Below are positions 1-64,000 of a stretch of 64,000 nt of DNA, piece after piece. The translations under genes were made by a program, and so were the position numbers. The DNA lies in the NCBI RefSeq assembly GCF_009730915.1, contig NC_052476.1, positions 20,255,257 to 20,319,256 of the forward strand, in the 5' to 3' direction. The notes under the pieces are model-generated. The model searched no databases. It was not told the origin of the DNA and worked only from the letters and a program-made list of their open reading frames with translations. The stretch's first letter is position 1. Each line of letters begins with the position of its first letter. This stretch comes from Dioscorea cayenensis subsp. rotundata. Lineage: Eukaryota > Streptophyta > Magnoliopsida > Dioscoreales > Dioscoreaceae.

Positions 1-2197
1 ATGCTCCTAGCCTACCTTTCGTATATGCTGGCTGAAGTGAGAATTTTTTCTAATTCATCAAATAGATTTGTATTGTCTGTTCTTTCTTAATAATAAATGG
101 TCCTGAATATTTTCTACACATAATATGTTCATATCTTTTATGTTTATAATTTGTATTGCAGTTTTTAAACCTGAGCAGCATACTCACAGTATTCTTCTGT
201 GGAATAGTAATGTCGCACTATACCTGGCATAATGTAACAGAGAGTTCTAGAGTTACTACCAAGTATGTTCAATTGCCATCTGGTCTTAATTCAGACTTCT
301 CATGATTTTACCAATTTTCCTCTGGTAAATCTGGTTCTATCAATACGAAATCATGTATTTCCTGCTTTATGTTGCAGGCATGCTTTTGCTACGCTATCGT
401 TTGTAGCTGAGATTTTTATCTTCCTTTATGTTGGCATGGATGCATTAGACATCGAAAAGTGGACATTTGTCAGTAACAGGTAAGATAATTCATATTTCTG
501 TTTGAAATCATGTGCATCATGGTTATCAATTTATTTTCCTTTTGATTTTCATTGTCAATAATAAAGATGATTGCTGCAGTGTTTTGCATTTATTTCAACC
601 CATGATAACCTATGCTCATCGGCGAAGCTAACGTGCTAAAATGGGTTAGTTTTTGAGAGATCTTTGTTAAAGAAACTACAGATGGTGAACAGAATAAATA
701 AATAAATTCCATTATATTTACCCTCAAACCGGCCACTATGAATGCATGAGGTCCACACAAATGGAAATTATAACTGTGCGCATTTAAATGGCATCATGAA
801 TTGATTGTGTCATAGGTCACTTCTTCTCTACCATTGATATTTCATGAAAATTTAATTTGTGAGAATTGGAGAAAACAGAAATCTCAGAGTGGTGGAAAGT
901 TGACTTCAATTATGTTATGATGAAATCCATTTAAGGCAAACCTGTTTGCTTGTCCTAATAAACATGAAAAAACTGTGATAGACACCAGTCTAGAAGTTGA
1001 GATCTGAATTGTAAACTTGGAGTCTTGGTAATTTTTTTCATAATTCTTTATTCTTATGCCGATCAACATTGGTTTGTTCTCCTCTGCAGTCCTGGAAAAT
1101 CAATTGGTGTGAGCTCAATTCTGCTAGGATTGGTTTTGGCCGGAAGAGCTGCTTTTGTTTTCCCACTTTCTTTTCTCTCCAACTTAACCAAGAAGTCCCC
1201 TGATGAAAAAATCTCCTTCAATCAACAAGTTGGTGTTTCATTGTTTCTTCTTCTCTTAATTCATTTGATTTGCATAATAATTCCTATGATTTGATAAACA
1301 GGTTACAATTTGGTGGGCAGGCCTGATGAGAGGTGCTGTGTCAATGGCACTTGCTTATAATCAGGTAAAATTCAAAACCTTGAACATCTCTAGGTATTGA
1401 AAAAGGCTGTTTGTTCTTTTTATTCCATTTGATACTTGTCCATTGCATGCCATCTTTTTAATTCTTGACAAATAAATTCTAACGTTATGCCTACAGTTCA
1501 CAAGATCCGGTCACACTCAACTACCCGGCAATGCTATCATGATCACCAGTACCATCACCGTCGTGCTAGTTAGCACAACGGTATGATATCTAAAAGAACC
1601 TCAAGAAATGCATGTTTTCTCAATCTCTACATTCACCAACTTTTCAATAGCATAATGAGTGGATTTTTTTCCATTAACTATTCTTGTATCGATCTATATA
1701 ACTAGTGGCTACCTTTTCTGCGAGGATATTATTAGACAAACAAACTACTTAATTCTTCCGAATAAATCAGTATAACTACCCATATCACATCTCGCATGAA
1801 TTAAAGCATGATTCATAATGGAAATATTCTTCTGAATTACTTGCACATGAAATTATAAGCTTCTATTTTTCAGATATTTGGTTTGATGACCAAGCCTTTG
1901 ATAAGGCTTTTATTGCCTTCAAGCCAAAAACATGGTGACTGCCTATCGTTAGAGCCGTCAAGTTCGAAATTTTTCCTGCAACCACTCCTTGGAAATGAGC
2001 AAGATTCTGAAGTTGAGGTCCGAGGCCAAAACATCACCCGGCCGACGAGCCTTAGGATGCTTCTAAGCAAACCAAGTCACACAGTTCATTACTACTGGCG
2101 AAAATTCGACGATGCCTTCATGCGTCCTGTGTTTGGCGGCCGAGGCTTTGTTTCTGTACTTCCTACCTCACCAACAGATCAACATGATCATTCATAG
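1..2197 (+). CDS. NHX: Vacuolar Na+(K+)/H+ antiporter, class I NHX, C-terminal exons (5' end outside window)
   Basis: Exchanges cytosolic Na+ or K+ for lumenal H+ at the tonoplast. The seven exons seen are 1-36, 162-262, 378-479, 1090-1228, 1302-1364, 1497-1580 and 1874-2197; all junctions are GT-AG and the frame stays open across them. The order of motifs follows plant NHX1: MLAYLSYMLAE-like start, FFCGIVMSHYTWHN, HAFATLSFVAEIFIFLYVGMDA, AGRAAFVFPLS, WWAGLMRGAVSMALAYNQ, ITVVLVSTTIFG. The hydrophilic tail ends with the conserved VHYYWRKFDDAFMRPVFGG block. The tail of class I NHX proteins is known to be regulatory and to bind a calmodulin-like protein. About 280 of roughly 540 residues are present; the N-terminal membrane helices lie left of the window. 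The family call is secure; which paralogue it is cannot be told. Confidence 0.95.
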
Positions 2198-3698
2198 AAA
2201 TGCCGATACTCAGATCGAAAAACACTTCATTGCCGGAAAAACAAGAACAAATCAGACACAGTTCAAGAGAATAAAAAGTGTGTGTATGTTGTGTGTGTGT
2301 GATCTTTGAATTTTTCAGTACCATTTGATGGTTTTGTGTTGTATGTAGGACTAACATAAGTTGTGTGCAGTGTATTATCTTTTTATTTTATGTGTGTAAT
2401 ATTTGTAAATTTTATTAGCCTTTGAATTATGTGAAAATATATCATCCCACTGATTTGTCTGATGATAAACACAGAGAGCTTTGTGCTTTGATATTTCTTG
2501 TTTGATTTATGGAATTTTTTTATTAATATTTGAGTATATTAACATTTACCTTGTAATACTTATTTTTTTGTAATACTTTATTTTTTCTCAGAAATTTTAG
2601 AACATATTCTAAATATGCCTTATTTTATTTTAATTTTTTTTATTAGATTTTTTTTATATACATTCAATTCTAAATTTATTAACAGATGTAGAATTATTAA
2701 TTACACTGTTAATATTAAATAATTCTTCTTTCTGTTACATAAATAAAAATTTAGTTTCACATGCAATTTATTATATATATATATATATAATATATATTAA
2801 TATTTATATAATAAAATAATATTCTAATAATATTTTAATAATATATATAATAACGTACATGTGTGTTTCACGTGACATGTCTTTCTATTTAACCGCCTGA
2901 ATTATAATTAAATATGAAGACATTTCTTTTTCAATGGGTAACTATGTTCGAAATGTCCAAAATAGCCCCAAACTTAATGTAACTTTTATATTTATATTAG
3001 ATAAAATAAATAAATCTGATCCTTTGCAGTTTTCTCTCGTAATTATATTTATTTATAATTCTTTAATTGAATAATATTTTTAATATATTTTTTTTTATCA
3101 AAACAAACTTATTTTATTATTATCTTTTTACCATCAAAATATCAGTAACCAGTTAAATATTGTGTGCTTTTTACAATGTGAACAGACACTGATCTATGGG
3201 AATCAAATCCTTAACCGCACGAGTTATTTATTTATTTTTCATTTTTAGAATTACAATATTTAAATATTTAGAAATTATAAATAAGGTTTCTAATTTTCTA
3301 ATTTTATTTTTTATAAAAATATTAATTAAAAAAAAGGATGGGGTGCATTTTTGTCATTTTACATCTAAACATCACGTGTCCTCCGGTGGGCACTCGATGC
3401 AAACGATGCGGAGTTGGACCATTTAAGCATACTCTCCTCCTCTGTTAGAGAACTCGTTAATCTGAACTATCTACGTGGCAAGTTTTTATTGGTTCCATGT
3501 ACTTCCAACATACCTTTGTGTGGTTTCGCTATGAGCCACATGTCCATGACTAGGTTAGTTAGTCTTCACTCGAGAGAATAGTACAACACCATCACCTCTT
3601 TAAAAGTTGAAAGCTTTGCTTTTCTCTCTCTCTCTCTCTCTCTGCCCACGCGCTTCGTGCTCTTCGTTTTCGGAGGTTTCGACCTTGCTTTTGGATCC
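2198..3698. other. NHX 3' region and acyl carrier protein promoter/leader; no gene seen
   Basis: The first 250-300 bases carry GT-rich sequence and probable polyadenylation signals of the NHX gene. The middle is very AT-rich with short TA runs near 2772-2790. The last 100 bases hold a (CT)n run at about 3623-3643, typical of plant 5' leaders, just upstream of the acyl carrier protein ATG at 3699. No conserved ORF was recognised. Confidence 0.6.
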
Positions 3699-5939
3699 AT
3701 GGCTTCGATCTCAGCAAAGGCGATCTCGATCTCAGCTTCCCCGAGGGTTTCCCTTAAGGGCCAGGTGTAGATCTCCTCTGATTTCGTCTTCTTTTTTATC
3801 CGATCTCCATTTTTTTTCCGAATGTTCTGATTAAGGGTTTTCCAGCTGTGATTGGTTTTGTTTGTGGTGATTCGATCCATTTTTTTTAGTTTTGACTCAC
3901 TGGATTCTTAAAGGTTGTGCCTTTTTTTGGATTTTTAGGGTTGTTTAGCGACCTGATCTGTTGGAAATCGTTAGTTTTTGTTCGATCTGGGATTCTTTTG
4001 TGTTCATTCATTGTGAATTAAATTGGAAGATAAAGCTGTGGGAAAGGAGCTTTTTTCGACTTTGTGGATTTTGATACTGTTGTTTCGGCGTCTGAGATCA
4101 TGGGATTTTTCAGATCTCTATTCTCAGATGGATTTTCACTTCTCTTGATGTTAATAACATTGATGAAATTTAATAGCTTCTCAAATGCAAGGTTTTGGTA
4201 TCATCTGGTTTGAATTAAATGTTGGATTTTTATGCCATGTGTGCTCTTAGTCAAGCTTGGGTTCACCATCTACAACTTTTCATTTCAGATCAATTGAGCA
4301 ACACAACTAGAACTAATCTAAGTATTTTATGTTGTTGGGTAGATTGTGGTGCTTTGTGAATTATGAAATTTGGATTCTTGCCAAGTATTTCCACTGTTGT
4401 ATCTGAATGCAGTGGTATGTTGATGGTTTATCCAAATAAAGTCTATTTTTCTTATGCTTGACTTTATGTGCAGGGAGCTAATGGGATCTTTCCTTTGAAA
4501 TCAGTTTCCTTTTCTGGAAAGAGGAGAAACTTTGCCCCAGCGCGCCTTACGGTTTCATGTGCGGTATGAATTTCTAATCTGGTACTTGTTTGTGATAACG
4601 CATGTCACTGGAATCAGTAAATTAAAATAATCAAATGTATGTTCCTAGAATGGAAGCTTGCTTGCCATATTGAATTGGTATTGTGTAATAGATTTTAGCT
4701 TGATGTGGGTGTTTGTGTGTCGCACATGGAGACAAGTATTCAAAGGATTGTGACATATACCTTTCTGGTTAAAGATAGCAAGATATATTAGAGAGTTCTT
4801 TTTTTTCTTTTTTTCTACTTGTGCTTCGGCCATATTTTGGAGAGATTCAGTAACACTTGAACTTTGTTTATGTCTAATGTAATAAAATGGCTCTGAAAAA
4901 CATTCTTGGGTTTTAGGTGTACAAAATTCTGTCATGACTGGATGTGATCTTCTCCTTGCTTAGCTCTGGTTACCACCTTTTGGCTTCCACTCTTGTATCC
5001 CTTCTCCTGTCTGTCTTCTCATACATGTAGATAACTGCATCTGTATTTAATTTTGCAGTTGCCGCTGTGTAGTATCTCAATAATATATTAAGCTAGCAGT
5101 TTTTGCTTAACTTCTTTGTAGTTTAATATACTCATATATGAGTTTTAAGTTTGCAACCTTTTTTCTTAGTCTCCAAGTTCGTAAGGGAGCAGGCATATGC
5201 ACAATTCTGTTTTGTTAAAAGAGGTGAATGAATAGATCCCGTGGTGGAGGTGGTAGTCGCACAATTATTAATCGATGCACTGAAATGATGAATTGAAATG
5301 AAAGGGTTGGGAAGCTCTTTTTACTGTCACTGCTCTTACTAGCATTTTGACCCTATTCAAGAAACTCGAACATAGGTTCTGCATCTTCTTGTTATATACT
5401 TAGTATGTTCGTTGTAAGTGCCTTTACACTTTGAGGGAACATCTTCCTTTCTCCATAAGAAGGCGATAAATATGGTTCCCCTGTTAATAATTTAATTGTC
5501 TTTACCTTTTGATCTCAATTATGTGCTTAAACGTTTTTATTGGTGATGTAACGCTATCCGTCTTAATAAACAGGCGAAACCAGAGACAGTGGCAAAGGTC
5601 TGCGATATAGTGAGAAAGCAACTGGCAGTTGTCGAGGGCACTGAAATTAATGGTGAAACTAAGTTCACCGCACTCGGAGCTGACTCTCTTGATACGGTAA
5701 GCAAGCGTCTCTTTCTGAAGCCATGATTGCCTTCGACAAAGTATAAATCTCGTTGCTTCAATTGTATGATTTTGGTTGTGTATGATTGTTTCTTGTTGCA
5801 GGTTGAGATTGTGATGAACCTGGAGGAAACCTTCGACATCAGCGTGGAGGAAAGCAGCGCGCAGGCCATCGAGACCGTGCAGGATGCTGCCGATCTGATC
5901 GAGGATCTCGTCGCAGCAAAAGCCAACGTAAACAATTGA
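3699..5939 (+). CDS. ACP: Plastid acyl carrier protein
   Basis: Carries growing acyl chains on a 4'-phosphopantetheine arm for type II fatty-acid synthesis in the plastid stroma. Four exons (3699-3764, 4474-4563, 5574-5696, 5802-5939), all GT-AG, give 138 residues with no frame break. Residues 1-52 are a Ser/Arg-rich, acid-poor transit peptide ([16 protein letters not shown]...). The mature domain starts at about [17 protein letters not shown]. The prosthetic group site is the Ser of ALGADSLDT at the end of exon 3, followed by [13 protein letters not shown] in exon 4. The intron falling right after DSLDT, the size and the transit peptide all fit nuclear plastid ACP genes. The first intron (about 710 bases) interrupts the transit peptide. 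The start is the first ATG after the CT-rich leader. Confidence 0.96.
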
Positions 5940-6388
5940 AGCAGCTTAATGATTTGTAGCACACATTTTGGTCTTTAAAGTTCTAGTACTCCATCAGTTT
6001 TCTTTTCTGTTGTTAGTGTATTTCCTGAAGTGGAAAATGCTAGTTTATGCTGCAAAACTTTTTTAGGTTTTTTTTGTTTTTGTTTTTTGTTTTTATTATT
6101 TTGGGATTTCTGAGATTGAATTTGCAGTATGGGATTAAAATCTTATTGGTTTTTGTTATATCTCGTTCAATTTAAAGTAGTGCGACTTAAAAGACAAAAT
6201 TCATATAGGAAATTGGCATATATACATGCATGATGTATTTATGTATGTATAGATGTATGCATGCATATGGTATGCACATATTTATTATATTTTTTGTGTG
6301 AAAAGACCATTTTACCCTCATACATTTATTGTTAATACAAATATTTATGGTTATATGCTGGGATGTTTTTGTCTGATTTTGAAAAGGA

Positions 6389-6390
<2 letters not shown>

Positions 6391-6422
<32 letters not shown>
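6391..6422. repeat. (GA)n microsatellite
   Basis: An uninterrupted GA dinucleotide run of about 14 units starts after GGAAGG and ends at AAATATG. Confidence 0.9.
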
Positions 6423-6428
<6 letters not shown>

Positions 6429-6499
6429 GTGCATCAACCCAATCCGAGGCGCTTTGTTGGTCTAGTAGAAATGAAATTGAACTTGTTGTGATTACGATA

Positions 6500-6722
6500 T
6501 TGTGCATCATATTTTTTTTACTGTGTTATTATTTATAAGTATAATAAAACTATGGAAGAATGATCAAAACCGTTGGCTTTTGATCTAAAAGTAGTCACTA
6601 TTGCGATAACAATGTCCGGTTTAAATTAAAAGCTGTGCATAATATTTTTTTAGTGTAATACTATTTATAAATATAGTAAAACTATAGAAGAATGATCTAG
6701 ACTGTTGGCTTTTGATCTAAGG
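6500..6722. repeat. Imperfect direct duplication of about 90 bases
   Basis: The segment ending in CCGTTGGCTTTTGATCTAA at about 6592 recurs, diverged by roughly 15 percent by eye, ending in CTGTTGGCTTTTGATCTAA at 6722. Spacing is about 133 bases. It looks like a local tandem duplication inside an old MITE-like sequence; no terminal repeats were found. Confidence 0.6.
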
Positions 6723-7299
6723 GTTAAATTATACATAGATTACTGTTTATTATGGATGTTTGTTTATAGTCGTTGAATGATGATTCAATAGATGTTATCT
6801 ATATAGATATTGTATAGAGTTACTATACATGATCATTAAACATCGTTATTTTACATAATTACTGTATATCACTATGTAACACTTTTTGATACTGTATAAT
6901 ATTATTTTCTAAATAGATTTTAGCCATTTGATGATCTAATGATTAGTGTGAAATTTAAGACGTATTTAGATGATGGGTCTTTTATATATATATATATATA
7001 TATATGGTTATTATGTGACTATATCTATGTGATAAGTAAATTTCTTAAAATAAAATTTAACAAAATTCCATAATTATAAACTTTATAAAAGGTGTGTTTG
7101 TGTGTATGAGAAAAGCACTAATTATTTCTCAACCAATGAATAATTGTACAAAGTACAAACAAAGCTACCCAATAACAAATTAAGCATAATTCTTATTTAT
7201 CTTAAACCTCACTAAACTTTTTTTTTCTTTTGCAAATTAGTTAACAGTCATCCTCAACTTTGAACAATCCCTTCCAATAAAGACAAAACCTAAACCTAA

Positions 7300-7314
7300 T
7301 AATAATAATAAAAA

Positions 7315-7345
<31 letters not shown>
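7300..7345. repeat. (TAA)n / (TTA)n inverted microsatellite
   Basis: A short TAA run is followed directly by a TTA run of about 12 units, so the two halves can form an AT hairpin. It lies about 170 bases upstream of the AGP start codon. Confidence 0.8.
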
Positions 7346-7347
<2 letters not shown>

Positions 7348-7517
7348 TCACACACACACACTCCTCAATTTCAGCCATCAATCAAGGATCCAATAATATC
7401 ACTCATAAAACACCATTTTTAAAAAAATTTTAAAAAAAAATCCTAATCCTTCTCATCACTTCTTTTAAAACCTTTCCTCACTCACACATCACAACACAAA
7501 ACACACTCCACCCAAAA

Positions 7518-7919
7518 ATGATTTGTTCCTACAAACTCTTACCAATATTCATGATAATAACTTCATTTCTCCTCTCAAATTTCATCACAACCACTTTGTG
7601 TTATTATATTTCCACTTCACCATCTTTTCTTCCAACCTTTCCCACTCCCTCTTCTTCTTCTTCTTTGCCGGCATTGTCACCGGAGATGATGCCGGAGTTT
7701 CCAACACCGGGCCGGGCCACACCGGACAATGCATTGCCAACCATTCCTTCAACACCAAGCCCGCCTGACCCGGATGTTTCCGGGCCTGAGTTTGCTTTTG
7801 CTCCTTCTGGTCTCTCATCTACTGCTTCAACTGAAAAATCACTACTAAGTTTACACCGGTCTGATCTTTGTTTTATTTTACTTGTTGTGTTAGGTATGTT
7901 TCATTTCTTTTTATTTTGA
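7518..7919 (+). CDS. Classical arabinogalactan protein, AGP25/26/27-like, GPI-anchored
   Basis: Single exon, 133 residues. Residues 1-27 form a signal peptide (MICSYKLLPIFMIITSFLLS core). The middle is rich in Pro, Ser, Thr and Ala, with dispersed SP, TP and AP pairs that are sites for prolyl hydroxylation and arabinogalactan attachment. The piece PTIPSTPSPPDPD followed by FAFAPSG resembles the Arabidopsis AGP25/26/27 group. The C-terminus ends in a hydrophobic stretch (LCFILLVVLGMFHFFLF) after small residues, a GPI-anchor signal. The mature protein would sit on the outer face of the plasma membrane or in the wall. There is no intron, as usual for the group. The start is the ATG after the CA-rich leader. 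The subfamily name rests on recall of short motifs. Confidence 0.85.
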   Translation: MICSYKLLPIFMIITSFLLSNFITTTLCYYISTSPSFLPTFPTPSSSSSLPALSPEMMPEFPTPGRATPDNALPTIPSTPSPPDPDVSGPEFAFAPSGLSSTASTEKSLLSLHRSDLCFILLVVLGMFHFFLF

Positions 7920-9222
7920 TTTTTTTTTTTAAATTATTTGGATTTTAGAGTTTGTGTAATTATTAGTTTGTTTGCATTATTTCTTGTTAAAATAATTATT
8001 TATAATAAATTTTAATAATTATTATAGTCTATGGACACTTGGATCTCTTGCGTCTAGGTGAAAATTAGGGGTCAAATTTATGTATATCTCTCGACATATG
8101 ATTTGTTGATATTTGTGAAAAAAATAACGTTGCATAATTATTTAAAAAATTTAATTTAAAGAGCTATTTGTGTATGGTGAAATTAATAGAATTGGGAAAA
8201 ACTAAATTTTTAATTTCATATTTTATGTAATTTATGAATTTTAGGAAAATATTAGATTAATTAATGAAATTGAAAATAATGATGAAATGGTTTGGTTAAA
8301 TATTGTAGTGAATAATGTAATGTTGATTTAAAAAAAGAACTATGTATGATGAAGATGATGATAATAATAAAGAACTAATTAGATGGAATCTTTTTATAAG
8401 CCAATAATAATGCATGGCTACTTTGTAGGTTTGCTCTGATTGGTTTGTTGGGAAAAGCATTCCTATTATTCACTCTATGATTGCTTGCTTTTCATCAACA
8501 AAAGCTTGTGACTTTATCATTGTTTTCTAAAGATTTAAAAATGAGTGTTTAGGAAAAATCTGAAAATTTATTGATTAAAAAAAAGATTATTCATTAGTGA
8601 GATTGTCCTCTCATCACTTTACATTTTTTTTTTTTCATTTTTTATATAATTAATTCTAAATTTTTTTTAAAAAATTGTCATATATATATATAAAAGGTGT
8701 TCCTAGATTTTAAATCTAAAAACATTCACGTCATCCAACAACTACGATCATCGTAAATATCATCAAAATATTGTTTTTACAATGTCTCACAGTATTTATA
8801 AATAATAAAAAATATATAATATTTATATAAATAAAAAACTATTAAATGATAATTCAACAGTTATGATTAAACATTTCTAAAGAATATTAATTTAAGGACG
8901 GACTCTCTCTGTATAACGGCTATAGCCTCTTTTATTGTTCATTCTAAAATGTTCACAACTTTCAGAAATTAATATTTTTTTTTAATCGCAAACAAGAACT
9001 TATTTTATGTAACTATTGAATAACAAAAGCTGAAAATGCATTGCATAAAAGAATGAAAATCAAGTAATCTCTCTATTGATACAACGTGATGGAACCAAAT
9101 TTCAAAAAAGATGAAGCAAATAATTATAGTACAAACACAGAATTGGCAAAAGAAAATACTCATGAGCTTAAGCTCTCATTAAAGCATCGGCGAAAAACTT
9201 CATCACACTCTCGAGAAATTTA
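7920..9222. other. AT-rich spacer between convergent AGP and DEG2; no gene seen
   Basis: Very AT-rich with A and T homopolymers and a (TA)n run near 8680-8690. It should contain the 3' ends of both flanking genes, which point at each other. No conserved coding potential was recognised. Confidence 0.55.
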
Positions 9223-12200
9223 TCATGCCCATAAAAGACCATCGAAGCCGATTTCTATGTTCGAAACAGGGCTATCACCGAATTTCCTCATTCACTGCTT
9301 GTTTATCTTCTGATTTGTCGTCGATGTATGGCTCAGACAAATCAGATGATCTTTCACATGGAATTCCATAATCCTTGAGAATGCACGGTGAGGCTGCGGT
9401 GGCCACCGCCCGATCCAAAACCACGAGGAAATTGTCTTCGAACTCGAATATCAAGTATTTGTCTTTGCAAGCTATTTACAAGTCGAAAGCCGGAACATAA
9501 GAGATCAGGTTGATTCGGAAATGGTAATGTTAATGTTTGATTGTTGTACTTACAGTCCACAAGATGAGCAAGATGTCTGATGTTTCTTATTTGAGTTCCA
9601 TTTAACTTTAGAACCTGAAAATTAATGTTGAATTGATTTGATTTTTTCAGTCTGAATGAACAGATTTTTGGAAAAGACAGGAGCGGAAAGTACCTGCTGA
9701 TTGGCCATTTCTTCGTATCCGATATTTGCATCATTTGCTAAGACCTGAAGTTTGAGATATATCAAATGTAAAGTACCAAGAAAGTTCAATTTGAATTTAG
9801 TAAAAAATATTGTTGATTTCATGATGCTTAGCATGTTCATTTGAAAGTAGAATAAAATTTTCAGATCTGAAAGACCAAAATACGAAGACTTTGGTAAAAG
9901 AAAACAGATGATTTTCCGAGTAGCGGTTTTTTATTAGGCGGTACCTGTGAGAGGATCACAATTTGTTCTCCTTTGAATCTTGCTAAAGAGTAACGAGCCT
10001 TTGCCAGTAATTTTAGCTACAATAAATGACGACACATTAGTTCATATGTAGTTCATTTTCAGAAACAGAGCCAAATTAAACCAGTTGAATTCTATAAACA
10101 TACCCCCAATGAATCTTCGCATTCCTCTCTGACACATATAGCAAAGAAATGAAAAAGATTTGTCATTTTTCGAGCAAAAACTAAATGTTTAAGTTCAGCA
10201 AATTAAATGAACTTACTCTATCAAGGGTTCAGAGAGTGGCGTAAACACAAGACCGGCGATAATCAAATATGACGGCTGCCCACCTTCAATATGAAATGGC
10301 ACCTGCGAGAGAATTTGATGCATTATAATTCATGTTAAAGAAGTGTCAGCGGTCGAAGACAAGGTGCTAATTTCTCACTAAATGCACACGTGGATGTAAC
10401 GTGACCGGAACTTTCATATATGTTCCTTCTCGGACAATCCCAAGCTCTGCAACATCACCAGAGAACCTGATGACATGAATAATAAAATGTCCCTGAGCTT
10501 ATACTACACCCTCACAAGAATGCCAAATAAAACTCGAGAAATTAGAAATTTTAGTGAATCAAATTATGATAGGGCGAAAAGGAATGAAATAAGAATGAGA
10601 TTTTAACAATATAACAATGAAAAACTGAGTGCTGGCATATGAAATTGAATAACAGCAGGAAAGTTGATGCATTACTTCTGACTAATAAGATAGCGGAAAG
10701 CAATCCGCTCCGTGGATCGAAATGGAACAGTTCCTTCACACCCTACATGAACACCATCAAAGCTAACGATGACATCCCCCTGAAAATACATCACCTCAAA
10801 GAATTATATACATTTCAAAAAATGATTACATCCGCTTTGTCATTCAGCTATCCTGAAATGACATTTTTATAACATTAAAAAAAATTGTGGAAAAAAAGAC
10901 ACTTTGCAAAGTATTCTGTTATTCTTAAAGTGAAATCCGAAAATAATATCAAATGGGTTTAAAGCAATCACAATTACTCATGCACCAAAAAGCTGCTTCT
11001 GGTTAATAAGAAATTGCCAGCATCAATATTAGTAACACTAACAAATAAGGATGAAAAGGGGTAGCAATCTAATACCTTCTTCAAAACTTTACTGGCTGCT
11101 GAAGTAGGCTCCACTCTTCGTACCAAAACACCCTTCATTCAAAAGCAGATAATAGAGTGTAAGCATGCCAGAGCATGTGTTTCAATGAGACAGAATTAGC
11201 TCATAAAAAACACTGGGTACAAAATTGACTACTTTAATTACACCATTCATGTAAAGAAAAGTAACATGCTGAACAGGAAGGCCCCGTTTTATAATCTCAC
11301 TCCCACAAGAGCACAAAGAAATTACAAAGATTAATTTCCTGGAAAGCACTGGCAAATGTTCTAGAATTTTAGCTATAAAAATCTGTAAATAATAGCTTAT
11401 TGTAAGACAATTTCTATTAGCAGCATAAACCATACCTCATTGGAGGGAACCTTCAGGCAAGAGCGTAATGCCGGATTCTCTAATTTCTGAAGCAATACCC
11501 CTAGGGAAGGAAACCCTGAGATTTACACAAGCAGGAAATAACAATGTCAGAATATATGTATATATATATGTGCTAGGAATTATGGTTATACAAAATACTT
11601 GGGTCAAACACGATTTCTTGTTTTAATATTATCCTTAGTATGCTTTAAAGTAATTATGGCATAACCGTGACACTCAAATTTAACATTAAATTAGAGTTAC
11701 AATACTAATTATTTTGCTTACCAGTATATTTCCCATTTCTTTCATAATCATTTAAGAAATGGGACACAACTGTAGTGGGAATTACATATCCTATATTCTC
11801 AGCATCTTCCGATCTGTATACCTAAATGAAGCATCTAATAAGAAACAAATAAAGTGAAACAGTAAATTAAAAATAACAGAGCATGCAGTAGATACTGTAT
11901 AACTTTCGACAAGGCAAGTTATCGACTATTTACGAAACTGCAAGGAATGGTTAAGCAAAATATCAAACAAAGAATAAATGCAGTAAATTTCAGAAGCAAT
12001 AGGATTTGTAGAAAGGAAGAAATGGAGAAGTGAAGGCTTACCAACTATCGAGGAACTATAAAGAATTTAAGATGCTAGTGAAAGAAATATCTGACACTAC
12101 CATAAAACTGTAACAAAGGATAAAGAAGCAAGTGACAATGAAATCAAGCCCCTAGTAAACATTCAACTGAAATCAATTGTATTATAGTGCACAGACGAAT

Positions 12201-15200
12201 AATTGTATCAATGTGATTCTCTGAGGCATATGTGACTTGTATAAATCAAGCATTAATTCAATGCAACAATCTTAAATTTAAGAAAGCCAGATTCTAAAAA
12301 ATCTAGCATCTTCGGGCATGCTATTGCAGATTAGAATCTACCTGAAATGCAACTCCTATGCACTCTCCTTGGTCATTAAAGGCCGGACCGCCGCTATTTC
12401 CTGAAAGAAACATAAAATGAAGCACCATAGGAATGACTAATTACATAAGGCACAGCTAAATCAGAATTACAAGGTCTTGAAAGCAATAAATCTTAAGAGA
12501 GAAAATAAAAGAAAAGAACCAGTAACCAGGATTTATTGCTGCATCTATTTGAATGCCAAGCAGATCAGAGGCTCCATGAGCATATGAAGTAACCTGAAAA
12601 GTAAGATATACATCAGCAGTAAGCTAACAACTGTTATCTGAGATTAGATCATGCCAGCAACTTGAGATCAATAAGAGCATTGTTTAGTTCAGACGTTTTT
12701 AAATGCAAATGGCTATGGTTAACAAACCAAACCTCAATTCGCGAAACAACACCCTTAGTAACAGATATAGTATCCCCGCCAAGTGGGTAACCAACTACAG
12801 TTACAGCATCCTGCAAGGTACCAACAAAATTGTTTAACTTGGAGTTTGAGTTTCTACTTATTCCAAAGAAATTAACAGATTCAAATCAATTGTTAAAAAT
12901 GATATATTAATTATCTGATTATTTATTTTACTTTAGATTTTATATTATGTTAGAATATTATCCTATCTAGATTTAATTTGATTTATTAGTTTGTGTTTAT
13001 GCTGTATATATCAAGTAGAGTAAAGAATAAATAAATTATGATGTTCTTTCTTCTTTATTTGTTTTCTATATTTCAAATTATTTAAATTTTGTCATAATAT
13101 AGGAGACACTGAGACAGTGACATGTACTCTAATTAAATATTGATGCCCCAAATTTATATAGCCAATATTTTTTAGTTAGCATTCTCACAAAGAAAAAACA
13201 CACATATGCATGTGCACAGGTGGCCACACACACACACACACATACATAAAAAAAGGCCTATCATTAGAAGTTAGGAAATGAGCTGCAAACCTATAGAAGT
13301 TCTGAATTTTGAAAATGATATCCAGAGGTGATTTTAGGCTCAAACAAGACCAAGAAGGTTGGTTGGGCCAATGGGAGATCAAATTTCCTCACGCAAACCA
13401 TTAGCATTTTCCTTTCCCCAAAAAATACAGAAGCAGGGTTTGACTTTATGCAAATTATTGGTTTATGATGTCACCATCAGCTAAAGGCTAAAGGCCAGCT
13501 CTGCTTGAAGAATCAAAGTCATCCTTCTGCTTTCCAGGCTTTACTTTGTAGAACTGATAACGTTTTCTAAAGATACCAATCCAAGTCAAAAAAAAATTAT
13601 CAAGATCTATTTTTTTATTATAATTATTTTTAATATCTCAGCCATTGGAACAACTCATGGGCAGTGTTATGAATTTCATCAACCTGTTGAATCATGAGTG
13701 AGAACATAAGAACAATCATATGGTTTTTATTATATATGAATCACATGATTTTATAAATACCCTTATTTATTCATCAAAAATGCTTGCATCACAAATATTT
13801 ATTCGAAAGACCTTCGGAATGCAAGATTTTTTTCAATGTGCAAGCAGCAAGTCCTAGTCAAAATTGAATATACTAACAGTAGAAAGAATCACACAATCTT
13901 CTACTTTGTATCAAAGTCTTAATAAAAAAAACTATGCAGAAAATAAGTCACTGAGGAAGTTAAATGGCCATTTACTTGAAGGCAAGGCAGGCGTCCAAAA
14001 CGAAGTGGTTCAGCTCCTATCCAAAATTCTTCGCTTTCCACTGAGAGCAATGCAATATCACATTCTATTCCTCTAGCCAAAACCTGTCAATCAGATTATT
14101 GATGAAGCTTGTTAGGTGATATCTTCCAACTATTTCGCACAAAATCAACCTTTTATAAGAATAAATCTAAAATAGATTTGTGAAAAGCCATCATTATTTA
14201 GGGAATATAAAAGAACAGCAAATGTCCCCAACTAGCTAGAGGCAAGCCTGAACAATTGAAGACAAAAAAAAAGATAATTACAAAAAGGCAAACATGAAAC
14301 CAGTTCTACTATTTTTATCATCATGAAAGCATTATATAAACTGGAACAATTTCCAAATCATAAGGTTGGCTAGAATTGTTATGAATAACATATTATTGAA
14401 GAAACAATAAATTCCTATGGTCAATCATGATAATCATTGGCTATCATACTTCAATAAGAGCAAGAGATCATAATTGAAAACTTCAAAAACTAATCAGGTT
14501 GAAAACATATTGTTTTGAATCTTTTGTTTAAACATGAATTTCAAAAAATGAAATTAAAAAAAATAGCATCCATAATAATATGAGTAAAATAGGTATGAAA
14601 GTCAATATCATAAATAATAAATTTAAATTTAATATTTTGAATAGGGTTTTAAATTAGAAACTTGGGTAGCTAGATACAGCTTTATATGAATAGTACAACT
14701 CACTAAATCCTTTTATGTTGGTTGTGGAATTTTATTAGAATATATAGAGGACAAGGTAATTTCAAAAAAACAATTTTTTTTCTCCAATTAAAGAAAAAAA
14801 GAATACCTTGGCTACAAACTTGGTGTCATCTCCCCTTCTCTTCACTTTGACCTGTATTCACCAAGGCAGGATACTTGTAGAAGAAATTAAACTAAAGAAT
14901 TTCCTTCTATTGTATGATAAAGCACAAGAACAAACCTACTGTGTGCTAGAACTAGTTCATTACCAAAAAAAGGGATAACGCAATTGTCATTAAGTCAAAT
15001 GAGTCCATGTGTCCACATGGAGTGCCATAACATGATAGCATGATAACTATTAATTAAGCCTTCAAATTTCACAGATAAGTGATGCATTTGTGAGTTAAAC
15101 AAGCAGAGAAAACTACAAGATTAAGCAGGAATTCAATGTGAGACATAGATAAAATGATGTTCTGATTCACAATAATGCTTCATGGTAAGAAAAGATTAAA

Positions 15201-17790
15201 ATACATTGTCCTCCAACCCCCTTAGCTAGCATCTTTTTCTCATTCACATTTTCGTGCATTAGAAATTGCATCTCTTTTATCAAGACTAAACACCTTTGCT
15301 TTGTATCCTGGATTTTTATACTATATTGAACATACCAATTCCTGCTATATTTCCTTGCCATCCTATATTATCAAATATGGTATATACATATATGAGTTTC
15401 TTTCATATGGAACAGGCGTAAAATTCATCAAATATGGCTGAAGGGATAAAAATATTCATCAAAACAAATGCATAATTTCAGAGAAACAATCTCTATGAAA
15501 AATGGCAATTGATAATTGGATAGCCTTGCACTTCGTACAAATCAAGATTTTCATCATAAAGTTATAATAAACAAGTTATCTCATGCATTCTAAATTTGAC
15601 TAATACCTGAGTATCATGGTCAACACAATGAGCATTTGTCAAAAGCTTTCCATCACCAATCATGAAAGCACTGCAAATCCAAGAAATCAGTTCAGAACTA
15701 GTACAAAGACACTGACATAGCAATATTTGAGAACTCATTACATTGAATCAAGAAACTTCTGAAAAAAAAAATATTGTTAACAAAAAGGACATCCAAAAAG
15801 GAAAAAAAGAAATCTGCCTCAGTTACATGGATAGAGCGAAGTTCTCATACAACCAACAAGATAAATATTTTCTTGCGAAAAAAAATCTAATGAGCCACCC
15901 ATGTCACTCATTCATTGTTTTAGCAAGGGGAAGTAGTTTATTTGTTCTGTCAAAGCCTGATTTCTAAAAGCACTTCAAAAACCATAAGATATAGTAATGA
16001 TAAGGGTCATGTATCTACTTATGGAATACCCAATAGTTTAAGTATTACATTAACTAGTCCATACCCTTGTATGGGATTTCTCATAAAACTTCTGAGAAAT
16101 AAATGAAAATTTGATAAATGTGAAACAAAATTAAAAGCTATTGCAGTCAATGATTAACACTATACATTGTCAATAAGCCAACAAAAGCAGTAGCAAGAAG
16201 CCATTTCGTAAAATCAACTAAACCAATAAACTAAGGCACTGATGATATAGTTAATGTGGGATCTAGGACCTCGTTATTAGTCAAAACTATTAATCTAAAT
16301 GTAACATACAAATTGATCCAAGAACAACTAAAGAATAATGGAATTTAAACAACTAACAAAATTGAACTGCATGAAGAGCAAGATAGACATCAATATTAGT
16401 TATAACAACCAAGACATGCCTTCCAGTACTTGTAAATTGCCGTTGCTTTTGCCAAGGAAGTGAGTAATCAGGGGGAGTATGTGTACAATAAACCTACAGA
16501 AAGACAAAAAGAATAAGAAGTACACAAGTCAAGATTGATTCTTGTTCGCATTAAGAATTAAAATAGCACATCATAGTTTATTGCAATTAATGATGTGAAT
16601 GAGACCATCAGGTTAGAAGAACAATATATTTGCATTATGGTTCATACTAGTACAATTACTTTAAAGTAAAATCCACAATTAGTGTGGGTATAGCATTTAG
16701 CCAATGACATGGTTTACATTGCCAGCAATGTCTCAACTAAAATGTTACATTAGCTAATTATGTAAAACAGGCCACACAAGCCAATTTTACAGCACTGGAT
16801 TTCATTTAAAAGTAGAAGAAATTCAAACCACAAACATAATGCGATTCAGAAATTTTCAAAACAACAAATACATTAATAGTAAAATTTTAAATTCCAAAAG
16901 CTCTAGAATTTCTTATCACATAAGAAGGGCCAAAAAAATTCTTAATAAGGTGAAGGGAGAGGTTGTTTCTTGCAAATATAAAGTAAACTGGTGATTCTGA
17001 TCAAAATAACAAACTCTAGTTATATTGAATATAATAAAATACACCACCAAGTTGTCTTGCCCCGAATAACAAACTATTTAAGCATCAACCATTTGAAATT
17101 CCAAGAGATACCTTCACAACAGCATTCAGAAAAGCTGCATCTTGAATATCTCCTATATCATTGACCTGACATGCAACAACCTTCAGTAACCATTAATCAA
17201 AACAATGCGAAACTAGAAAAAGCCAAAGTCTTTGTGATCAGTATCAATTATTCTATTCAACAATCAGCTAATCGTATTTACACAACCCTAAAACAACAGC
17301 TACTTTACTTTCTCAGAAACCATTTCTCAAACACACAACTCCAACATCAATCATCAATGCACTAAAATTCAGAAGAAAAGAGAAAACCAAATCACACCTG
17401 AGGTTCCTTCAGATCATAAACAAGACCCCAGGTCCTTCTTCTGCGTCCCAAGAGACTTAAACGCAGCGCCATCATCCCTCCCTCTCCCAGAAAACCTCTT
17501 CTGCGACACAGCTTCAATCTGCCATCAATCCAAATCAAAAATACAAAAAAACCAAATTTTTCTCCCACAAACCAAAGAAAAGAAACAAGAAAAATCCAAC
17601 ATCTCTCCTTGTTCGGGAAAACCTCGTCTAAGTTTTCCCGGCTCGAAGCGCCACGGCGGAGAGAATGGCGTTTGTGGCGTGACCAATCAGAGCAGCAGGA
17701 GAACCTAGCAGTCACCATTGCTCTACGAGAAATCGGAGAAGCATGGGAGAAGAGAGGAGGAGGAGGAGACGGAGCCAAGTGTGCCGCCAT
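9223..17790 (-). CDS. DEG2: Chloroplast serine protease Do-like 2 (DEG2), 21 exons, two apparent one-base frameshifts
   Basis: ATP-independent trypsin-like protease of the stromal side of thylakoids. Exons on the minus strand: 17790-17623, 17518-17398, 17165-17112, 16493-16420, 15670-15607, 14851-14807, 14083-13976, 12810-12733, 12593-12527, 12400-12342, 11821-11722, 11515-11436, 11132-11076, 10779-10676, 10466-10379, 10302-10217, 10128-10104, 10016-9945, 9744-9694, 9614-9554 and 9471 to the end. The triad is visible: His in [10 protein letters not shown] (exon 5), Asp in [10 protein letters not shown] (exon 7), Ser in NPGNSGGP (exon 9/10 junction). Exons 13-21 carry the PDZ region and the C-terminal part. 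Exon 1 is a transit peptide. Phases agree at every junction from exon 3 on. Exon 2 is one base out of phase. The reading frame stops at 9277-9275, while the conserved DEG2 tail ([18 protein letters not shown]) continues one frame over to a stop at 9225-9223. The intron after exon 4 has a GC donor. Length is about 590 residues, near the family's roughly 600. Confidence 0.93.
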
Positions 17791-18421
17791 TGATGAGCAA
17801 GCGAGAGGAGTGAAGACGGAGACCAAAGCCTTATCTTTCGTGACATATTTGAAAATAACCCCTTAAATTATAAATATTTAGGAAAAGTCCTCTCTTTGAT
17901 TTTTTGTAATATTTTGCAATTAAACCCGTATAAATATCGCTATCTAATAATTAGTTTTAAATTTTTTTAGTTATCACGTTATCTGAGTGAGATATTTGCA
18001 AATAAGCCTTTAATTTGTCAGTATTTAGTAAATAGCCAAACTTTGGTTTTGGTGTGTTTTACGTAAACCCATATGTTATTTTTTTGTAACATATTTTCAT
18101 GTAAGCCCTTCTTTGTGTGATATTTGCATATTAGTAATTAGTTAAAATATTTATTGATTTGCGACAGTACTATTGTTTCCGAGGGATGCATCCTACCATA
18201 ATGGTAACAGGTCATTGATTATAAATACAGGTTTACAATTTAAACTCTGGATTTGGTTCGATGATGGCGTAAGGGCAAACCTTTGTTATTATTTGTGTGT
18301 AACTCCTAATTATATATATATATATATATCAATATGTGCTTGTCTCATTCTTTAAAAAAATATTAAATTATCATAATATTTGGTGAGATATTTTCAAGTA
18401 AACTTTATTTATCAATATTTA

Positions 18422-18737
18422 GGCCTTGGTTGGATTAGCTTCTCAAAAAAATTTTTTTTTTTAAAAAAAAATTTAGTAGAAGTGCTTCTGGAAAAAAAGT
18501 GTTTCTCCAGAGTAAGTTAAGCATTTTTTTTATATTTTGTGTTTGTATTAGTTTTTTTGTAGGAGCAGAAACAGTAAAATAAGCTAAAAAACAGCTTTTT
18601 TTTTATAAGCTGGTTATGATAGTTTTTTTACTGCTTCTGCTTTTGCAGAAAAGCTAATACAAACAATTTTTTGAATCTAGTACTTAATTTATAAAAAAAC
18701 ACTTCCGGGTTTTCCAAAAACTAATCCAAACAAGCCC
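18422..18737. mobile_element. MITE, PIF/Harbinger (Tourist)-like, about 316 bp
   Basis: Left end GGCCTTGGTTGGATTAGCTT and the inverted right end GGGCTTGTTTGGATTAGTTT match at about 16 of 18 leading positions. The element is flanked on both sides by TTA (18419-18421 and 18738-18740), the 3-base target duplication typical of PIF/Harbinger elements. The interior is T/A-rich with GCTTCTGCTTTTGCAGAAAAGC and holds no ORF, so it is non-autonomous. Confidence 0.75.
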
Positions 18738-19158
18738 TTAGTAAAATGCTAGTCTTTCATTTTGAGGTGTTTATATCTTTATAAAATATTTTCAAATAGA
18801 CGCATGTAACATATTTGCATATAAACTTTTAAATAATATATATTTAGTAATAATTCTTTTTTGCGCTTTGTTTTGTTTTGTGTTTTTTTTATAAAGAATC
18901 TCAAAATAAATAATAATATATTTTTTTTTTTACACTACGCAATAAGTACTCCCATTTAAAATTTAAGTCAAATATATGTGGAGCTCACTCGTAAGCTTAA
19001 TAACGCCTTGCGTAGGTTTCAATCTCAGGATCCCTCCGAAATGAAAACTTTACGTAAAAAATTTAGTACCACGCCAAGTGATCATTGGTAAAATAAATAA
19101 ATTTAATAAATCAAAATGTTTTAGTTGCATGGTTTTCAATTATAAGCAACATAACTTA

Positions 19159-19861
19159 GGGTCCGCTTGGTTAGAGGTAATGACGTATATGATTGAAAAT
19201 ATTGTAATAATTTAATATAACTATATATAGTTGAGAACTCTCATTGCCGAGGATAGTTTATTAAGTAAAATATAAAAAATTCCAAAATATCCTCCTTGAC
19301 AAGATATGAGCGACCCATCACCCGGCTTCATTTTCTCATTGAAAATGTGGGAGTTTGATTTCTCATGACTTTTTGATGCGTGGGAGCTGTGATTATTATT
19401 GAAAATCCCTTTTTTTTCTTTTTATTTTTGTTGGTTTTTGATTTGTGAGACATGGGGTATTTTCCATGCTTGAATCAAGACTTAGAAGAGGGAAAGAAGA
19501 AACCCTAGTTTAATGGTGTGTGTGTTTTCATCTATCTTCAAACCCCAGCATGAGAGAGGAAGGAGATAATTTTTATTTTATTTATTTATTTTTTTGCACC
19601 ATGTGTTCTTTTAAAATTATTTAAAAAAATAAAAAAAGATATATTTACCCGAAAAAATTATGAGATTACCACACATATTTAGTAATTTAAGATAGACATC
19701 AAATTTGATGGTAATAGGATTATCAATTTTTTTTTATAATGTTTTCAGTTTGGTAATTTGATATTATCATCTAGATTACCACCGGTTAAATACTAAATGT
19801 GATAATAATTTTCCACGTAACACATAGTGATCTTTTTATATTACCACAAATCAACGACCCC
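19159..19861. mobile_element. Probable second Harbinger-like MITE, about 700 bp, diverged ends
   Basis: Left end GGGTCCGCTTGGTTAGAGGT and inverted right end GGGGTCGTTGATTTGTGGT align with gaps, both running into GGTAAT. TTA flanks both ends (19156-19158, 19862-19864). The interior is AT-rich with several TTACCAC pieces and no coding potential. Ends are less alike than in the neighbouring MITE, so the element is older or the call is wrong. Confidence 0.45.
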
Positions 19862-22699
19862 TTAAACATATGATATTATTAGTTAAGATAAAATTTGTGA
19901 AAGACCCCTCAATATATGATATTTACTAAAATGAAAGAAAATGCTCTCATACTCCGAAAGTCAACTATCTCATTAATAATTAAAATTTAATGTTTTAAAT
20001 CATATTAATTAATTCAAAATTTAATCAGAATCATACAAAAGTTGTTGTATAATTTAAATTTTTCAGAAAATTTTAGACATGATATCATATCAGAATCCTT
20101 TTTTATTGCAATAATAGATTTATGTTGTATATATTATGTATATTTTATATATTTTAAATATTGATAAAATTACAAAGTGAAAGATGCTGCTTAATTGTAA
20201 TATCAGATCATTTTTAACTAATTAAGCATATTCAAGATAACTCATGTTGCATGCTTTTTCCCAATAACGTGGTTTTAGTTGATGAAATTTAGAAAGGTGT
20301 TAACTTGAAACTAGAGTCATGGAGAAACACTCTGAATAAAATTAAAATATTTAAAATGTAATTCCAATGCTAAAGCAAAGGAAAAAATTAGGATGGAAGA
20401 TACTGAGATTAGTAAAAGTAAATTTTTTTTTTATATAGCCTCTGTAATTCCAGAGAAAAAAGAAACCTCTAGAAAATACACCAATAGAATTAAAAGCAAG
20501 TTAAAAAAATGGAGAGGTTAAATACCATCTATTTTAGAGTTTTATGTGATTATAGAATACCCACGAATAACTTGTGAGAGTGTTAAATAGTAAAAAAACA
20601 AAAAACAACAACATTTTCAAGTTGATTAATTAAAATAATGGAGTTATTCAAAATATATCAGAAGTAGCAACTATTGTTGACAAATTGAATGAGGGTGACC
20701 TGTCAAATGTCTCATAAAAAAATGAAGGTTCTTACGGTGAAAGGTTGTAGATGAGAGAAAATTAAACCTAAAAAATATCTAGCACAAACTCCCTTTGATG
20801 ATATAGCAGAGCTTTGGTTTATCTAATTTTTTTAGCCCTGATAGAGCTACATATAAACGAAAAAGTTTATGTATCAAAAGCAGAGGATCTATTAAACTAG
20901 TAAAAGTGTCATGTCATTAGGCCATTGGGTTATTTGTTTAATCACAAGGTCAATTAGATCAATATATGTTCAATTTAAATACTTTAAATAATTTAATTTA
21001 ATATAATATTCTTGTTTATTTAAACCAGTCCGCTCACTTAAAAACTATCTATTCACATTATTTTTTTACTAGGTCAATTGTAATTTTGGTCTAATTAGAG
21101 AACCATACCAATTCTAATATTAGTTCACTGGTTCAATTAATTGGACCATCGGTTATGATAACATTGGTTATTATTGTTGTAACTAAAAATCAAATTAATT
21201 AATTCTAATAAAAACTAAATACTTTCATTAAAAATTATTTTTTTAAAAAAATAATAAATATTTATCAACATTAATATTTAAAATGAATAATTAAATATGT
21301 TCACTTTAAAAAAATTCAAATTTTATAAAAGAAATTGCTAGTTGTGCTTTTAAGAACAGTACTTACTACTTATCCCAACCAAACATAGTAAAAACTTTAT
21401 AAAAGTAGTTTTTTACAAAATATTTCAAACAAATGTACAAAACCAAATAACACATGAAAATTAAAATAAAAAGTTTTGAACTAATTTGAAACTTAAAAAG
21501 AACCAAAATGGAAACCAAAGACTAGTTAAAAATTAACTCTGGTTCACTCATGATAGTTAGGAGCCTTTGTTCAGCTTTTTGAAACCCAAGAATATTCTAG
21601 AGAGTTTATTTGAATTTACGTATATGCCCCAAATTAATACCCTTGACCATATAATTTTGGGATATTCAGTTTACCCCTCATTTTTGTCTTCATTCTCTCA
21701 AGGAAATAAAATATAATTTTTCAAAAAATATAAAACTATATATATATATATATATATATTTTTTCAAAAAGATATCAAATGGAAACTAATATTTTGAGCA
21801 AATAAATCCAATGTACACGTAATTATGTATTTTTTTAGGCGTATATATGTAAATTTGTACATAGAGCATTCTAGAGTGTCAAGAAAGACAAATATAACCC
21901 TGAACAATATTACTTATATGTCCCTCACACAACTATATTTACATATATACCCTTATAACACACCAATATTTACTATACATATATATATTAAAAAATTTAA
22001 AAATTCTAAAAAAATAACATTTTTTCTCATTCTATGAAACAATACTATATAAACTTTTTTATTAGTTATTTCACTAATTTTTTTTTTGAAAAAACCCTTT
22101 TTTTAATTACTCAAATATACTAAAATTCACATCTCCTAAATTACTTTCCACATGCGTAAATTTATTTTTTATTTCATAAATAGTTTTAACCTTAAATAAA
22201 GTAAAAAGAAAAAAAATCATTTGACAATAAATACAATATTTACAGAAACATTGACAAACATTTTTAACCCATATCAACATAATTAAATTTTAAATATTAA
22301 ATATTCATTTTTTAAATATATAAATATACTCTTTCCAGTTTTTTTACTTGTGTAAAGTTTTCTTTTTTACTTGTCTATTTGGAATATTTATGAAATATTA
22401 AATATTATTTTTTAAAATTTATCATTTATATTTTAAGTACTTTATAATTTTTAATAAATTATATTCAACTGTATAATTTTTAAAGCATTTGTAATCTTGA
22501 AAAATTAATATAAATTTTGATAAATTTTAAATCACTAATTAATTTTATTTAATCAATAAAATGAAAACTAGAGTATATATATATATATATAATTGGGAAA
22601 ATATTATGGGGGTATATATGTAATTTCATATTTGAAAAGGGTATATCTACAAACTGGTATAAATATAATTTTAGGGGTTTTTCTACAATTAATCCCTTT

Positions 22700-22761
22700 C
22701 ATTTGTCCCTTTGGGCGGGCACGACGTCCTGATTCCTTTCTCTCTTCAGCGGCTCCGCCGG

Positions 22762-22801
<40 letters not shown>

Positions 22802-25640
22802 CTCTCTTCATCCCTCTCTCTCTCTCTCTCTCTCTCATGCTCTTGAGATCACTGGAGGGATCTCCATTCTTGGCTTTGGAGGTGATCTCGGGGGCTTCTC
22901 ACTGGTGGCTAGGGTTGGGCTTTTGCGGAAGGGTCTTTGGTAAATCCAATTTCTTGGAGATGCTGTTTCTTTGTTTAGGGTTTGTGATTTCGTGTTGTTT
23001 TTTCTTTCTTTTGGTCTTTGTTTGTGGCTTTTGTGATTTGATTCTTAACTCGGTGGTGATGGGATAAGTTTGGATGGGTTTTTTGTTTTTTGGATTTGAA
23101 AATTTTAATTTTTTTTCTTCTTCTTTTTGATTGTTTGAAGTTTTGCGTTTCGGGTTTTGGGTTTGTTTGGAAATGCTGATAATCTAGGGTTTTTGTTTCG
23201 ATCTTTAAACCCTTTTTCGCTTGGCTACTGTTTATTTGATTTTATTTTTATCTTTTCGGGATTGTAGAAATGAGGGAACTTGGATAATCTCTTTGATTCG
23301 ATTGAGTTTGGAATAACTTTTTTGTGCGTTTTGATATGAATTCTGATGGTTTTTCATTTTCTCCTGTTTATTTGAATTTTTAAACTTTGTAAATTTTGAA
23401 TGATTGCTTGCGGGGGTTTGGACCCGTGATCTTGATCTAGGTTTTGTTGCAGTCTATGTGTTTTTTAAATCTTTTTGTTTTGATTATTTGTGATGTTTCT
23501 TTTCTTGAAGAAAACAATGGAACAATGTATGTTTTTTTCAATTCCCTTAATGTGATGGAGTTCTAATTCATTGTTCAAACTCAGGTCTGAATGGGACTTT
23601 GATTTCTTTTCCATTTCTTCTTTTGAATTTATAAAAGCAGCATGTTGATGTCTCTTCTGTGGAAGTGGAATTTATGTAGGTGTTAATAGTTTTACGGGTT
23701 CATTTTGGGTCTTGAAATGAGGGTGCTTGTTATTTTGCAGGTTTTCTTTAAGTGACGGGCCTTCATAACCAATGCTCTCTTGCCTTCTCATGCCTCCGGT
23801 GAGATGGATTCTCTTTATTAATGTAATGTTTTTATGCATCTAATTTTTCAGTGTGTGGGTGAGTGAACTTTTAATTTGATAAGTAACATAGTCTGTAATT
23901 ATGTTATAGATCGGGTATGTGGGCTTAAAGCACTGTTTGTTAAGTACAATTGTAATGAATCAGCATTTTTTATGGCTTTGAAGTTTTGTAATCAAGTATA
24001 AGTCCTCTATTTGTCACCTCAAATAATGCTGCAGATCATAATGTATCCAAGTTTATGTGAGTTCTTGTATTATCTACGTAGGCTTAAACCTGCGTGAATA
24101 AGGTGGGCATCTCTGTCTGCCAACTAGTATTTTGAGTGCCGTCAAAGTTTCTCCTTGTTCAAATTGCATTTTGTAGAGATTTGGAACCAGTTCTTAGATA
24201 GATTGATGTCTTGTTGATATTTGTTCTAACTATGATCAAGGTTCATCATCATCATTCTTATTTAAAATTTTGACCAAAATTTGGTGATTTTGGTGTTATG
24301 GAAAAGAGGAGTTGCTGTTCTGTTTTATTTTTTTTTAAAAATGAAAAAATTCAGTGTGATGTTGCCGCAACCGCCAAACAGTTGATTTTTATTAAGGTTT
24401 TGTTCGCTTGCAATAATCTGTTGCCTATACCTCTTTTGTCGTATGCATATTACTCTAGATTCCGATGTTGGTGTTTTTTGTTATGTCTCTATCAGACAAA
24501 TCCGCATCAAAGTCACCACCTCACGTTAAACAAGTATTTGCATACACGTGCGATAAAATGATTAGGTGGATACATTACTGATTTCACCTCAAATAGATTA
24601 TCATCTTCCGTTTTATTTAATTGGTTCCAAGGGATATGGTGAGAATGTAACTGAACAACTTTTCTGCTGTTGTTTTTGAATTTAGATCCATCCAGCTGTT
24701 TGCTAACAAATTTTCTGTTTTTGTTTTTAAATTCTGTTCCATCTAGATAGAGTTTATTTTAGTTTTCTGTGTTCATTATTTTCTTTTGATTTCTAGGTTT
24801 AGTTTCTGCTCGGAGAACTTGCTTGGAGAACTTTTGGTAGTGTTGATAGATTTTTATGTATCATATATGGCCACCAGGAGTTACAGTGCAAATGGCCATG
24901 GCGTTAAAAAACCACTTAAACATTCTCCTGTTATTTTGAACATATCCTCAGAGTTCCTTCCCACATCCTGGTAGTTATTTTTTTGGCTTTTTAAATCATT
25001 ATTTAGTCATAGTTCTTGAATTTTATTGGTGCGCTATAACTCAAAATAATGAGTACCCATCAGGTTCATAATCATGCAATATTGGACTGCAAACTTGTTG
25101 TTGATAGTTTGAATATTAGACTGGGCCATGAGATTGTACATTGAACATTTTTTTCAACATAATGTTCCTAGATATCTCTTATGACTGAAAAACCTTAAGT
25201 TCTTTTTAAAAAAAAGGTTAATCAAGTTTTTGAGCCCTTTAGAAAAATATGCACAAACTGTGGTGTACATATTAAGCTGTAGTTTCTATGTTAAACTCAT
25301 GTTCATGCCTTCATGGATAAATTGAATTTCTTACTTACTCTTGCTTGTTGGAATTCTTATGGTTAGGGTTTTGAGTTCTGTATTCCTACTGGTGCAAGTT
25401 TGAAACCCTTGCCTTTTTCATTTACCTTTCACCCGCCTATTTTTCAAATTCATACAACCCCTTTAAACAAAGGATGAAGAAGATACTCATAATTCCTTTT
25501 TGATAATTTTATGCAGATACCAAATTTGGTGAAGCATTCTGCATTATTGCTCTAGTGTTGTTATTGATATTGAAGGGCAGTGTTTTCTGGTGAACTCTGA
25601 AGTGCAAGAAACAGTTTTGACATAAATTTTATCAAAATAA
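22700..25640 (+). promoter_or_regulatory. Spliced 5' leader of the DnaJ/DUF3444 gene
   Basis: A CT-rich leader with two long (CT)n runs (about 22767-22798 and 22812-22837) starts near 22700. Probable non-coding exons: about 22700-22940 (donor GGTAAATC), about 23743-23800 (acceptor TTTTGCAG, donor GGTGAGAT) and from about 25516 (acceptor ATGCAG) to the start codon. Long T-rich introns in the leader are common in plant constitutive genes. A frame of about 115 residues over the CT runs is low-complexity and not taken as a gene. Exon edges are inferred from splice signals only. Confidence 0.5.
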
Positions 25641-28561
25641 ATGGCGATGGAGTGCAACAAGGAAGAGGGAATGAGAGCAAGAGACATTGCAGAGAACAAG
25701 ATGCGCAACAAAGACTTTGTTGGGGCGCAGAGACTTGCACTCAAGGCCCAACAGCTCTTCCCAGATATAGATAACATCTCTCAGATGTTAACTGTGTGTG
25801 AAGTGCATTGTTTTGCTGAAGTGAAGTTCGGTGGTGATCCCGACTGGTATGGGATACTTCAAGTTGAGCCTACAGCTGATGGGGCATTGATCAAAAAGCA
25901 ATATCGTAAACTTGCTCTTTTGCTTCATCCTGATAAAAACAAGTTTCCTGGTGCTGAAGCTGCTTTCAAGTTGATTGGAGAAGCAAATAGGACCCTCTCC
26001 GATCAAGGAAAACGTTCTATTCATGACCTTAAAAGAAATCCCAGGAGCATCGTCCCTTCTAGGCAGTCTTCTCAACAGAATAGGGCAGTTTATGTGCATA
26101 AACAATCTAAACCTGCAAGTGGAAGGGCCCCAAATATCACCACCAACACAGGTCCTAATCGTGTAAATCAGCAGCAGCCTTCTGCAACTTCTGCTGCTGA
26201 GAGTTTCTTGACTTATTGCCCTACTTGTAGCAGGAGATACCGGTATTTTAAGAACTTATTGAATAAAGCTCTGCAATGCCAGAGTTGCTTGAATCCTTTT
26301 GTTGCCTATGATTTAAATGCACAAACTGTGTCTCCTGGGGTGAAGTCAAGTCATCCGGGAGCTCAAACAAAGAACTTTTCTGGCCAGAACTCTCATGATG
26401 CTGTTCAACAAAATGATTCTGGATATGCTACTTCCAAGAAGGGACCTGATGATAAGGTTGATGGGAAGTCCACAGCTACTGAAACTTTGTCAAAATCAAG
26501 AGTCAATGAAGTTGGCCAGAAATCTGTGGATGGTAGAAGTGATGGTAAGACAAATCATGGGGAAACTGGCAATGAAGTGAAGTTTGAAAAAGTGGAACTA
26601 AATGAAGTAAATAGGAGAAAGCAGGCAGCAAAACCTTCAGGTGGAAATTCAAATCATAAGAGAAGCAGAAAAATTGTGGTAGAGTCTAGTGATGCAGAGG
26701 ATGCTGGGCAGGAAGGGGGAGCAAATGGCAGTCATCTACGAAGATCTGCCAGGCAGAAGCGAAAGATTGCCTATACTGAAGCAGAGAGTGATGATGATGT
26801 TGATGGCCCATCCTCTCTGAAACCTTCAGATTTTAAAAGGGAGCCTGCTGGTTTTGAAATGAGAAGGAATGAGGAGAAAGGTGCACATGTAAATGAAGGG
26901 CTGAACAAAAATGAGACTTGTCCAGAGGTAGATAGAGCTGGTTTGACAGAGGAGATACCCAAATCTGGAACTGGACCGGGTGTTGTTCCAAATGTTGATT
27001 TCACCTCTAAGTCATTGCCAGATTTGGAAAACATTTCCTACCCTGACCCTGAGTTCTATAATTTTGAAGAAAACAGAGATGTGAACCGATTTGTGGCTGA
27101 TCAGATATGGGCACTTTATGATGACTTGGATGGAATGCCCAGGTACTATGCTCGGATTAGGAATGTTCATACCCCAAACTTCAAAGTTCGATTTTCTTGG
27201 CTAGAGCATGAACCTGTGAGTGGAGCAGAGATTGCATGGACTGATGCAACTTTGCCTGTTGCCCATGGAAGATATAAACTTGGTGATTCTACAACCACTG
27301 AAGACCGGAATATGTTCTCTCATCTTATGTGCTCGGAAAAGGGCTCGAGAAGAAATACTTATGACATACATCCAAGAAAGGGTGAGGTTTGGGCATTATT
27401 CAAGGACTGGGATATGAGCTGGAGTTCTGGCACAGGTAATCCGGGAACATACCAGTTTGAAGTTATAGAAGTGTTGTCAGATCCTGCAGAAAGCACAGGG
27501 ATTGACGTCATTCGTCTAGTTAGGATAAAAGGGTTTGTGAGCTTGTTCATGAGGGCCTTTGATGATGGAGCTGCACAGTTTAAAATACCACCCAATGAAA
27601 TGCTTCGATTTTCACACATGGTTCCTTCTTACAAATTGAATGGAAATGAAAAAGAAGGCATCCCAGAAGGCTCTTTTGAACTAGATCCTGTATCACTGCC
27701 TGTTAACTTTGGAGACTTTGCCCCTTCAGTCAGCCTCGACAGCATTGAGAAGAGCAAAGTCTTGAATCAGAAGAATTTCCCAGATGCTCTAAACATTAGC
27801 AGTGATGAGGAGGAGCCCAGTCAAGAAGTTGATGCTAAAGATACTACAAGCCCGCTAAATGCCAGGTCACCACATCCTTCAAGTTCTGTCGGCTTTGAAT
27901 ACCCAGACTCAGAATTTTATGAGTTTCATAACCAAAGAGCAAATGATAAGTTTAAATGTGGTCAAATCTGGGCATTATACAGTGATTTAGACAAGTATCC
28001 AAAGTACTATGGGCGGATAAACAAAGTGGCTTCCGGCAAAGTTTGAGGTGGATCTGACATGGCTGGAATTGTGCCCAATCCTAGACATGGAGAAACGGTG
28101 GGTCGAAGAAAACTTTCCCATCGGTTGCGGAACATTCAAAGTTGCAGCTGAGACTGCCAAATTCAATTCAACAGAGGTCTTCTCCCATTTGGTAAAAGCC
28201 GAACCAGGCGGGAGAAAGGATATGTATGATATCCGTCCATGCAGCGGTGAGGTTTGGGCTATTTACAAAAATTGGCATCCCGGGTGGAGTGATGCCGACT
28301 GGATGAACGGGTACATTCGATGTTGTAGAGGTCATTGTACAAACTAGGACCGGTATTTGTGTTCAACTGCTGGAGAAACACTCTGGTCACAGATTGGTTT
28401 TCATGCCAAAGGGAAAAGGAAATTCGAGGTTTGTGATACATGTGCAAGAATACTTGAGATTCTCGCATCGGATACCGGCGTTCAAGCTGACAGGAGAAAA
28501 GAATGGCACACTGCGGGGTTATTGGGAACTTGACCCAGCATCTATGCCTGAAAATCTTTGA
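25641..28561 (+). CDS. Large DnaJ-domain protein with DUF3444 repeats; two apparent frameshifts near the C-terminus
   Basis: Intronless coding region. Residues 68-130 are a J domain with the HPD triad at 96-98 (LLHPDKN), which stimulates Hsp70 ATPase. Residues 191-213 hold a CPTC...CQSC zinc-ribbon-like pair. Residues about 340-390 are basic with nuclear-localisation-like runs (RRSARQKRK). A first DUF3444 domain starts at about 466 (YPDPEFYNF) and a second at about 753 (YPDSEFYEF). The open frame stops at 28044-28046, but DUF3444 coding continues in another frame (KFEVDLTWLELCP...WMNG). After about 28310 it moves to a third frame (TFDVVEVIVQTRTG...YWELDPASMPENL) that stops at 28559-28561. The second shift sits at a GGG run. 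The intended protein would be about 970 residues. Plant J-DUF3444 proteins are common and poorly characterised. Confidence 0.9.
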
Positions 28562-29911
28562 GTTGTAACTTGGTAGGGAGAAGACTTGTTGAATGATATA
28601 TAAACATAGTTTTAGTTCTGAAAAAAGTACTCTGTTAACTTAGAGCTTTATGTGTATTAACAGTAGTCCTGTTTTAGTAATCTCATGTGAATGAATGTGA
28701 AGGCAATGCCTGTTGTTCTTTTATAGTTTTTTGTTTGTTTGTTTGTTTTTTTTTAGTTTTTTTTGCCGAATCGCATGCAGTCAGGGGTGTGTGCACAGTC
28801 AGGAATTGATAAACATATGTATAGTCAAGGTACGTATAGCCGGTAATTTAACTTCTAACCGTGTATTTTCACCTAGTTCAGGTGAAGTTTTAGCCTGCAA
28901 ACTTGCATTTACAATTGGGCACATGAATGACTTTGACAATAGGCCGCATTGTTGAATTAAAAGGGATGTGTTTGACAATAGGGCCAATGCCGCTGAATTA
29001 AAAGTTACAACTCGGGATGATGCTGTTGAATTAAAAGTTACAACTAGGGACAAGAACAATTTTTAAGGGAAAAGAGCTCTTAGAGCTATTTTATTAATAG
29101 AAATAAAAGTTTACAAGAGCTCAAAATTACAGACCAGAAAAACAAAAAAACACAAATTACAAAGAAACAAATTGAAAAACACTAACATTACAACAAAACT
29201 TAGGAAATAATCCCCTGCTGTCTGAGGCTTTTCATTAACCACTTGGGTAAATCCCTACCTTGATGGAATAAAGATATTGCATGATGATTTATTGATTTAG
29301 ACCATGCATGGCAAGAGATGCCACAGCCCGGTTCCAGCTTTTTGAACTAGTAATCAGTCTTGGACCTCCAGAGTTGACAAGAAGCTCCTCCCTTAAGGCA
29401 TGAACCTGCAAATTCATTCTCCAAACATTATCAAAGAGACTTTCCTTGACCAGATCCTCATTTGTTGAAATAATTGTCTTGACTACAATCCCCCACCCAG
29501 CTTGAGCAAGTATGTAGTGCAAAATTTATAGCCATCCACACCAGAAACTGATAAAATTTCCCTGATAATCCATCACTAGAAAACCACAACCTGCAGATGA
29601 AATCTCTTCATTGTACATTACTGCAGTGCATAAGATTGGACCATCAACAAAAGATAAGTTATAAATACTAACTTATCTTTAACAGTAGGGCTGATGTTGC
29701 TGAATCAATCAATATTAGCTTCCTTTTTTTTAACATTGATTTCTATCAGGTTTTATTGGTATGTTGTTTGGATTAATTTCGAAATTATGAACATTAAAAA
29801 TATAAAAAAGGAATATTAAAAATCAATACTGATTTCTATCAGGTTTTTTATGGTATGTTATTTGGAAATTATGAACATTAAATTTTTTTTAAAAAATAAT
29901 AATTACTGACT
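28562..29911. other. DnaJ 3' region and spacer with small local repeats; no gene seen
   Basis: After the DnaJ stop comes a T-rich 3' region (T runs near 28730-28765). Around 28960-29060 the phrase GAATTAAAAGTTACAACT recurs in short tandem copies. From about 29060 to 29700 there is moderately complex sequence without a convincing frame; it could be an old retroelement scrap but shows no domain. A duplicated 60-base piece lies at 29733-29883. Confidence 0.5.
29733..29883. repeat. Direct duplication of a 55-65 base segment
   Basis: GATTTCTATCAGGTTTTATT...GTATGTT..TTTGG...TTATGAACATTAAA occurs at about 29738-29801 and again, with a few changes and a short internal deletion, at about 29830-29883. 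Confidence 0.7.
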
Positions 29912-29983
29912 GGGGCATTCCGAGAATTGAACTCGGGACCTCTCGCACCCTAAGCGAGAATCATACCACTAGACCAAATGCCC
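29912..29983 (-). tRNA. tRNA-Pro (anticodon AGG)
   Basis: On the minus strand the 72 bases start GGGCATTTGGTCTAGTGGTA and end in a 7-bp acceptor pairing (GGGCATT with AATGCCC) plus discriminator C. The anticodon arm is CTCGC-TTAGGGT-GCGAG with anticodon AGG. Box A lies in the D arm (TGGTCTAGTGG) and box B in the T arm (GAGTTCAATTC). CCA is not encoded, as in nuclear tRNA genes. A T run follows within about 25 bases downstream as an RNA polymerase III stop. There is no intron. Confidence 0.96.
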
Positions 29984-30775
29984 TTGTTGTTATGAGAATG
30001 CTAATAAATTTAAAATACTATTATATAACTGAGTCTCAAACTGTTATTTATTATAACGAATTTTGTCTAAAGTGATATATTATCTTATCTTATTTATTTT
30101 TTATATTGATTTGATTTGTTAACTGATTATTATATTTTATATTCTTGTTATAATAATATCTATTGTATCATAACTTCCATTTAGTATCATTTCTAAAAAA
30201 AAATGCATCGAATGCTAAAGTTATCTGGCCATTATTTATTTCACAGTATTTAATTATTAAATAAATTAATAGATAACTATTTAGAAAAATATAAACCACC
30301 AGAAATTGATTGTTTAGTTTATGCGCTCTCACCCAGTGGATACAGATTGCAAACCCGCTTCCACAGCCAAAGATCGTTTTTGACACCAATGCATTTGGCG
30401 CATTTGGAATTACAGTGGATTAGTACCATTAGACCAAAGTCCATATATATATATATATAATCCAATAGCAGAAATAGCATAAAATAATGAGAGAAAGCAT
30501 TGTTCATCAGTAATTTGAAGAAATCATAGAATCAAACTCCATTAGTTCATCAAGCAAAACTAAACATTGTTCATCATCAGTCAAACAACACAATCCAATT
30601 CAGCTTGAAGCTGAACCACACCACAAACATTCACAAGATCCACTGCAAGCTCAACACTCTCAACACTGTGTTGATGATGAGATCCATGCACACATGACCA
30701 ACAAACACTACACTAAACTAAAACTAAACTAAACTACACTAAAAACATCAGTAAACAACAACACAATGCCACACA
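29984..30775. other. AT-rich spacer and ROP-GAP 3' region; no gene seen
   Basis: AT-rich, with a (TA)n run near 30443-30460. The last 250 bases are CA-rich on this strand and probably the 3' untranslated part of the ROP-GAP gene. Confidence 0.5.
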
Positions 30776-33308
30776 TTAGTTCAACTCAGCTCCTTTTCCT
30801 TCTTTTTCTTCTTCAATCTGCTCCATTAAGCTCTTTGATATCATCGTAACATCTCTAGTAACACTTGACTCTGATTCAGTCTCATAACTAGTGATCGAAC
30901 TACATACTTTGCTTTCTGATGAGAAACAAGAACTAGCATTGAAGTCGGAGCAGCTCAACGGTGTTGTTTGATCTTCTTTCCATTCCAATTGCTTCAAGAA
31001 GCAGTCCTCAATGTCTCTCATGCAATCGTCTCCTTCGTCACTTGTGTTTCGGTAATCCACAATGAAACAATCCAATGTTCGTTCAGTAATTTCAGAGCTT
31101 GTATTCATATTGACATCCATTTGATTGTTTGTAGTAGCTTGAGCATCATTGACAACATTAGTATCCATCTCTTTTTGACTACCACAATCTTCATCGTCAT
31201 AATCATCCTGTTGATTGGATACAGGTGATGAAGAGTATGATGAGTAGTCTTCTTCAGAAGCTGTCTCCTCACGCTCCCTTAATACTTTCAGTATTAGAGT
31301 CTTGAGCAAGTTCATAACTTGGACAGCATGCATCAATGCTGTTAACGGATCGGACATCTGATACATTGTTCAGTAAAATGTTAGATTGCAGAAAAAGAAA
31401 AATGATGAAAAATCATTATTAATGGGTGTGAAAAGTAAGTACTTGAGTCATGTTAGGAGCAAAGACCATAGCGATGTTTCTCGCATTCATCTTGTTTAAT
31501 TCTTCTTCCTCAACGACATCGGCCATGAGATCGACAGCCCAGTTAAGAAGAGCAACCTGTGTAGGAAGCAGCTGCCTAACAAGATCAACACATTCTTCTT
31601 CTGTGTTGCATTGAAGAACTTGTTCCGGAGAGAGCCCGTCAAGCACTCCTTCCGGGAGTTCTCTGAACCAAGCCTGTTTGAACGAAATAAGAGCACTATG
31701 ATTTGGTTCTCACTTTGCAAACAATTCAGTGAACAAGATGAGCATACCTTAATCAACCCAGCTAAACAGTGAACATCAATATCATCAGGGACAGTGCCTT
31801 TGTTCAGCTGGTCTCTTACTTCTTCTTCTTGGCTGTTCTCGGGGTTAATTCTAAAGATGCCTTCTGCCTGTAAATCAATCCAATGTTTTACATACATACA
31901 GACAGACAATCTCTGAGATTGAATCTGAAAATATTTCAGCAAGTGAACACAAAAGATATCAATCACTGCTACCTTCAATCCTCCTTGTGAGTAAAGTCTT
32001 TCCTGCATGAGTAGCAGAATTGTGGGCACACTGTTACCCTTTGAATCATAACTGCATTGCATTGATTCAGCAGAGACACCAAAAACACTAGCACTGCAAA
32101 CAAGAAAAAAACTTTGAATGATATTTCACATGGTAATGAAGATGAAAGTTTTTTAGTACGTATATTCATAAACCAAGCAAACTTTTCTTGCAGAAAGTCA
32201 TTGAAAAATTCATGAAAAAATGTCTCAAAACACTTTTTTTCTCATGCAATGCAAAAGTCCCTCATTTTATGAATCATAATGATGAACAAGGACAATGCAT
32301 ATCATCAAAATTCTCATTAAACAGTGTTAAAACATGAAACTGATTCCAATATCTCACAAAACGTTTGTTTGTAGATATATATACTTCTAATTTTGGAAGT
32401 CTGCCACAAATGCTCAGAATTTATCATGAAGTCATTGTTGGGTACCAAAATATACATCAAGATTCCAGAGTACTATAAAGCACAAGAAAAACTATTGATA
32501 TATCCTCCAATAGGTAAGTAAAAGACAAAGCTCTTTTATTGAAAGCATTAACTGAAAACCAAAATTTCAAATCTATTAATAAATTCTACAATACATGCAA
32601 AGCACCAAACCAAGAAATAAAGAAGAAAAATTTTCAAAAGTAAGTAAACCATATCATATCAACTTTATTAATAAAGTGTTATTTTAAAATCCCATTCAAG
32701 AAAGTCTTTATAAAGTCTTCAAATTACCAAACATGGTCCACAAGTTCAAAACTAATCCTCTCATTAACATGAAAAACAAAAACAAAACAAAAGATCAAAC
32801 TCCACAACTACTTCCCCAAAATTTCAAACAAAAATTCAAACTTTTCCCTTGATTTAAGCTCAAAATCACAACAAATCTTCAGTTTTAGGATTAAAACCAC
32901 TTCTTTTCGAAAAGAAAATTTTCAAATTTTGAAAAAACTAAAAGAGATCCACAAAAAACAAGAACCAAAAACGCTCACCTAGCACTGGGAACCCTACAAG
33001 GAATCTCAAGCTCGAACTCAACAGGAAGCCCTAAAAATCCATGAAACCTATCAAAGGTCACATGAGCAACATGCTGGACATTCGTCGGCCACCCAATCTC
33101 CATCTGCTCAATCGCCGTCGGGAAGGACCTCATCCTCCGTCCTCTCCATCCTACACGACACCATCGACTTCCTGATCGCCGTCAGAAGCAAAGCAAGCAA
33201 AGATATCTGGTTTTCCCCTCCTTCCTCTCCTCCACTCCTTCTCTTCTCGTTCCCACCTCCTCCCGCTCCTCCCCGGCACCCATTAGAGACCAAAACCACT
33301 CCGGCCAT
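30776..33308 (-). CDS. ROP GTPase-activating protein with CRIB and RhoGAP domains; one apparent frameshift in exon 1
   Basis: Accelerates GTP hydrolysis by ROP GTPases at the plasma membrane. Five exons: 33308-32979, 32093-31973, 31867-31748, 31673-31443 and 31357-30776. The N-terminus is Gly/Glu-rich and runs into SLLALLLTAIRKSMVSCR. Near the end of exon 1 the CRIB motif appears (EIGWPTNVQHVAHVTFDRFHGFLGLP), which binds activated ROP. Exons 2-5 hold the RhoGAP domain: MQCSYDSKGNSVPTILLLMQ, AEGIFRI with the arginine finger, AWFRELP, and NARNIAMVFAPNMTQMSDP. The tail is acidic and Ser-rich. Phases agree from the CRIB motif onward, but the Met-Ala-Gly start and the CRIB are one base out of frame (exon 1 is 330 bases; 329 or 332 would fit). 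The shift lies between about 33170 and 33090. Start codon choice is therefore provisional. Confidence 0.92.
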
Positions 33309-35299
33309 CTCTCCCTCGCTCTCTAAATCTAGCGCAAGCTCAGCGGACGCTGGAGAGAAGGGATTCAAAGGCAAAGGTGGGATCTTTGACAGCGATGTCA
33401 CTGGTTTTGAAGGAGCGCTTTGTGTACGGTCTCTCAAACGGCCAACGAATTCAAATTCGCAATGCAACACCACTTTGATGGATTTTTTATGTACACCCTT
33501 GATAAAGTACATAATTGAGTCTTTATAAAAGTTATGCAATGTAAATTACTTAAATAACCTTATATATATATTTAAAATTAAATTTGATGTAATTTTTTGA
33601 ATGATGTAGGTAGTATGGTATGTAATTTTTATTGTATTTGGGTTTTGGAGTATTTAAGAAATTTGAGAAAAATGGACAAAATTTAATCCTAATAAAATAC
33701 CTCTACTATGATGTATAAATTATGGGAAAAAAATATCTAATTTTTTTTTAAATAAAAGATTATATTATTCTTTCTAATTATGGTTTACAGATAAAATTGT
33801 AGTTAATTGTCAAATGTTGCTCTTACCAGGTAAACTTTAATTTGAATGGGTTCAAAACATACATCAAATACAGTGATATTAATGGTTATCCGTTATGAAA
33901 GTGGATTTGCAGTCCAATTTTTATATGATTCGAATGAGAGTGCACAGATGAATTATCATTGTTCCTGTGTGCACTCACCTAATTATATATGCACTTGGTT
34001 TTATTTATAAAAAAAATCATACTTATCATGTTAATATGCAGTTTTTCTTCTGTCAAAAAGCTTTGTTGGTAATTTAATAATTTGTTAAATGAACCAAATA
34101 AACCAGATATTTATGTATATATACCTTGATAGTTAATATTTAGAGGGTAAAACAGTCTTTTTGATTTTTCAAAAACGAAGTTTTCATGATTTCTTACCTC
34201 AAGGGTGTATATGTGTACATAATATTGATGTTTTATGGGGTTTTAATGTAATATTCATTTTTAGTGGGTACATATTTAATTATGTACTTTTGTAAGGGTG
34301 TACACGCACATTTCTCTGTTTATTTTTAATGTTTTCACGGGAGATGTAATGTTTGGAAAAGTGGGGCCCGATTTGGAGTTTATTTCCATAATGCCATGTT
34401 GTTCTTTTGCATGCTGCCGGAAAATGACTTTTTTTATTTTTATTTTTACTTTTTCTGAATTCAACTTTTGGTAATTTCTATAATGATTTTTTTATGCCAA
34501 TAGTAATAAATCAGGGAACAAATAGTTAAATTTTCTATTTTATTTTTAATATATTATTTTTTAATGAAAATAACCAGTTTGATTTTATATTATTAATTAA
34601 TCTCACTTGATCTTAATAAAAAATTATTTACTAAAAAATACATAGGATTTTTTAAAATTTTGAAATAATAAAGAAATTTCTCGGAACTTTTTTTTTTAAA
34701 AAAAAACTTCAAATGAATCAAACCACTAAAATTTTGTTGACATTGAAAATTTTTTGTTTTTGATTCTAATTAAATTAAACTCATAAAATTATTGTTATTT
34801 TATCGGATTAAGTTAGTCGTGCTTACACTTGAACGTAAAAGGCGCAATCTCACTTTTTGCACTTGCACTAGTACTAATAACCAACGTCGTCTTATGTCCT
34901 TATTGTTGTCAATGCCATGCCAGAGGTATTTTCAGTATTCTCTTAAAACATTGACAGTAGATTGAAAAAAAAAATTAAAAATATACAAGTAGGTTTTAGT
35001 AATTTTATTTTTATTCAAGTAATATATAATATAAAATTTGGTAAAATTTTAAAATATGTTTGAATAATTTTATAGTTTATATTCTTTTGGGTATCATTTT
35101 CAAAGGACAAAAAGTATTTATGTTGAGACAACTTGTGGGGCAGGCATGTTTCTACACATTTGAGTTATATATTATCAAACATTCCAAATAAAAAATTTAT
35201 ATTGATTTTGAACTTGGTCAAAACAACTATCAACGGCAATTTCTTGATTTAAGATAAATATTTTGGTGTTTTTAATTTATTATGAATTTTCCATTATAA
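33309..35299. other. Spacer between divergent ROP-GAP and cyclin-L (left copy); no gene seen
   Basis: The first 200 bases are GC-richer and belong to the ROP-GAP leader. The remainder is AT-rich with homopolymers and no recognisable coding or terminal repeats. Unlike the sequence to its right, it has no second copy in the window. Confidence 0.5.
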
Positions 35300-36050
35300 T
35301 AAATGGAATGATATTTAAGAAATATAAAAGAAGAATTATGGGAAGATACCGAGAAATCTAAACTATGATACATTTGATTAGTATTAATTATTGTTGTTAT
35401 TATTGGTAAAGAAGATTAATTAATTAATTAATTATTCTCGGAGTTGTAAATCAAATGCTCTAGTCTGTGCACATACTCCGAATTTTGGAAGCTCTTGTTC
35501 CCATGATTCTTTGGTTAAATGACCATCTTACCCCTCTTTTCATTTGGAGTACTAATATTAATTGCTAATTACTCATATTATTAAATATTTTGGTTTATAA
35601 AAAATATTCATGAGTTTAGTTTATTCGGTTGGTATAGTTATTTTATTTTGGATGGTAAATTTTTAGATTTTTTTTAATAATTAACCAAAGCTTACCTACC
35701 TATTAAAAAAAAATATAAACCGTAATATTTCCTCCGGTCTTTTTTTTACTTGTATATTTTAACAAATTCATATAGATTAAGAAAGTTAGTTAAAATTAGT
35801 TGGTAATTTAAAATTTATAAAAAATTATATTAACTTTCCAAGATTACTCTAATTTAAAATATGATTTAATAAAATATGTAGTTGAATATAATTTTTTAAA
35901 AGTTGTAAAAGTAAATTAAATATAAAGATAAATTTTAAAAAAATAATATTTAATGTTTCATAAATTTTCTAGATGGACAAATAAGAAAGATAAAAAGCTT
36001 CTCAAATTAGACCGAAGAAAGTATAAAAAAATAAAATATAAACAATCATG

Positions 36051-36434
36051 TGTAGTGGATTATTAGTAGAATGGTGAATATGTAAACCTAAGGTCGAATC
36101 CTTGGGGTTGGCTGTACTATTGCAACACAGTGAGATACTGTAGAATCACGGTATATTATTGAGATAATTATTGGGATAATGTCATTTTCATTCTTTTTAG
36201 AGTTGCATGATATATAATTTATTAGCTCATTTCTAAAAATCTCGTGGGTGTGCACATAGTATGACTTTAATCGCACGTGGTATGAGATGTCTGACAAGTT
36301 AATATATTTGTAGAGGATCGATAAGCCATAGTAATTAGTGCACCATTGTACTCACCTGTCATTAACAACTCTTTTGTAAAAGCCGCGCTTATTGTCTTTA
36401 TAAAAAAAAATAAAAGAATAATAAAAAAAAAAAA
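36051..36434 (+). mobile_element. SINE-like element with poly-A tail (left copy)
   Basis: A tRNA-like head (GTAGTGGATTATTAGTAGAATGG, then GGTCGAATCC as a good box B) is followed by about 250 bases of unrelated body (GTGGTATGAGATGTCTGAC, CACCTGTCATTAACAAC) and a broken A-rich tail at about 36400-36434. Size and layout fit a plant tRNA-derived SINE. No clear target duplication was found, so the call is tentative. Confidence 0.4.
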
Positions 36435-36589
36435 GATGACCATGATATACTATATATATATATTTGTAAAAATTTTTGGAGGGGTTTAAACAAGTAAGCT
36501 ACCATCTTCATCCGAGGTGAAGTGTAATATGTGAAAATAAGAATAAAAATAAAAATGTTATATAATTTTATTATTTTACAGGGTCGAAT

Positions 36590-36835
36590 CCACAAAAAGG
36601 TTGGCCCAAATCGATTGTATTTGGGCCATATCAATCGGCTCGTAATACTTTGGGCCCAATAACTTGATAATTCCTAATTTTATTATATACATCTCTCAAA
36701 ATCACTTCCGTCCTTCAACTTCGTTCCTAATTCGAGAAAATCTCCAAAACCCTAACCCTAATTCGTTCCATTTTTCCCTCAAACCCTAGAAATCATCCTC
36801 TAATGGCTTCTCAGCATCCAAAATCTTTGGTTTAG
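36590..36835 (+). promoter_or_regulatory. Cyclin-L promoter: site II motifs, telo-box and a 10-codon upstream ORF (left copy)
   Basis: Three GGCCCA/TGGGCC site II motifs lie within about 55 bases (36602-36656). A telo-box follows (AAACCCTAACCCTAA, about 36747-36761). This pair is typical of promoters active in dividing cells, as in ribosomal protein genes. A short upstream ORF (ATG at 36803, stop TAG ending 36835, 10 codons) precedes the main start at 36943. The same layout is kept in the right copy. Confidence 0.6.
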
Positions 36836-36942
36836 TGGGTTGGGTTTCTTGTGAATTTGGTGTTTTTTTTTTTTGTTTTTTTTTTTTTTTATTTTTTTAT
36901 TTTCGGAAGAGATTGTCTCGATTTTTGCCTTGGCCGATTGGG

Positions 36943-39900
36943 ATGATCTACACTGCGATCGATACGTTTTACCTCACGGATGAGCAGTTGAAGAACTCGC
37001 CGTCGCGGAAGGATGGCATTGATGAGGCCACGGAGACCACGCTGAGGATCTATGGGTGTGATCTCATCCAGGAGAGCGGAATTCTTCTCAGATTGTATCT
37101 TTTTTTTTTTAATTATTCTTTGTGTTTCTTGGATTCTTTGGTTGATTGAGAATGGATATTGTCTTCAAATTTTATCTTTTTCCTCCTTTGATTGGTTTTC
37201 TTGACAATGATAAGGCCTCAAGCTGTGATGGCAACTGGGCAGGTACTCTTTCATCGATTTTATTGCAAGAAATCGTTTGCCCGTTTCAGTGTTAAGGTAA
37301 AAAATGTCATCTTTTTCTTTTTTTCTTTTTTCTTGGTATTTATGTTCATAGGATTTGGGATTTGAATTGATTGGTAGATAAGCTTTGTTGCAGAGGGTTG
37401 CCGCAAGCTGTGTGTGGTTGGCTTCGAAGTTGGAAGAGAGTCCTAGGAAGGCAAAGCAAGTTATCATCGTGTTCCATAGGATGGAGATCCGCAGGGAGAA
37501 TTTGCCACTTGAATATTTAGATGTCTTCTCTAAGGTTGATATGTTCTCCCGGTTGATTTTATACACTTGTTGAGTTTTATGTTCTTTCCCAAGTAGTATG
37601 ATTTGCTTTTTTTAGCATTGATTAGACTGCAAAAGATTTTTTTGACTTGTTTTACTTTTTACCACTGTTCGCATGTTTTCTGTTCAAAAATTTTTGCAGT
37701 ATGAATTCTGTAGTTGGGATAATTGCTTGTTTCGATTGTGTCTGTTCTTTTTTTTTTCTTTCTTATTAAGCTGTCATCCTTCTTTGATTTTTTTCTTGAT
37801 AACAGAAGTACTCTGAGTTGAAGAATGATCTGATCAGAACAGAGCGACATTTGCTTAAGGAGATGGGTTTCATCTGCCATGTTGAACATCCTCATAAGTT
37901 CATATCCAACTACCTTGCAACACTTGGAACCCCGACAGAGTTGAGACAGGAAGCTTGGAACTTAGCCAATGACAGGTAATGTATCATTCAGTGTGTTATA
38001 TCATAGCTTCTAATTAACATTTGATACTGTTCCATTGTTTTGCTAGTTGATTATTGATATCACTCTTCAATATTTCAACAGCTAAATTTTTTAAGTGTTC
38101 TTATTGTGGGTAGCAGGCTTGCAGTTGCCCATTGTTTATTTTAATTTTATTCTATGCCTTATGGCCAACTTTGGAAATAGTTGCTGGACCTTGATGAGTG
38201 ATATGGTGCAGATTGAGGTGTTGGATGACTTTTCTTTTATCTTTTTCTTGAGGTGGTTGCGATGTTCAGATATTGTTATTTAGTTCTTCTAGTTCTGATA
38301 TTGGTATCATGACAATATTCTGCTTTCAATCTATGTATGCTTATGCTACTTAATAATCATTTCAAATAATCTTTTATATGCTTGAATGAAAAGTAAACAT
38401 CATAATCTACTTGTAACCATTGATCATTTTTTAATTTTGGTTCGAAAATTCTTTTTCTTTACATTTGCTTTTCTTTGTCTACCATTTGTAGTGGCCTTAT
38501 GATATATCAAGAAAGGCAGTGAATATCTTCCTCCTTTTGTAAGTTATCCCACTTTTTTATATCAACCCTGATGCTAATCTCATGCACAGTAGGTAAATAG
38601 AAAGGGAGCAAAATGAGTGATCTGGCTTTTTTTTCCTCTTTTTTTTTTAATCTTTTTGTAACTGTTGGATCATCTCTCTTGCAGTCAACCTTTGTTCGGT
38701 GGTTTTTGAGTCCCTAAGTAAAATTATTTCTGCAGCTAACCATGCTTTCGGTTATCCTGGTGATGTTTACTGTTTATGTGAAAAATCTTCAGTTTATGTT
38801 CTCATAATAATGGAAAGTTCGTGTCTCATTTATATCTTTTCTTGCTGGCAAAGGCACCTTTTCGTTGTTGGAAATTATTTGTTCATTTTATCTCTTGATG
38901 CTTGTTTCATATTATGTAGTTTGCGGACCACTCTCGTGTTCGATTCAAGAGTGAAGTGGTAGCATGTGGGCGTGAGTATATGCAGCAGCTCGTCGGTTCC
39001 AGGTACCACTCCCTGAAAATCCACCATGGTGGTTAGTCTTTGATGCAGATCTCTCGGCATGCAAGAGGTTTGCAGAGTCCTCACAGATCTCTACAGTCTT
39101 CCGAAAGCACAATATATTGCAGTATACAAAGACAATGATTCCTTCACATCAACTAATAAAAATCAAGATCCCCAAGCTCAAGCATCTAAGGTAGCTTATA
39201 TATTGCATTCAGGTCCTTTTATTGTTATAACAAAATGGAACATTATTGTAGATGTAATTGCGATATATGCCTAAAATATGTTGATCCTGATTATTTAGGA
39301 AACTCTGTCTAACGGTGGTGGAAATGATAATGGCACTCCGAACTTGGTAGCTGATAATCAAGATGACAGCTCATCTAAAGATGTGTTATTGAAAGCAGCC
39401 CTAGACAAGTTGGAGTCGAAGAAAATTGATGATGATACTACCAAAAGTGTGGCTGCTGAAGACGATACTAAAGAGGAGCCAGTTGCAAAACCCAAGGGTG
39501 ATCAGAAATCTGATGCTAACATGGAAAAAAACCGGGATAGAGAAAGGGAAAGATCTAAAGCTAGAGATCGTGATGGCAGGGGTAGAGACTCGGATCGTGA
39601 CAGCAGAGGTAGAGATTCTGACAGGGACCGGGAACGAGAGAAGGATCCTGAGCGGGATAGAGAAAAGGCCAAAGAGAGGAGTCACCGTGCAAAGGACAAG
39701 AGTACAGGTATAAACTAGGAATCTATCTATGTTAGACCTTTGATTGTTATGATGGAAAGAAGAAAACCTATAATTAGGTTTTCGGGATGTTTTCGTAATG
39801 AAAACTTTATTACTTTAATATAAAATTCTATATTTTCCCTTTGAAAGAAAGATGATTATCCTCCCCATCTATATATTGATGTAGTTTGCCAATTTAAGAA

Positions 39901-40512
39901 AACTTATCTTTATATTCATTTCTTTTGTCAATCTAGAAAAAGAATCGTTTAAACAATATTTATTTCTTTTCCAATCGAAGAAAAACTTGTCCATGTAGTG
40001 ATTTTTTCTTCACCAATTTAAGAAGACCATGCTATATATATATATATATATTATGCCAATCCTAGAAAAACTTGTCATCTAGCAATTTGTTTGGTTTGAC
40101 ATTCTAAGAGAAACCTGTTGTTTATGTGCTTTTTCATTTTGCCAATTTAAGAAATTCTTGTCATCTATCTATTTATTACTTATGCCAATCTAAGAAAAAC
40201 TTGTTTATTTATTTATTTCTTTTGCAAATATATAAGAAAAGAAACTTGTTTTCTTAGCATGGTGTCGTCTTTGATGTCATATGCCTCTTAATTATGCAGG
40301 GCATCCGGAGAAATCCCGGCATCATTCATTGCGAGGTATGTGCAACATCTCTTAACAATAATGAAAGTCAGTCAAGTCATTCTTCAAGATAGCTCAGTTA
40401 AGTGATATTGCTCTATTCTGAAAATTTTTTTCCTTGTTTTGCAGAACGCAGTGAATACCACAGCTCACACTCATACCGTGACAAGGATCGACACAGACAC
40501 CACTATACATGA
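36943..40512 (+). CDS. CYCL1: Cyclin-L (arginine-rich cyclin), left copy, exon 5 disturbed by one-base indels
   Basis: Partner of CDK11/CDKG-type kinases in pre-mRNA splicing and transcription, in the nucleus. Exons: 36943-37094, 37215-37296, 37394-37534, 37806-37975, 38920-39190, 39299-39707, 40300-40335 and 40445-40512, the same sizes as in the right copy. Start MIYTAIDTFYLTDEQL and the cyclin boxes are typical. The C-terminus is a long RS-like domain of Arg-Asp, Arg-Glu and Arg-Ser dipeptides ending YRDKDRHRHHYT. Compared with the right copy, exon 5 has four one-base indels (two near 38935, 38970-38976, and one near 39056) that sum to zero. The frame is wrong across the second cyclin box and then restored. 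It also reads LTDLYSL where the right copy and the family read LAHLYSL. This is either sequence error or a decaying copy. Confidence 0.88.
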
Positions 40513-41396
40513 AATAAAAGGCAGTTTTGTCCTTTGTAACGTGTAAACAAGTAATATTTGCATCATCGATGATCGTGGTGAGATGATGAAAAATACCGAC
40601 CTTTTGTTTATGTGATTATTGTTGAATACTCAAATCAACTGTATCACATTTAGCTTTTGATGATAGTTTTATTGTTGAATACCCAAATTATCTGTATCAT
40701 GCCTATCTTTTGATGATAGTTTTTTTTTTAATACCGAAATTAACTGTATCTCTTTTGTGATAATGTTCAACTAAGGAAAGCTTGCATAGCATTTTGTTTC
40801 GTTTTTTTAGCAGGATGGTGAATTATACTTGGAATATGTTTGGATAACTTTTAAGCAGGATGAAGAATTACTCGGAATATGTTTGAATGATCTTTCTTTT
40901 ATTTGTTGTAGGATGAATTTTTTTTTATGTTGATGATTGAGCTTGGAATGTCTTTGGATGATACTTTTGTTGCAAGATGAAGTGAAATGTTGATTTGGTT
41001 TGCTTTTTAGTTTGTTGGGTTGTTTGTGATTAATGGTTTTTTGTTTATATAATAGTTTTTTATTTTAAAGAACTTATAATAAAAAGCTATTATTTATGGT
41101 TTTCAGCTGAGTTATGTTGTAATTTTCCTTTCCATAGAGAATAAAATTTAAATTTGATTTATTAATTTCTATTGGAAAGAAGTATAAATAGATTAAATAT
41201 TAACTAATTTACTTTATTTTCATGGAAATGACACTTCAATAATCCTAAGCAAATCATGCAATAATAACTCATACTTAAAGCACAAATTAAGCATTCCTTT
41301 TTTTTATTATCTACAAAGGAAACATACAAGAAAAGCACATTGTTCCAAAGTACTGATGGAACAAAAGCTGTTAACATAGATTCATTAGTGAGTGAT
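40513..41396. other. 3' regions between convergent cyclin-L and dismutase (left copy)
   Basis: AT-rich, no gene. Contains near-tandem repeats such as TTTTGATGATAGTTTTATTGTTGAATAC and GGATGAAGAATTACTCGGAATATGTTTG-type phrases, probably within the cyclin-L 3' end. The same sequence is present at 58426-59305. Confidence 0.5.
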
Positions 41397-42454
41397 TCAT
41401 TCTTGAAGCCCAATGATACCTGAAAATTTGACAAATATTTCATCGAAAAGGCGAAAATAATCAATCCATTGATCAAGAAAAACATGTGGAAATTCATTAG
41501 CATAGAAATGATATATTTGAAATTAAATGAATTAATGAATAAATGTGTTTACAGGGAAGCAAGGAACAAACCACATGCAACTCTTGCTCCTGCATTTCCG
41601 GTGGTCTTGCTAAGCTCATGTCCACCTGTGAAAAGCCGGAAAAAAAAAAACATGAAATGCATCCTGGTTTAGTCTGTAGAAATCTGAATGAGTAAACCAT
41701 CAAGAGGATATATAGAATGATAAATCATGCAAACTAGAATTTATCAAGAATTCTAGCAGGTTTAAGAGACGTGCAATTCCTTTATCTTTAGGTCATTCCT
41801 GAGTCGAGAACTGGGTTTCTTAATCAACCTTTTACTTCATATGATTTGGCGGAGTAAACAGTTTGCGAAACATAAACTCTTTTTTTTTTTTTACAAAATG
41901 GACGAGTTACATCAGAGACGTGCATAAACGTGGAGTTACTGCTTTAACATATATGTGCTATCATCTTGTGTGCGCTGAGATTCGAACCGGTTTTCTCAAC
42001 AGGACATGAACGCTCTACACAAGAAACATGATATCACTAACCCATATGTACTCTCATCTTGTGTGAGCTGAGATTCAAACCAGTCTTCTAAACAAGACAT
42101 GGACACTTTGCACAAGAAATTTGATGTCGATAGAAAGTGATTGTTGGACACAAAACATGACTACAGTACATTTAATGCTACAAAGATGAAATTTTCTATC
42201 ACAATCAATAAAGGAAAGGAGAGCTCTTGTGGTATATTAACAACAGAGAATAATAAAAAGAACATAGTAATTTACCAATCACACATAAATCACTTGATAT
42301 CACAGAGATAAGACTCAAAAACATAGATGTAAAAACTAAGTTACTGCTTACCATTTCCTAGATCATCTGGATCAGCATGAACAACAACTGCCCTTCCAAT
42401 TATCGAATTCGGCACCGAAACAGGAATTTGAGGAAGTAAACATAAACCAAGGAC

Positions 42455-42486
<32 letters not shown>

Positions 42487-42875
42487 GTATGTATAATTCA
42501 AGAATTGGGAAACAAACAGAAGAAGAGGAACATTAAGAACAACAACAAAGCACCTGGCTGTCAAAAATTGTAAAACTAGCAGTCACTGACACAAAAATAT
42601 TATGCAAACAAAGATTAAAATGATTCATATATTGAAGGAAACAAATACCATCATCACCAGCAATCACATTTCCAAGATCACCGGGATGCCGAATCTCATC
42701 TTCAGGTGCCACATGATCCTTCCCAGAAGGATTAAAATGTGGTCCTAAATCATAAACAGAAATAAACTAACACAAATTATTCAAACAACAAAGATTAAAA
42801 AACAATAGAGCACAGTACCAGTGGACATGCAGCCATTGGTGGTAGCATGAACATGGAAACCATGAAGTAATAATT
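41397..42875 (-). pseudogene. Truncated Cu/Zn superoxide dismutase, left copy
   Basis: Exons in order: about 42875-42819 (LHGFHVHATTNGCMSTG), 42744-42649 ([17 protein letters not shown]...GDLGN), 42585-42554 (SFTIFDSQ), 42427-42352 ([19 protein letters not shown]), 41625-41572 (GGHELSKTTGNAGARVACG) and 41419-41397 (IIGLQE, stop). Metal ligands are visible: HxH in FHVH, His in GPHFNP, KDH and IRHPGD, Asp in GDLGN, His in VVVHAD; also the active-site Arg in NAGARVACG. Missing: the first 45 or so residues, replaced upstream by a minisatellite, and three residues (usual ALGDTTNG is ATTNG here). The acceptor before IPVSVPNS reads CAA instead of CAG, so this exon cannot splice normally. Cytosolic or peroxisomal CSD origin is likely; function is not. 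Confidence 0.85.
41897..42130 (-). mobile_element. SINE-like sequence, tandemly duplicated, in a dismutase intron (left copy)
   Basis: Read on the minus strand, each of two units of about 100 bases holds an A-box-like TGTGTAGAGCGTTCATG and, some 30 bases on, a box B (CCGGTTCGAATCTC in one, CTGGTTTGAATCTC in the other). This spacing is that of a tRNA gene, so the units probably derive from a tRNA-headed SINE. The same pair sits at 59795-60030 in the right copy, so it predates the duplication. Confidence 0.5.
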
Positions 42876-43672
42876 TCAGATCAAATTGTGAATCAAAATT
42901 GTTAGGAATTAAGATTACAAGTAGCAATTAGGATTGTGTCTGATGGAATTGAGTACCAAAATTGTTAGGAATTAGAACATAAATTGATATTACATGTAGT
43001 AATTATGTTTAAATTGAGAAACACTTCCATTAATAGTGATTGCTTTGTTCCTTCACATGCTTGTAGTGACTTAAGATGGAAATGAGAACCAAAATTGTAA
43101 GGAATCAGAACAAAATCAATATTAGATGTAGACTATGTAGTAATTAGGCTTAAGTTCAGAAACACTTCTATTTATAGTGGTTAGTTTGTTTTTTCACATG
43201 CATAATGATTTCAGATGGAATTGAGAACCAAAATTGTTAAGAATCAAAACCAAAATCAATATTACATGTAGTAATTAGGCTCAAGTTCAGAAACACTTTC
43301 ATCTATAGTTTTTTGCTTTGTTCCTTCACATGCTTGTAGTGACTTAAGATGGATATGAGAACCAAAATTGTTAGGAATTGGAACAAAAATCAATATTACA
43401 TAAAGTGATTAGGTTTAAAGTTGAGAAACACTTCCATTTATAGTGCTTAATTTGTTCTTTCATAAGCATAGTGATTTCATATGGATATGAGAACCAAAAT
43501 TGTAAGGAATTAAAACAAAAATTAAGTTTGCATGTAGAAATTGGGTTTAGATGGATTTGAGAACAAAGCTGGTTAGAAATTAGAACACAAATTGCCAGGA
43601 ATTAGAACAAAGGTTAAAGATCACAACATACATGCAGTGATTATTCAAATGGAATTGAGAATAATATTGACA
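42876..43672. repeat. Minisatellite of about 134-bp units (left copy)
   Basis: Units begin near 42945, 43079, 43217, 43351 and 43483 (spacings 134, 138, 134, 132). Each opens GGAATTGAGAACCAAAATTG and ends near CTTAAGATGG or TTTCAGATGG. Shorter broken units flank them (about 42880 and 43553-43672). Neighbouring units differ by roughly 15-20 percent by eye. The array starts directly at the broken end of the dismutase exon. Confidence 0.85.
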
Positions 43673-43737
43673 ATATTATTAAGTTCACATATTTTACTCA
43701 ATTTAAATTTAATTTGTTTAATTTTGACAATATAAGA

Positions 43738-44068
43738 TGTGAGAGGATTTTAAAATTGAAAAGATATTAATGTAATAAGCACCACTTGTAAGACAACTAA
43801 TGAGAGCTTATCATTTGTAATTTCATTAATTAATGAATGATTATTTTATTCTATTTGAAAAGATGTCTAATTAATGAAATAGTGTCTCATTAGTAAAGTG
43901 GTGTGTCTATGAAATAATGTGTCATTTTATTGAAGTGGTATAATGAAATGATGTGTCTTTTTAAATGACACTCATTATTGAAGTGGTGTGTCTCTTTACT
44001 AAACACCACTTCATTCCTATAAAAATAATCTCCTATCATCATTCAAGTCAATTGAATGAAAACAAACT
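43738..44068 (+). mobile_element. LTR fragment of an LTR retrotransposon, cut by the assembly gap
   Basis: Starts TGTGAGAGG exactly where the match to the right copy ends (shared ...ATATAAGA), so this is an insertion point; the right copy shows the empty site. A TATA-like CCTATAAAAATAATC followed by CATCATTCAAGTC near 44015-44050 resembles an LTR promoter. The remainder of the element lies in the unsequenced gap. Probably Copia-type or a TRIM; family not resolved. Only this end is present, so wholeness cannot be judged. Insertion is younger than the split of the two copies. Confidence 0.6.
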
Positions 44069-45068
44069 NNNNNNNNNNNNNNNNNNNNNNNNNNNNNNNN
44101 NNNNNNNNNNNNNNNNNNNNNNNNNNNNNNNNNNNNNNNNNNNNNNNNNNNNNNNNNNNNNNNNNNNNNNNNNNNNNNNNNNNNNNNNNNNNNNNNNNNN
44201 NNNNNNNNNNNNNNNNNNNNNNNNNNNNNNNNNNNNNNNNNNNNNNNNNNNNNNNNNNNNNNNNNNNNNNNNNNNNNNNNNNNNNNNNNNNNNNNNNNNN
44301 NNNNNNNNNNNNNNNNNNNNNNNNNNNNNNNNNNNNNNNNNNNNNNNNNNNNNNNNNNNNNNNNNNNNNNNNNNNNNNNNNNNNNNNNNNNNNNNNNNNN
44401 NNNNNNNNNNNNNNNNNNNNNNNNNNNNNNNNNNNNNNNNNNNNNNNNNNNNNNNNNNNNNNNNNNNNNNNNNNNNNNNNNNNNNNNNNNNNNNNNNNNN
44501 NNNNNNNNNNNNNNNNNNNNNNNNNNNNNNNNNNNNNNNNNNNNNNNNNNNNNNNNNNNNNNNNNNNNNNNNNNNNNNNNNNNNNNNNNNNNNNNNNNNN
44601 NNNNNNNNNNNNNNNNNNNNNNNNNNNNNNNNNNNNNNNNNNNNNNNNNNNNNNNNNNNNNNNNNNNNNNNNNNNNNNNNNNNNNNNNNNNNNNNNNNNN
44701 NNNNNNNNNNNNNNNNNNNNNNNNNNNNNNNNNNNNNNNNNNNNNNNNNNNNNNNNNNNNNNNNNNNNNNNNNNNNNNNNNNNNNNNNNNNNNNNNNNNN
44801 NNNNNNNNNNNNNNNNNNNNNNNNNNNNNNNNNNNNNNNNNNNNNNNNNNNNNNNNNNNNNNNNNNNNNNNNNNNNNNNNNNNNNNNNNNNNNNNNNNNN
44901 NNNNNNNNNNNNNNNNNNNNNNNNNNNNNNNNNNNNNNNNNNNNNNNNNNNNNNNNNNNNNNNNNNNNNNNNNNNNNNNNNNNNNNNNNNNNNNNNNNNN
45001 NNNNNNNNNNNNNNNNNNNNNNNNNNNNNNNNNNNNNNNNNNNNNNNNNNNNNNNNNNNNNNNNNNNN
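44069..45068. other. Assembly gap of exactly 1000 N
   Basis: A run of exactly 1000 N, the usual placeholder for a join of unknown length between contigs. Apparent open frames across it are artefacts. Confidence 0.99.
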
Positions 45069-47380
45069 TTAACTCTTATTACATCTTGGTTTAAATATTT
45101 TGTTCTCCGTTTAATTATATTCTATAACGTTTAAATATATAGTTTTTATAGTTTTAAAATGAATGATCTCGTGAAAATTGTTTGGTTTACATATGTTAGT
45201 TTCTCGATTTGGTTCGTGAATCTTTGAAGAAGAAATATTTGTTGGCGCTGACAAGCGGATGGATGCCGTTGCTTTCAGGAACCACTTGCTCGCGGCGGGA
45301 TGAGAGGGCGACCCTCCATCGTGCTTGTGGGCCCAGCCCGTTCTCCTACTTCCGACCCACCGCGCGCAGCGTTCCTCGGCCAGGAGAGCCCTCCCCTACC
45401 GGATTGCAGCAACCCCCTACCACGACAGCGGCGGTCCCCCAGAGCCATGGCGGCCCCTCCCAGGCCCAGTGGCGGCCCGCGGTGACATTGGGCGAAGATG
45501 TCACGCATGACTCTTATGCGGGCGTACGGATATTGATGGGCAGAGTTTCCTCGACATATCGCTCGTGTGGAGGCGGAAGGGCGTTCGCGGCCGGTGCGCC
45601 ATCCTCGAGCAGGGCTTGCCCGGGGACGAGCAGGCGTCGGAGTGGCGGCGGCGGCGTCGTCGGGAAGGATCGTTCAAAGGCGGCCACATTCGAAGAGACT
45701 TGCGAAAAGAGGAGAACAATCTGCCTCTGTCTCCATGGCATGGTGACGATGAAACAATAGCAACACCATCGGTGATCTTTATTCTTGAGTCGTCGCCCGT
45801 TGATGACATAGCCGTGACGGTGGAGGGACGTCGTAGATGATGTGGGACGTTCTGCGCGGTTGAGGAAGGTCGTTGACTCTCTTCTCGATGAAATCGTGCG
45901 GCAGGTGGGCCAAATCTTGCAGAGATGCGGCATCAGATGGAGCGCGATCCACGAAGGTCGAGAACAAGTTAAGGGTGTGTCTCGATGATCTTTGTTGTCG
46001 TGGCGCGGTTGAGAAGATACGTCGAGATCCGTTCGCAGTGGCCCAGTGGTGAAGCGATCTGCTGACCAGCGGGACGCAATCCCTACACGCAAGAACCATG
46101 TGAGGAAGTATGCTGCGGTTGATCTTTGTCGTCAGTCGATCCCACGTCGAAGCGAGACACGATCACAACAAGAACAACAGATGTAAGGATGTTTACTGCG
46201 GTTGATCTTTGTCGCCATCGATCCCGCGTCGAAGGAAGATCTTGATGAAGACCCAAGCCAGAGCAGCGAGAGAGATGATCGAGGCCGATCGAAAATTGGA
46301 CGGGGACGGCTCGGGAAAGCTTTTTATTCGAAGAAGAAGAAATGGGTTGGCTTTGAGTCGTCTTAACAAATCTGACGAGGGAGTTGATGAGGGATCTTCC
46401 TCGAGTGCTCTATGGACGAGGTAAGTGTAACGTTTTTATGATATTGTTTAAAAGGGTTTCTTATAGTGTTTAACTATTACCTAATAGTGTTTAATACCAT
46501 TATGTTATCATTTAAGTTTTAGCCTTCTCGTTTAATTATATATAATATCGTATAACGATTGATAATATCATTTTAAATATTTCTGATATGATGCTTCTAA
46601 TATACATTATCGTTTAACCTCGACATCGTCGTGTGGAAGAATATGCTGTCATTTCCACTGTGACGAGGTTATACTGCTGCCTTGAGGGGAAGGAGATGGT
46701 CAGCTGATGATGTGATGGACGCTTTTCATTATGTATGTCTGAAAGTCGTGAGCGAAGACCGTATCCTTCACATGCGCCTCAGTCATCGAGACAGCTTACT
46801 TGTTGTTTATGTCAAGCGGAGACCCGGCGCACATGACGCGATTATGGCTATGATCGGGGATCGCTGTGCATGACTGCATGAAGTTAATTATCGTCCTCCC
46901 GATAATCATGAATGGCGACTTCCATGTAAAGTCGTCACGGGACGATGATAAATGAAAGAATCTGAGGCGTTATTCTTCGTATCAGGGAGTGCGATAAGGA
47001 CAGCGTTGGACATGGTAAGTTCTTTAATTATGTCAGATTAATATCACATTTTGGTATTTAAATCGGTATTCTAATCTCGACTTGCGTATCTCGCAGTGGA
47101 ATCTATTCGAGCCTTTATTAGTCGATATGGAGTTAAAGCGGTCGGCGGCAACAAAGTACCGCTCGTGCTCGGCAAAACCCGCCAAAAACAAAGGAGCGTC
47201 GATTGCGCGCGTCTCGTCATGCGGTTTATCGAGCGATTCTTGTGGGGTGAGAGATTACTGCTCTCATGAGACGGGCGTTCCTTACCTCGGATTACGGTAT
47301 GTTACCGCGTACTTAAGGAGGGAGGCGTGGCGTCCGTGAGCGAAAGGGGGTACATGCTGGCGGGTTAAATTCATTTTTTG

Positions 47381-47835
47381 AATAACATGTCTTGTATGTC
47401 GGTATCGATTTTGTTTTTCAAATGTAAATGCGGACAAAATTCGATTCAGTTGTTTTCGTGTTCGAAGAACATGACTTATATATCTTAATGTAAATTTTGT
47501 TTGTTTTTGAATTGTAAAGCGGGTTAAATTCCATTCGGTTTTTATTTCATTGTTTAATTTACGTTGTGATTGTGTACATTTCACTTTCGTTGTTTAAATA
47601 TAGTATATGCGTTTAAACATCGAGTTTTAACTAAATAGGAGATTGCTCTCAATCGATTCGTTGTGTTTTGTTTTTGAAAGAACATGACTTGTATATCTCG
47701 ATATAAATTTTGTTTGTTTTGATGTAGGCGAGTTAAAATTTCGTCGTTTCATTTCATTGTTTAATTTACATTGTAGTTGTGTCATTTCCATTTCATTGTT
47801 TAAATATGCCATATATCGTTTAAACATCGGTTGAA
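47381..47835. repeat. Tandem repeat of about 213 bases inside the CpG-rich element
   Basis: A segment starting AGAACATGACTTATATATCT at 47466 and ending in GCGTTTAAACATCGAG recurs from 47679 (AGAACATGACTTGTATATCT) to ATCGTTTAAACATCGG. A broken third copy starts near 47381 (AATAACATGTCTTGTATGTC). Confidence 0.7.
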
Positions 47836-49975
47836 ATATTTCAAATTCTGATTGTGTCCGTTTAAAATAACAATGTCTCGGTGTAAATACATTCGATTAG
47901 ATTTGATAAATACGCAATGTTTTCCACAGTCAAAGCCGTCGGTTTTATTAACAATGCCTGAGTCGGCGGCAGTTTCATTGCAAGATCGATCGATTGTGGC
48001 CGGATCATGGCGGCCAGGCTGCGATGTAACTTCGCGGACGTCAGCAGCTTGCGACTCGATCCTCTTTCGTCATAGGCGCCCGGTGCGCCTTCTAATGCAG
48101 CGGTCGCGCAAGCAAGCTCGCGATTCCGTGCGAGGCTGTCGTCGTCGGGTATGGGGAATATAGCTTCCGTGTATGCGGTTTGTAATTATCGACGGTGAAG
48201 TACAGCTCATGCATCGATGTCGTTGGTGTGCATCGCGTTATTCATGCGCAAGCATGTTTGCGAGGATACCATAAACTTGCCATAGCCGAGCATGAACAAG
48301 TTCGATGGCGAGGATCCGCGGAGATTCTTTGCGTTGGTCGATCACACGTGCGATCGTCGACCTAACGACCAGACTAGCGAAGATTTGGTGTCCTCAACGA
48401 TGATCTCTAACCCGAATGTATGTCAGGCGTAAGTGGGTCTCCCGTTTGATTGCGCTTGCTCATGGGTTTACATACTGCGCGTCGACTTGAACTCCAGCGA
48501 AATAAGGTTAAACAAAGGCGGTGATGGTTAAATAATTCGTCGACATGTTTAAACATTATTGTAATTAAATAAGCAGAAATGATTAATATTTAAAAGGCGA
48601 GAAAAGTGTAATTAAAGCAAAGATTGAGAATGTTTAAAGGGTAATACTAAATGTTAAAGTGTAAATCGACATTCGCGAGACCTTATAGAGTCGACCATTT
48701 TAAAGTCGTGAGGTAAATGGCGAGCTTCCTTGATCAGCGTTGAGCGACTCAGCGACGTTCGAATACATCTCACCCCAGCGATCACCTCCGAGCGAGATAA
48801 TTCGACCCGATGTGCCATATCCGTTATTAATCGACCGGTGATGAGCTTACGGGTGATATGGCTGCCGGTTCGATTCGCGGTATCAGCCGAAAGTCTTTAG
48901 CCGTGGATGCCCGGCGCGATGCGGAGCATATAGACCGGCACTCGCTCCCTCGATGCCTTCCACAGTCGGCGTTGGCTTTTCGTAAAATTGGCCTCGAAAT
49001 GTCGAAGGCGATGCGCGTATGGCGAAGAAGGGGAAGACTCTACCATGATTCTGCTCACTGAGGCCCTTGGACTGTCAGACGAAGGTAATTATCTCATGAT
49101 AATCTCGGCACCGTATAAGGCGTCGCCCTGACTTAGATATGAACCAAAGTCGATTGGCGTCGGTCTGGGTTATCGAGTATATCTGAGAGGCGGCGATGGA
49201 AAAAAACCATTGTTACCATCTTTCCTGTGGCGCGGTGGTGTGCCCGATATTTTTCAAGGAGGTGGAGTACCGTGAGCCGAGCAAATTGACGGCCTGAGCC
49301 CTCTTGAATCCTGATACCTGTGAAGAAAGATACTGGCGTTTAAAAGCGATCGCTAGATCTCTCTCCATCGCTCGCATGACTGCTAGGGTTGTCTCGACCG
49401 CCTTATCACGTACAAGCAAGCGATCATGGTGGAGATGTCACTTTGCAGTCGAGGACCACCGGGCGTACTCTTTTTCTGACCAAACACGCTTGTATGGTAT
49501 GTGGACACCATGTTCCATAACGTGTCATACGAATGTCGATGGCTTATGCGAGGGGCCGGTCGCGAGCTTACGAATCACTCGATGCGCTAACCCGTTTTGG
49601 GCGCTTTTCGGATGTGGCGTCGAACCTATGCCACCCCGCGCAAGTGTGTGACGGGTTGGTGTCTTGATTACAGTATTTTTGTTATACTCTTTTGATGCGT
49701 GAAGGCGCCAGCGACGACCATCGGCGGCGCATTCACGTCGCTCGATGTTTTTAGTTCTTTATGAATTTGAAGTCAAAAATTCCTTTTGATTGCATGATTT
49801 AGATACGTCCACGAAATGTTCGACAGTCAAAGCGTTGACCAATATCGAGCGACAACGCAGAATGATCGGCGAGGAAGGAAGACATCCCAGCCGTCGAGGT
49901 CGTCATGGGGATGAATGGGGAGCACTCGCGGAATCACGATTCTGCTGACACTTCGATCGAATGAAAGATCGATAT

Positions 49976-50690
49976 GTTAAAGCGGAGAATATAATGTTTA
50001 GCGATAATGACAATAGTTAAGCGTTAAATTAAATACTTAAACAATTAACTAATAACGTAAAGGACTAGTACGATATGTTAACCGTGAGCGGACGTATTTA
50101 AAACGATAATGACCCCAGAACAGTTTGAAATAATTAAAAGAAAAGGAACTTACAACGAGTAAACCTCAGTTTTCATTAGGATTCGTGATGGCACATTTTA
50201 CGTCTCGACGACAAGATCAACTACGGCACATTTGAAGATGGAGTGGACGTGAGCACATCAGATGGAAGTCAACATCGTTTTTCTATTGGGCAAACCGTTT
50301 TATATCCATCCGGTGTGATGAGACTTAACTCGACAAAGAGAAACTTGAGGACCCCATCGCTCACATATCTCGTCTAACACCAATTCCCAAAGAGTCGAGG
50401 CAGTGAACATTAGCACTCTTCCTCCCCAGTTGAATCTAGCAATACCACAAAAACTCTCCATAATATATCGATTCGAAAACCAAATCGTACTGAAAACCAA
50501 ATGAAATGAAGAACAAAAGCGAAGGCGACGAAGAAGAAGTAGAAGATGTAAAGAACAAAGCAGTCGGAAGCGCAGAACAAAAAGTCTTGCGAGTTGATGC
50601 ATAGAGGTTAGATTAGGCGTGATGTGATTGGGCGGTATTTTTCCCTCCATCCCAAGAGGCAAAAAGGGAAATATATGTCATTGTCGTGAG
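49976..50690 (+). repeat. Diverged direct repeat, unit 1, inside the CpG-rich element
   Basis: Starts GTTAAAGCGGAGAATATAATG, passes through TTACAACGAGTAAA, GATGGCACATTTTACG, GACAAGATCAACTAC and TTTGAAGATGGAGTGGAC, and ends near GTGATGTGATTGGGCGGT plus a short purine tail. The same series of landmarks recurs at 52123-52640. Confidence 0.6.
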
Positions 50691-51095
50691 GAAGACATGT
50701 TGTCGTCGTTCGAATGAGAAGTTCTCGACTCAACATGAGTCTCTGTGTAAGCGTCGAGCTTTTTATGTTTAAACGTATACATATAGTGTTTAAAATAACG
50801 GTTAATCTGTTTAACTAAAGTCTATATCATGTAAATAATATGTTATTGTTTAAATTGAATGCTTTCATCTGACAATAGCGTTGCTAGATGGGTACCTCCT
50901 GGGTCACTTTGTTTTAAACATATTTACGTATTTTCTTAAACACCGTTGTCGTTGTTTAAAGAGTAACTTGAGTATTGTTTTAACTTTTTCTATTGTTTAC
51001 AATGACGTTTTTTTGTTTCCCACATTGTTTTTACTAGGGCTCTGTTTAAATTTTCGAAGTTCACAGTCAAAATACGATTGTTTCGTTTTATTTAT

Positions 51096-51180
51096 AAAAG
51101 ATTTACAACATTTACAACATTTTACAAAGATTTACAACATTTTACGACATTCTGAATTCTAGACATTTACAACATTTACT
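51096..51180. repeat. Short tandem array of TTTACAACA units
   Basis: TTTACAACA or close variants occur about seven times within 85 bases, partly interrupted by TCTGAATTCTAGA. It lies between the two diverged direct repeats. Confidence 0.75.
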
Positions 51181-52122
51181 GACGTCCGCTCGGACTTTGG
51201 ACGCTCACGACTCGACCCTGGTATAGCGAAACAAGTGTATGCATGCGTTCGAATGCTCACAGCGGTTGCATAACAAGCGCATCAACTTGAACTGCAAAGA
51301 CGTCATGACATTAAAAAAAGGTTAAACAACACACGTTCATGAAAAAGCGACTATTAATCGATATGTCGTGGTAGGGACTTAAAGCGACGATCGATAGTTA
51401 AACGCGAGCGTAACGAGTTGATACATCTGACGTCGTTTTCTTAAAGCGTTAACGAGAAAGTCTCGAGTGGTAAATGTCAATCCCAGTCTTTAAAGGATGT
51501 TTCAGCTGATCTCCCTCCTCTAGAGAATCCTCATGATCACGCATGATATGTGAAAACTTTTCTTTTCATACCCAAGTCGAAATGCTCTCTTAATTGCTTT
51601 CCGTCAGTCCATCACTGGAGAATCCTCTGCGTTCGAGGGCGATTATGAGGAGGGACTTCGGCAGGCGAAAAAGATAGTTTAACTGGTTCGATGATTACGG
51701 CTGGTGATTCTCAAGATAAGGGAAGAAGGCTCACGAAACATCCTTTCGGATAGAGTGGTTGTCCGTGGGAAGAGGAGGAAGAGGAGGAGGATGATGAGGA
51801 CGACGAGGGTGGTTGTCCATGTAGGGAGGGTTCTTCCCAGTTGTTATGGTGTGAAGTCCACGGCGGTGACTCTTCGTGTCCAGAAAAAGTTAAACGCACT
51901 ACGATGGCGAGCATTGGCGATGAGAGCGAGCGGGTGTTCGGAAATTTATGTTCTCGTGCATAAGAATTAATCCGGTCATTAATTCTTACGCAGCGGGATA
52001 CCTAACTCTTGCCACTGCCACGTGCCACATGCCAACAATTCGGATCAAGCGAAAAAGATCACCGTTTCTGAGAGACTTTTGAGAATTTACGCGTTTATGA
52101 ATAGTTATACATGTAAAGATAA

Positions 52123-52640
52123 TGTTAAAGCGGAGATGGGAAGTATTAAAGCGGATATGACAATTATTAAACATATTAGTAAAAATATTTAAAGCGGATA
52201 ATAGCAAATAGTTAAACATTATTTAAAAATATACAAATAGATAACCATAAACGAGGAAGAACTTTACAACGAAAATGAACTCGTCAGTAATTCTTGTTCT
52301 TCTCGTCGTAATACAACTTTACAACCATAAGCGAGAAGACGACAATGGCACATGCTCTGCCTCGACAGATAAAATCGACTACATCTCGTTTGAAGATGAA
52401 GTGCACTTGACCAATCCGATGGAAATCAATTTCATTTTTACGTTAGAAAGCAGAGTTTATATATTTCGGGTATGATAATGAGGAGAATAACAAGATGTAA
52501 TGTAACTCCTTGGCATTGTCTATCGAAACCGCAGAAAGCCCTGAAAGGTTGAACACGTGATGTGATTTGGCGCTTTCCTTTCCCACCATTTTTCGGGAGG
52601 GCCAAAAATGGGATTTCAGACATGGACCCATTTGAAGTGA
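52123..52640 (+). repeat. Diverged direct repeat, unit 2, inside the CpG-rich element
   Basis: Shares with 49976-50690, in the same order, GTTAAAGCGGAGA, TTTACAACGA, AATGGCACAT, GATAAAATCGACTAC, TTTGAAGATGAAGTG, ATCCGATGGAAATCAA and GTGATGTGATTTGGCG. Same orientation, about 2.15 kb apart. It lies near the right end of the element, so unit 1 may mark an internal copy of that end (nesting or partial duplication). Confidence 0.6.
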
Positions 52641-53100
52641 GCAGTAGGGGGTAAAGGGAAGTTAAACACTATGGAAGAATCGTCCGGTGGTGTGTAAAAG
52701 TAGGAGAGGGTTTTTGGGAAGTTTTGAAAATTACGAGGGGTGAACAGTAATTTTCCCTAAATGGAATGATATTTAAGAAATATAAAAGAAGAATTATGGG
52801 AAGATACCGAGAAATCTAAACTATGATAAATTTGATTAGTATTAATTATTGTTGTTATTATTGATAAAGAAGATTAATTAATTAATTAATTATTCTCGGA
52901 GTTGTAAATCAAATGCTCTAGTCTGTGCACATACTCCGAATTTTGGAAGCTCTTGTTCCCATGATTCTTTGGCTAAATGACCATCTTACCCTCTTTTTTA
53001 TTTAATATTAATTGCTAATTACTCTTATTATTATATATTTTGTTTTATAAAAAAAATATTCATAGTTTATTCCGTTGGTATAGTTAATTCATTTTTGAAT

Positions 53101-53625
53101 AGGTTTCCCGAATAACGTGGATGCCCAACTTGTCATCCACATCCTCATCCACGTCATTATTTTTTTTATATAAACTTCAAATTTGAACCTTAAAAATTTT
53201 TAAATATTTAAAATTTAAAAAAAAATTATAGAATTATATCTAAAATCATAAACCCAAATACTACAAAATCTATACCGTAAAAATCTAAAAATTTAAACCC
53301 TAAATAATAAATACTAAATCCTAAACTTTAAGCTCTAAACCTTAAACCATAAATCCTATGCCATAAACCCTAAACTCTAAATCCCATGCCCTAACCCCTA
53401 AACAAGAAATCACAAACCCCCTGCCGGAGTTTGTGATTTCCAGTTTAGGGTTTAGGGAGGGGTTTTTGGTTTATCATTTACATATTTATATTTTACTATT
53501 AAATGTTTAAATTTAGTATTTAGATAATAAAAAGAAATTTAATTTTTTTTATAAAAAAATAAAGAAAGAATGACGTGGATGCTGACATGGATGCCAACTT
53601 GACATCCACGTCATTCGGGAAATCT
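53101..53625. mobile_element. MITE of about 525 bp with telomere-like core, present only in the right copy
   Basis: Left end AGGTTTCCCGAATAACGTGG and inverted right end AGATTTCCCGAATGACGTGG agree at 18 of 20 positions, with further inverted matches inward (GTGGATGCCAACTTG types). The left copy has no insertion at the matching place. The interior at about 53285-53460 is full of degenerate CCCTAAA units on this strand, turning to TTTAGGG at about 53445-53460, a telomere-like inverted core. No ORF. Superfamily unclear (possibly Mutator- or hAT-like); the target duplication could not be read with certainty. Confidence 0.75.
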
Positions 53626-54020
53626 ATTTGGTAAAAATATCATTACTTATAATTAACCAAAGCTTACCTACTTATTAAAATAATTTAAACCGTAATATTT
53701 CTTCCAGTCTTTTTTTACTTGTACATTTTAACAAATTCACATAGATTAAGAAAGTTAGTTAAAATTAGTTGGTAATCTAAAATTTATAAAAAATTATATT
53801 AACTTTCCAAGATTACTCTTATTTAAAATATGATTTAATAAAATATGTAGTTGAATATAATTTTTTAGAAGTTGTAAAAGTAAATTAAATATAAAGATAA
53901 ATTTTTAAAAATAATATTTAATGTTTCATAAATTTTCTAGATGGACAAATAAGAAAGATAAAAAGCTTCTCAAATTAGACCGAAGAAAGTATAAAAAAAA
54001 AATAAAATATAAACAATCAT

Positions 54021-54347
54021 GTGTAGTGGATTATTAGTAGAATGGTGAATAAGTAAATCTAAGGTCGAATCCTTGGGGTTGGCTGTACTATTGCAACACT
54101 GTGAGACATTGTAGAATCACGGTATATTATTGGGGTAATGTCATTTTCTTTTTTTATTAGCTCGTTTCTAAAAATCTCGTGGGTGTGCACGTAGTATGGC
54201 TTTAATCGCACGTGGTATGAGATGTCTGACAAGTTAATATATCTGTAGAGAATTGATAAGCCATGGTAATTAGTGCACCATTGTACTCACCTGTCATTAA
54301 CAACTCTTTTGTAAAAGCCACGCTTATTGTCTTTATTAAAAAAAAAA
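54021..54347 (+). mobile_element. SINE-like element with poly-A tail (right copy)
   Basis: Counterpart of 36051-36434 with the same tRNA-like head (GGTCGAATCC box B), a shorter body (about 55 bases fewer near 54130-54160) and a shorter A tail. Confidence 0.4.
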
Positions 54348-54457
54348 TGACCATGACTTAATCAATATAATATACTATATATATATTTGTAAAAATTTTT
54401 GGAGGGGGTTTGAACAAGTAAGCTACCATCTTCATCCGAGGTGAAGTGTAATATGTG

Positions 54458-54510
54458 AAAATAAAAATAAAAATAAAAATAAAAATAAAAATAAAAATAA
54501 AAATAAAAAT
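54458..54510. repeat. (TAAAAA)n microsatellite, expanded in the right copy
   Basis: About nine AAAATA-type units against about three at the matching place in the left copy (near 36537-36556). Confidence 0.85.
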
Positions 54511-54529
54511 GTTATATAATTTTATTATT

Positions 54530-54789
54530 TTACAGGGTCGTATCCACAAAAAGGTTGGCCCAAATCCATTGTTTTTGGGCCATATCAATCGGCTCGTAAT
54601 ACTTTGGGCCCAATAACTTGATAATTCCTAATTTTATTATATACATCTCTCAAAATCACTTCCGTCCTTCACCTTCGTTCTTTATTCGAGAAAATCTCAA
54701 AAACCCTAACCCTAATTCGTTCCATTTCTCCCTCAAACCCTAGAAATCATCCTCTAATGGCTTCTCAGCATCCAAAATCTTTGGTTTAG
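54530..54789 (+). promoter_or_regulatory. Cyclin-L promoter: site II motifs, telo-box and upstream ORF (right copy)
   Basis: GGCCCA/TGGGCC motifs at about 54557-54612, telo-box AAACCCTAACCCTAA at 54701-54715, and the same 10-codon upstream ORF (54757-54789) ahead of the start at 54890. Retention in both copies says little about selection, as the copies are recent. Confidence 0.6.
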
Positions 54790-54889
54790 TGGGTTGGGTT
54801 TCTTGTGAATTTGGTGTTTTTTTGTTTTTTTGTTTTTATTTTTTTATTTTCGGAAGAGATTGTCTCGATTTTTGCCTTGGCCGATTGGG

Positions 54890-57800
54890 ATGATCTACAC
54901 TGCGATCGATACGTTTTACCTCACGGATGAGCAGTTGAAGAACTCGCCGTCGCGGAAGGATGGCATTGATGAGGCCACGGAGACCACGCTGAGGATCTAT
55001 GGGTGTGATCTCATCCAGGAGAGCGGAATTCTTCTCAGATTGTATCTTTTTTTTTTTTAATTATTCTTTGTGTTTCTTGGATTCTTTGGTTGATTGAGAA
55101 TGGATATTGTCTTCAAATTTTATCTTTTTCCTCCTTTGATTGGTTTTCTTGACAATGATAAGGCCTCAAGCTGTGATGGCAACTGGGCAGGTACTCTTTC
55201 ATCGATTTTATTGCAAGAAATCGTTTGCCCGTTTCAGTGTTAAGGTAAAAAAATGTCATCTCTTGGTATTTATGTTCATAGGATTTGGGATTTGAATTGA
55301 TTGGTAGATAAGCTTTGTTGCAGAGGGTTGCCGCAAGCTGTGTGTGGTTGGCTTCGAAGTTGGAAGAGAGTCCTAGGAAGGCAAAGCAAGTTATCATCGT
55401 GTTCCATAGGATGGAGATCCGCAGGGAGAATTTGCCACTTGAATATTTAGATGTCTTCTCTAAGGTTGATATGTTCTCCCGGTTGATTTTATACACTTGT
55501 TGAGTTTTATGTTCTTTCCCAAGTAGTATGATTTGCTTTTTTTAGCATTGATTAGACTGCAAAAGATTTTTTTGACTTGTTTTACTTTTACCACTGTTCG
55601 CATGTTTTCTGTTCAAAATTTTGCAGTATGAATTCTGTAGTTGGGATAATTGCTTGTTTCGATTGTGTCTGTTCTTTTTTTTTTTCTTTCTTATTAAGCT
55701 GTCATCCTTCTTTGATTTTTCTTGATAACAGAAGTACTCTGAGTTGAAGAATGATCTGATCAGAACAGAGCGACATTTGCTTAAGGAGATGGGTTTCATC
55801 TGCCATGTTGAACATCCTCATAAGTTCATATCCAACTACCTTGCAACACTTGGAACCCCGACAGAGTTGAGACAGGAAGCTTGGAACTTAGCCAATGACA
55901 GGTAATGTATCATTCAGTGTGTTATATCATAGCTTCTAATTAACATTTGATACTGTTCCATTGTTTTGCTAGTTGATTATTGATATCACTCTTCAATATT
56001 TCAACAGCTAAATTTTTTAAGTGTTCTTATTGTTGGTAGCAGGCTTGCAGTTGTCCATTGTTTATTTTAATTTTATTCTATGCCTTATGGCCAACTTTGG
56101 AAATAGTTGCTGGACCTTGATGAGTGATATGGTGCAGATTGAGGTGTTGGATGACTTTTCTTTTATCTTTTTCTTGAGGTGGTTGTGATGTTCAGATATT
56201 GTTATTTAGTTCTTCCAGTTCTGATATTGGTATCATGACAATATTCTGCTTTCAATATATGTATTCTTATGCTACTTAATAATCATTTCAAATAATCTTT
56301 AATATGCTTGAATGAAAAGTAAACATCATAATCTACTTGTAACCATTGATCATTTTTTTAATTTGGTTCGAAATTACATTTGCTTTTCTTTGTCTACCAT
56401 TTGTAGTGGTCTTATGATATATCGGGAAGGCAGTGAATATCTTCCTCCTTTTGTAAGTTAGCCCACTTTTTTATATCAACCCTGATGCTTATCTCATGCA
56501 CAGTAAGTAAATAGAAAGGGAGCAAAATGAGTGATCTGGCTTTTTTTCCTCTTTTTTTTTAATCTTTTTGTAACTGTTGGATCATCTCTCTTGCAGTCAA
56601 CCTTTGTTCGGTGGTTTTTGAGTCCTTCAGTAAAATTATTTCTGCAGCTAAACATGCTTTCGGTTATCCTGGTGATGTTTACTGTTTATGTGAAAAATCT
56701 TCAGTTTATGTTCTCATAGTAATGGGAAGTTAGTATCTCATTTATATCTTTTCTTGCTGGCAAAGGCACCTTTTCGTTGTTGGAAATTATTTGTTCATTT
56801 TATCTCTTGATGCTTGTTTCATATTATGTAGTTTGCGGACCACTCTCTGTGTTCGATTCAAGAGTGAAGTGGTAGCATGTGGCGTGGTATATGCAGCAGC
56901 TCGTCGGTTCCAGGTACCACTCCCTGAAAATCCACCATGGTGGTTAGTCTTTGATGCAGATCTCTCTGGCATGCAAGAGGTTTGCAGAGTCCTCGCGCAT
57001 CTCTACAGTCTTCCGAAAGCACAATATATTGCAGTATACAAAGACAATGATTCCTTCACATCAACTAATAAAAATCAAGATCCCCAAGCTCAAGCATCTA
57101 AGGTAGCTTATATATTGCATTCAGGTCCTTTTATTGTTATAACAAAATGGAACATTATTGTAGATGTAATTGCGATATATGCCTAAAATATGTTGATCCT
57201 GATTATTTAGGAAACTGTGTCTAACGGTGGTGGAAATGATAATGGCACTCCGAACTTGGTAGCTGATAATCAAGATGACAGCTCATCTAAAGATGTGTTA
57301 TTGAAAGCAGCCCTAGACAAGTTGGAGTCGAAGAAAAATGATGATGATACTACCAAAAGTGTGCCTGCTGAAGACGATACTAAAGAGGAGCCGGTTGCAA
57401 AACCCAAGGGTGATCAGAAATCTGATGCTAACATGGAAAAGAACCGGGATAGAGAAAGGGAAAGATCTAAAGCTAGAGATCGTGATGGCAGGGGTAGAGA
57501 CTCGGATCGTGACAGCAGAGGTAGAGATTCTGACAGGGACCGGGAACGAGAGAAGGATTCTGAGCGGGATAGAGAAAAGGCCAAAGAGAGGAGTCACCGT
57601 GCAAAGGACAAGAGTACAGGTATAAACTAGGAATCTATCTATGTTAGACCTTTGATTGTTATGATGGAAAGAAGAAAACCTATAACTAGGTTTTCTTGAT
57701 GTTTTCGTAATGAAAAATTTATTACTTTAATATAAAATTCTATATGTTCCCTTTGAAAGAAAGATGATTATCCTCCCCATCTATATATTCATGTAGTTTG

Positions 57801-58425
57801 CCAATTTAAGAAAACTTATCTTTATATTCATTTCTTTTGTCAATCTAGAGAAAGAATCGTTTAAACAATATTTATTTCTTTTCCAATCAAAGAAAAACTT
57901 TTGATTTTTTCTTCACCAATTTAAGAAGAACATGCTGTCTATATATATATTATGTATATATATTATGCCAATCCAAGAAAAACTTGTCATCTAGCAATTT
58001 GTTTGGTTTGACATTCTAAGAAAAACTTGTTGTTTATGTGCTTTTTCATTTTGCCAATTTAAGAAATTCTTGTCATCTATCTATTTATTACTTATGCCAA
58101 TCTAAGAAAAACTTGTTTATTTATTTATTTCTTTTGCAAATATATAAGAAAAGAAACTTGTTTTCTTAGCATGGCGTCGTCTTTGATGTCATATGCCTCT
58201 TAATTATGCAGGGCATCCGGAGAAATCCCGGCATCATTCATTGCGAGGTATGTGCAACATTTCTCTTAACAATAATGAAAGTCAGTCAAGTCATTATTCG
58301 AGATAGCTCAGTAAGTGATATTGCTCTATTCTGAAAATTTTTTTCCTTGTTTTGCAGAACGCAGTGAATACCACAGCTCACACTCATACCGTGACAAGGA
58401 TCGACACAGACACCACTATACATGA
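54890..58425 (+). CDS. CYCL1: Cyclin-L (arginine-rich cyclin), right copy, intact
   Basis: Eight exons: 54890-55041, 55163-55244, 55324-55464, 55732-55901, 56832-57102, 57211-57619, 58212-58247 and 58358-58425. All junctions are GT-AG and in phase, giving 442 residues, the usual size for plant cyclin-L. Residues 1-51 open with MIYTAIDTFYLTDEQL. The first cyclin box follows (VLFHRFYCKKSF, RVAASCVWLASKLEESPRKAKQ, HLLKEMGFICHVEHPHKFI) and then the second (LRTTLCVRFKSEVVACGVVYAAARR, PWWLVFDADLSGMQEVCRVLAHLYSLP). Residues from about 340 form an RS-like domain that directs cyclin-L to splicing speckles. The fourth intron is the longest (930 bases) and holds a possible cassette exon. Its 3' neighbour is the dismutase relic on the other strand. 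Confidence 0.95.
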
Positions 58426-59305
58426 AATAAAAGGCAGTTTTGTCCTTTGTAACGTGTAAACAAGTAATATTTGCATCATCGATGATCGTGGTGAGATGAT
58501 GAAAAATACCGACCTTTTGTTTATGTGATTATTGTTGAATACTCAAATCAACTGTATCACATTTAGCTTTTGATGATAGTTTTATTGTTGAATACCCAAA
58601 TTATCTGTATCATGCCTATCTTTTGATGATAGTTTTTTTTTTTTTGAATACCGAAATTACCTGTATCTCTTTTGTGATAATGTTCAACTAAGGAAAGCCT
58701 GCATAGATTTTGTTTTGTTTTTTTAGCAGGATGGTGAATTATACTTGGAATATGTTTGGATAACTTTTAAGCAGGATGAAGAATTACTCGGAATATGTTT
58801 GAATGATCTTTCTTTTATTTGTTGTAGGATGAATTTTTTTTTATGTTGATGATTGAGCTTGGAATGTCTTTGGATGATACTTTTGTTGCAAGATGAAGTG
58901 AAATGTTGATTTGGTTTGCTTTTTAGTTTGTTGATTTGTTTGTGATTAATGGTTTTTTGTTTATATAATAGTTTTTTATTTTAAAGAACTTATAATAAAA
59001 AGCTATTATTTATGGTTTTCAGCTGAGTTATGTTGTAATTTTCCTTTCCATAGAGAATAAAATTTAAATTTGATTTATTAATTTCTATTGGGAAGATGTA
59101 TAAATAGATTAAATATTAACTAATTTACTTCATTTTCATGGAAATGACACTTAAATAATCCTAAGCAAATCATGCAATAATAACTCATACTTCAAGCACA
59201 AATTAAGCATTCCTTTTTTTTATTATCTACAAAAAAAAACATACAAGAAAAGCACATTGTTCCAAAGTACTGATAGAACAAAAGCTGTTAACATTAGTGA
59301 GTGAT
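58426..59305. other. 3' regions between convergent cyclin-L and dismutase (right copy)
   Basis: Counterpart of 40513-41396, AT-rich, with small substitutions and T-run length changes. No gene seen. Confidence 0.5.
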
Positions 59306-60341
59306 TCATTCTTGAAGCCCAATGATACCTGAAAATTTGACAAATATTTCATCGAAAAGGCGAAAATAATCAATCCTGTGATCAAGAAAAACATGTGGAA
59401 ATTCATTAGCAAAGAAATGATATATTTGAAATTAAATTAATTAATGAATAAATGTGTTTACAGGGAAGCAAGGAACAAACCACATGCAACTCTTGCTCCT
59501 GCATTTCCGGTGGTCTTGCTAAGCTCATGTCCACCTGTGAAAAAGCCGGATACATGAAATGCATCCTGGTTTAGTCTGTAGAAATCTGAATGAGTAAACC
59601 ATCAAGAGGATATATAGAATGATAAATCATGCAAACTAGAATTTATCAAGAATTCTAGCATGTTTAAGAGATGTGCAATTCCTTATCTTTAGGTCATTCC
59701 TGAGTTGTGAACCGGGTTTCTTAATCAACCTTTTACTTCATATGATTTGGAGGAGTTGCCAGTTTGCGAAACATAAAACTTTTTGGGACAAAATGGACGA
59801 ATTACGTCAGAGGCATGCATAAGCGTGGAGTTACTGCTTTTAACTGCATATGTCTCTATCATCTTGTGTGCTGTTGAGATTCGAACCGGGTTTTTCTCAA
59901 TGAGGCATGAACAGCTCTACGCGAAAAAGCATGATATCAGCTACGCATATGTCTATCTCTACGTGCTGTGTGGTGAAATTCAAATCAGGTCTTACAAAGC
60001 AAGACATGGACACTTTGCACAAGAAATTTGATGTCAATAGAAAGTGATCGTTGGACACAAAACATGACTACAGTACATTTAATGCTACAAAGATATCACA
60101 ATCAATAAAGGAAAGGAGAGCTCTTGTGGTATATTAACAACAGAGAATAATAAAAAGAACATAGTAATTTACCAATCACACATAAATCACTTGATATCAC
60201 AGAGATAAGACTCAAAAACATAGATGTAAAAACTAAGTTACTGCTATGTTCATCTGGATCAGCATGAACAACAACTGCCCTTCCAATTATCGAATTCGGC
60301 ACCGAAACAGGAATCTGAGGAAGCAAACATAAATCAAGGAC

Positions 60342-60382
<41 letters not shown>

Positions 60383-60763
60383 AATTCAAGAATTGGGAAA
60401 CAAACAGAAGAAGAGGAACATTAAGAACAACAACAAAGCACCTGGCTGTCAAAAATTGTAAAACTAGCAGTCACTGACACAAAAATATTATGCAAACAAA
60501 GATTAAAATGATTCATATATTGAAGGAAACAAATACCATCATCACCAGCAATCACATTTCCAAGATCACCGGGATGCCGAATCTCATCTTCAGGTGCCAC
60601 ATGATCCTTCCCAGAAGGATTAAAATGTGGTCCTAAATCATAAACAGAAATAAACTAACACAAATTATTCAAACAACAAAGATTAAAAAACAATAGAGCA
60701 CAGTACCAGTGGACATGCAGCCATTGGTGGTAGCATGAACATGGAAACCATGAAGTAATAATT
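59306..60763 (-). pseudogene. Truncated Cu/Zn superoxide dismutase, right copy
   Basis: Exons as in the left copy: about 60763-60707, 60632-60537, 60473-60442, 60314 to about 60250, 59534-59481 and 59328-59306. The same N-terminal truncation and the same three-residue gap after the HxH motif are present, so these defects are older than the split. Here the acceptor before IPVSVPNS is intact (CAG). The end of that exon with its donor (the GATCTAGGAAATG plus GTAAGC of the left copy) has lost about 14 bases, so VVVHADPDE runs on into intron sequence. Each copy has thus lost a different splice signal around the same exon. Not expected to make an active enzyme. Confidence 0.85.
59795..60030 (-). 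mobile_element. SINE-like sequence, tandemly duplicated, in a dismutase intron (right copy)
   Basis: Counterpart of 41897-42130; box B reads CCGGTTCGAATCTC on the minus strand in the first unit and is degraded in the second. A frame of about 80 residues on the plus strand across it is accidental. Confidence 0.45.
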
Positions 60764-61700
60764 TCAGATCAAATTGTGAATCAAAATTGTTAGGAATTAA
60801 GATTACAAGTAGGAATTAGGATTGTGTCTGATGGAATTGAGTACCAAAATTGTTAGGAATTAGAACATAAATTGATATTACATGTAGTAATTATGTTTAA
60901 ATTGAGAAACACTTCCATTAATAGTGATTGCTTTGTTCCTTCACATGCTTGTAGTGACTTAAGATGGAAATGAGAACCAAAATTGTGAGGAATCAGAACA
61001 AAATCAATATTAGATGTAGACTATGTAGTAATTAGGCTTAAGTTCAGAAACACTTCTATTTATAGTGGTTAGTTTGTTTTTTCACATGCATAATGATTTC
61101 AGATGGAATTGAGAACCAAAATTGTTAAGAATCAAAACCAAAATCAATATTACATGTAGTAATTAGGCTCAAGTTCAGAAACACTTTCATCTATAGTTTT
61201 TTGCTTTGTTCCTTCACATGCTTGTAGTGACTTAAGATTGATATGAGAACCAAAATTGTTAGGAATTAGAACAAAAATCAATATTACATAAAGTGATTAG
61301 GTTTAAAGTTGAGAAACACTTCCATTTTGTTAGGGAATACAGCTGTGTATACAGCTGTATATCTATATTTGTATAGCTACCTTATTTATATAACTGTGTA
61401 TCTATATATACCTTGTACATTGTAGGTTTTGTGTTAATGAAAAATTGTTTAATCTTTTCAACCTAACACATTTATAGTGCTTAATTTGTTCTTTCATAAG
61501 CATAGTGATTTCATATGGATATGAGAACCAAAATTGTAAGGAATTAAAACAAAAATTAAGTTTGCATGTAGAAATTGGGTTTAGATGGATTTGAGAACAA
61601 AGCTGGTTAGAAATTAGAACACAAATTGCCAGGAATTAGAACAAAGGTTAAAGATCACAACATACATGCAGTGATTATTCAAATGGAATTGAGAATAATA
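60764..61700. repeat. Minisatellite of about 134-bp units (right copy), interrupted by a solo LTR
   Basis: Same unit order as 42876-43672. The unit that starts near 61240 is split by the solo LTR at 61328-61468. Confidence 0.85.
61328..61468. mobile_element. Solo LTR, 141 bp, with 5-bp target duplication
   Basis: Starts TGTTAGGGAATAC and ends CAACCTAACA, with matching inverted tips TGTTAG/CTAACA. Flanked on both sides by CATTT (61323-61327 and 61469-61473). The left copy has the empty site with one CATTT. The small size suits a TRIM-type or small Copia-type family. Only the LTR remains, the usual result of recombination between the two LTRs. It inserted after the two copies separated and is therefore young. 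Confidence 0.85.
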
Positions 61701-61771
61701 TTGACAATATTATTAAGTTCACATATTTTACTCAATTTAAATTTAATTTGTTTAATTTTGACAATATAAGA

Positions 61772-63585
61772 ATCTATTAAGGACAAATTAAAAAATAGGG
61801 ACTAAAAGGGCCGATTGAGTAAAATACAAAGATTAAATAAGGTGTTCTACTAAAAATAAATAAATAAATTCAATTAAAGACAAAATAGTAATTAGAGAAG
61901 GTACTGTTTTAAAAACCTTTGGAAACTTATTAGGTAGGACAAACTTGTAAGGACTTAGAGGTTATTTAAAAGTATTTCAAGCACCATTGGGTCCTTTTCC
62001 ATTGATGTCACTTAAAATATCTTTGTCAAGCATATGTGTACAAATGCATAGATGATATATTAGTTTATTGCTTTTCCCAGATATTAAAGTGCTTTTGCAA
62101 GGAAACCTAAAAAAAAGCCTAAACTAATAATACCTATCAACCGTTTAAAACATTTGCATGATATTTCAAAACCTATATGTATATCTTATAACAATTATGA
62201 GATTCTCATAATTTCTAAGGTTAATATCAAAAATGAAAATTGAGAGATTGGAAACGAGCTTCTTTAAAAAAAAATTAAAAATTTTTAATTCCAAACAATA
62301 TACAGAAAATAAATTTAAAATCAACCGCCTCTTTACTTACTGGTGATGCATAACTTTGCTTCGACTATTTCAATTATGATTTTTCCACCCTAGGGGTAAA
62401 AGAAAGGTTTTTTTTTTACCGGTTATGCACTAGGAGGGATTTAAACTCTTGCCACTTGATTCAAAACCACGTGCTATAAATATTTGAGCTACAGACTCTA
62501 CATCGTCTCCCCTAGTTTTGTTTTGACCATCTCTTCAATTATTTCAAGCTAAGAAGATGTGAAACCTATAAAATCAGTGAGTTTCGAGGTGTGAAGCCGG
62601 ACAAGAGATGTTATAATTGAGTTTTGAATAATATGATTTTTGCATTCCCCCCTTGCATAGGGTATTCATTTTTGTGCAGGACTTGATCTTGAATCCCAAA
62701 ATACACGCAATAGTAAAGGTATAAATGCTTATTGAATTTGCGATTGCATTTCATACATGTGCATGCCCCTAATTTTTCTTGAATAGGAGCGCTTGTTTAT
62801 CGTCTATTTATCAAAATAAATAAATAAATAAATAACAATAACAAAAACAAATTATTAAAATTTATAAAATTTTAAATTCTATAAATTTGAGGAAGCATAT
62901 GCTTCTTTTTGTTCATCAATTGTCTTCTTCTTCTTCCTCTTCTTCATCATCATCATTCGTAGCAAGAGAACCGCCAACGAATTTGGATCCAAATCGAATC
63001 CCTTCCATTCCATTCCTCTCATCTCTATCCCCATTCATTGGCTCCAATCCCACTCCCCAAACCCTATCTTCTCTTCCTTTTTTACCATCAAATTGTCCTC
63101 TTTTTTTTGGAAATCAATCTGTTAATCGGTTCCAGGAATCCGATCGATTCATTCATCGGTCTTGCGGTATGGAATTCATATCATAGGATTGTTTTTTTTT
63201 TTTCATTCGTTTGATTTAATTTTGATTTCAAGACGCAATTTTTTTTATTTCTTTAGTTTTTTAGGTTCTCAGTCGCTAGGGATTTCATTTGTTTCGGAGT
63301 ATTTGTGTTCCTAAATACATTAGTTTTTGATATGATGATTGAATTCATTATCAAGTTGAGATTTTGGGTGGAAATGGAAATCTCTTTCGTGAATTAGTTT
63401 TAGCGGGATGTAAGAATTGATTATCAAGTAAAGATTTTGGATGGAAATGGAGACTTAGGTTGTGAATTTAGTTTTTTTTTTCATCATTTTTTCAGTTTCT
63501 AAATGCTTATTTTTGTATCTTGTTGAATGCTAATGACTTCCTGAAATGCATGTTTGCAAGGTTTGGTTCTGCTGTATCTTGAATT
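61772..63585. other. Unique spacer and spliced leader of the sucrose-phosphatase gene
   Basis: 61772-62880 is AT-rich and shows no gene; a short stretch near 62385-62515 resembles a reversed tRNA-like head but is too weak to call. From about 62880 a GC-richer leader with (TCT)n at about 62923-62955 starts. It probably has a donor near 63168 (TTGCGGTATGG) and an acceptor at TTTGCAAG (about 63560), placing an intron of about 390 bases in the 5' leader. Confidence 0.5.
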
Positions 63586-64000
63586 ATGGATAGACTCAAT
63601 AATCCGGCACGTCTGATGATTGTTTCCGATCTTGATCATACAATGGTATGTTTTGGAATTTGTCACCGATCAGTGAATAAACCTTCATGCTATTTGTTGT
63701 TTTTACCATGCTGATGGTTTTCATTTATGCAGGTTGATCACCATGACGCCGAGAACCTTTCGCTGCTCAGGTTTAATGCGTTGTGGGAATCCACTTACCG
63801 TCATGATTCTCTGTTGGTGTTCTCAACTGGAAGGTCTCCCACGCTTTACAAAGAGTTAAGGAAGGAGAAGCCCATGTTAACTCCGGATATCACTATAATG
63901 TCTGTGGGGACGGAGATAACTTACGGTGAAGCAATGGTGCCAGATGATGGTTGGGAAGAGTATCTCAATAATAAGTGGGACAGGAACATTGTTATTGAGG
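63586..64000 (+). CDS. SPP: Sucrose-6-phosphate phosphatase, first exons (3' part outside window)
   Basis: Removes phosphate from sucrose-6-phosphate, the last step of sucrose synthesis in the cytosol. Exon 1 is 63586-63645 ([20 protein letters not shown]); exon 2 starts at 63733 and runs off the window ([19 protein letters not shown]...). The HAD-superfamily motif I, DLDHT, holds the nucleophile Asp; [14 protein letters not shown] carries motif II (the Thr/Ser of STGR). [12 protein letters not shown] and the [12 protein letters not shown] piece match plant SPP. About 109 of roughly 420 residues are present and read without a break. Intron position after DLDHTM fits SPP genes as I recall them. 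Confidence 0.96.

Follow-up and report, generated by a model that had tools for sequence, protein, structure and literature searches.

The window analysed here, a 64-kb stretch of plant DNA, holds twice a block with a cyclin-L gene and a Cu/Zn superoxide dismutase (SOD) remnant, and the question is whether this represents a tandem duplication or two alleles of a single locus laid end to end at a scaffold join. Self-comparison of the window revealed collinear copies in direct orientation, on the forward strand, at 35300-43737 (copy 1, near the end of contig 1) and 52758-61771 (copy 2, near the start of contig 2); two collinear copies in the same orientation are also what a segmental tandem duplication looks like. 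The matching segment pairs are 35300-35652 with 52758-53098 and 35677-43439 with 53649-61327, followed by 303 bp of 100% identity between 43435-43737 and 61469-61771. The copies never lie on one contig: between them, at 44069-45068, is a gap of exactly 1000 N, the single N run in the window. The one other gap that we saw, C4:14089922-14090921, is likewise exactly 1000 N long, so that the earlier note's description of a block doubled around a gap of fixed size is borne out; no duplication was found when the flanks of that other gap were read, which counts against an allelic origin of the pair.

Copy 1 and copy 2 differ at 236 of 8275 aligned sites (2.85%), or at 181 of 7894 (2.29%) without a divergent patch at 41800-42190 where 55 of 381 sites differ; part of these mismatches is misaligned simple sequence, and 64 are isolated SNPs. 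From a box-B motif, we take the patch to be SINE-like. The isolated SNPs are unevenly spread: of 5000 uniform placements, 100 had a variance per 400 sites at least as large. The mismatch level of about 2.3% and this uneven spread may speak for alleles, as does the fact that the assembly keeps a redundant sequence of the locus (contig C1296, see below). The divergence is nevertheless higher than the heterozygosity of 0.6-1.6% given for four genomes in PMC7203741.

The copies had been described as matching through introns, spacers, repeats and exons, which needs a qualification for two insertions that are confined to copy 2. The first is a hairpin MITE of about 526 bp (53099-53627, forward strand); a query with 52800-54800 gave 167 matches, and most of those listed (the best 40 of 1919 candidates) fall in the MITE part. 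The second is a 141-bp solo LTR (61328-61468, forward strand) flanked by the 5-bp duplication CATTT, the site of which is empty in copy 1, near 43434. This LTR has 38 other matches at 95-100% identity, including five pairs about 5 kb apart.

The right edge of copy 1 is the start of another LTR (43738-44068, forward strand), which begins with TGTGAGAGGA, breaks copy 1 and continues into the gap, with contig 1 ending inside it, 331 bp past copy 1. Among the best 40 of 198 candidates, 17 of the 38 other family matches start exactly at 43738 and 25 start within 43737-43740, the remainder starting 3 to 48 bases to the left (7 matches) or 11 to 60 bases to the right (6 matches). All five members inspected begin with TGTGAGAGGA and show four distinct upstream flanks, one of which is common to two members; among the same best 40 candidates, two pairs of matches about 5.1 kb apart, on C2 and C13, suggest that full elements of this family are present elsewhere in the assembly. 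Copy 2 continues across the point that matches 43738, within a different dispersed repeat, which locus L015 on C1 likewise has on both sides of this point (window 61726-61869, 83%); therefore, copy 1 is interrupted at this position and the homology once ran on.

The left edge of copy 2 is the right end of a dispersed element of about 9.6 kb, the retained part of which occupies 45069-52757 (forward strand). Contig 2 starts inside this element, and 1.85 kb of it is lost in the gap. A query with 46000-48800 gave 81 matches, itself included, among the matches listed (the best 40 of 2135 candidates). The member on C4 matches 45069-52758 and stops there, the member on C17 stops at 52761, and the identical right terminus was found before other flanks, with copy 1 carrying the insertion site without the element. 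The ends are short imperfect inverted repeats, AG[TG]G[GA]AAATT; of the two members inspected for a target duplication, the one on C17 has a 9-bp duplication in A-rich DNA and the one on C4 has none. Pfam revealed no transposase in 10 of the 17 frames of at least 90 aa in 45069-52757, and the one paper that a literature search listed for 12 bases of its terminus is unrelated; the element is MULE-like by its ends, yet we do not file it as a MULE. Two other identities of these inner 7.7 kb were considered and rejected: the inner part of the LTR element that starts at 43738, since the window contains no second copy of that LTR, and plasmid contamination, since there was no plasmid match at the near setting and part of the sequence belongs to a family dispersed in this genome.

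Both inner edges are accordingly insertion points of unrelated mobile DNA, as the earlier note had it (LTR start at 43738, element end at 52757/52758), and because they are, no duplication breakpoint is visible. The tested outer flanks proved to be single-copy, again in agreement with the earlier note. The left flank on the RopGAP side (33300-35299) has no second match in the 584-Mb assembly except five short ones, and the right flank on the SPP side (61772-63990), which contig 2 enters from the block without an N, has none except short repeats (best 40 of 129 candidates).

These observations are most readily accommodated by a single locus with the order RopGAP, cyclin-L, SOD remnant, SPP on two haplotypes, and we consider it probable that the two blocks are its alleles. 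On haplotype 1, an LTR element would have inserted to the right of the block, and on haplotype 2, the 9.6-kb repeat would have inserted to its left; assembly of the first haplotype would have stopped in the LTR and that of the second would have begun inside the repeat. The scaffolder would then have ordered both contigs with a 1000-N placeholder between them, so that the shared 8.4-9.0 kb was kept twice. If overlapping haplotypes were retained where a scaffold was joined, two contigs that both stop in dispersed repeats would be expected. Under this scenario, we infer that the copies are allelic and the join artificial. Among the points against it, neither tested outer flank shows a second allele, which indicates that the assembly is collapsed near the block, and no exact match was found in the assembly to the junction that the copy-2 insertion should have at its left end. 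The search for this junction found 16 places with one or two mismatches, compared to 2 in the control; L047, one of four such places inspected, corresponds to the left terminus of a related element (about 71%) and has no similarity to window positions 33-35.7 kb.

The main alternative is a genuine tandem duplication spanning 8.4 kb or more, in which the cyclin-L gene of copy 1 is decaying while that of copy 2 was kept, and in which the spacer, uncrossed by the assembly, consists of the LTR element and at least the 9.6-kb element, perhaps together with the left part of C1296. We regard both this history and such a spacer as unlikely. That both copies share a scaffold and an orientation, between tested flanks that are single-copy, speaks for duplication. 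Nevertheless, neither visible edge is a breakpoint, and because both are insertions, both real breakpoints must fall in the gap; the copies never share a contig, and nowhere is the right end of one copy seen joined to the left end of the next, although such a junction could lie inside the gap.

The state of the genes bears on the same choice. Cyclin-L of copy 1 (36943-40512, forward strand; 8 exons, 1329 bp) contains, as assembled, small indels in exon 5 (38920-39190), with frameshifts and three internal stops, whereas that of copy 2 (54890-58425, forward strand; 8 exons) is an intact frame of 442 aa. The copy-2 protein matches Cyclin_N at 9.4e-12, its top solved structures are Cyclin-L2 (6.6e-70) and Cyclin-L1 (1.3e-69), and its tail is Arg-rich; it is thus identified as a cyclin L, of which a cyclin fold nearest to that family and an Arg/Ser-rich tail are expected. 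The broken copy-1 frame is what a decaying true duplicate would have and in this respect counts against alleles, and the six nonsynonymous and three synonymous differences outside the frameshifted stretch also fit duplication. The frameshifts were rejected as proof of a decaying duplicate: a J-domain gene on contig 1 is likewise split over three frames within one DUF3444 domain, and because no second full-length close copy of that gene was found, a frameshift is no sure sign of decay on this contig. Sequence errors account for the broken copy-1 cyclin-L equally well. The SOD remnants (41567-42879 in copy 1 and 59476-60767 in copy 2, both on the reverse strand) lack the 5' part, and residues 1-36 of a plant SOD query have no match below E 1 in the window; compared to the same query, both copies share a 3-residue deletion, and copy 2 has in addition a 10-bp complex indel at a splice donor. 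Hence the cyclin-L/dismutase block of the earlier note comprises a cyclin-L gene that is intact in copy 2 only and a dismutase that is a truncated remnant in both copies. The proposal that a tandem duplication would mean two cyclin-L genes cannot be taken for granted, because even under duplication the copy-1 frame is broken as assembled.

The unplaced contig C1296 agrees with copy 2, not copy 1, at 37 of the 42 sites at which it tells the two apart (binomial p 4e-7, with neighbouring sites not being independent). Private changes number 5 of 2458 sites in copy 2, every one of them within or next to T-rich simple sequence, 37 in copy 1, some of them adjoining indels, and 159 in C1296. An old paralogue or outgroup was rejected as the identity of C1296, given that copy 2 is nearly devoid of private changes and that, in C1296, gaps are about as frequent as mismatches (85 gap openings and 80 mismatches against copy 2, compared to 16 and 35 between copies 1 and 2 under the same scoring). 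By its sequence, C1296 looks like the copy-2 haplotype in noisy form, with the gap-rich differences resembling sequencing noise; this argument is weakened by repeat pairs elsewhere that are also gap-rich, such as the C4 and C17 members (181 mismatches and 92 gap openings). To the left of its element, C1296 continues into other repeats and other sequence that match neither the window, the RopGAP side included, nor the 10 kb flanking it at each end. This far flank fits a duplication and counts against the simplest allele model.

The different left neighbour of C1296, together with its collinear skips (50698|51307, 51497|52423, 52697|54511), could also indicate that the contig 2 block was misplaced beside contig 1 or that the 9.6-kb repeat made contig 2 chimeric; being long and dispersed, this repeat is a likely place for a misjoin. 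We find such an error very improbable: the block continues into the single-copy SPP flank without N, and two contigs agree in having this element family upstream of cyclin-L, with order and orientation alike. The evidence is mixed as to whether the C1296 element is the same insertion as that of contig 2: by overall identity, it is nearer to the C4 member, but among sites that divide four element copies into two pairs, 40 group contig 2 with C1296, versus 24 and 20 for the other pairings. Altogether, the earlier suggestion of two alleles gains from the insertion edges, the single-copy tested flanks and the fixed gap, and loses from the left junction that was not found and from the left neighbour of C1296.

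The proposed retention of overlapping haplotypes where two contigs were joined resembles heterotype false duplication (Ko et al. 2022, PMC9516828; Rhie et al. 2021, PMC8081667). In the cases of these papers, divergent haplotypes are kept separately and genes are falsely doubled, as would be so here. False duplications are characterised, among other things, by a gap that separates the copies within one scaffold, also found here, and they contain more erroneous k-mers (PMC9516828). The published cases are from vertebrates and the class is defined there by depth, k-mers and linked reads, whereas the present case comes from a plant and from the assembled sequence. The heterozygous contig overlaps described by Guan et al. 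2020 (PMC7203741), where purge_dups removes retained overlaps between homologous chromosomes, similarly involve two contig ends that match over a chained interval; in contrast, the very contig ends here are unrelated insertions of 331 bp and 7.7 kb. These terminal insertions may have hidden the overlap from purging, and the locus suggests that overlaps with unrelated insertions at contig ends can persist in a finished assembly. If the scaffold were annotated as is, it would be credited with a second cyclin-L gene, broken in frame, and with a false gain; read as alleles, the pair would instead provide two haplotype sequences of one plant locus that are distinguished by four mobile-element differences within about 9 kb.

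Within the assembly (584,211,761 bases in 2249 contigs), the window corresponds to C6:20255257-20319256 and contains a single run of Ns, at 44069-45068. Comparison of the window with itself pairs the block at 35300-43737 (copy 1, on contig 1, left of the gap) with that at 52758-61771 (copy 2, on contig 2), as the earlier note had described. The copies differ at 236 of the 8275 aligned sites, a count that partly reflects misaligned simple sequence; with the patch at 41800-42190 excluded, 181 of 7894 sites differ (2.3%), and 64 of the differences between the copies are isolated SNPs, each flanked on both sides by eight matching bases. The divergence is uneven, with no mismatches over 772 aligned sites at 37330-38108 and 2.5-4.3% in the 200-column bins across 38.2-39.0 kb. 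The patch itself differs from its counterpart at 59701-60093 at 55 of 381 sites, against about 2.3% elsewhere, and includes a 93-bp repeat in copy 1 as well as what we take to be a SINE-like tRNA box-B motif.

Both inner edges of the doubled block coincide with insertions of mobile DNA, in agreement with the earlier note. The match of copy 2 to copy 1 begins at 52758, and the preceding DNA belongs to a dispersed family (at least 81 matches to the query 46000-48800, the window included, from the best 40 of 2135 candidates). A member on contig C4 matches 45069-52758 and ends there, and another, on C17, ends at 52761; the two share this terminus and then continue into different flanks. The element spans about 9.6 kb, and contig 2 starts about 1.85 kb into it. 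Its short, imperfect inverted ends have a MULE-like look, and, of the two members inspected, that on C17 is flanked by a 9-bp target duplication in A-rich DNA and that on C4 by none. Because no transposase was found in the 10 of 17 frames of at least 90 aa from the element segment that were compared with Pfam, the element is not classed as a MULE.

On the other side, copy 1 ceases to match copy 2 after 43737. When 43500-44068 was searched against the genome (the best 40 of 198 candidates), the matches were the window, copy 2 as far as the edge and 38 others, of which 17 start exactly at 43738 and 25 within 43737-43740; a further 7 start 3-48 bases to the left of 43738 and 6 start 11-60 bases to the right. 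All five members inspected start with TGTGAGAGGA, with four distinct upstream flanks, one of them common to two members, and position 43738 is thus the start of an LTR. Across the equivalent point, copy 2 lies inside another dispersed repeat that also spans it in a locus on C1 (61726-61869, 83%). Since both loci carry this repeat across the point, copy 2 is the uninterrupted form, and an LTR element, continuing into the gap, has inserted into copy 1 and interrupted it.

Two contigs that both end inside repeats, with the overlap kept in each and a placeholder of fixed size in between, are the picture that would be expected if two haplotypes of one locus had been placed end to end. The copies are probably two alleles, the reading that the earlier note favoured and the one to which we give most weight. 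A real tandem duplication, for which both true breakpoints would have to happen to fall inside the gap, appears rather unlikely, and misplaced or chimeric contigs very improbable; these weights are judgements, not computed values. Against the allelic reading, the one other readable gap has non-duplicated flanks (19.9 and 9.1 kb), and neither outer flank of the block has a second allele. The latter were reported to be unique and, short matches aside, proved so for the stretches searched: 33300-35299 matched itself and five short stretches, and 61772-63990 itself and 40 short stretches among the best 40 of 129 candidates. The right end of the window encodes a sucrose-phosphate phosphatase (S6PP, 1.7e-28); the gene on the left, initially read as RopGAP, matches RhoGAP weakly, with 16.7 bits where the cut-off is 24.5. 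Together with cyclin-L, these genes mark the DNA as that of a plant. A tRNA-Pro (AGG) gene lies at 29912-29983 on the minus strand.

The query 54800-57600 retrieved four candidates, all scored: copy 2, copy 1, the unplaced 24,605-bp contig C1296 and a 69% match on C20. C1296:14103-22078 belongs to the element family that precedes copy 2, and C1296:22081-24605 matches the cyclin-L block from 54511 to 57024 at 91%; over 14103-24605 (L009 and L010), C1296 shows collinear skips of 0.6, 0.9 and 1.8 kb against contig 2. At the junction, the element stops about 60 bp short of its end and the region upstream of cyclin-L follows. Of the 2458 sites compared across all three sequences, copy 1 alone differs at 37, copy 2 alone at 5 and C1296 alone at 159, and no two agree at 2 (p 4e-7 for 37 against 5, neighbouring sites not being independent). 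These counts suggest that C1296 represents the copy 2 haplotype in a very noisy form (under gap-friendly scoring, 80 mismatches with copy 2 and 85 gap openings). The assembly thus retains redundant sequence of the locus.

The left flank of C1296 counts against the allelic reading, which in its simplest form predicts sequence from the RopGAP side with the target duplication AAATGGAAT at its end; the observed flank end is different. With low complexity masked, neither the window nor the 10 kb on each side of it matches C1296:1-14102; of this part, 4501-7500 is a dispersed repeat, and 11001-14000 is partly dispersed repeat and partly without another match (best 40 of 3762 candidates). The predicted junction of the RopGAP side with the element has no exact occurrence in the assembly, and 16 places, four of them inspected, match with 1-2 mismatches, compared to 2 for a control. 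Either C1296 is misjoined inside the element, or haplotype 2 carries more inserted or rearranged DNA at this place, or the duplication is real.

Eight exons make up the 1329-bp coding sequence of cyclin-L in each copy, and exons 1-4, 7 and 8 (649 bp) are identical. The frame of copy 2 is intact, and its 442-residue product matches Cyclin_N, with cyclin-L2 and cyclin-L1 as the best solved structures. In copy 1 as assembled, exon 5 contains small indels and the frame is interrupted by three internal stops; beyond the damaged stretch, there are 6 nonsynonymous and 3 synonymous changes. The broken frame is another point against the allelic reading but does not necessarily signal a decaying duplicate. 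The J-domain gene at 25641-28558, on contig 1 outside the block, has its second DUF3444 domain divided among three overlapping frames (5-50, 53-137 and 145-210 of the model), by either sequence errors or gene breakage. With two contig 1 genes frameshifted, residual sequence errors explain the state of cyclin-L at least as well as decay, and both genes could be truly broken. In the genome, the only full-length match of the J-domain gene is itself; the rest are fragments or a C19 relative in three pieces (69-73%). Its pieces 26044-26301 and 26609-26793 (query 404-661 and 969-1153) are adjacent, without the intervening stretch, at C14:3370082, C6:4659427 and C14:6375223, and another pair of pieces lies on C20, as if a captured or retro-copied fragment had multiplied. 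The dismutase is a remnant of a Cu/Zn-SOD gene: when a plant SOD served as the query, its residues 1-36 matched nothing in the window below E 1, both copies lack three residues of the next exon, and copy 2 has also lost a splice donor. Immediately 5' of the remnant is a 132-bp tandem array (42942-43549), perhaps the point of truncation.

Copy 2 contains a hairpin MITE of about 526 bp that is absent from copy 1 (the query 52800-54800 has at least 167 matches, mostly in the MITE part among the matches listed, the best 40 of 1919 candidates) and a 141-bp LTR with the 5-bp duplication CATTT, the corresponding site in copy 1 being empty. Among at least 38 other matches of this LTR at 95-100% (best 40 of 248 candidates), five pairs lie about 5 kb apart, so that in copy 2 it is a solo LTR from a young family. 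The copies diverge beyond the heterozygosity of 0.6-1.6% given for the genomes in PMC7203741, which counts against the allelic reading. Together with about 2.3% mismatches, the four mobile-element differences within about 9 kb agree with two strongly diverged haplotypes and are compatible with an older duplication too.
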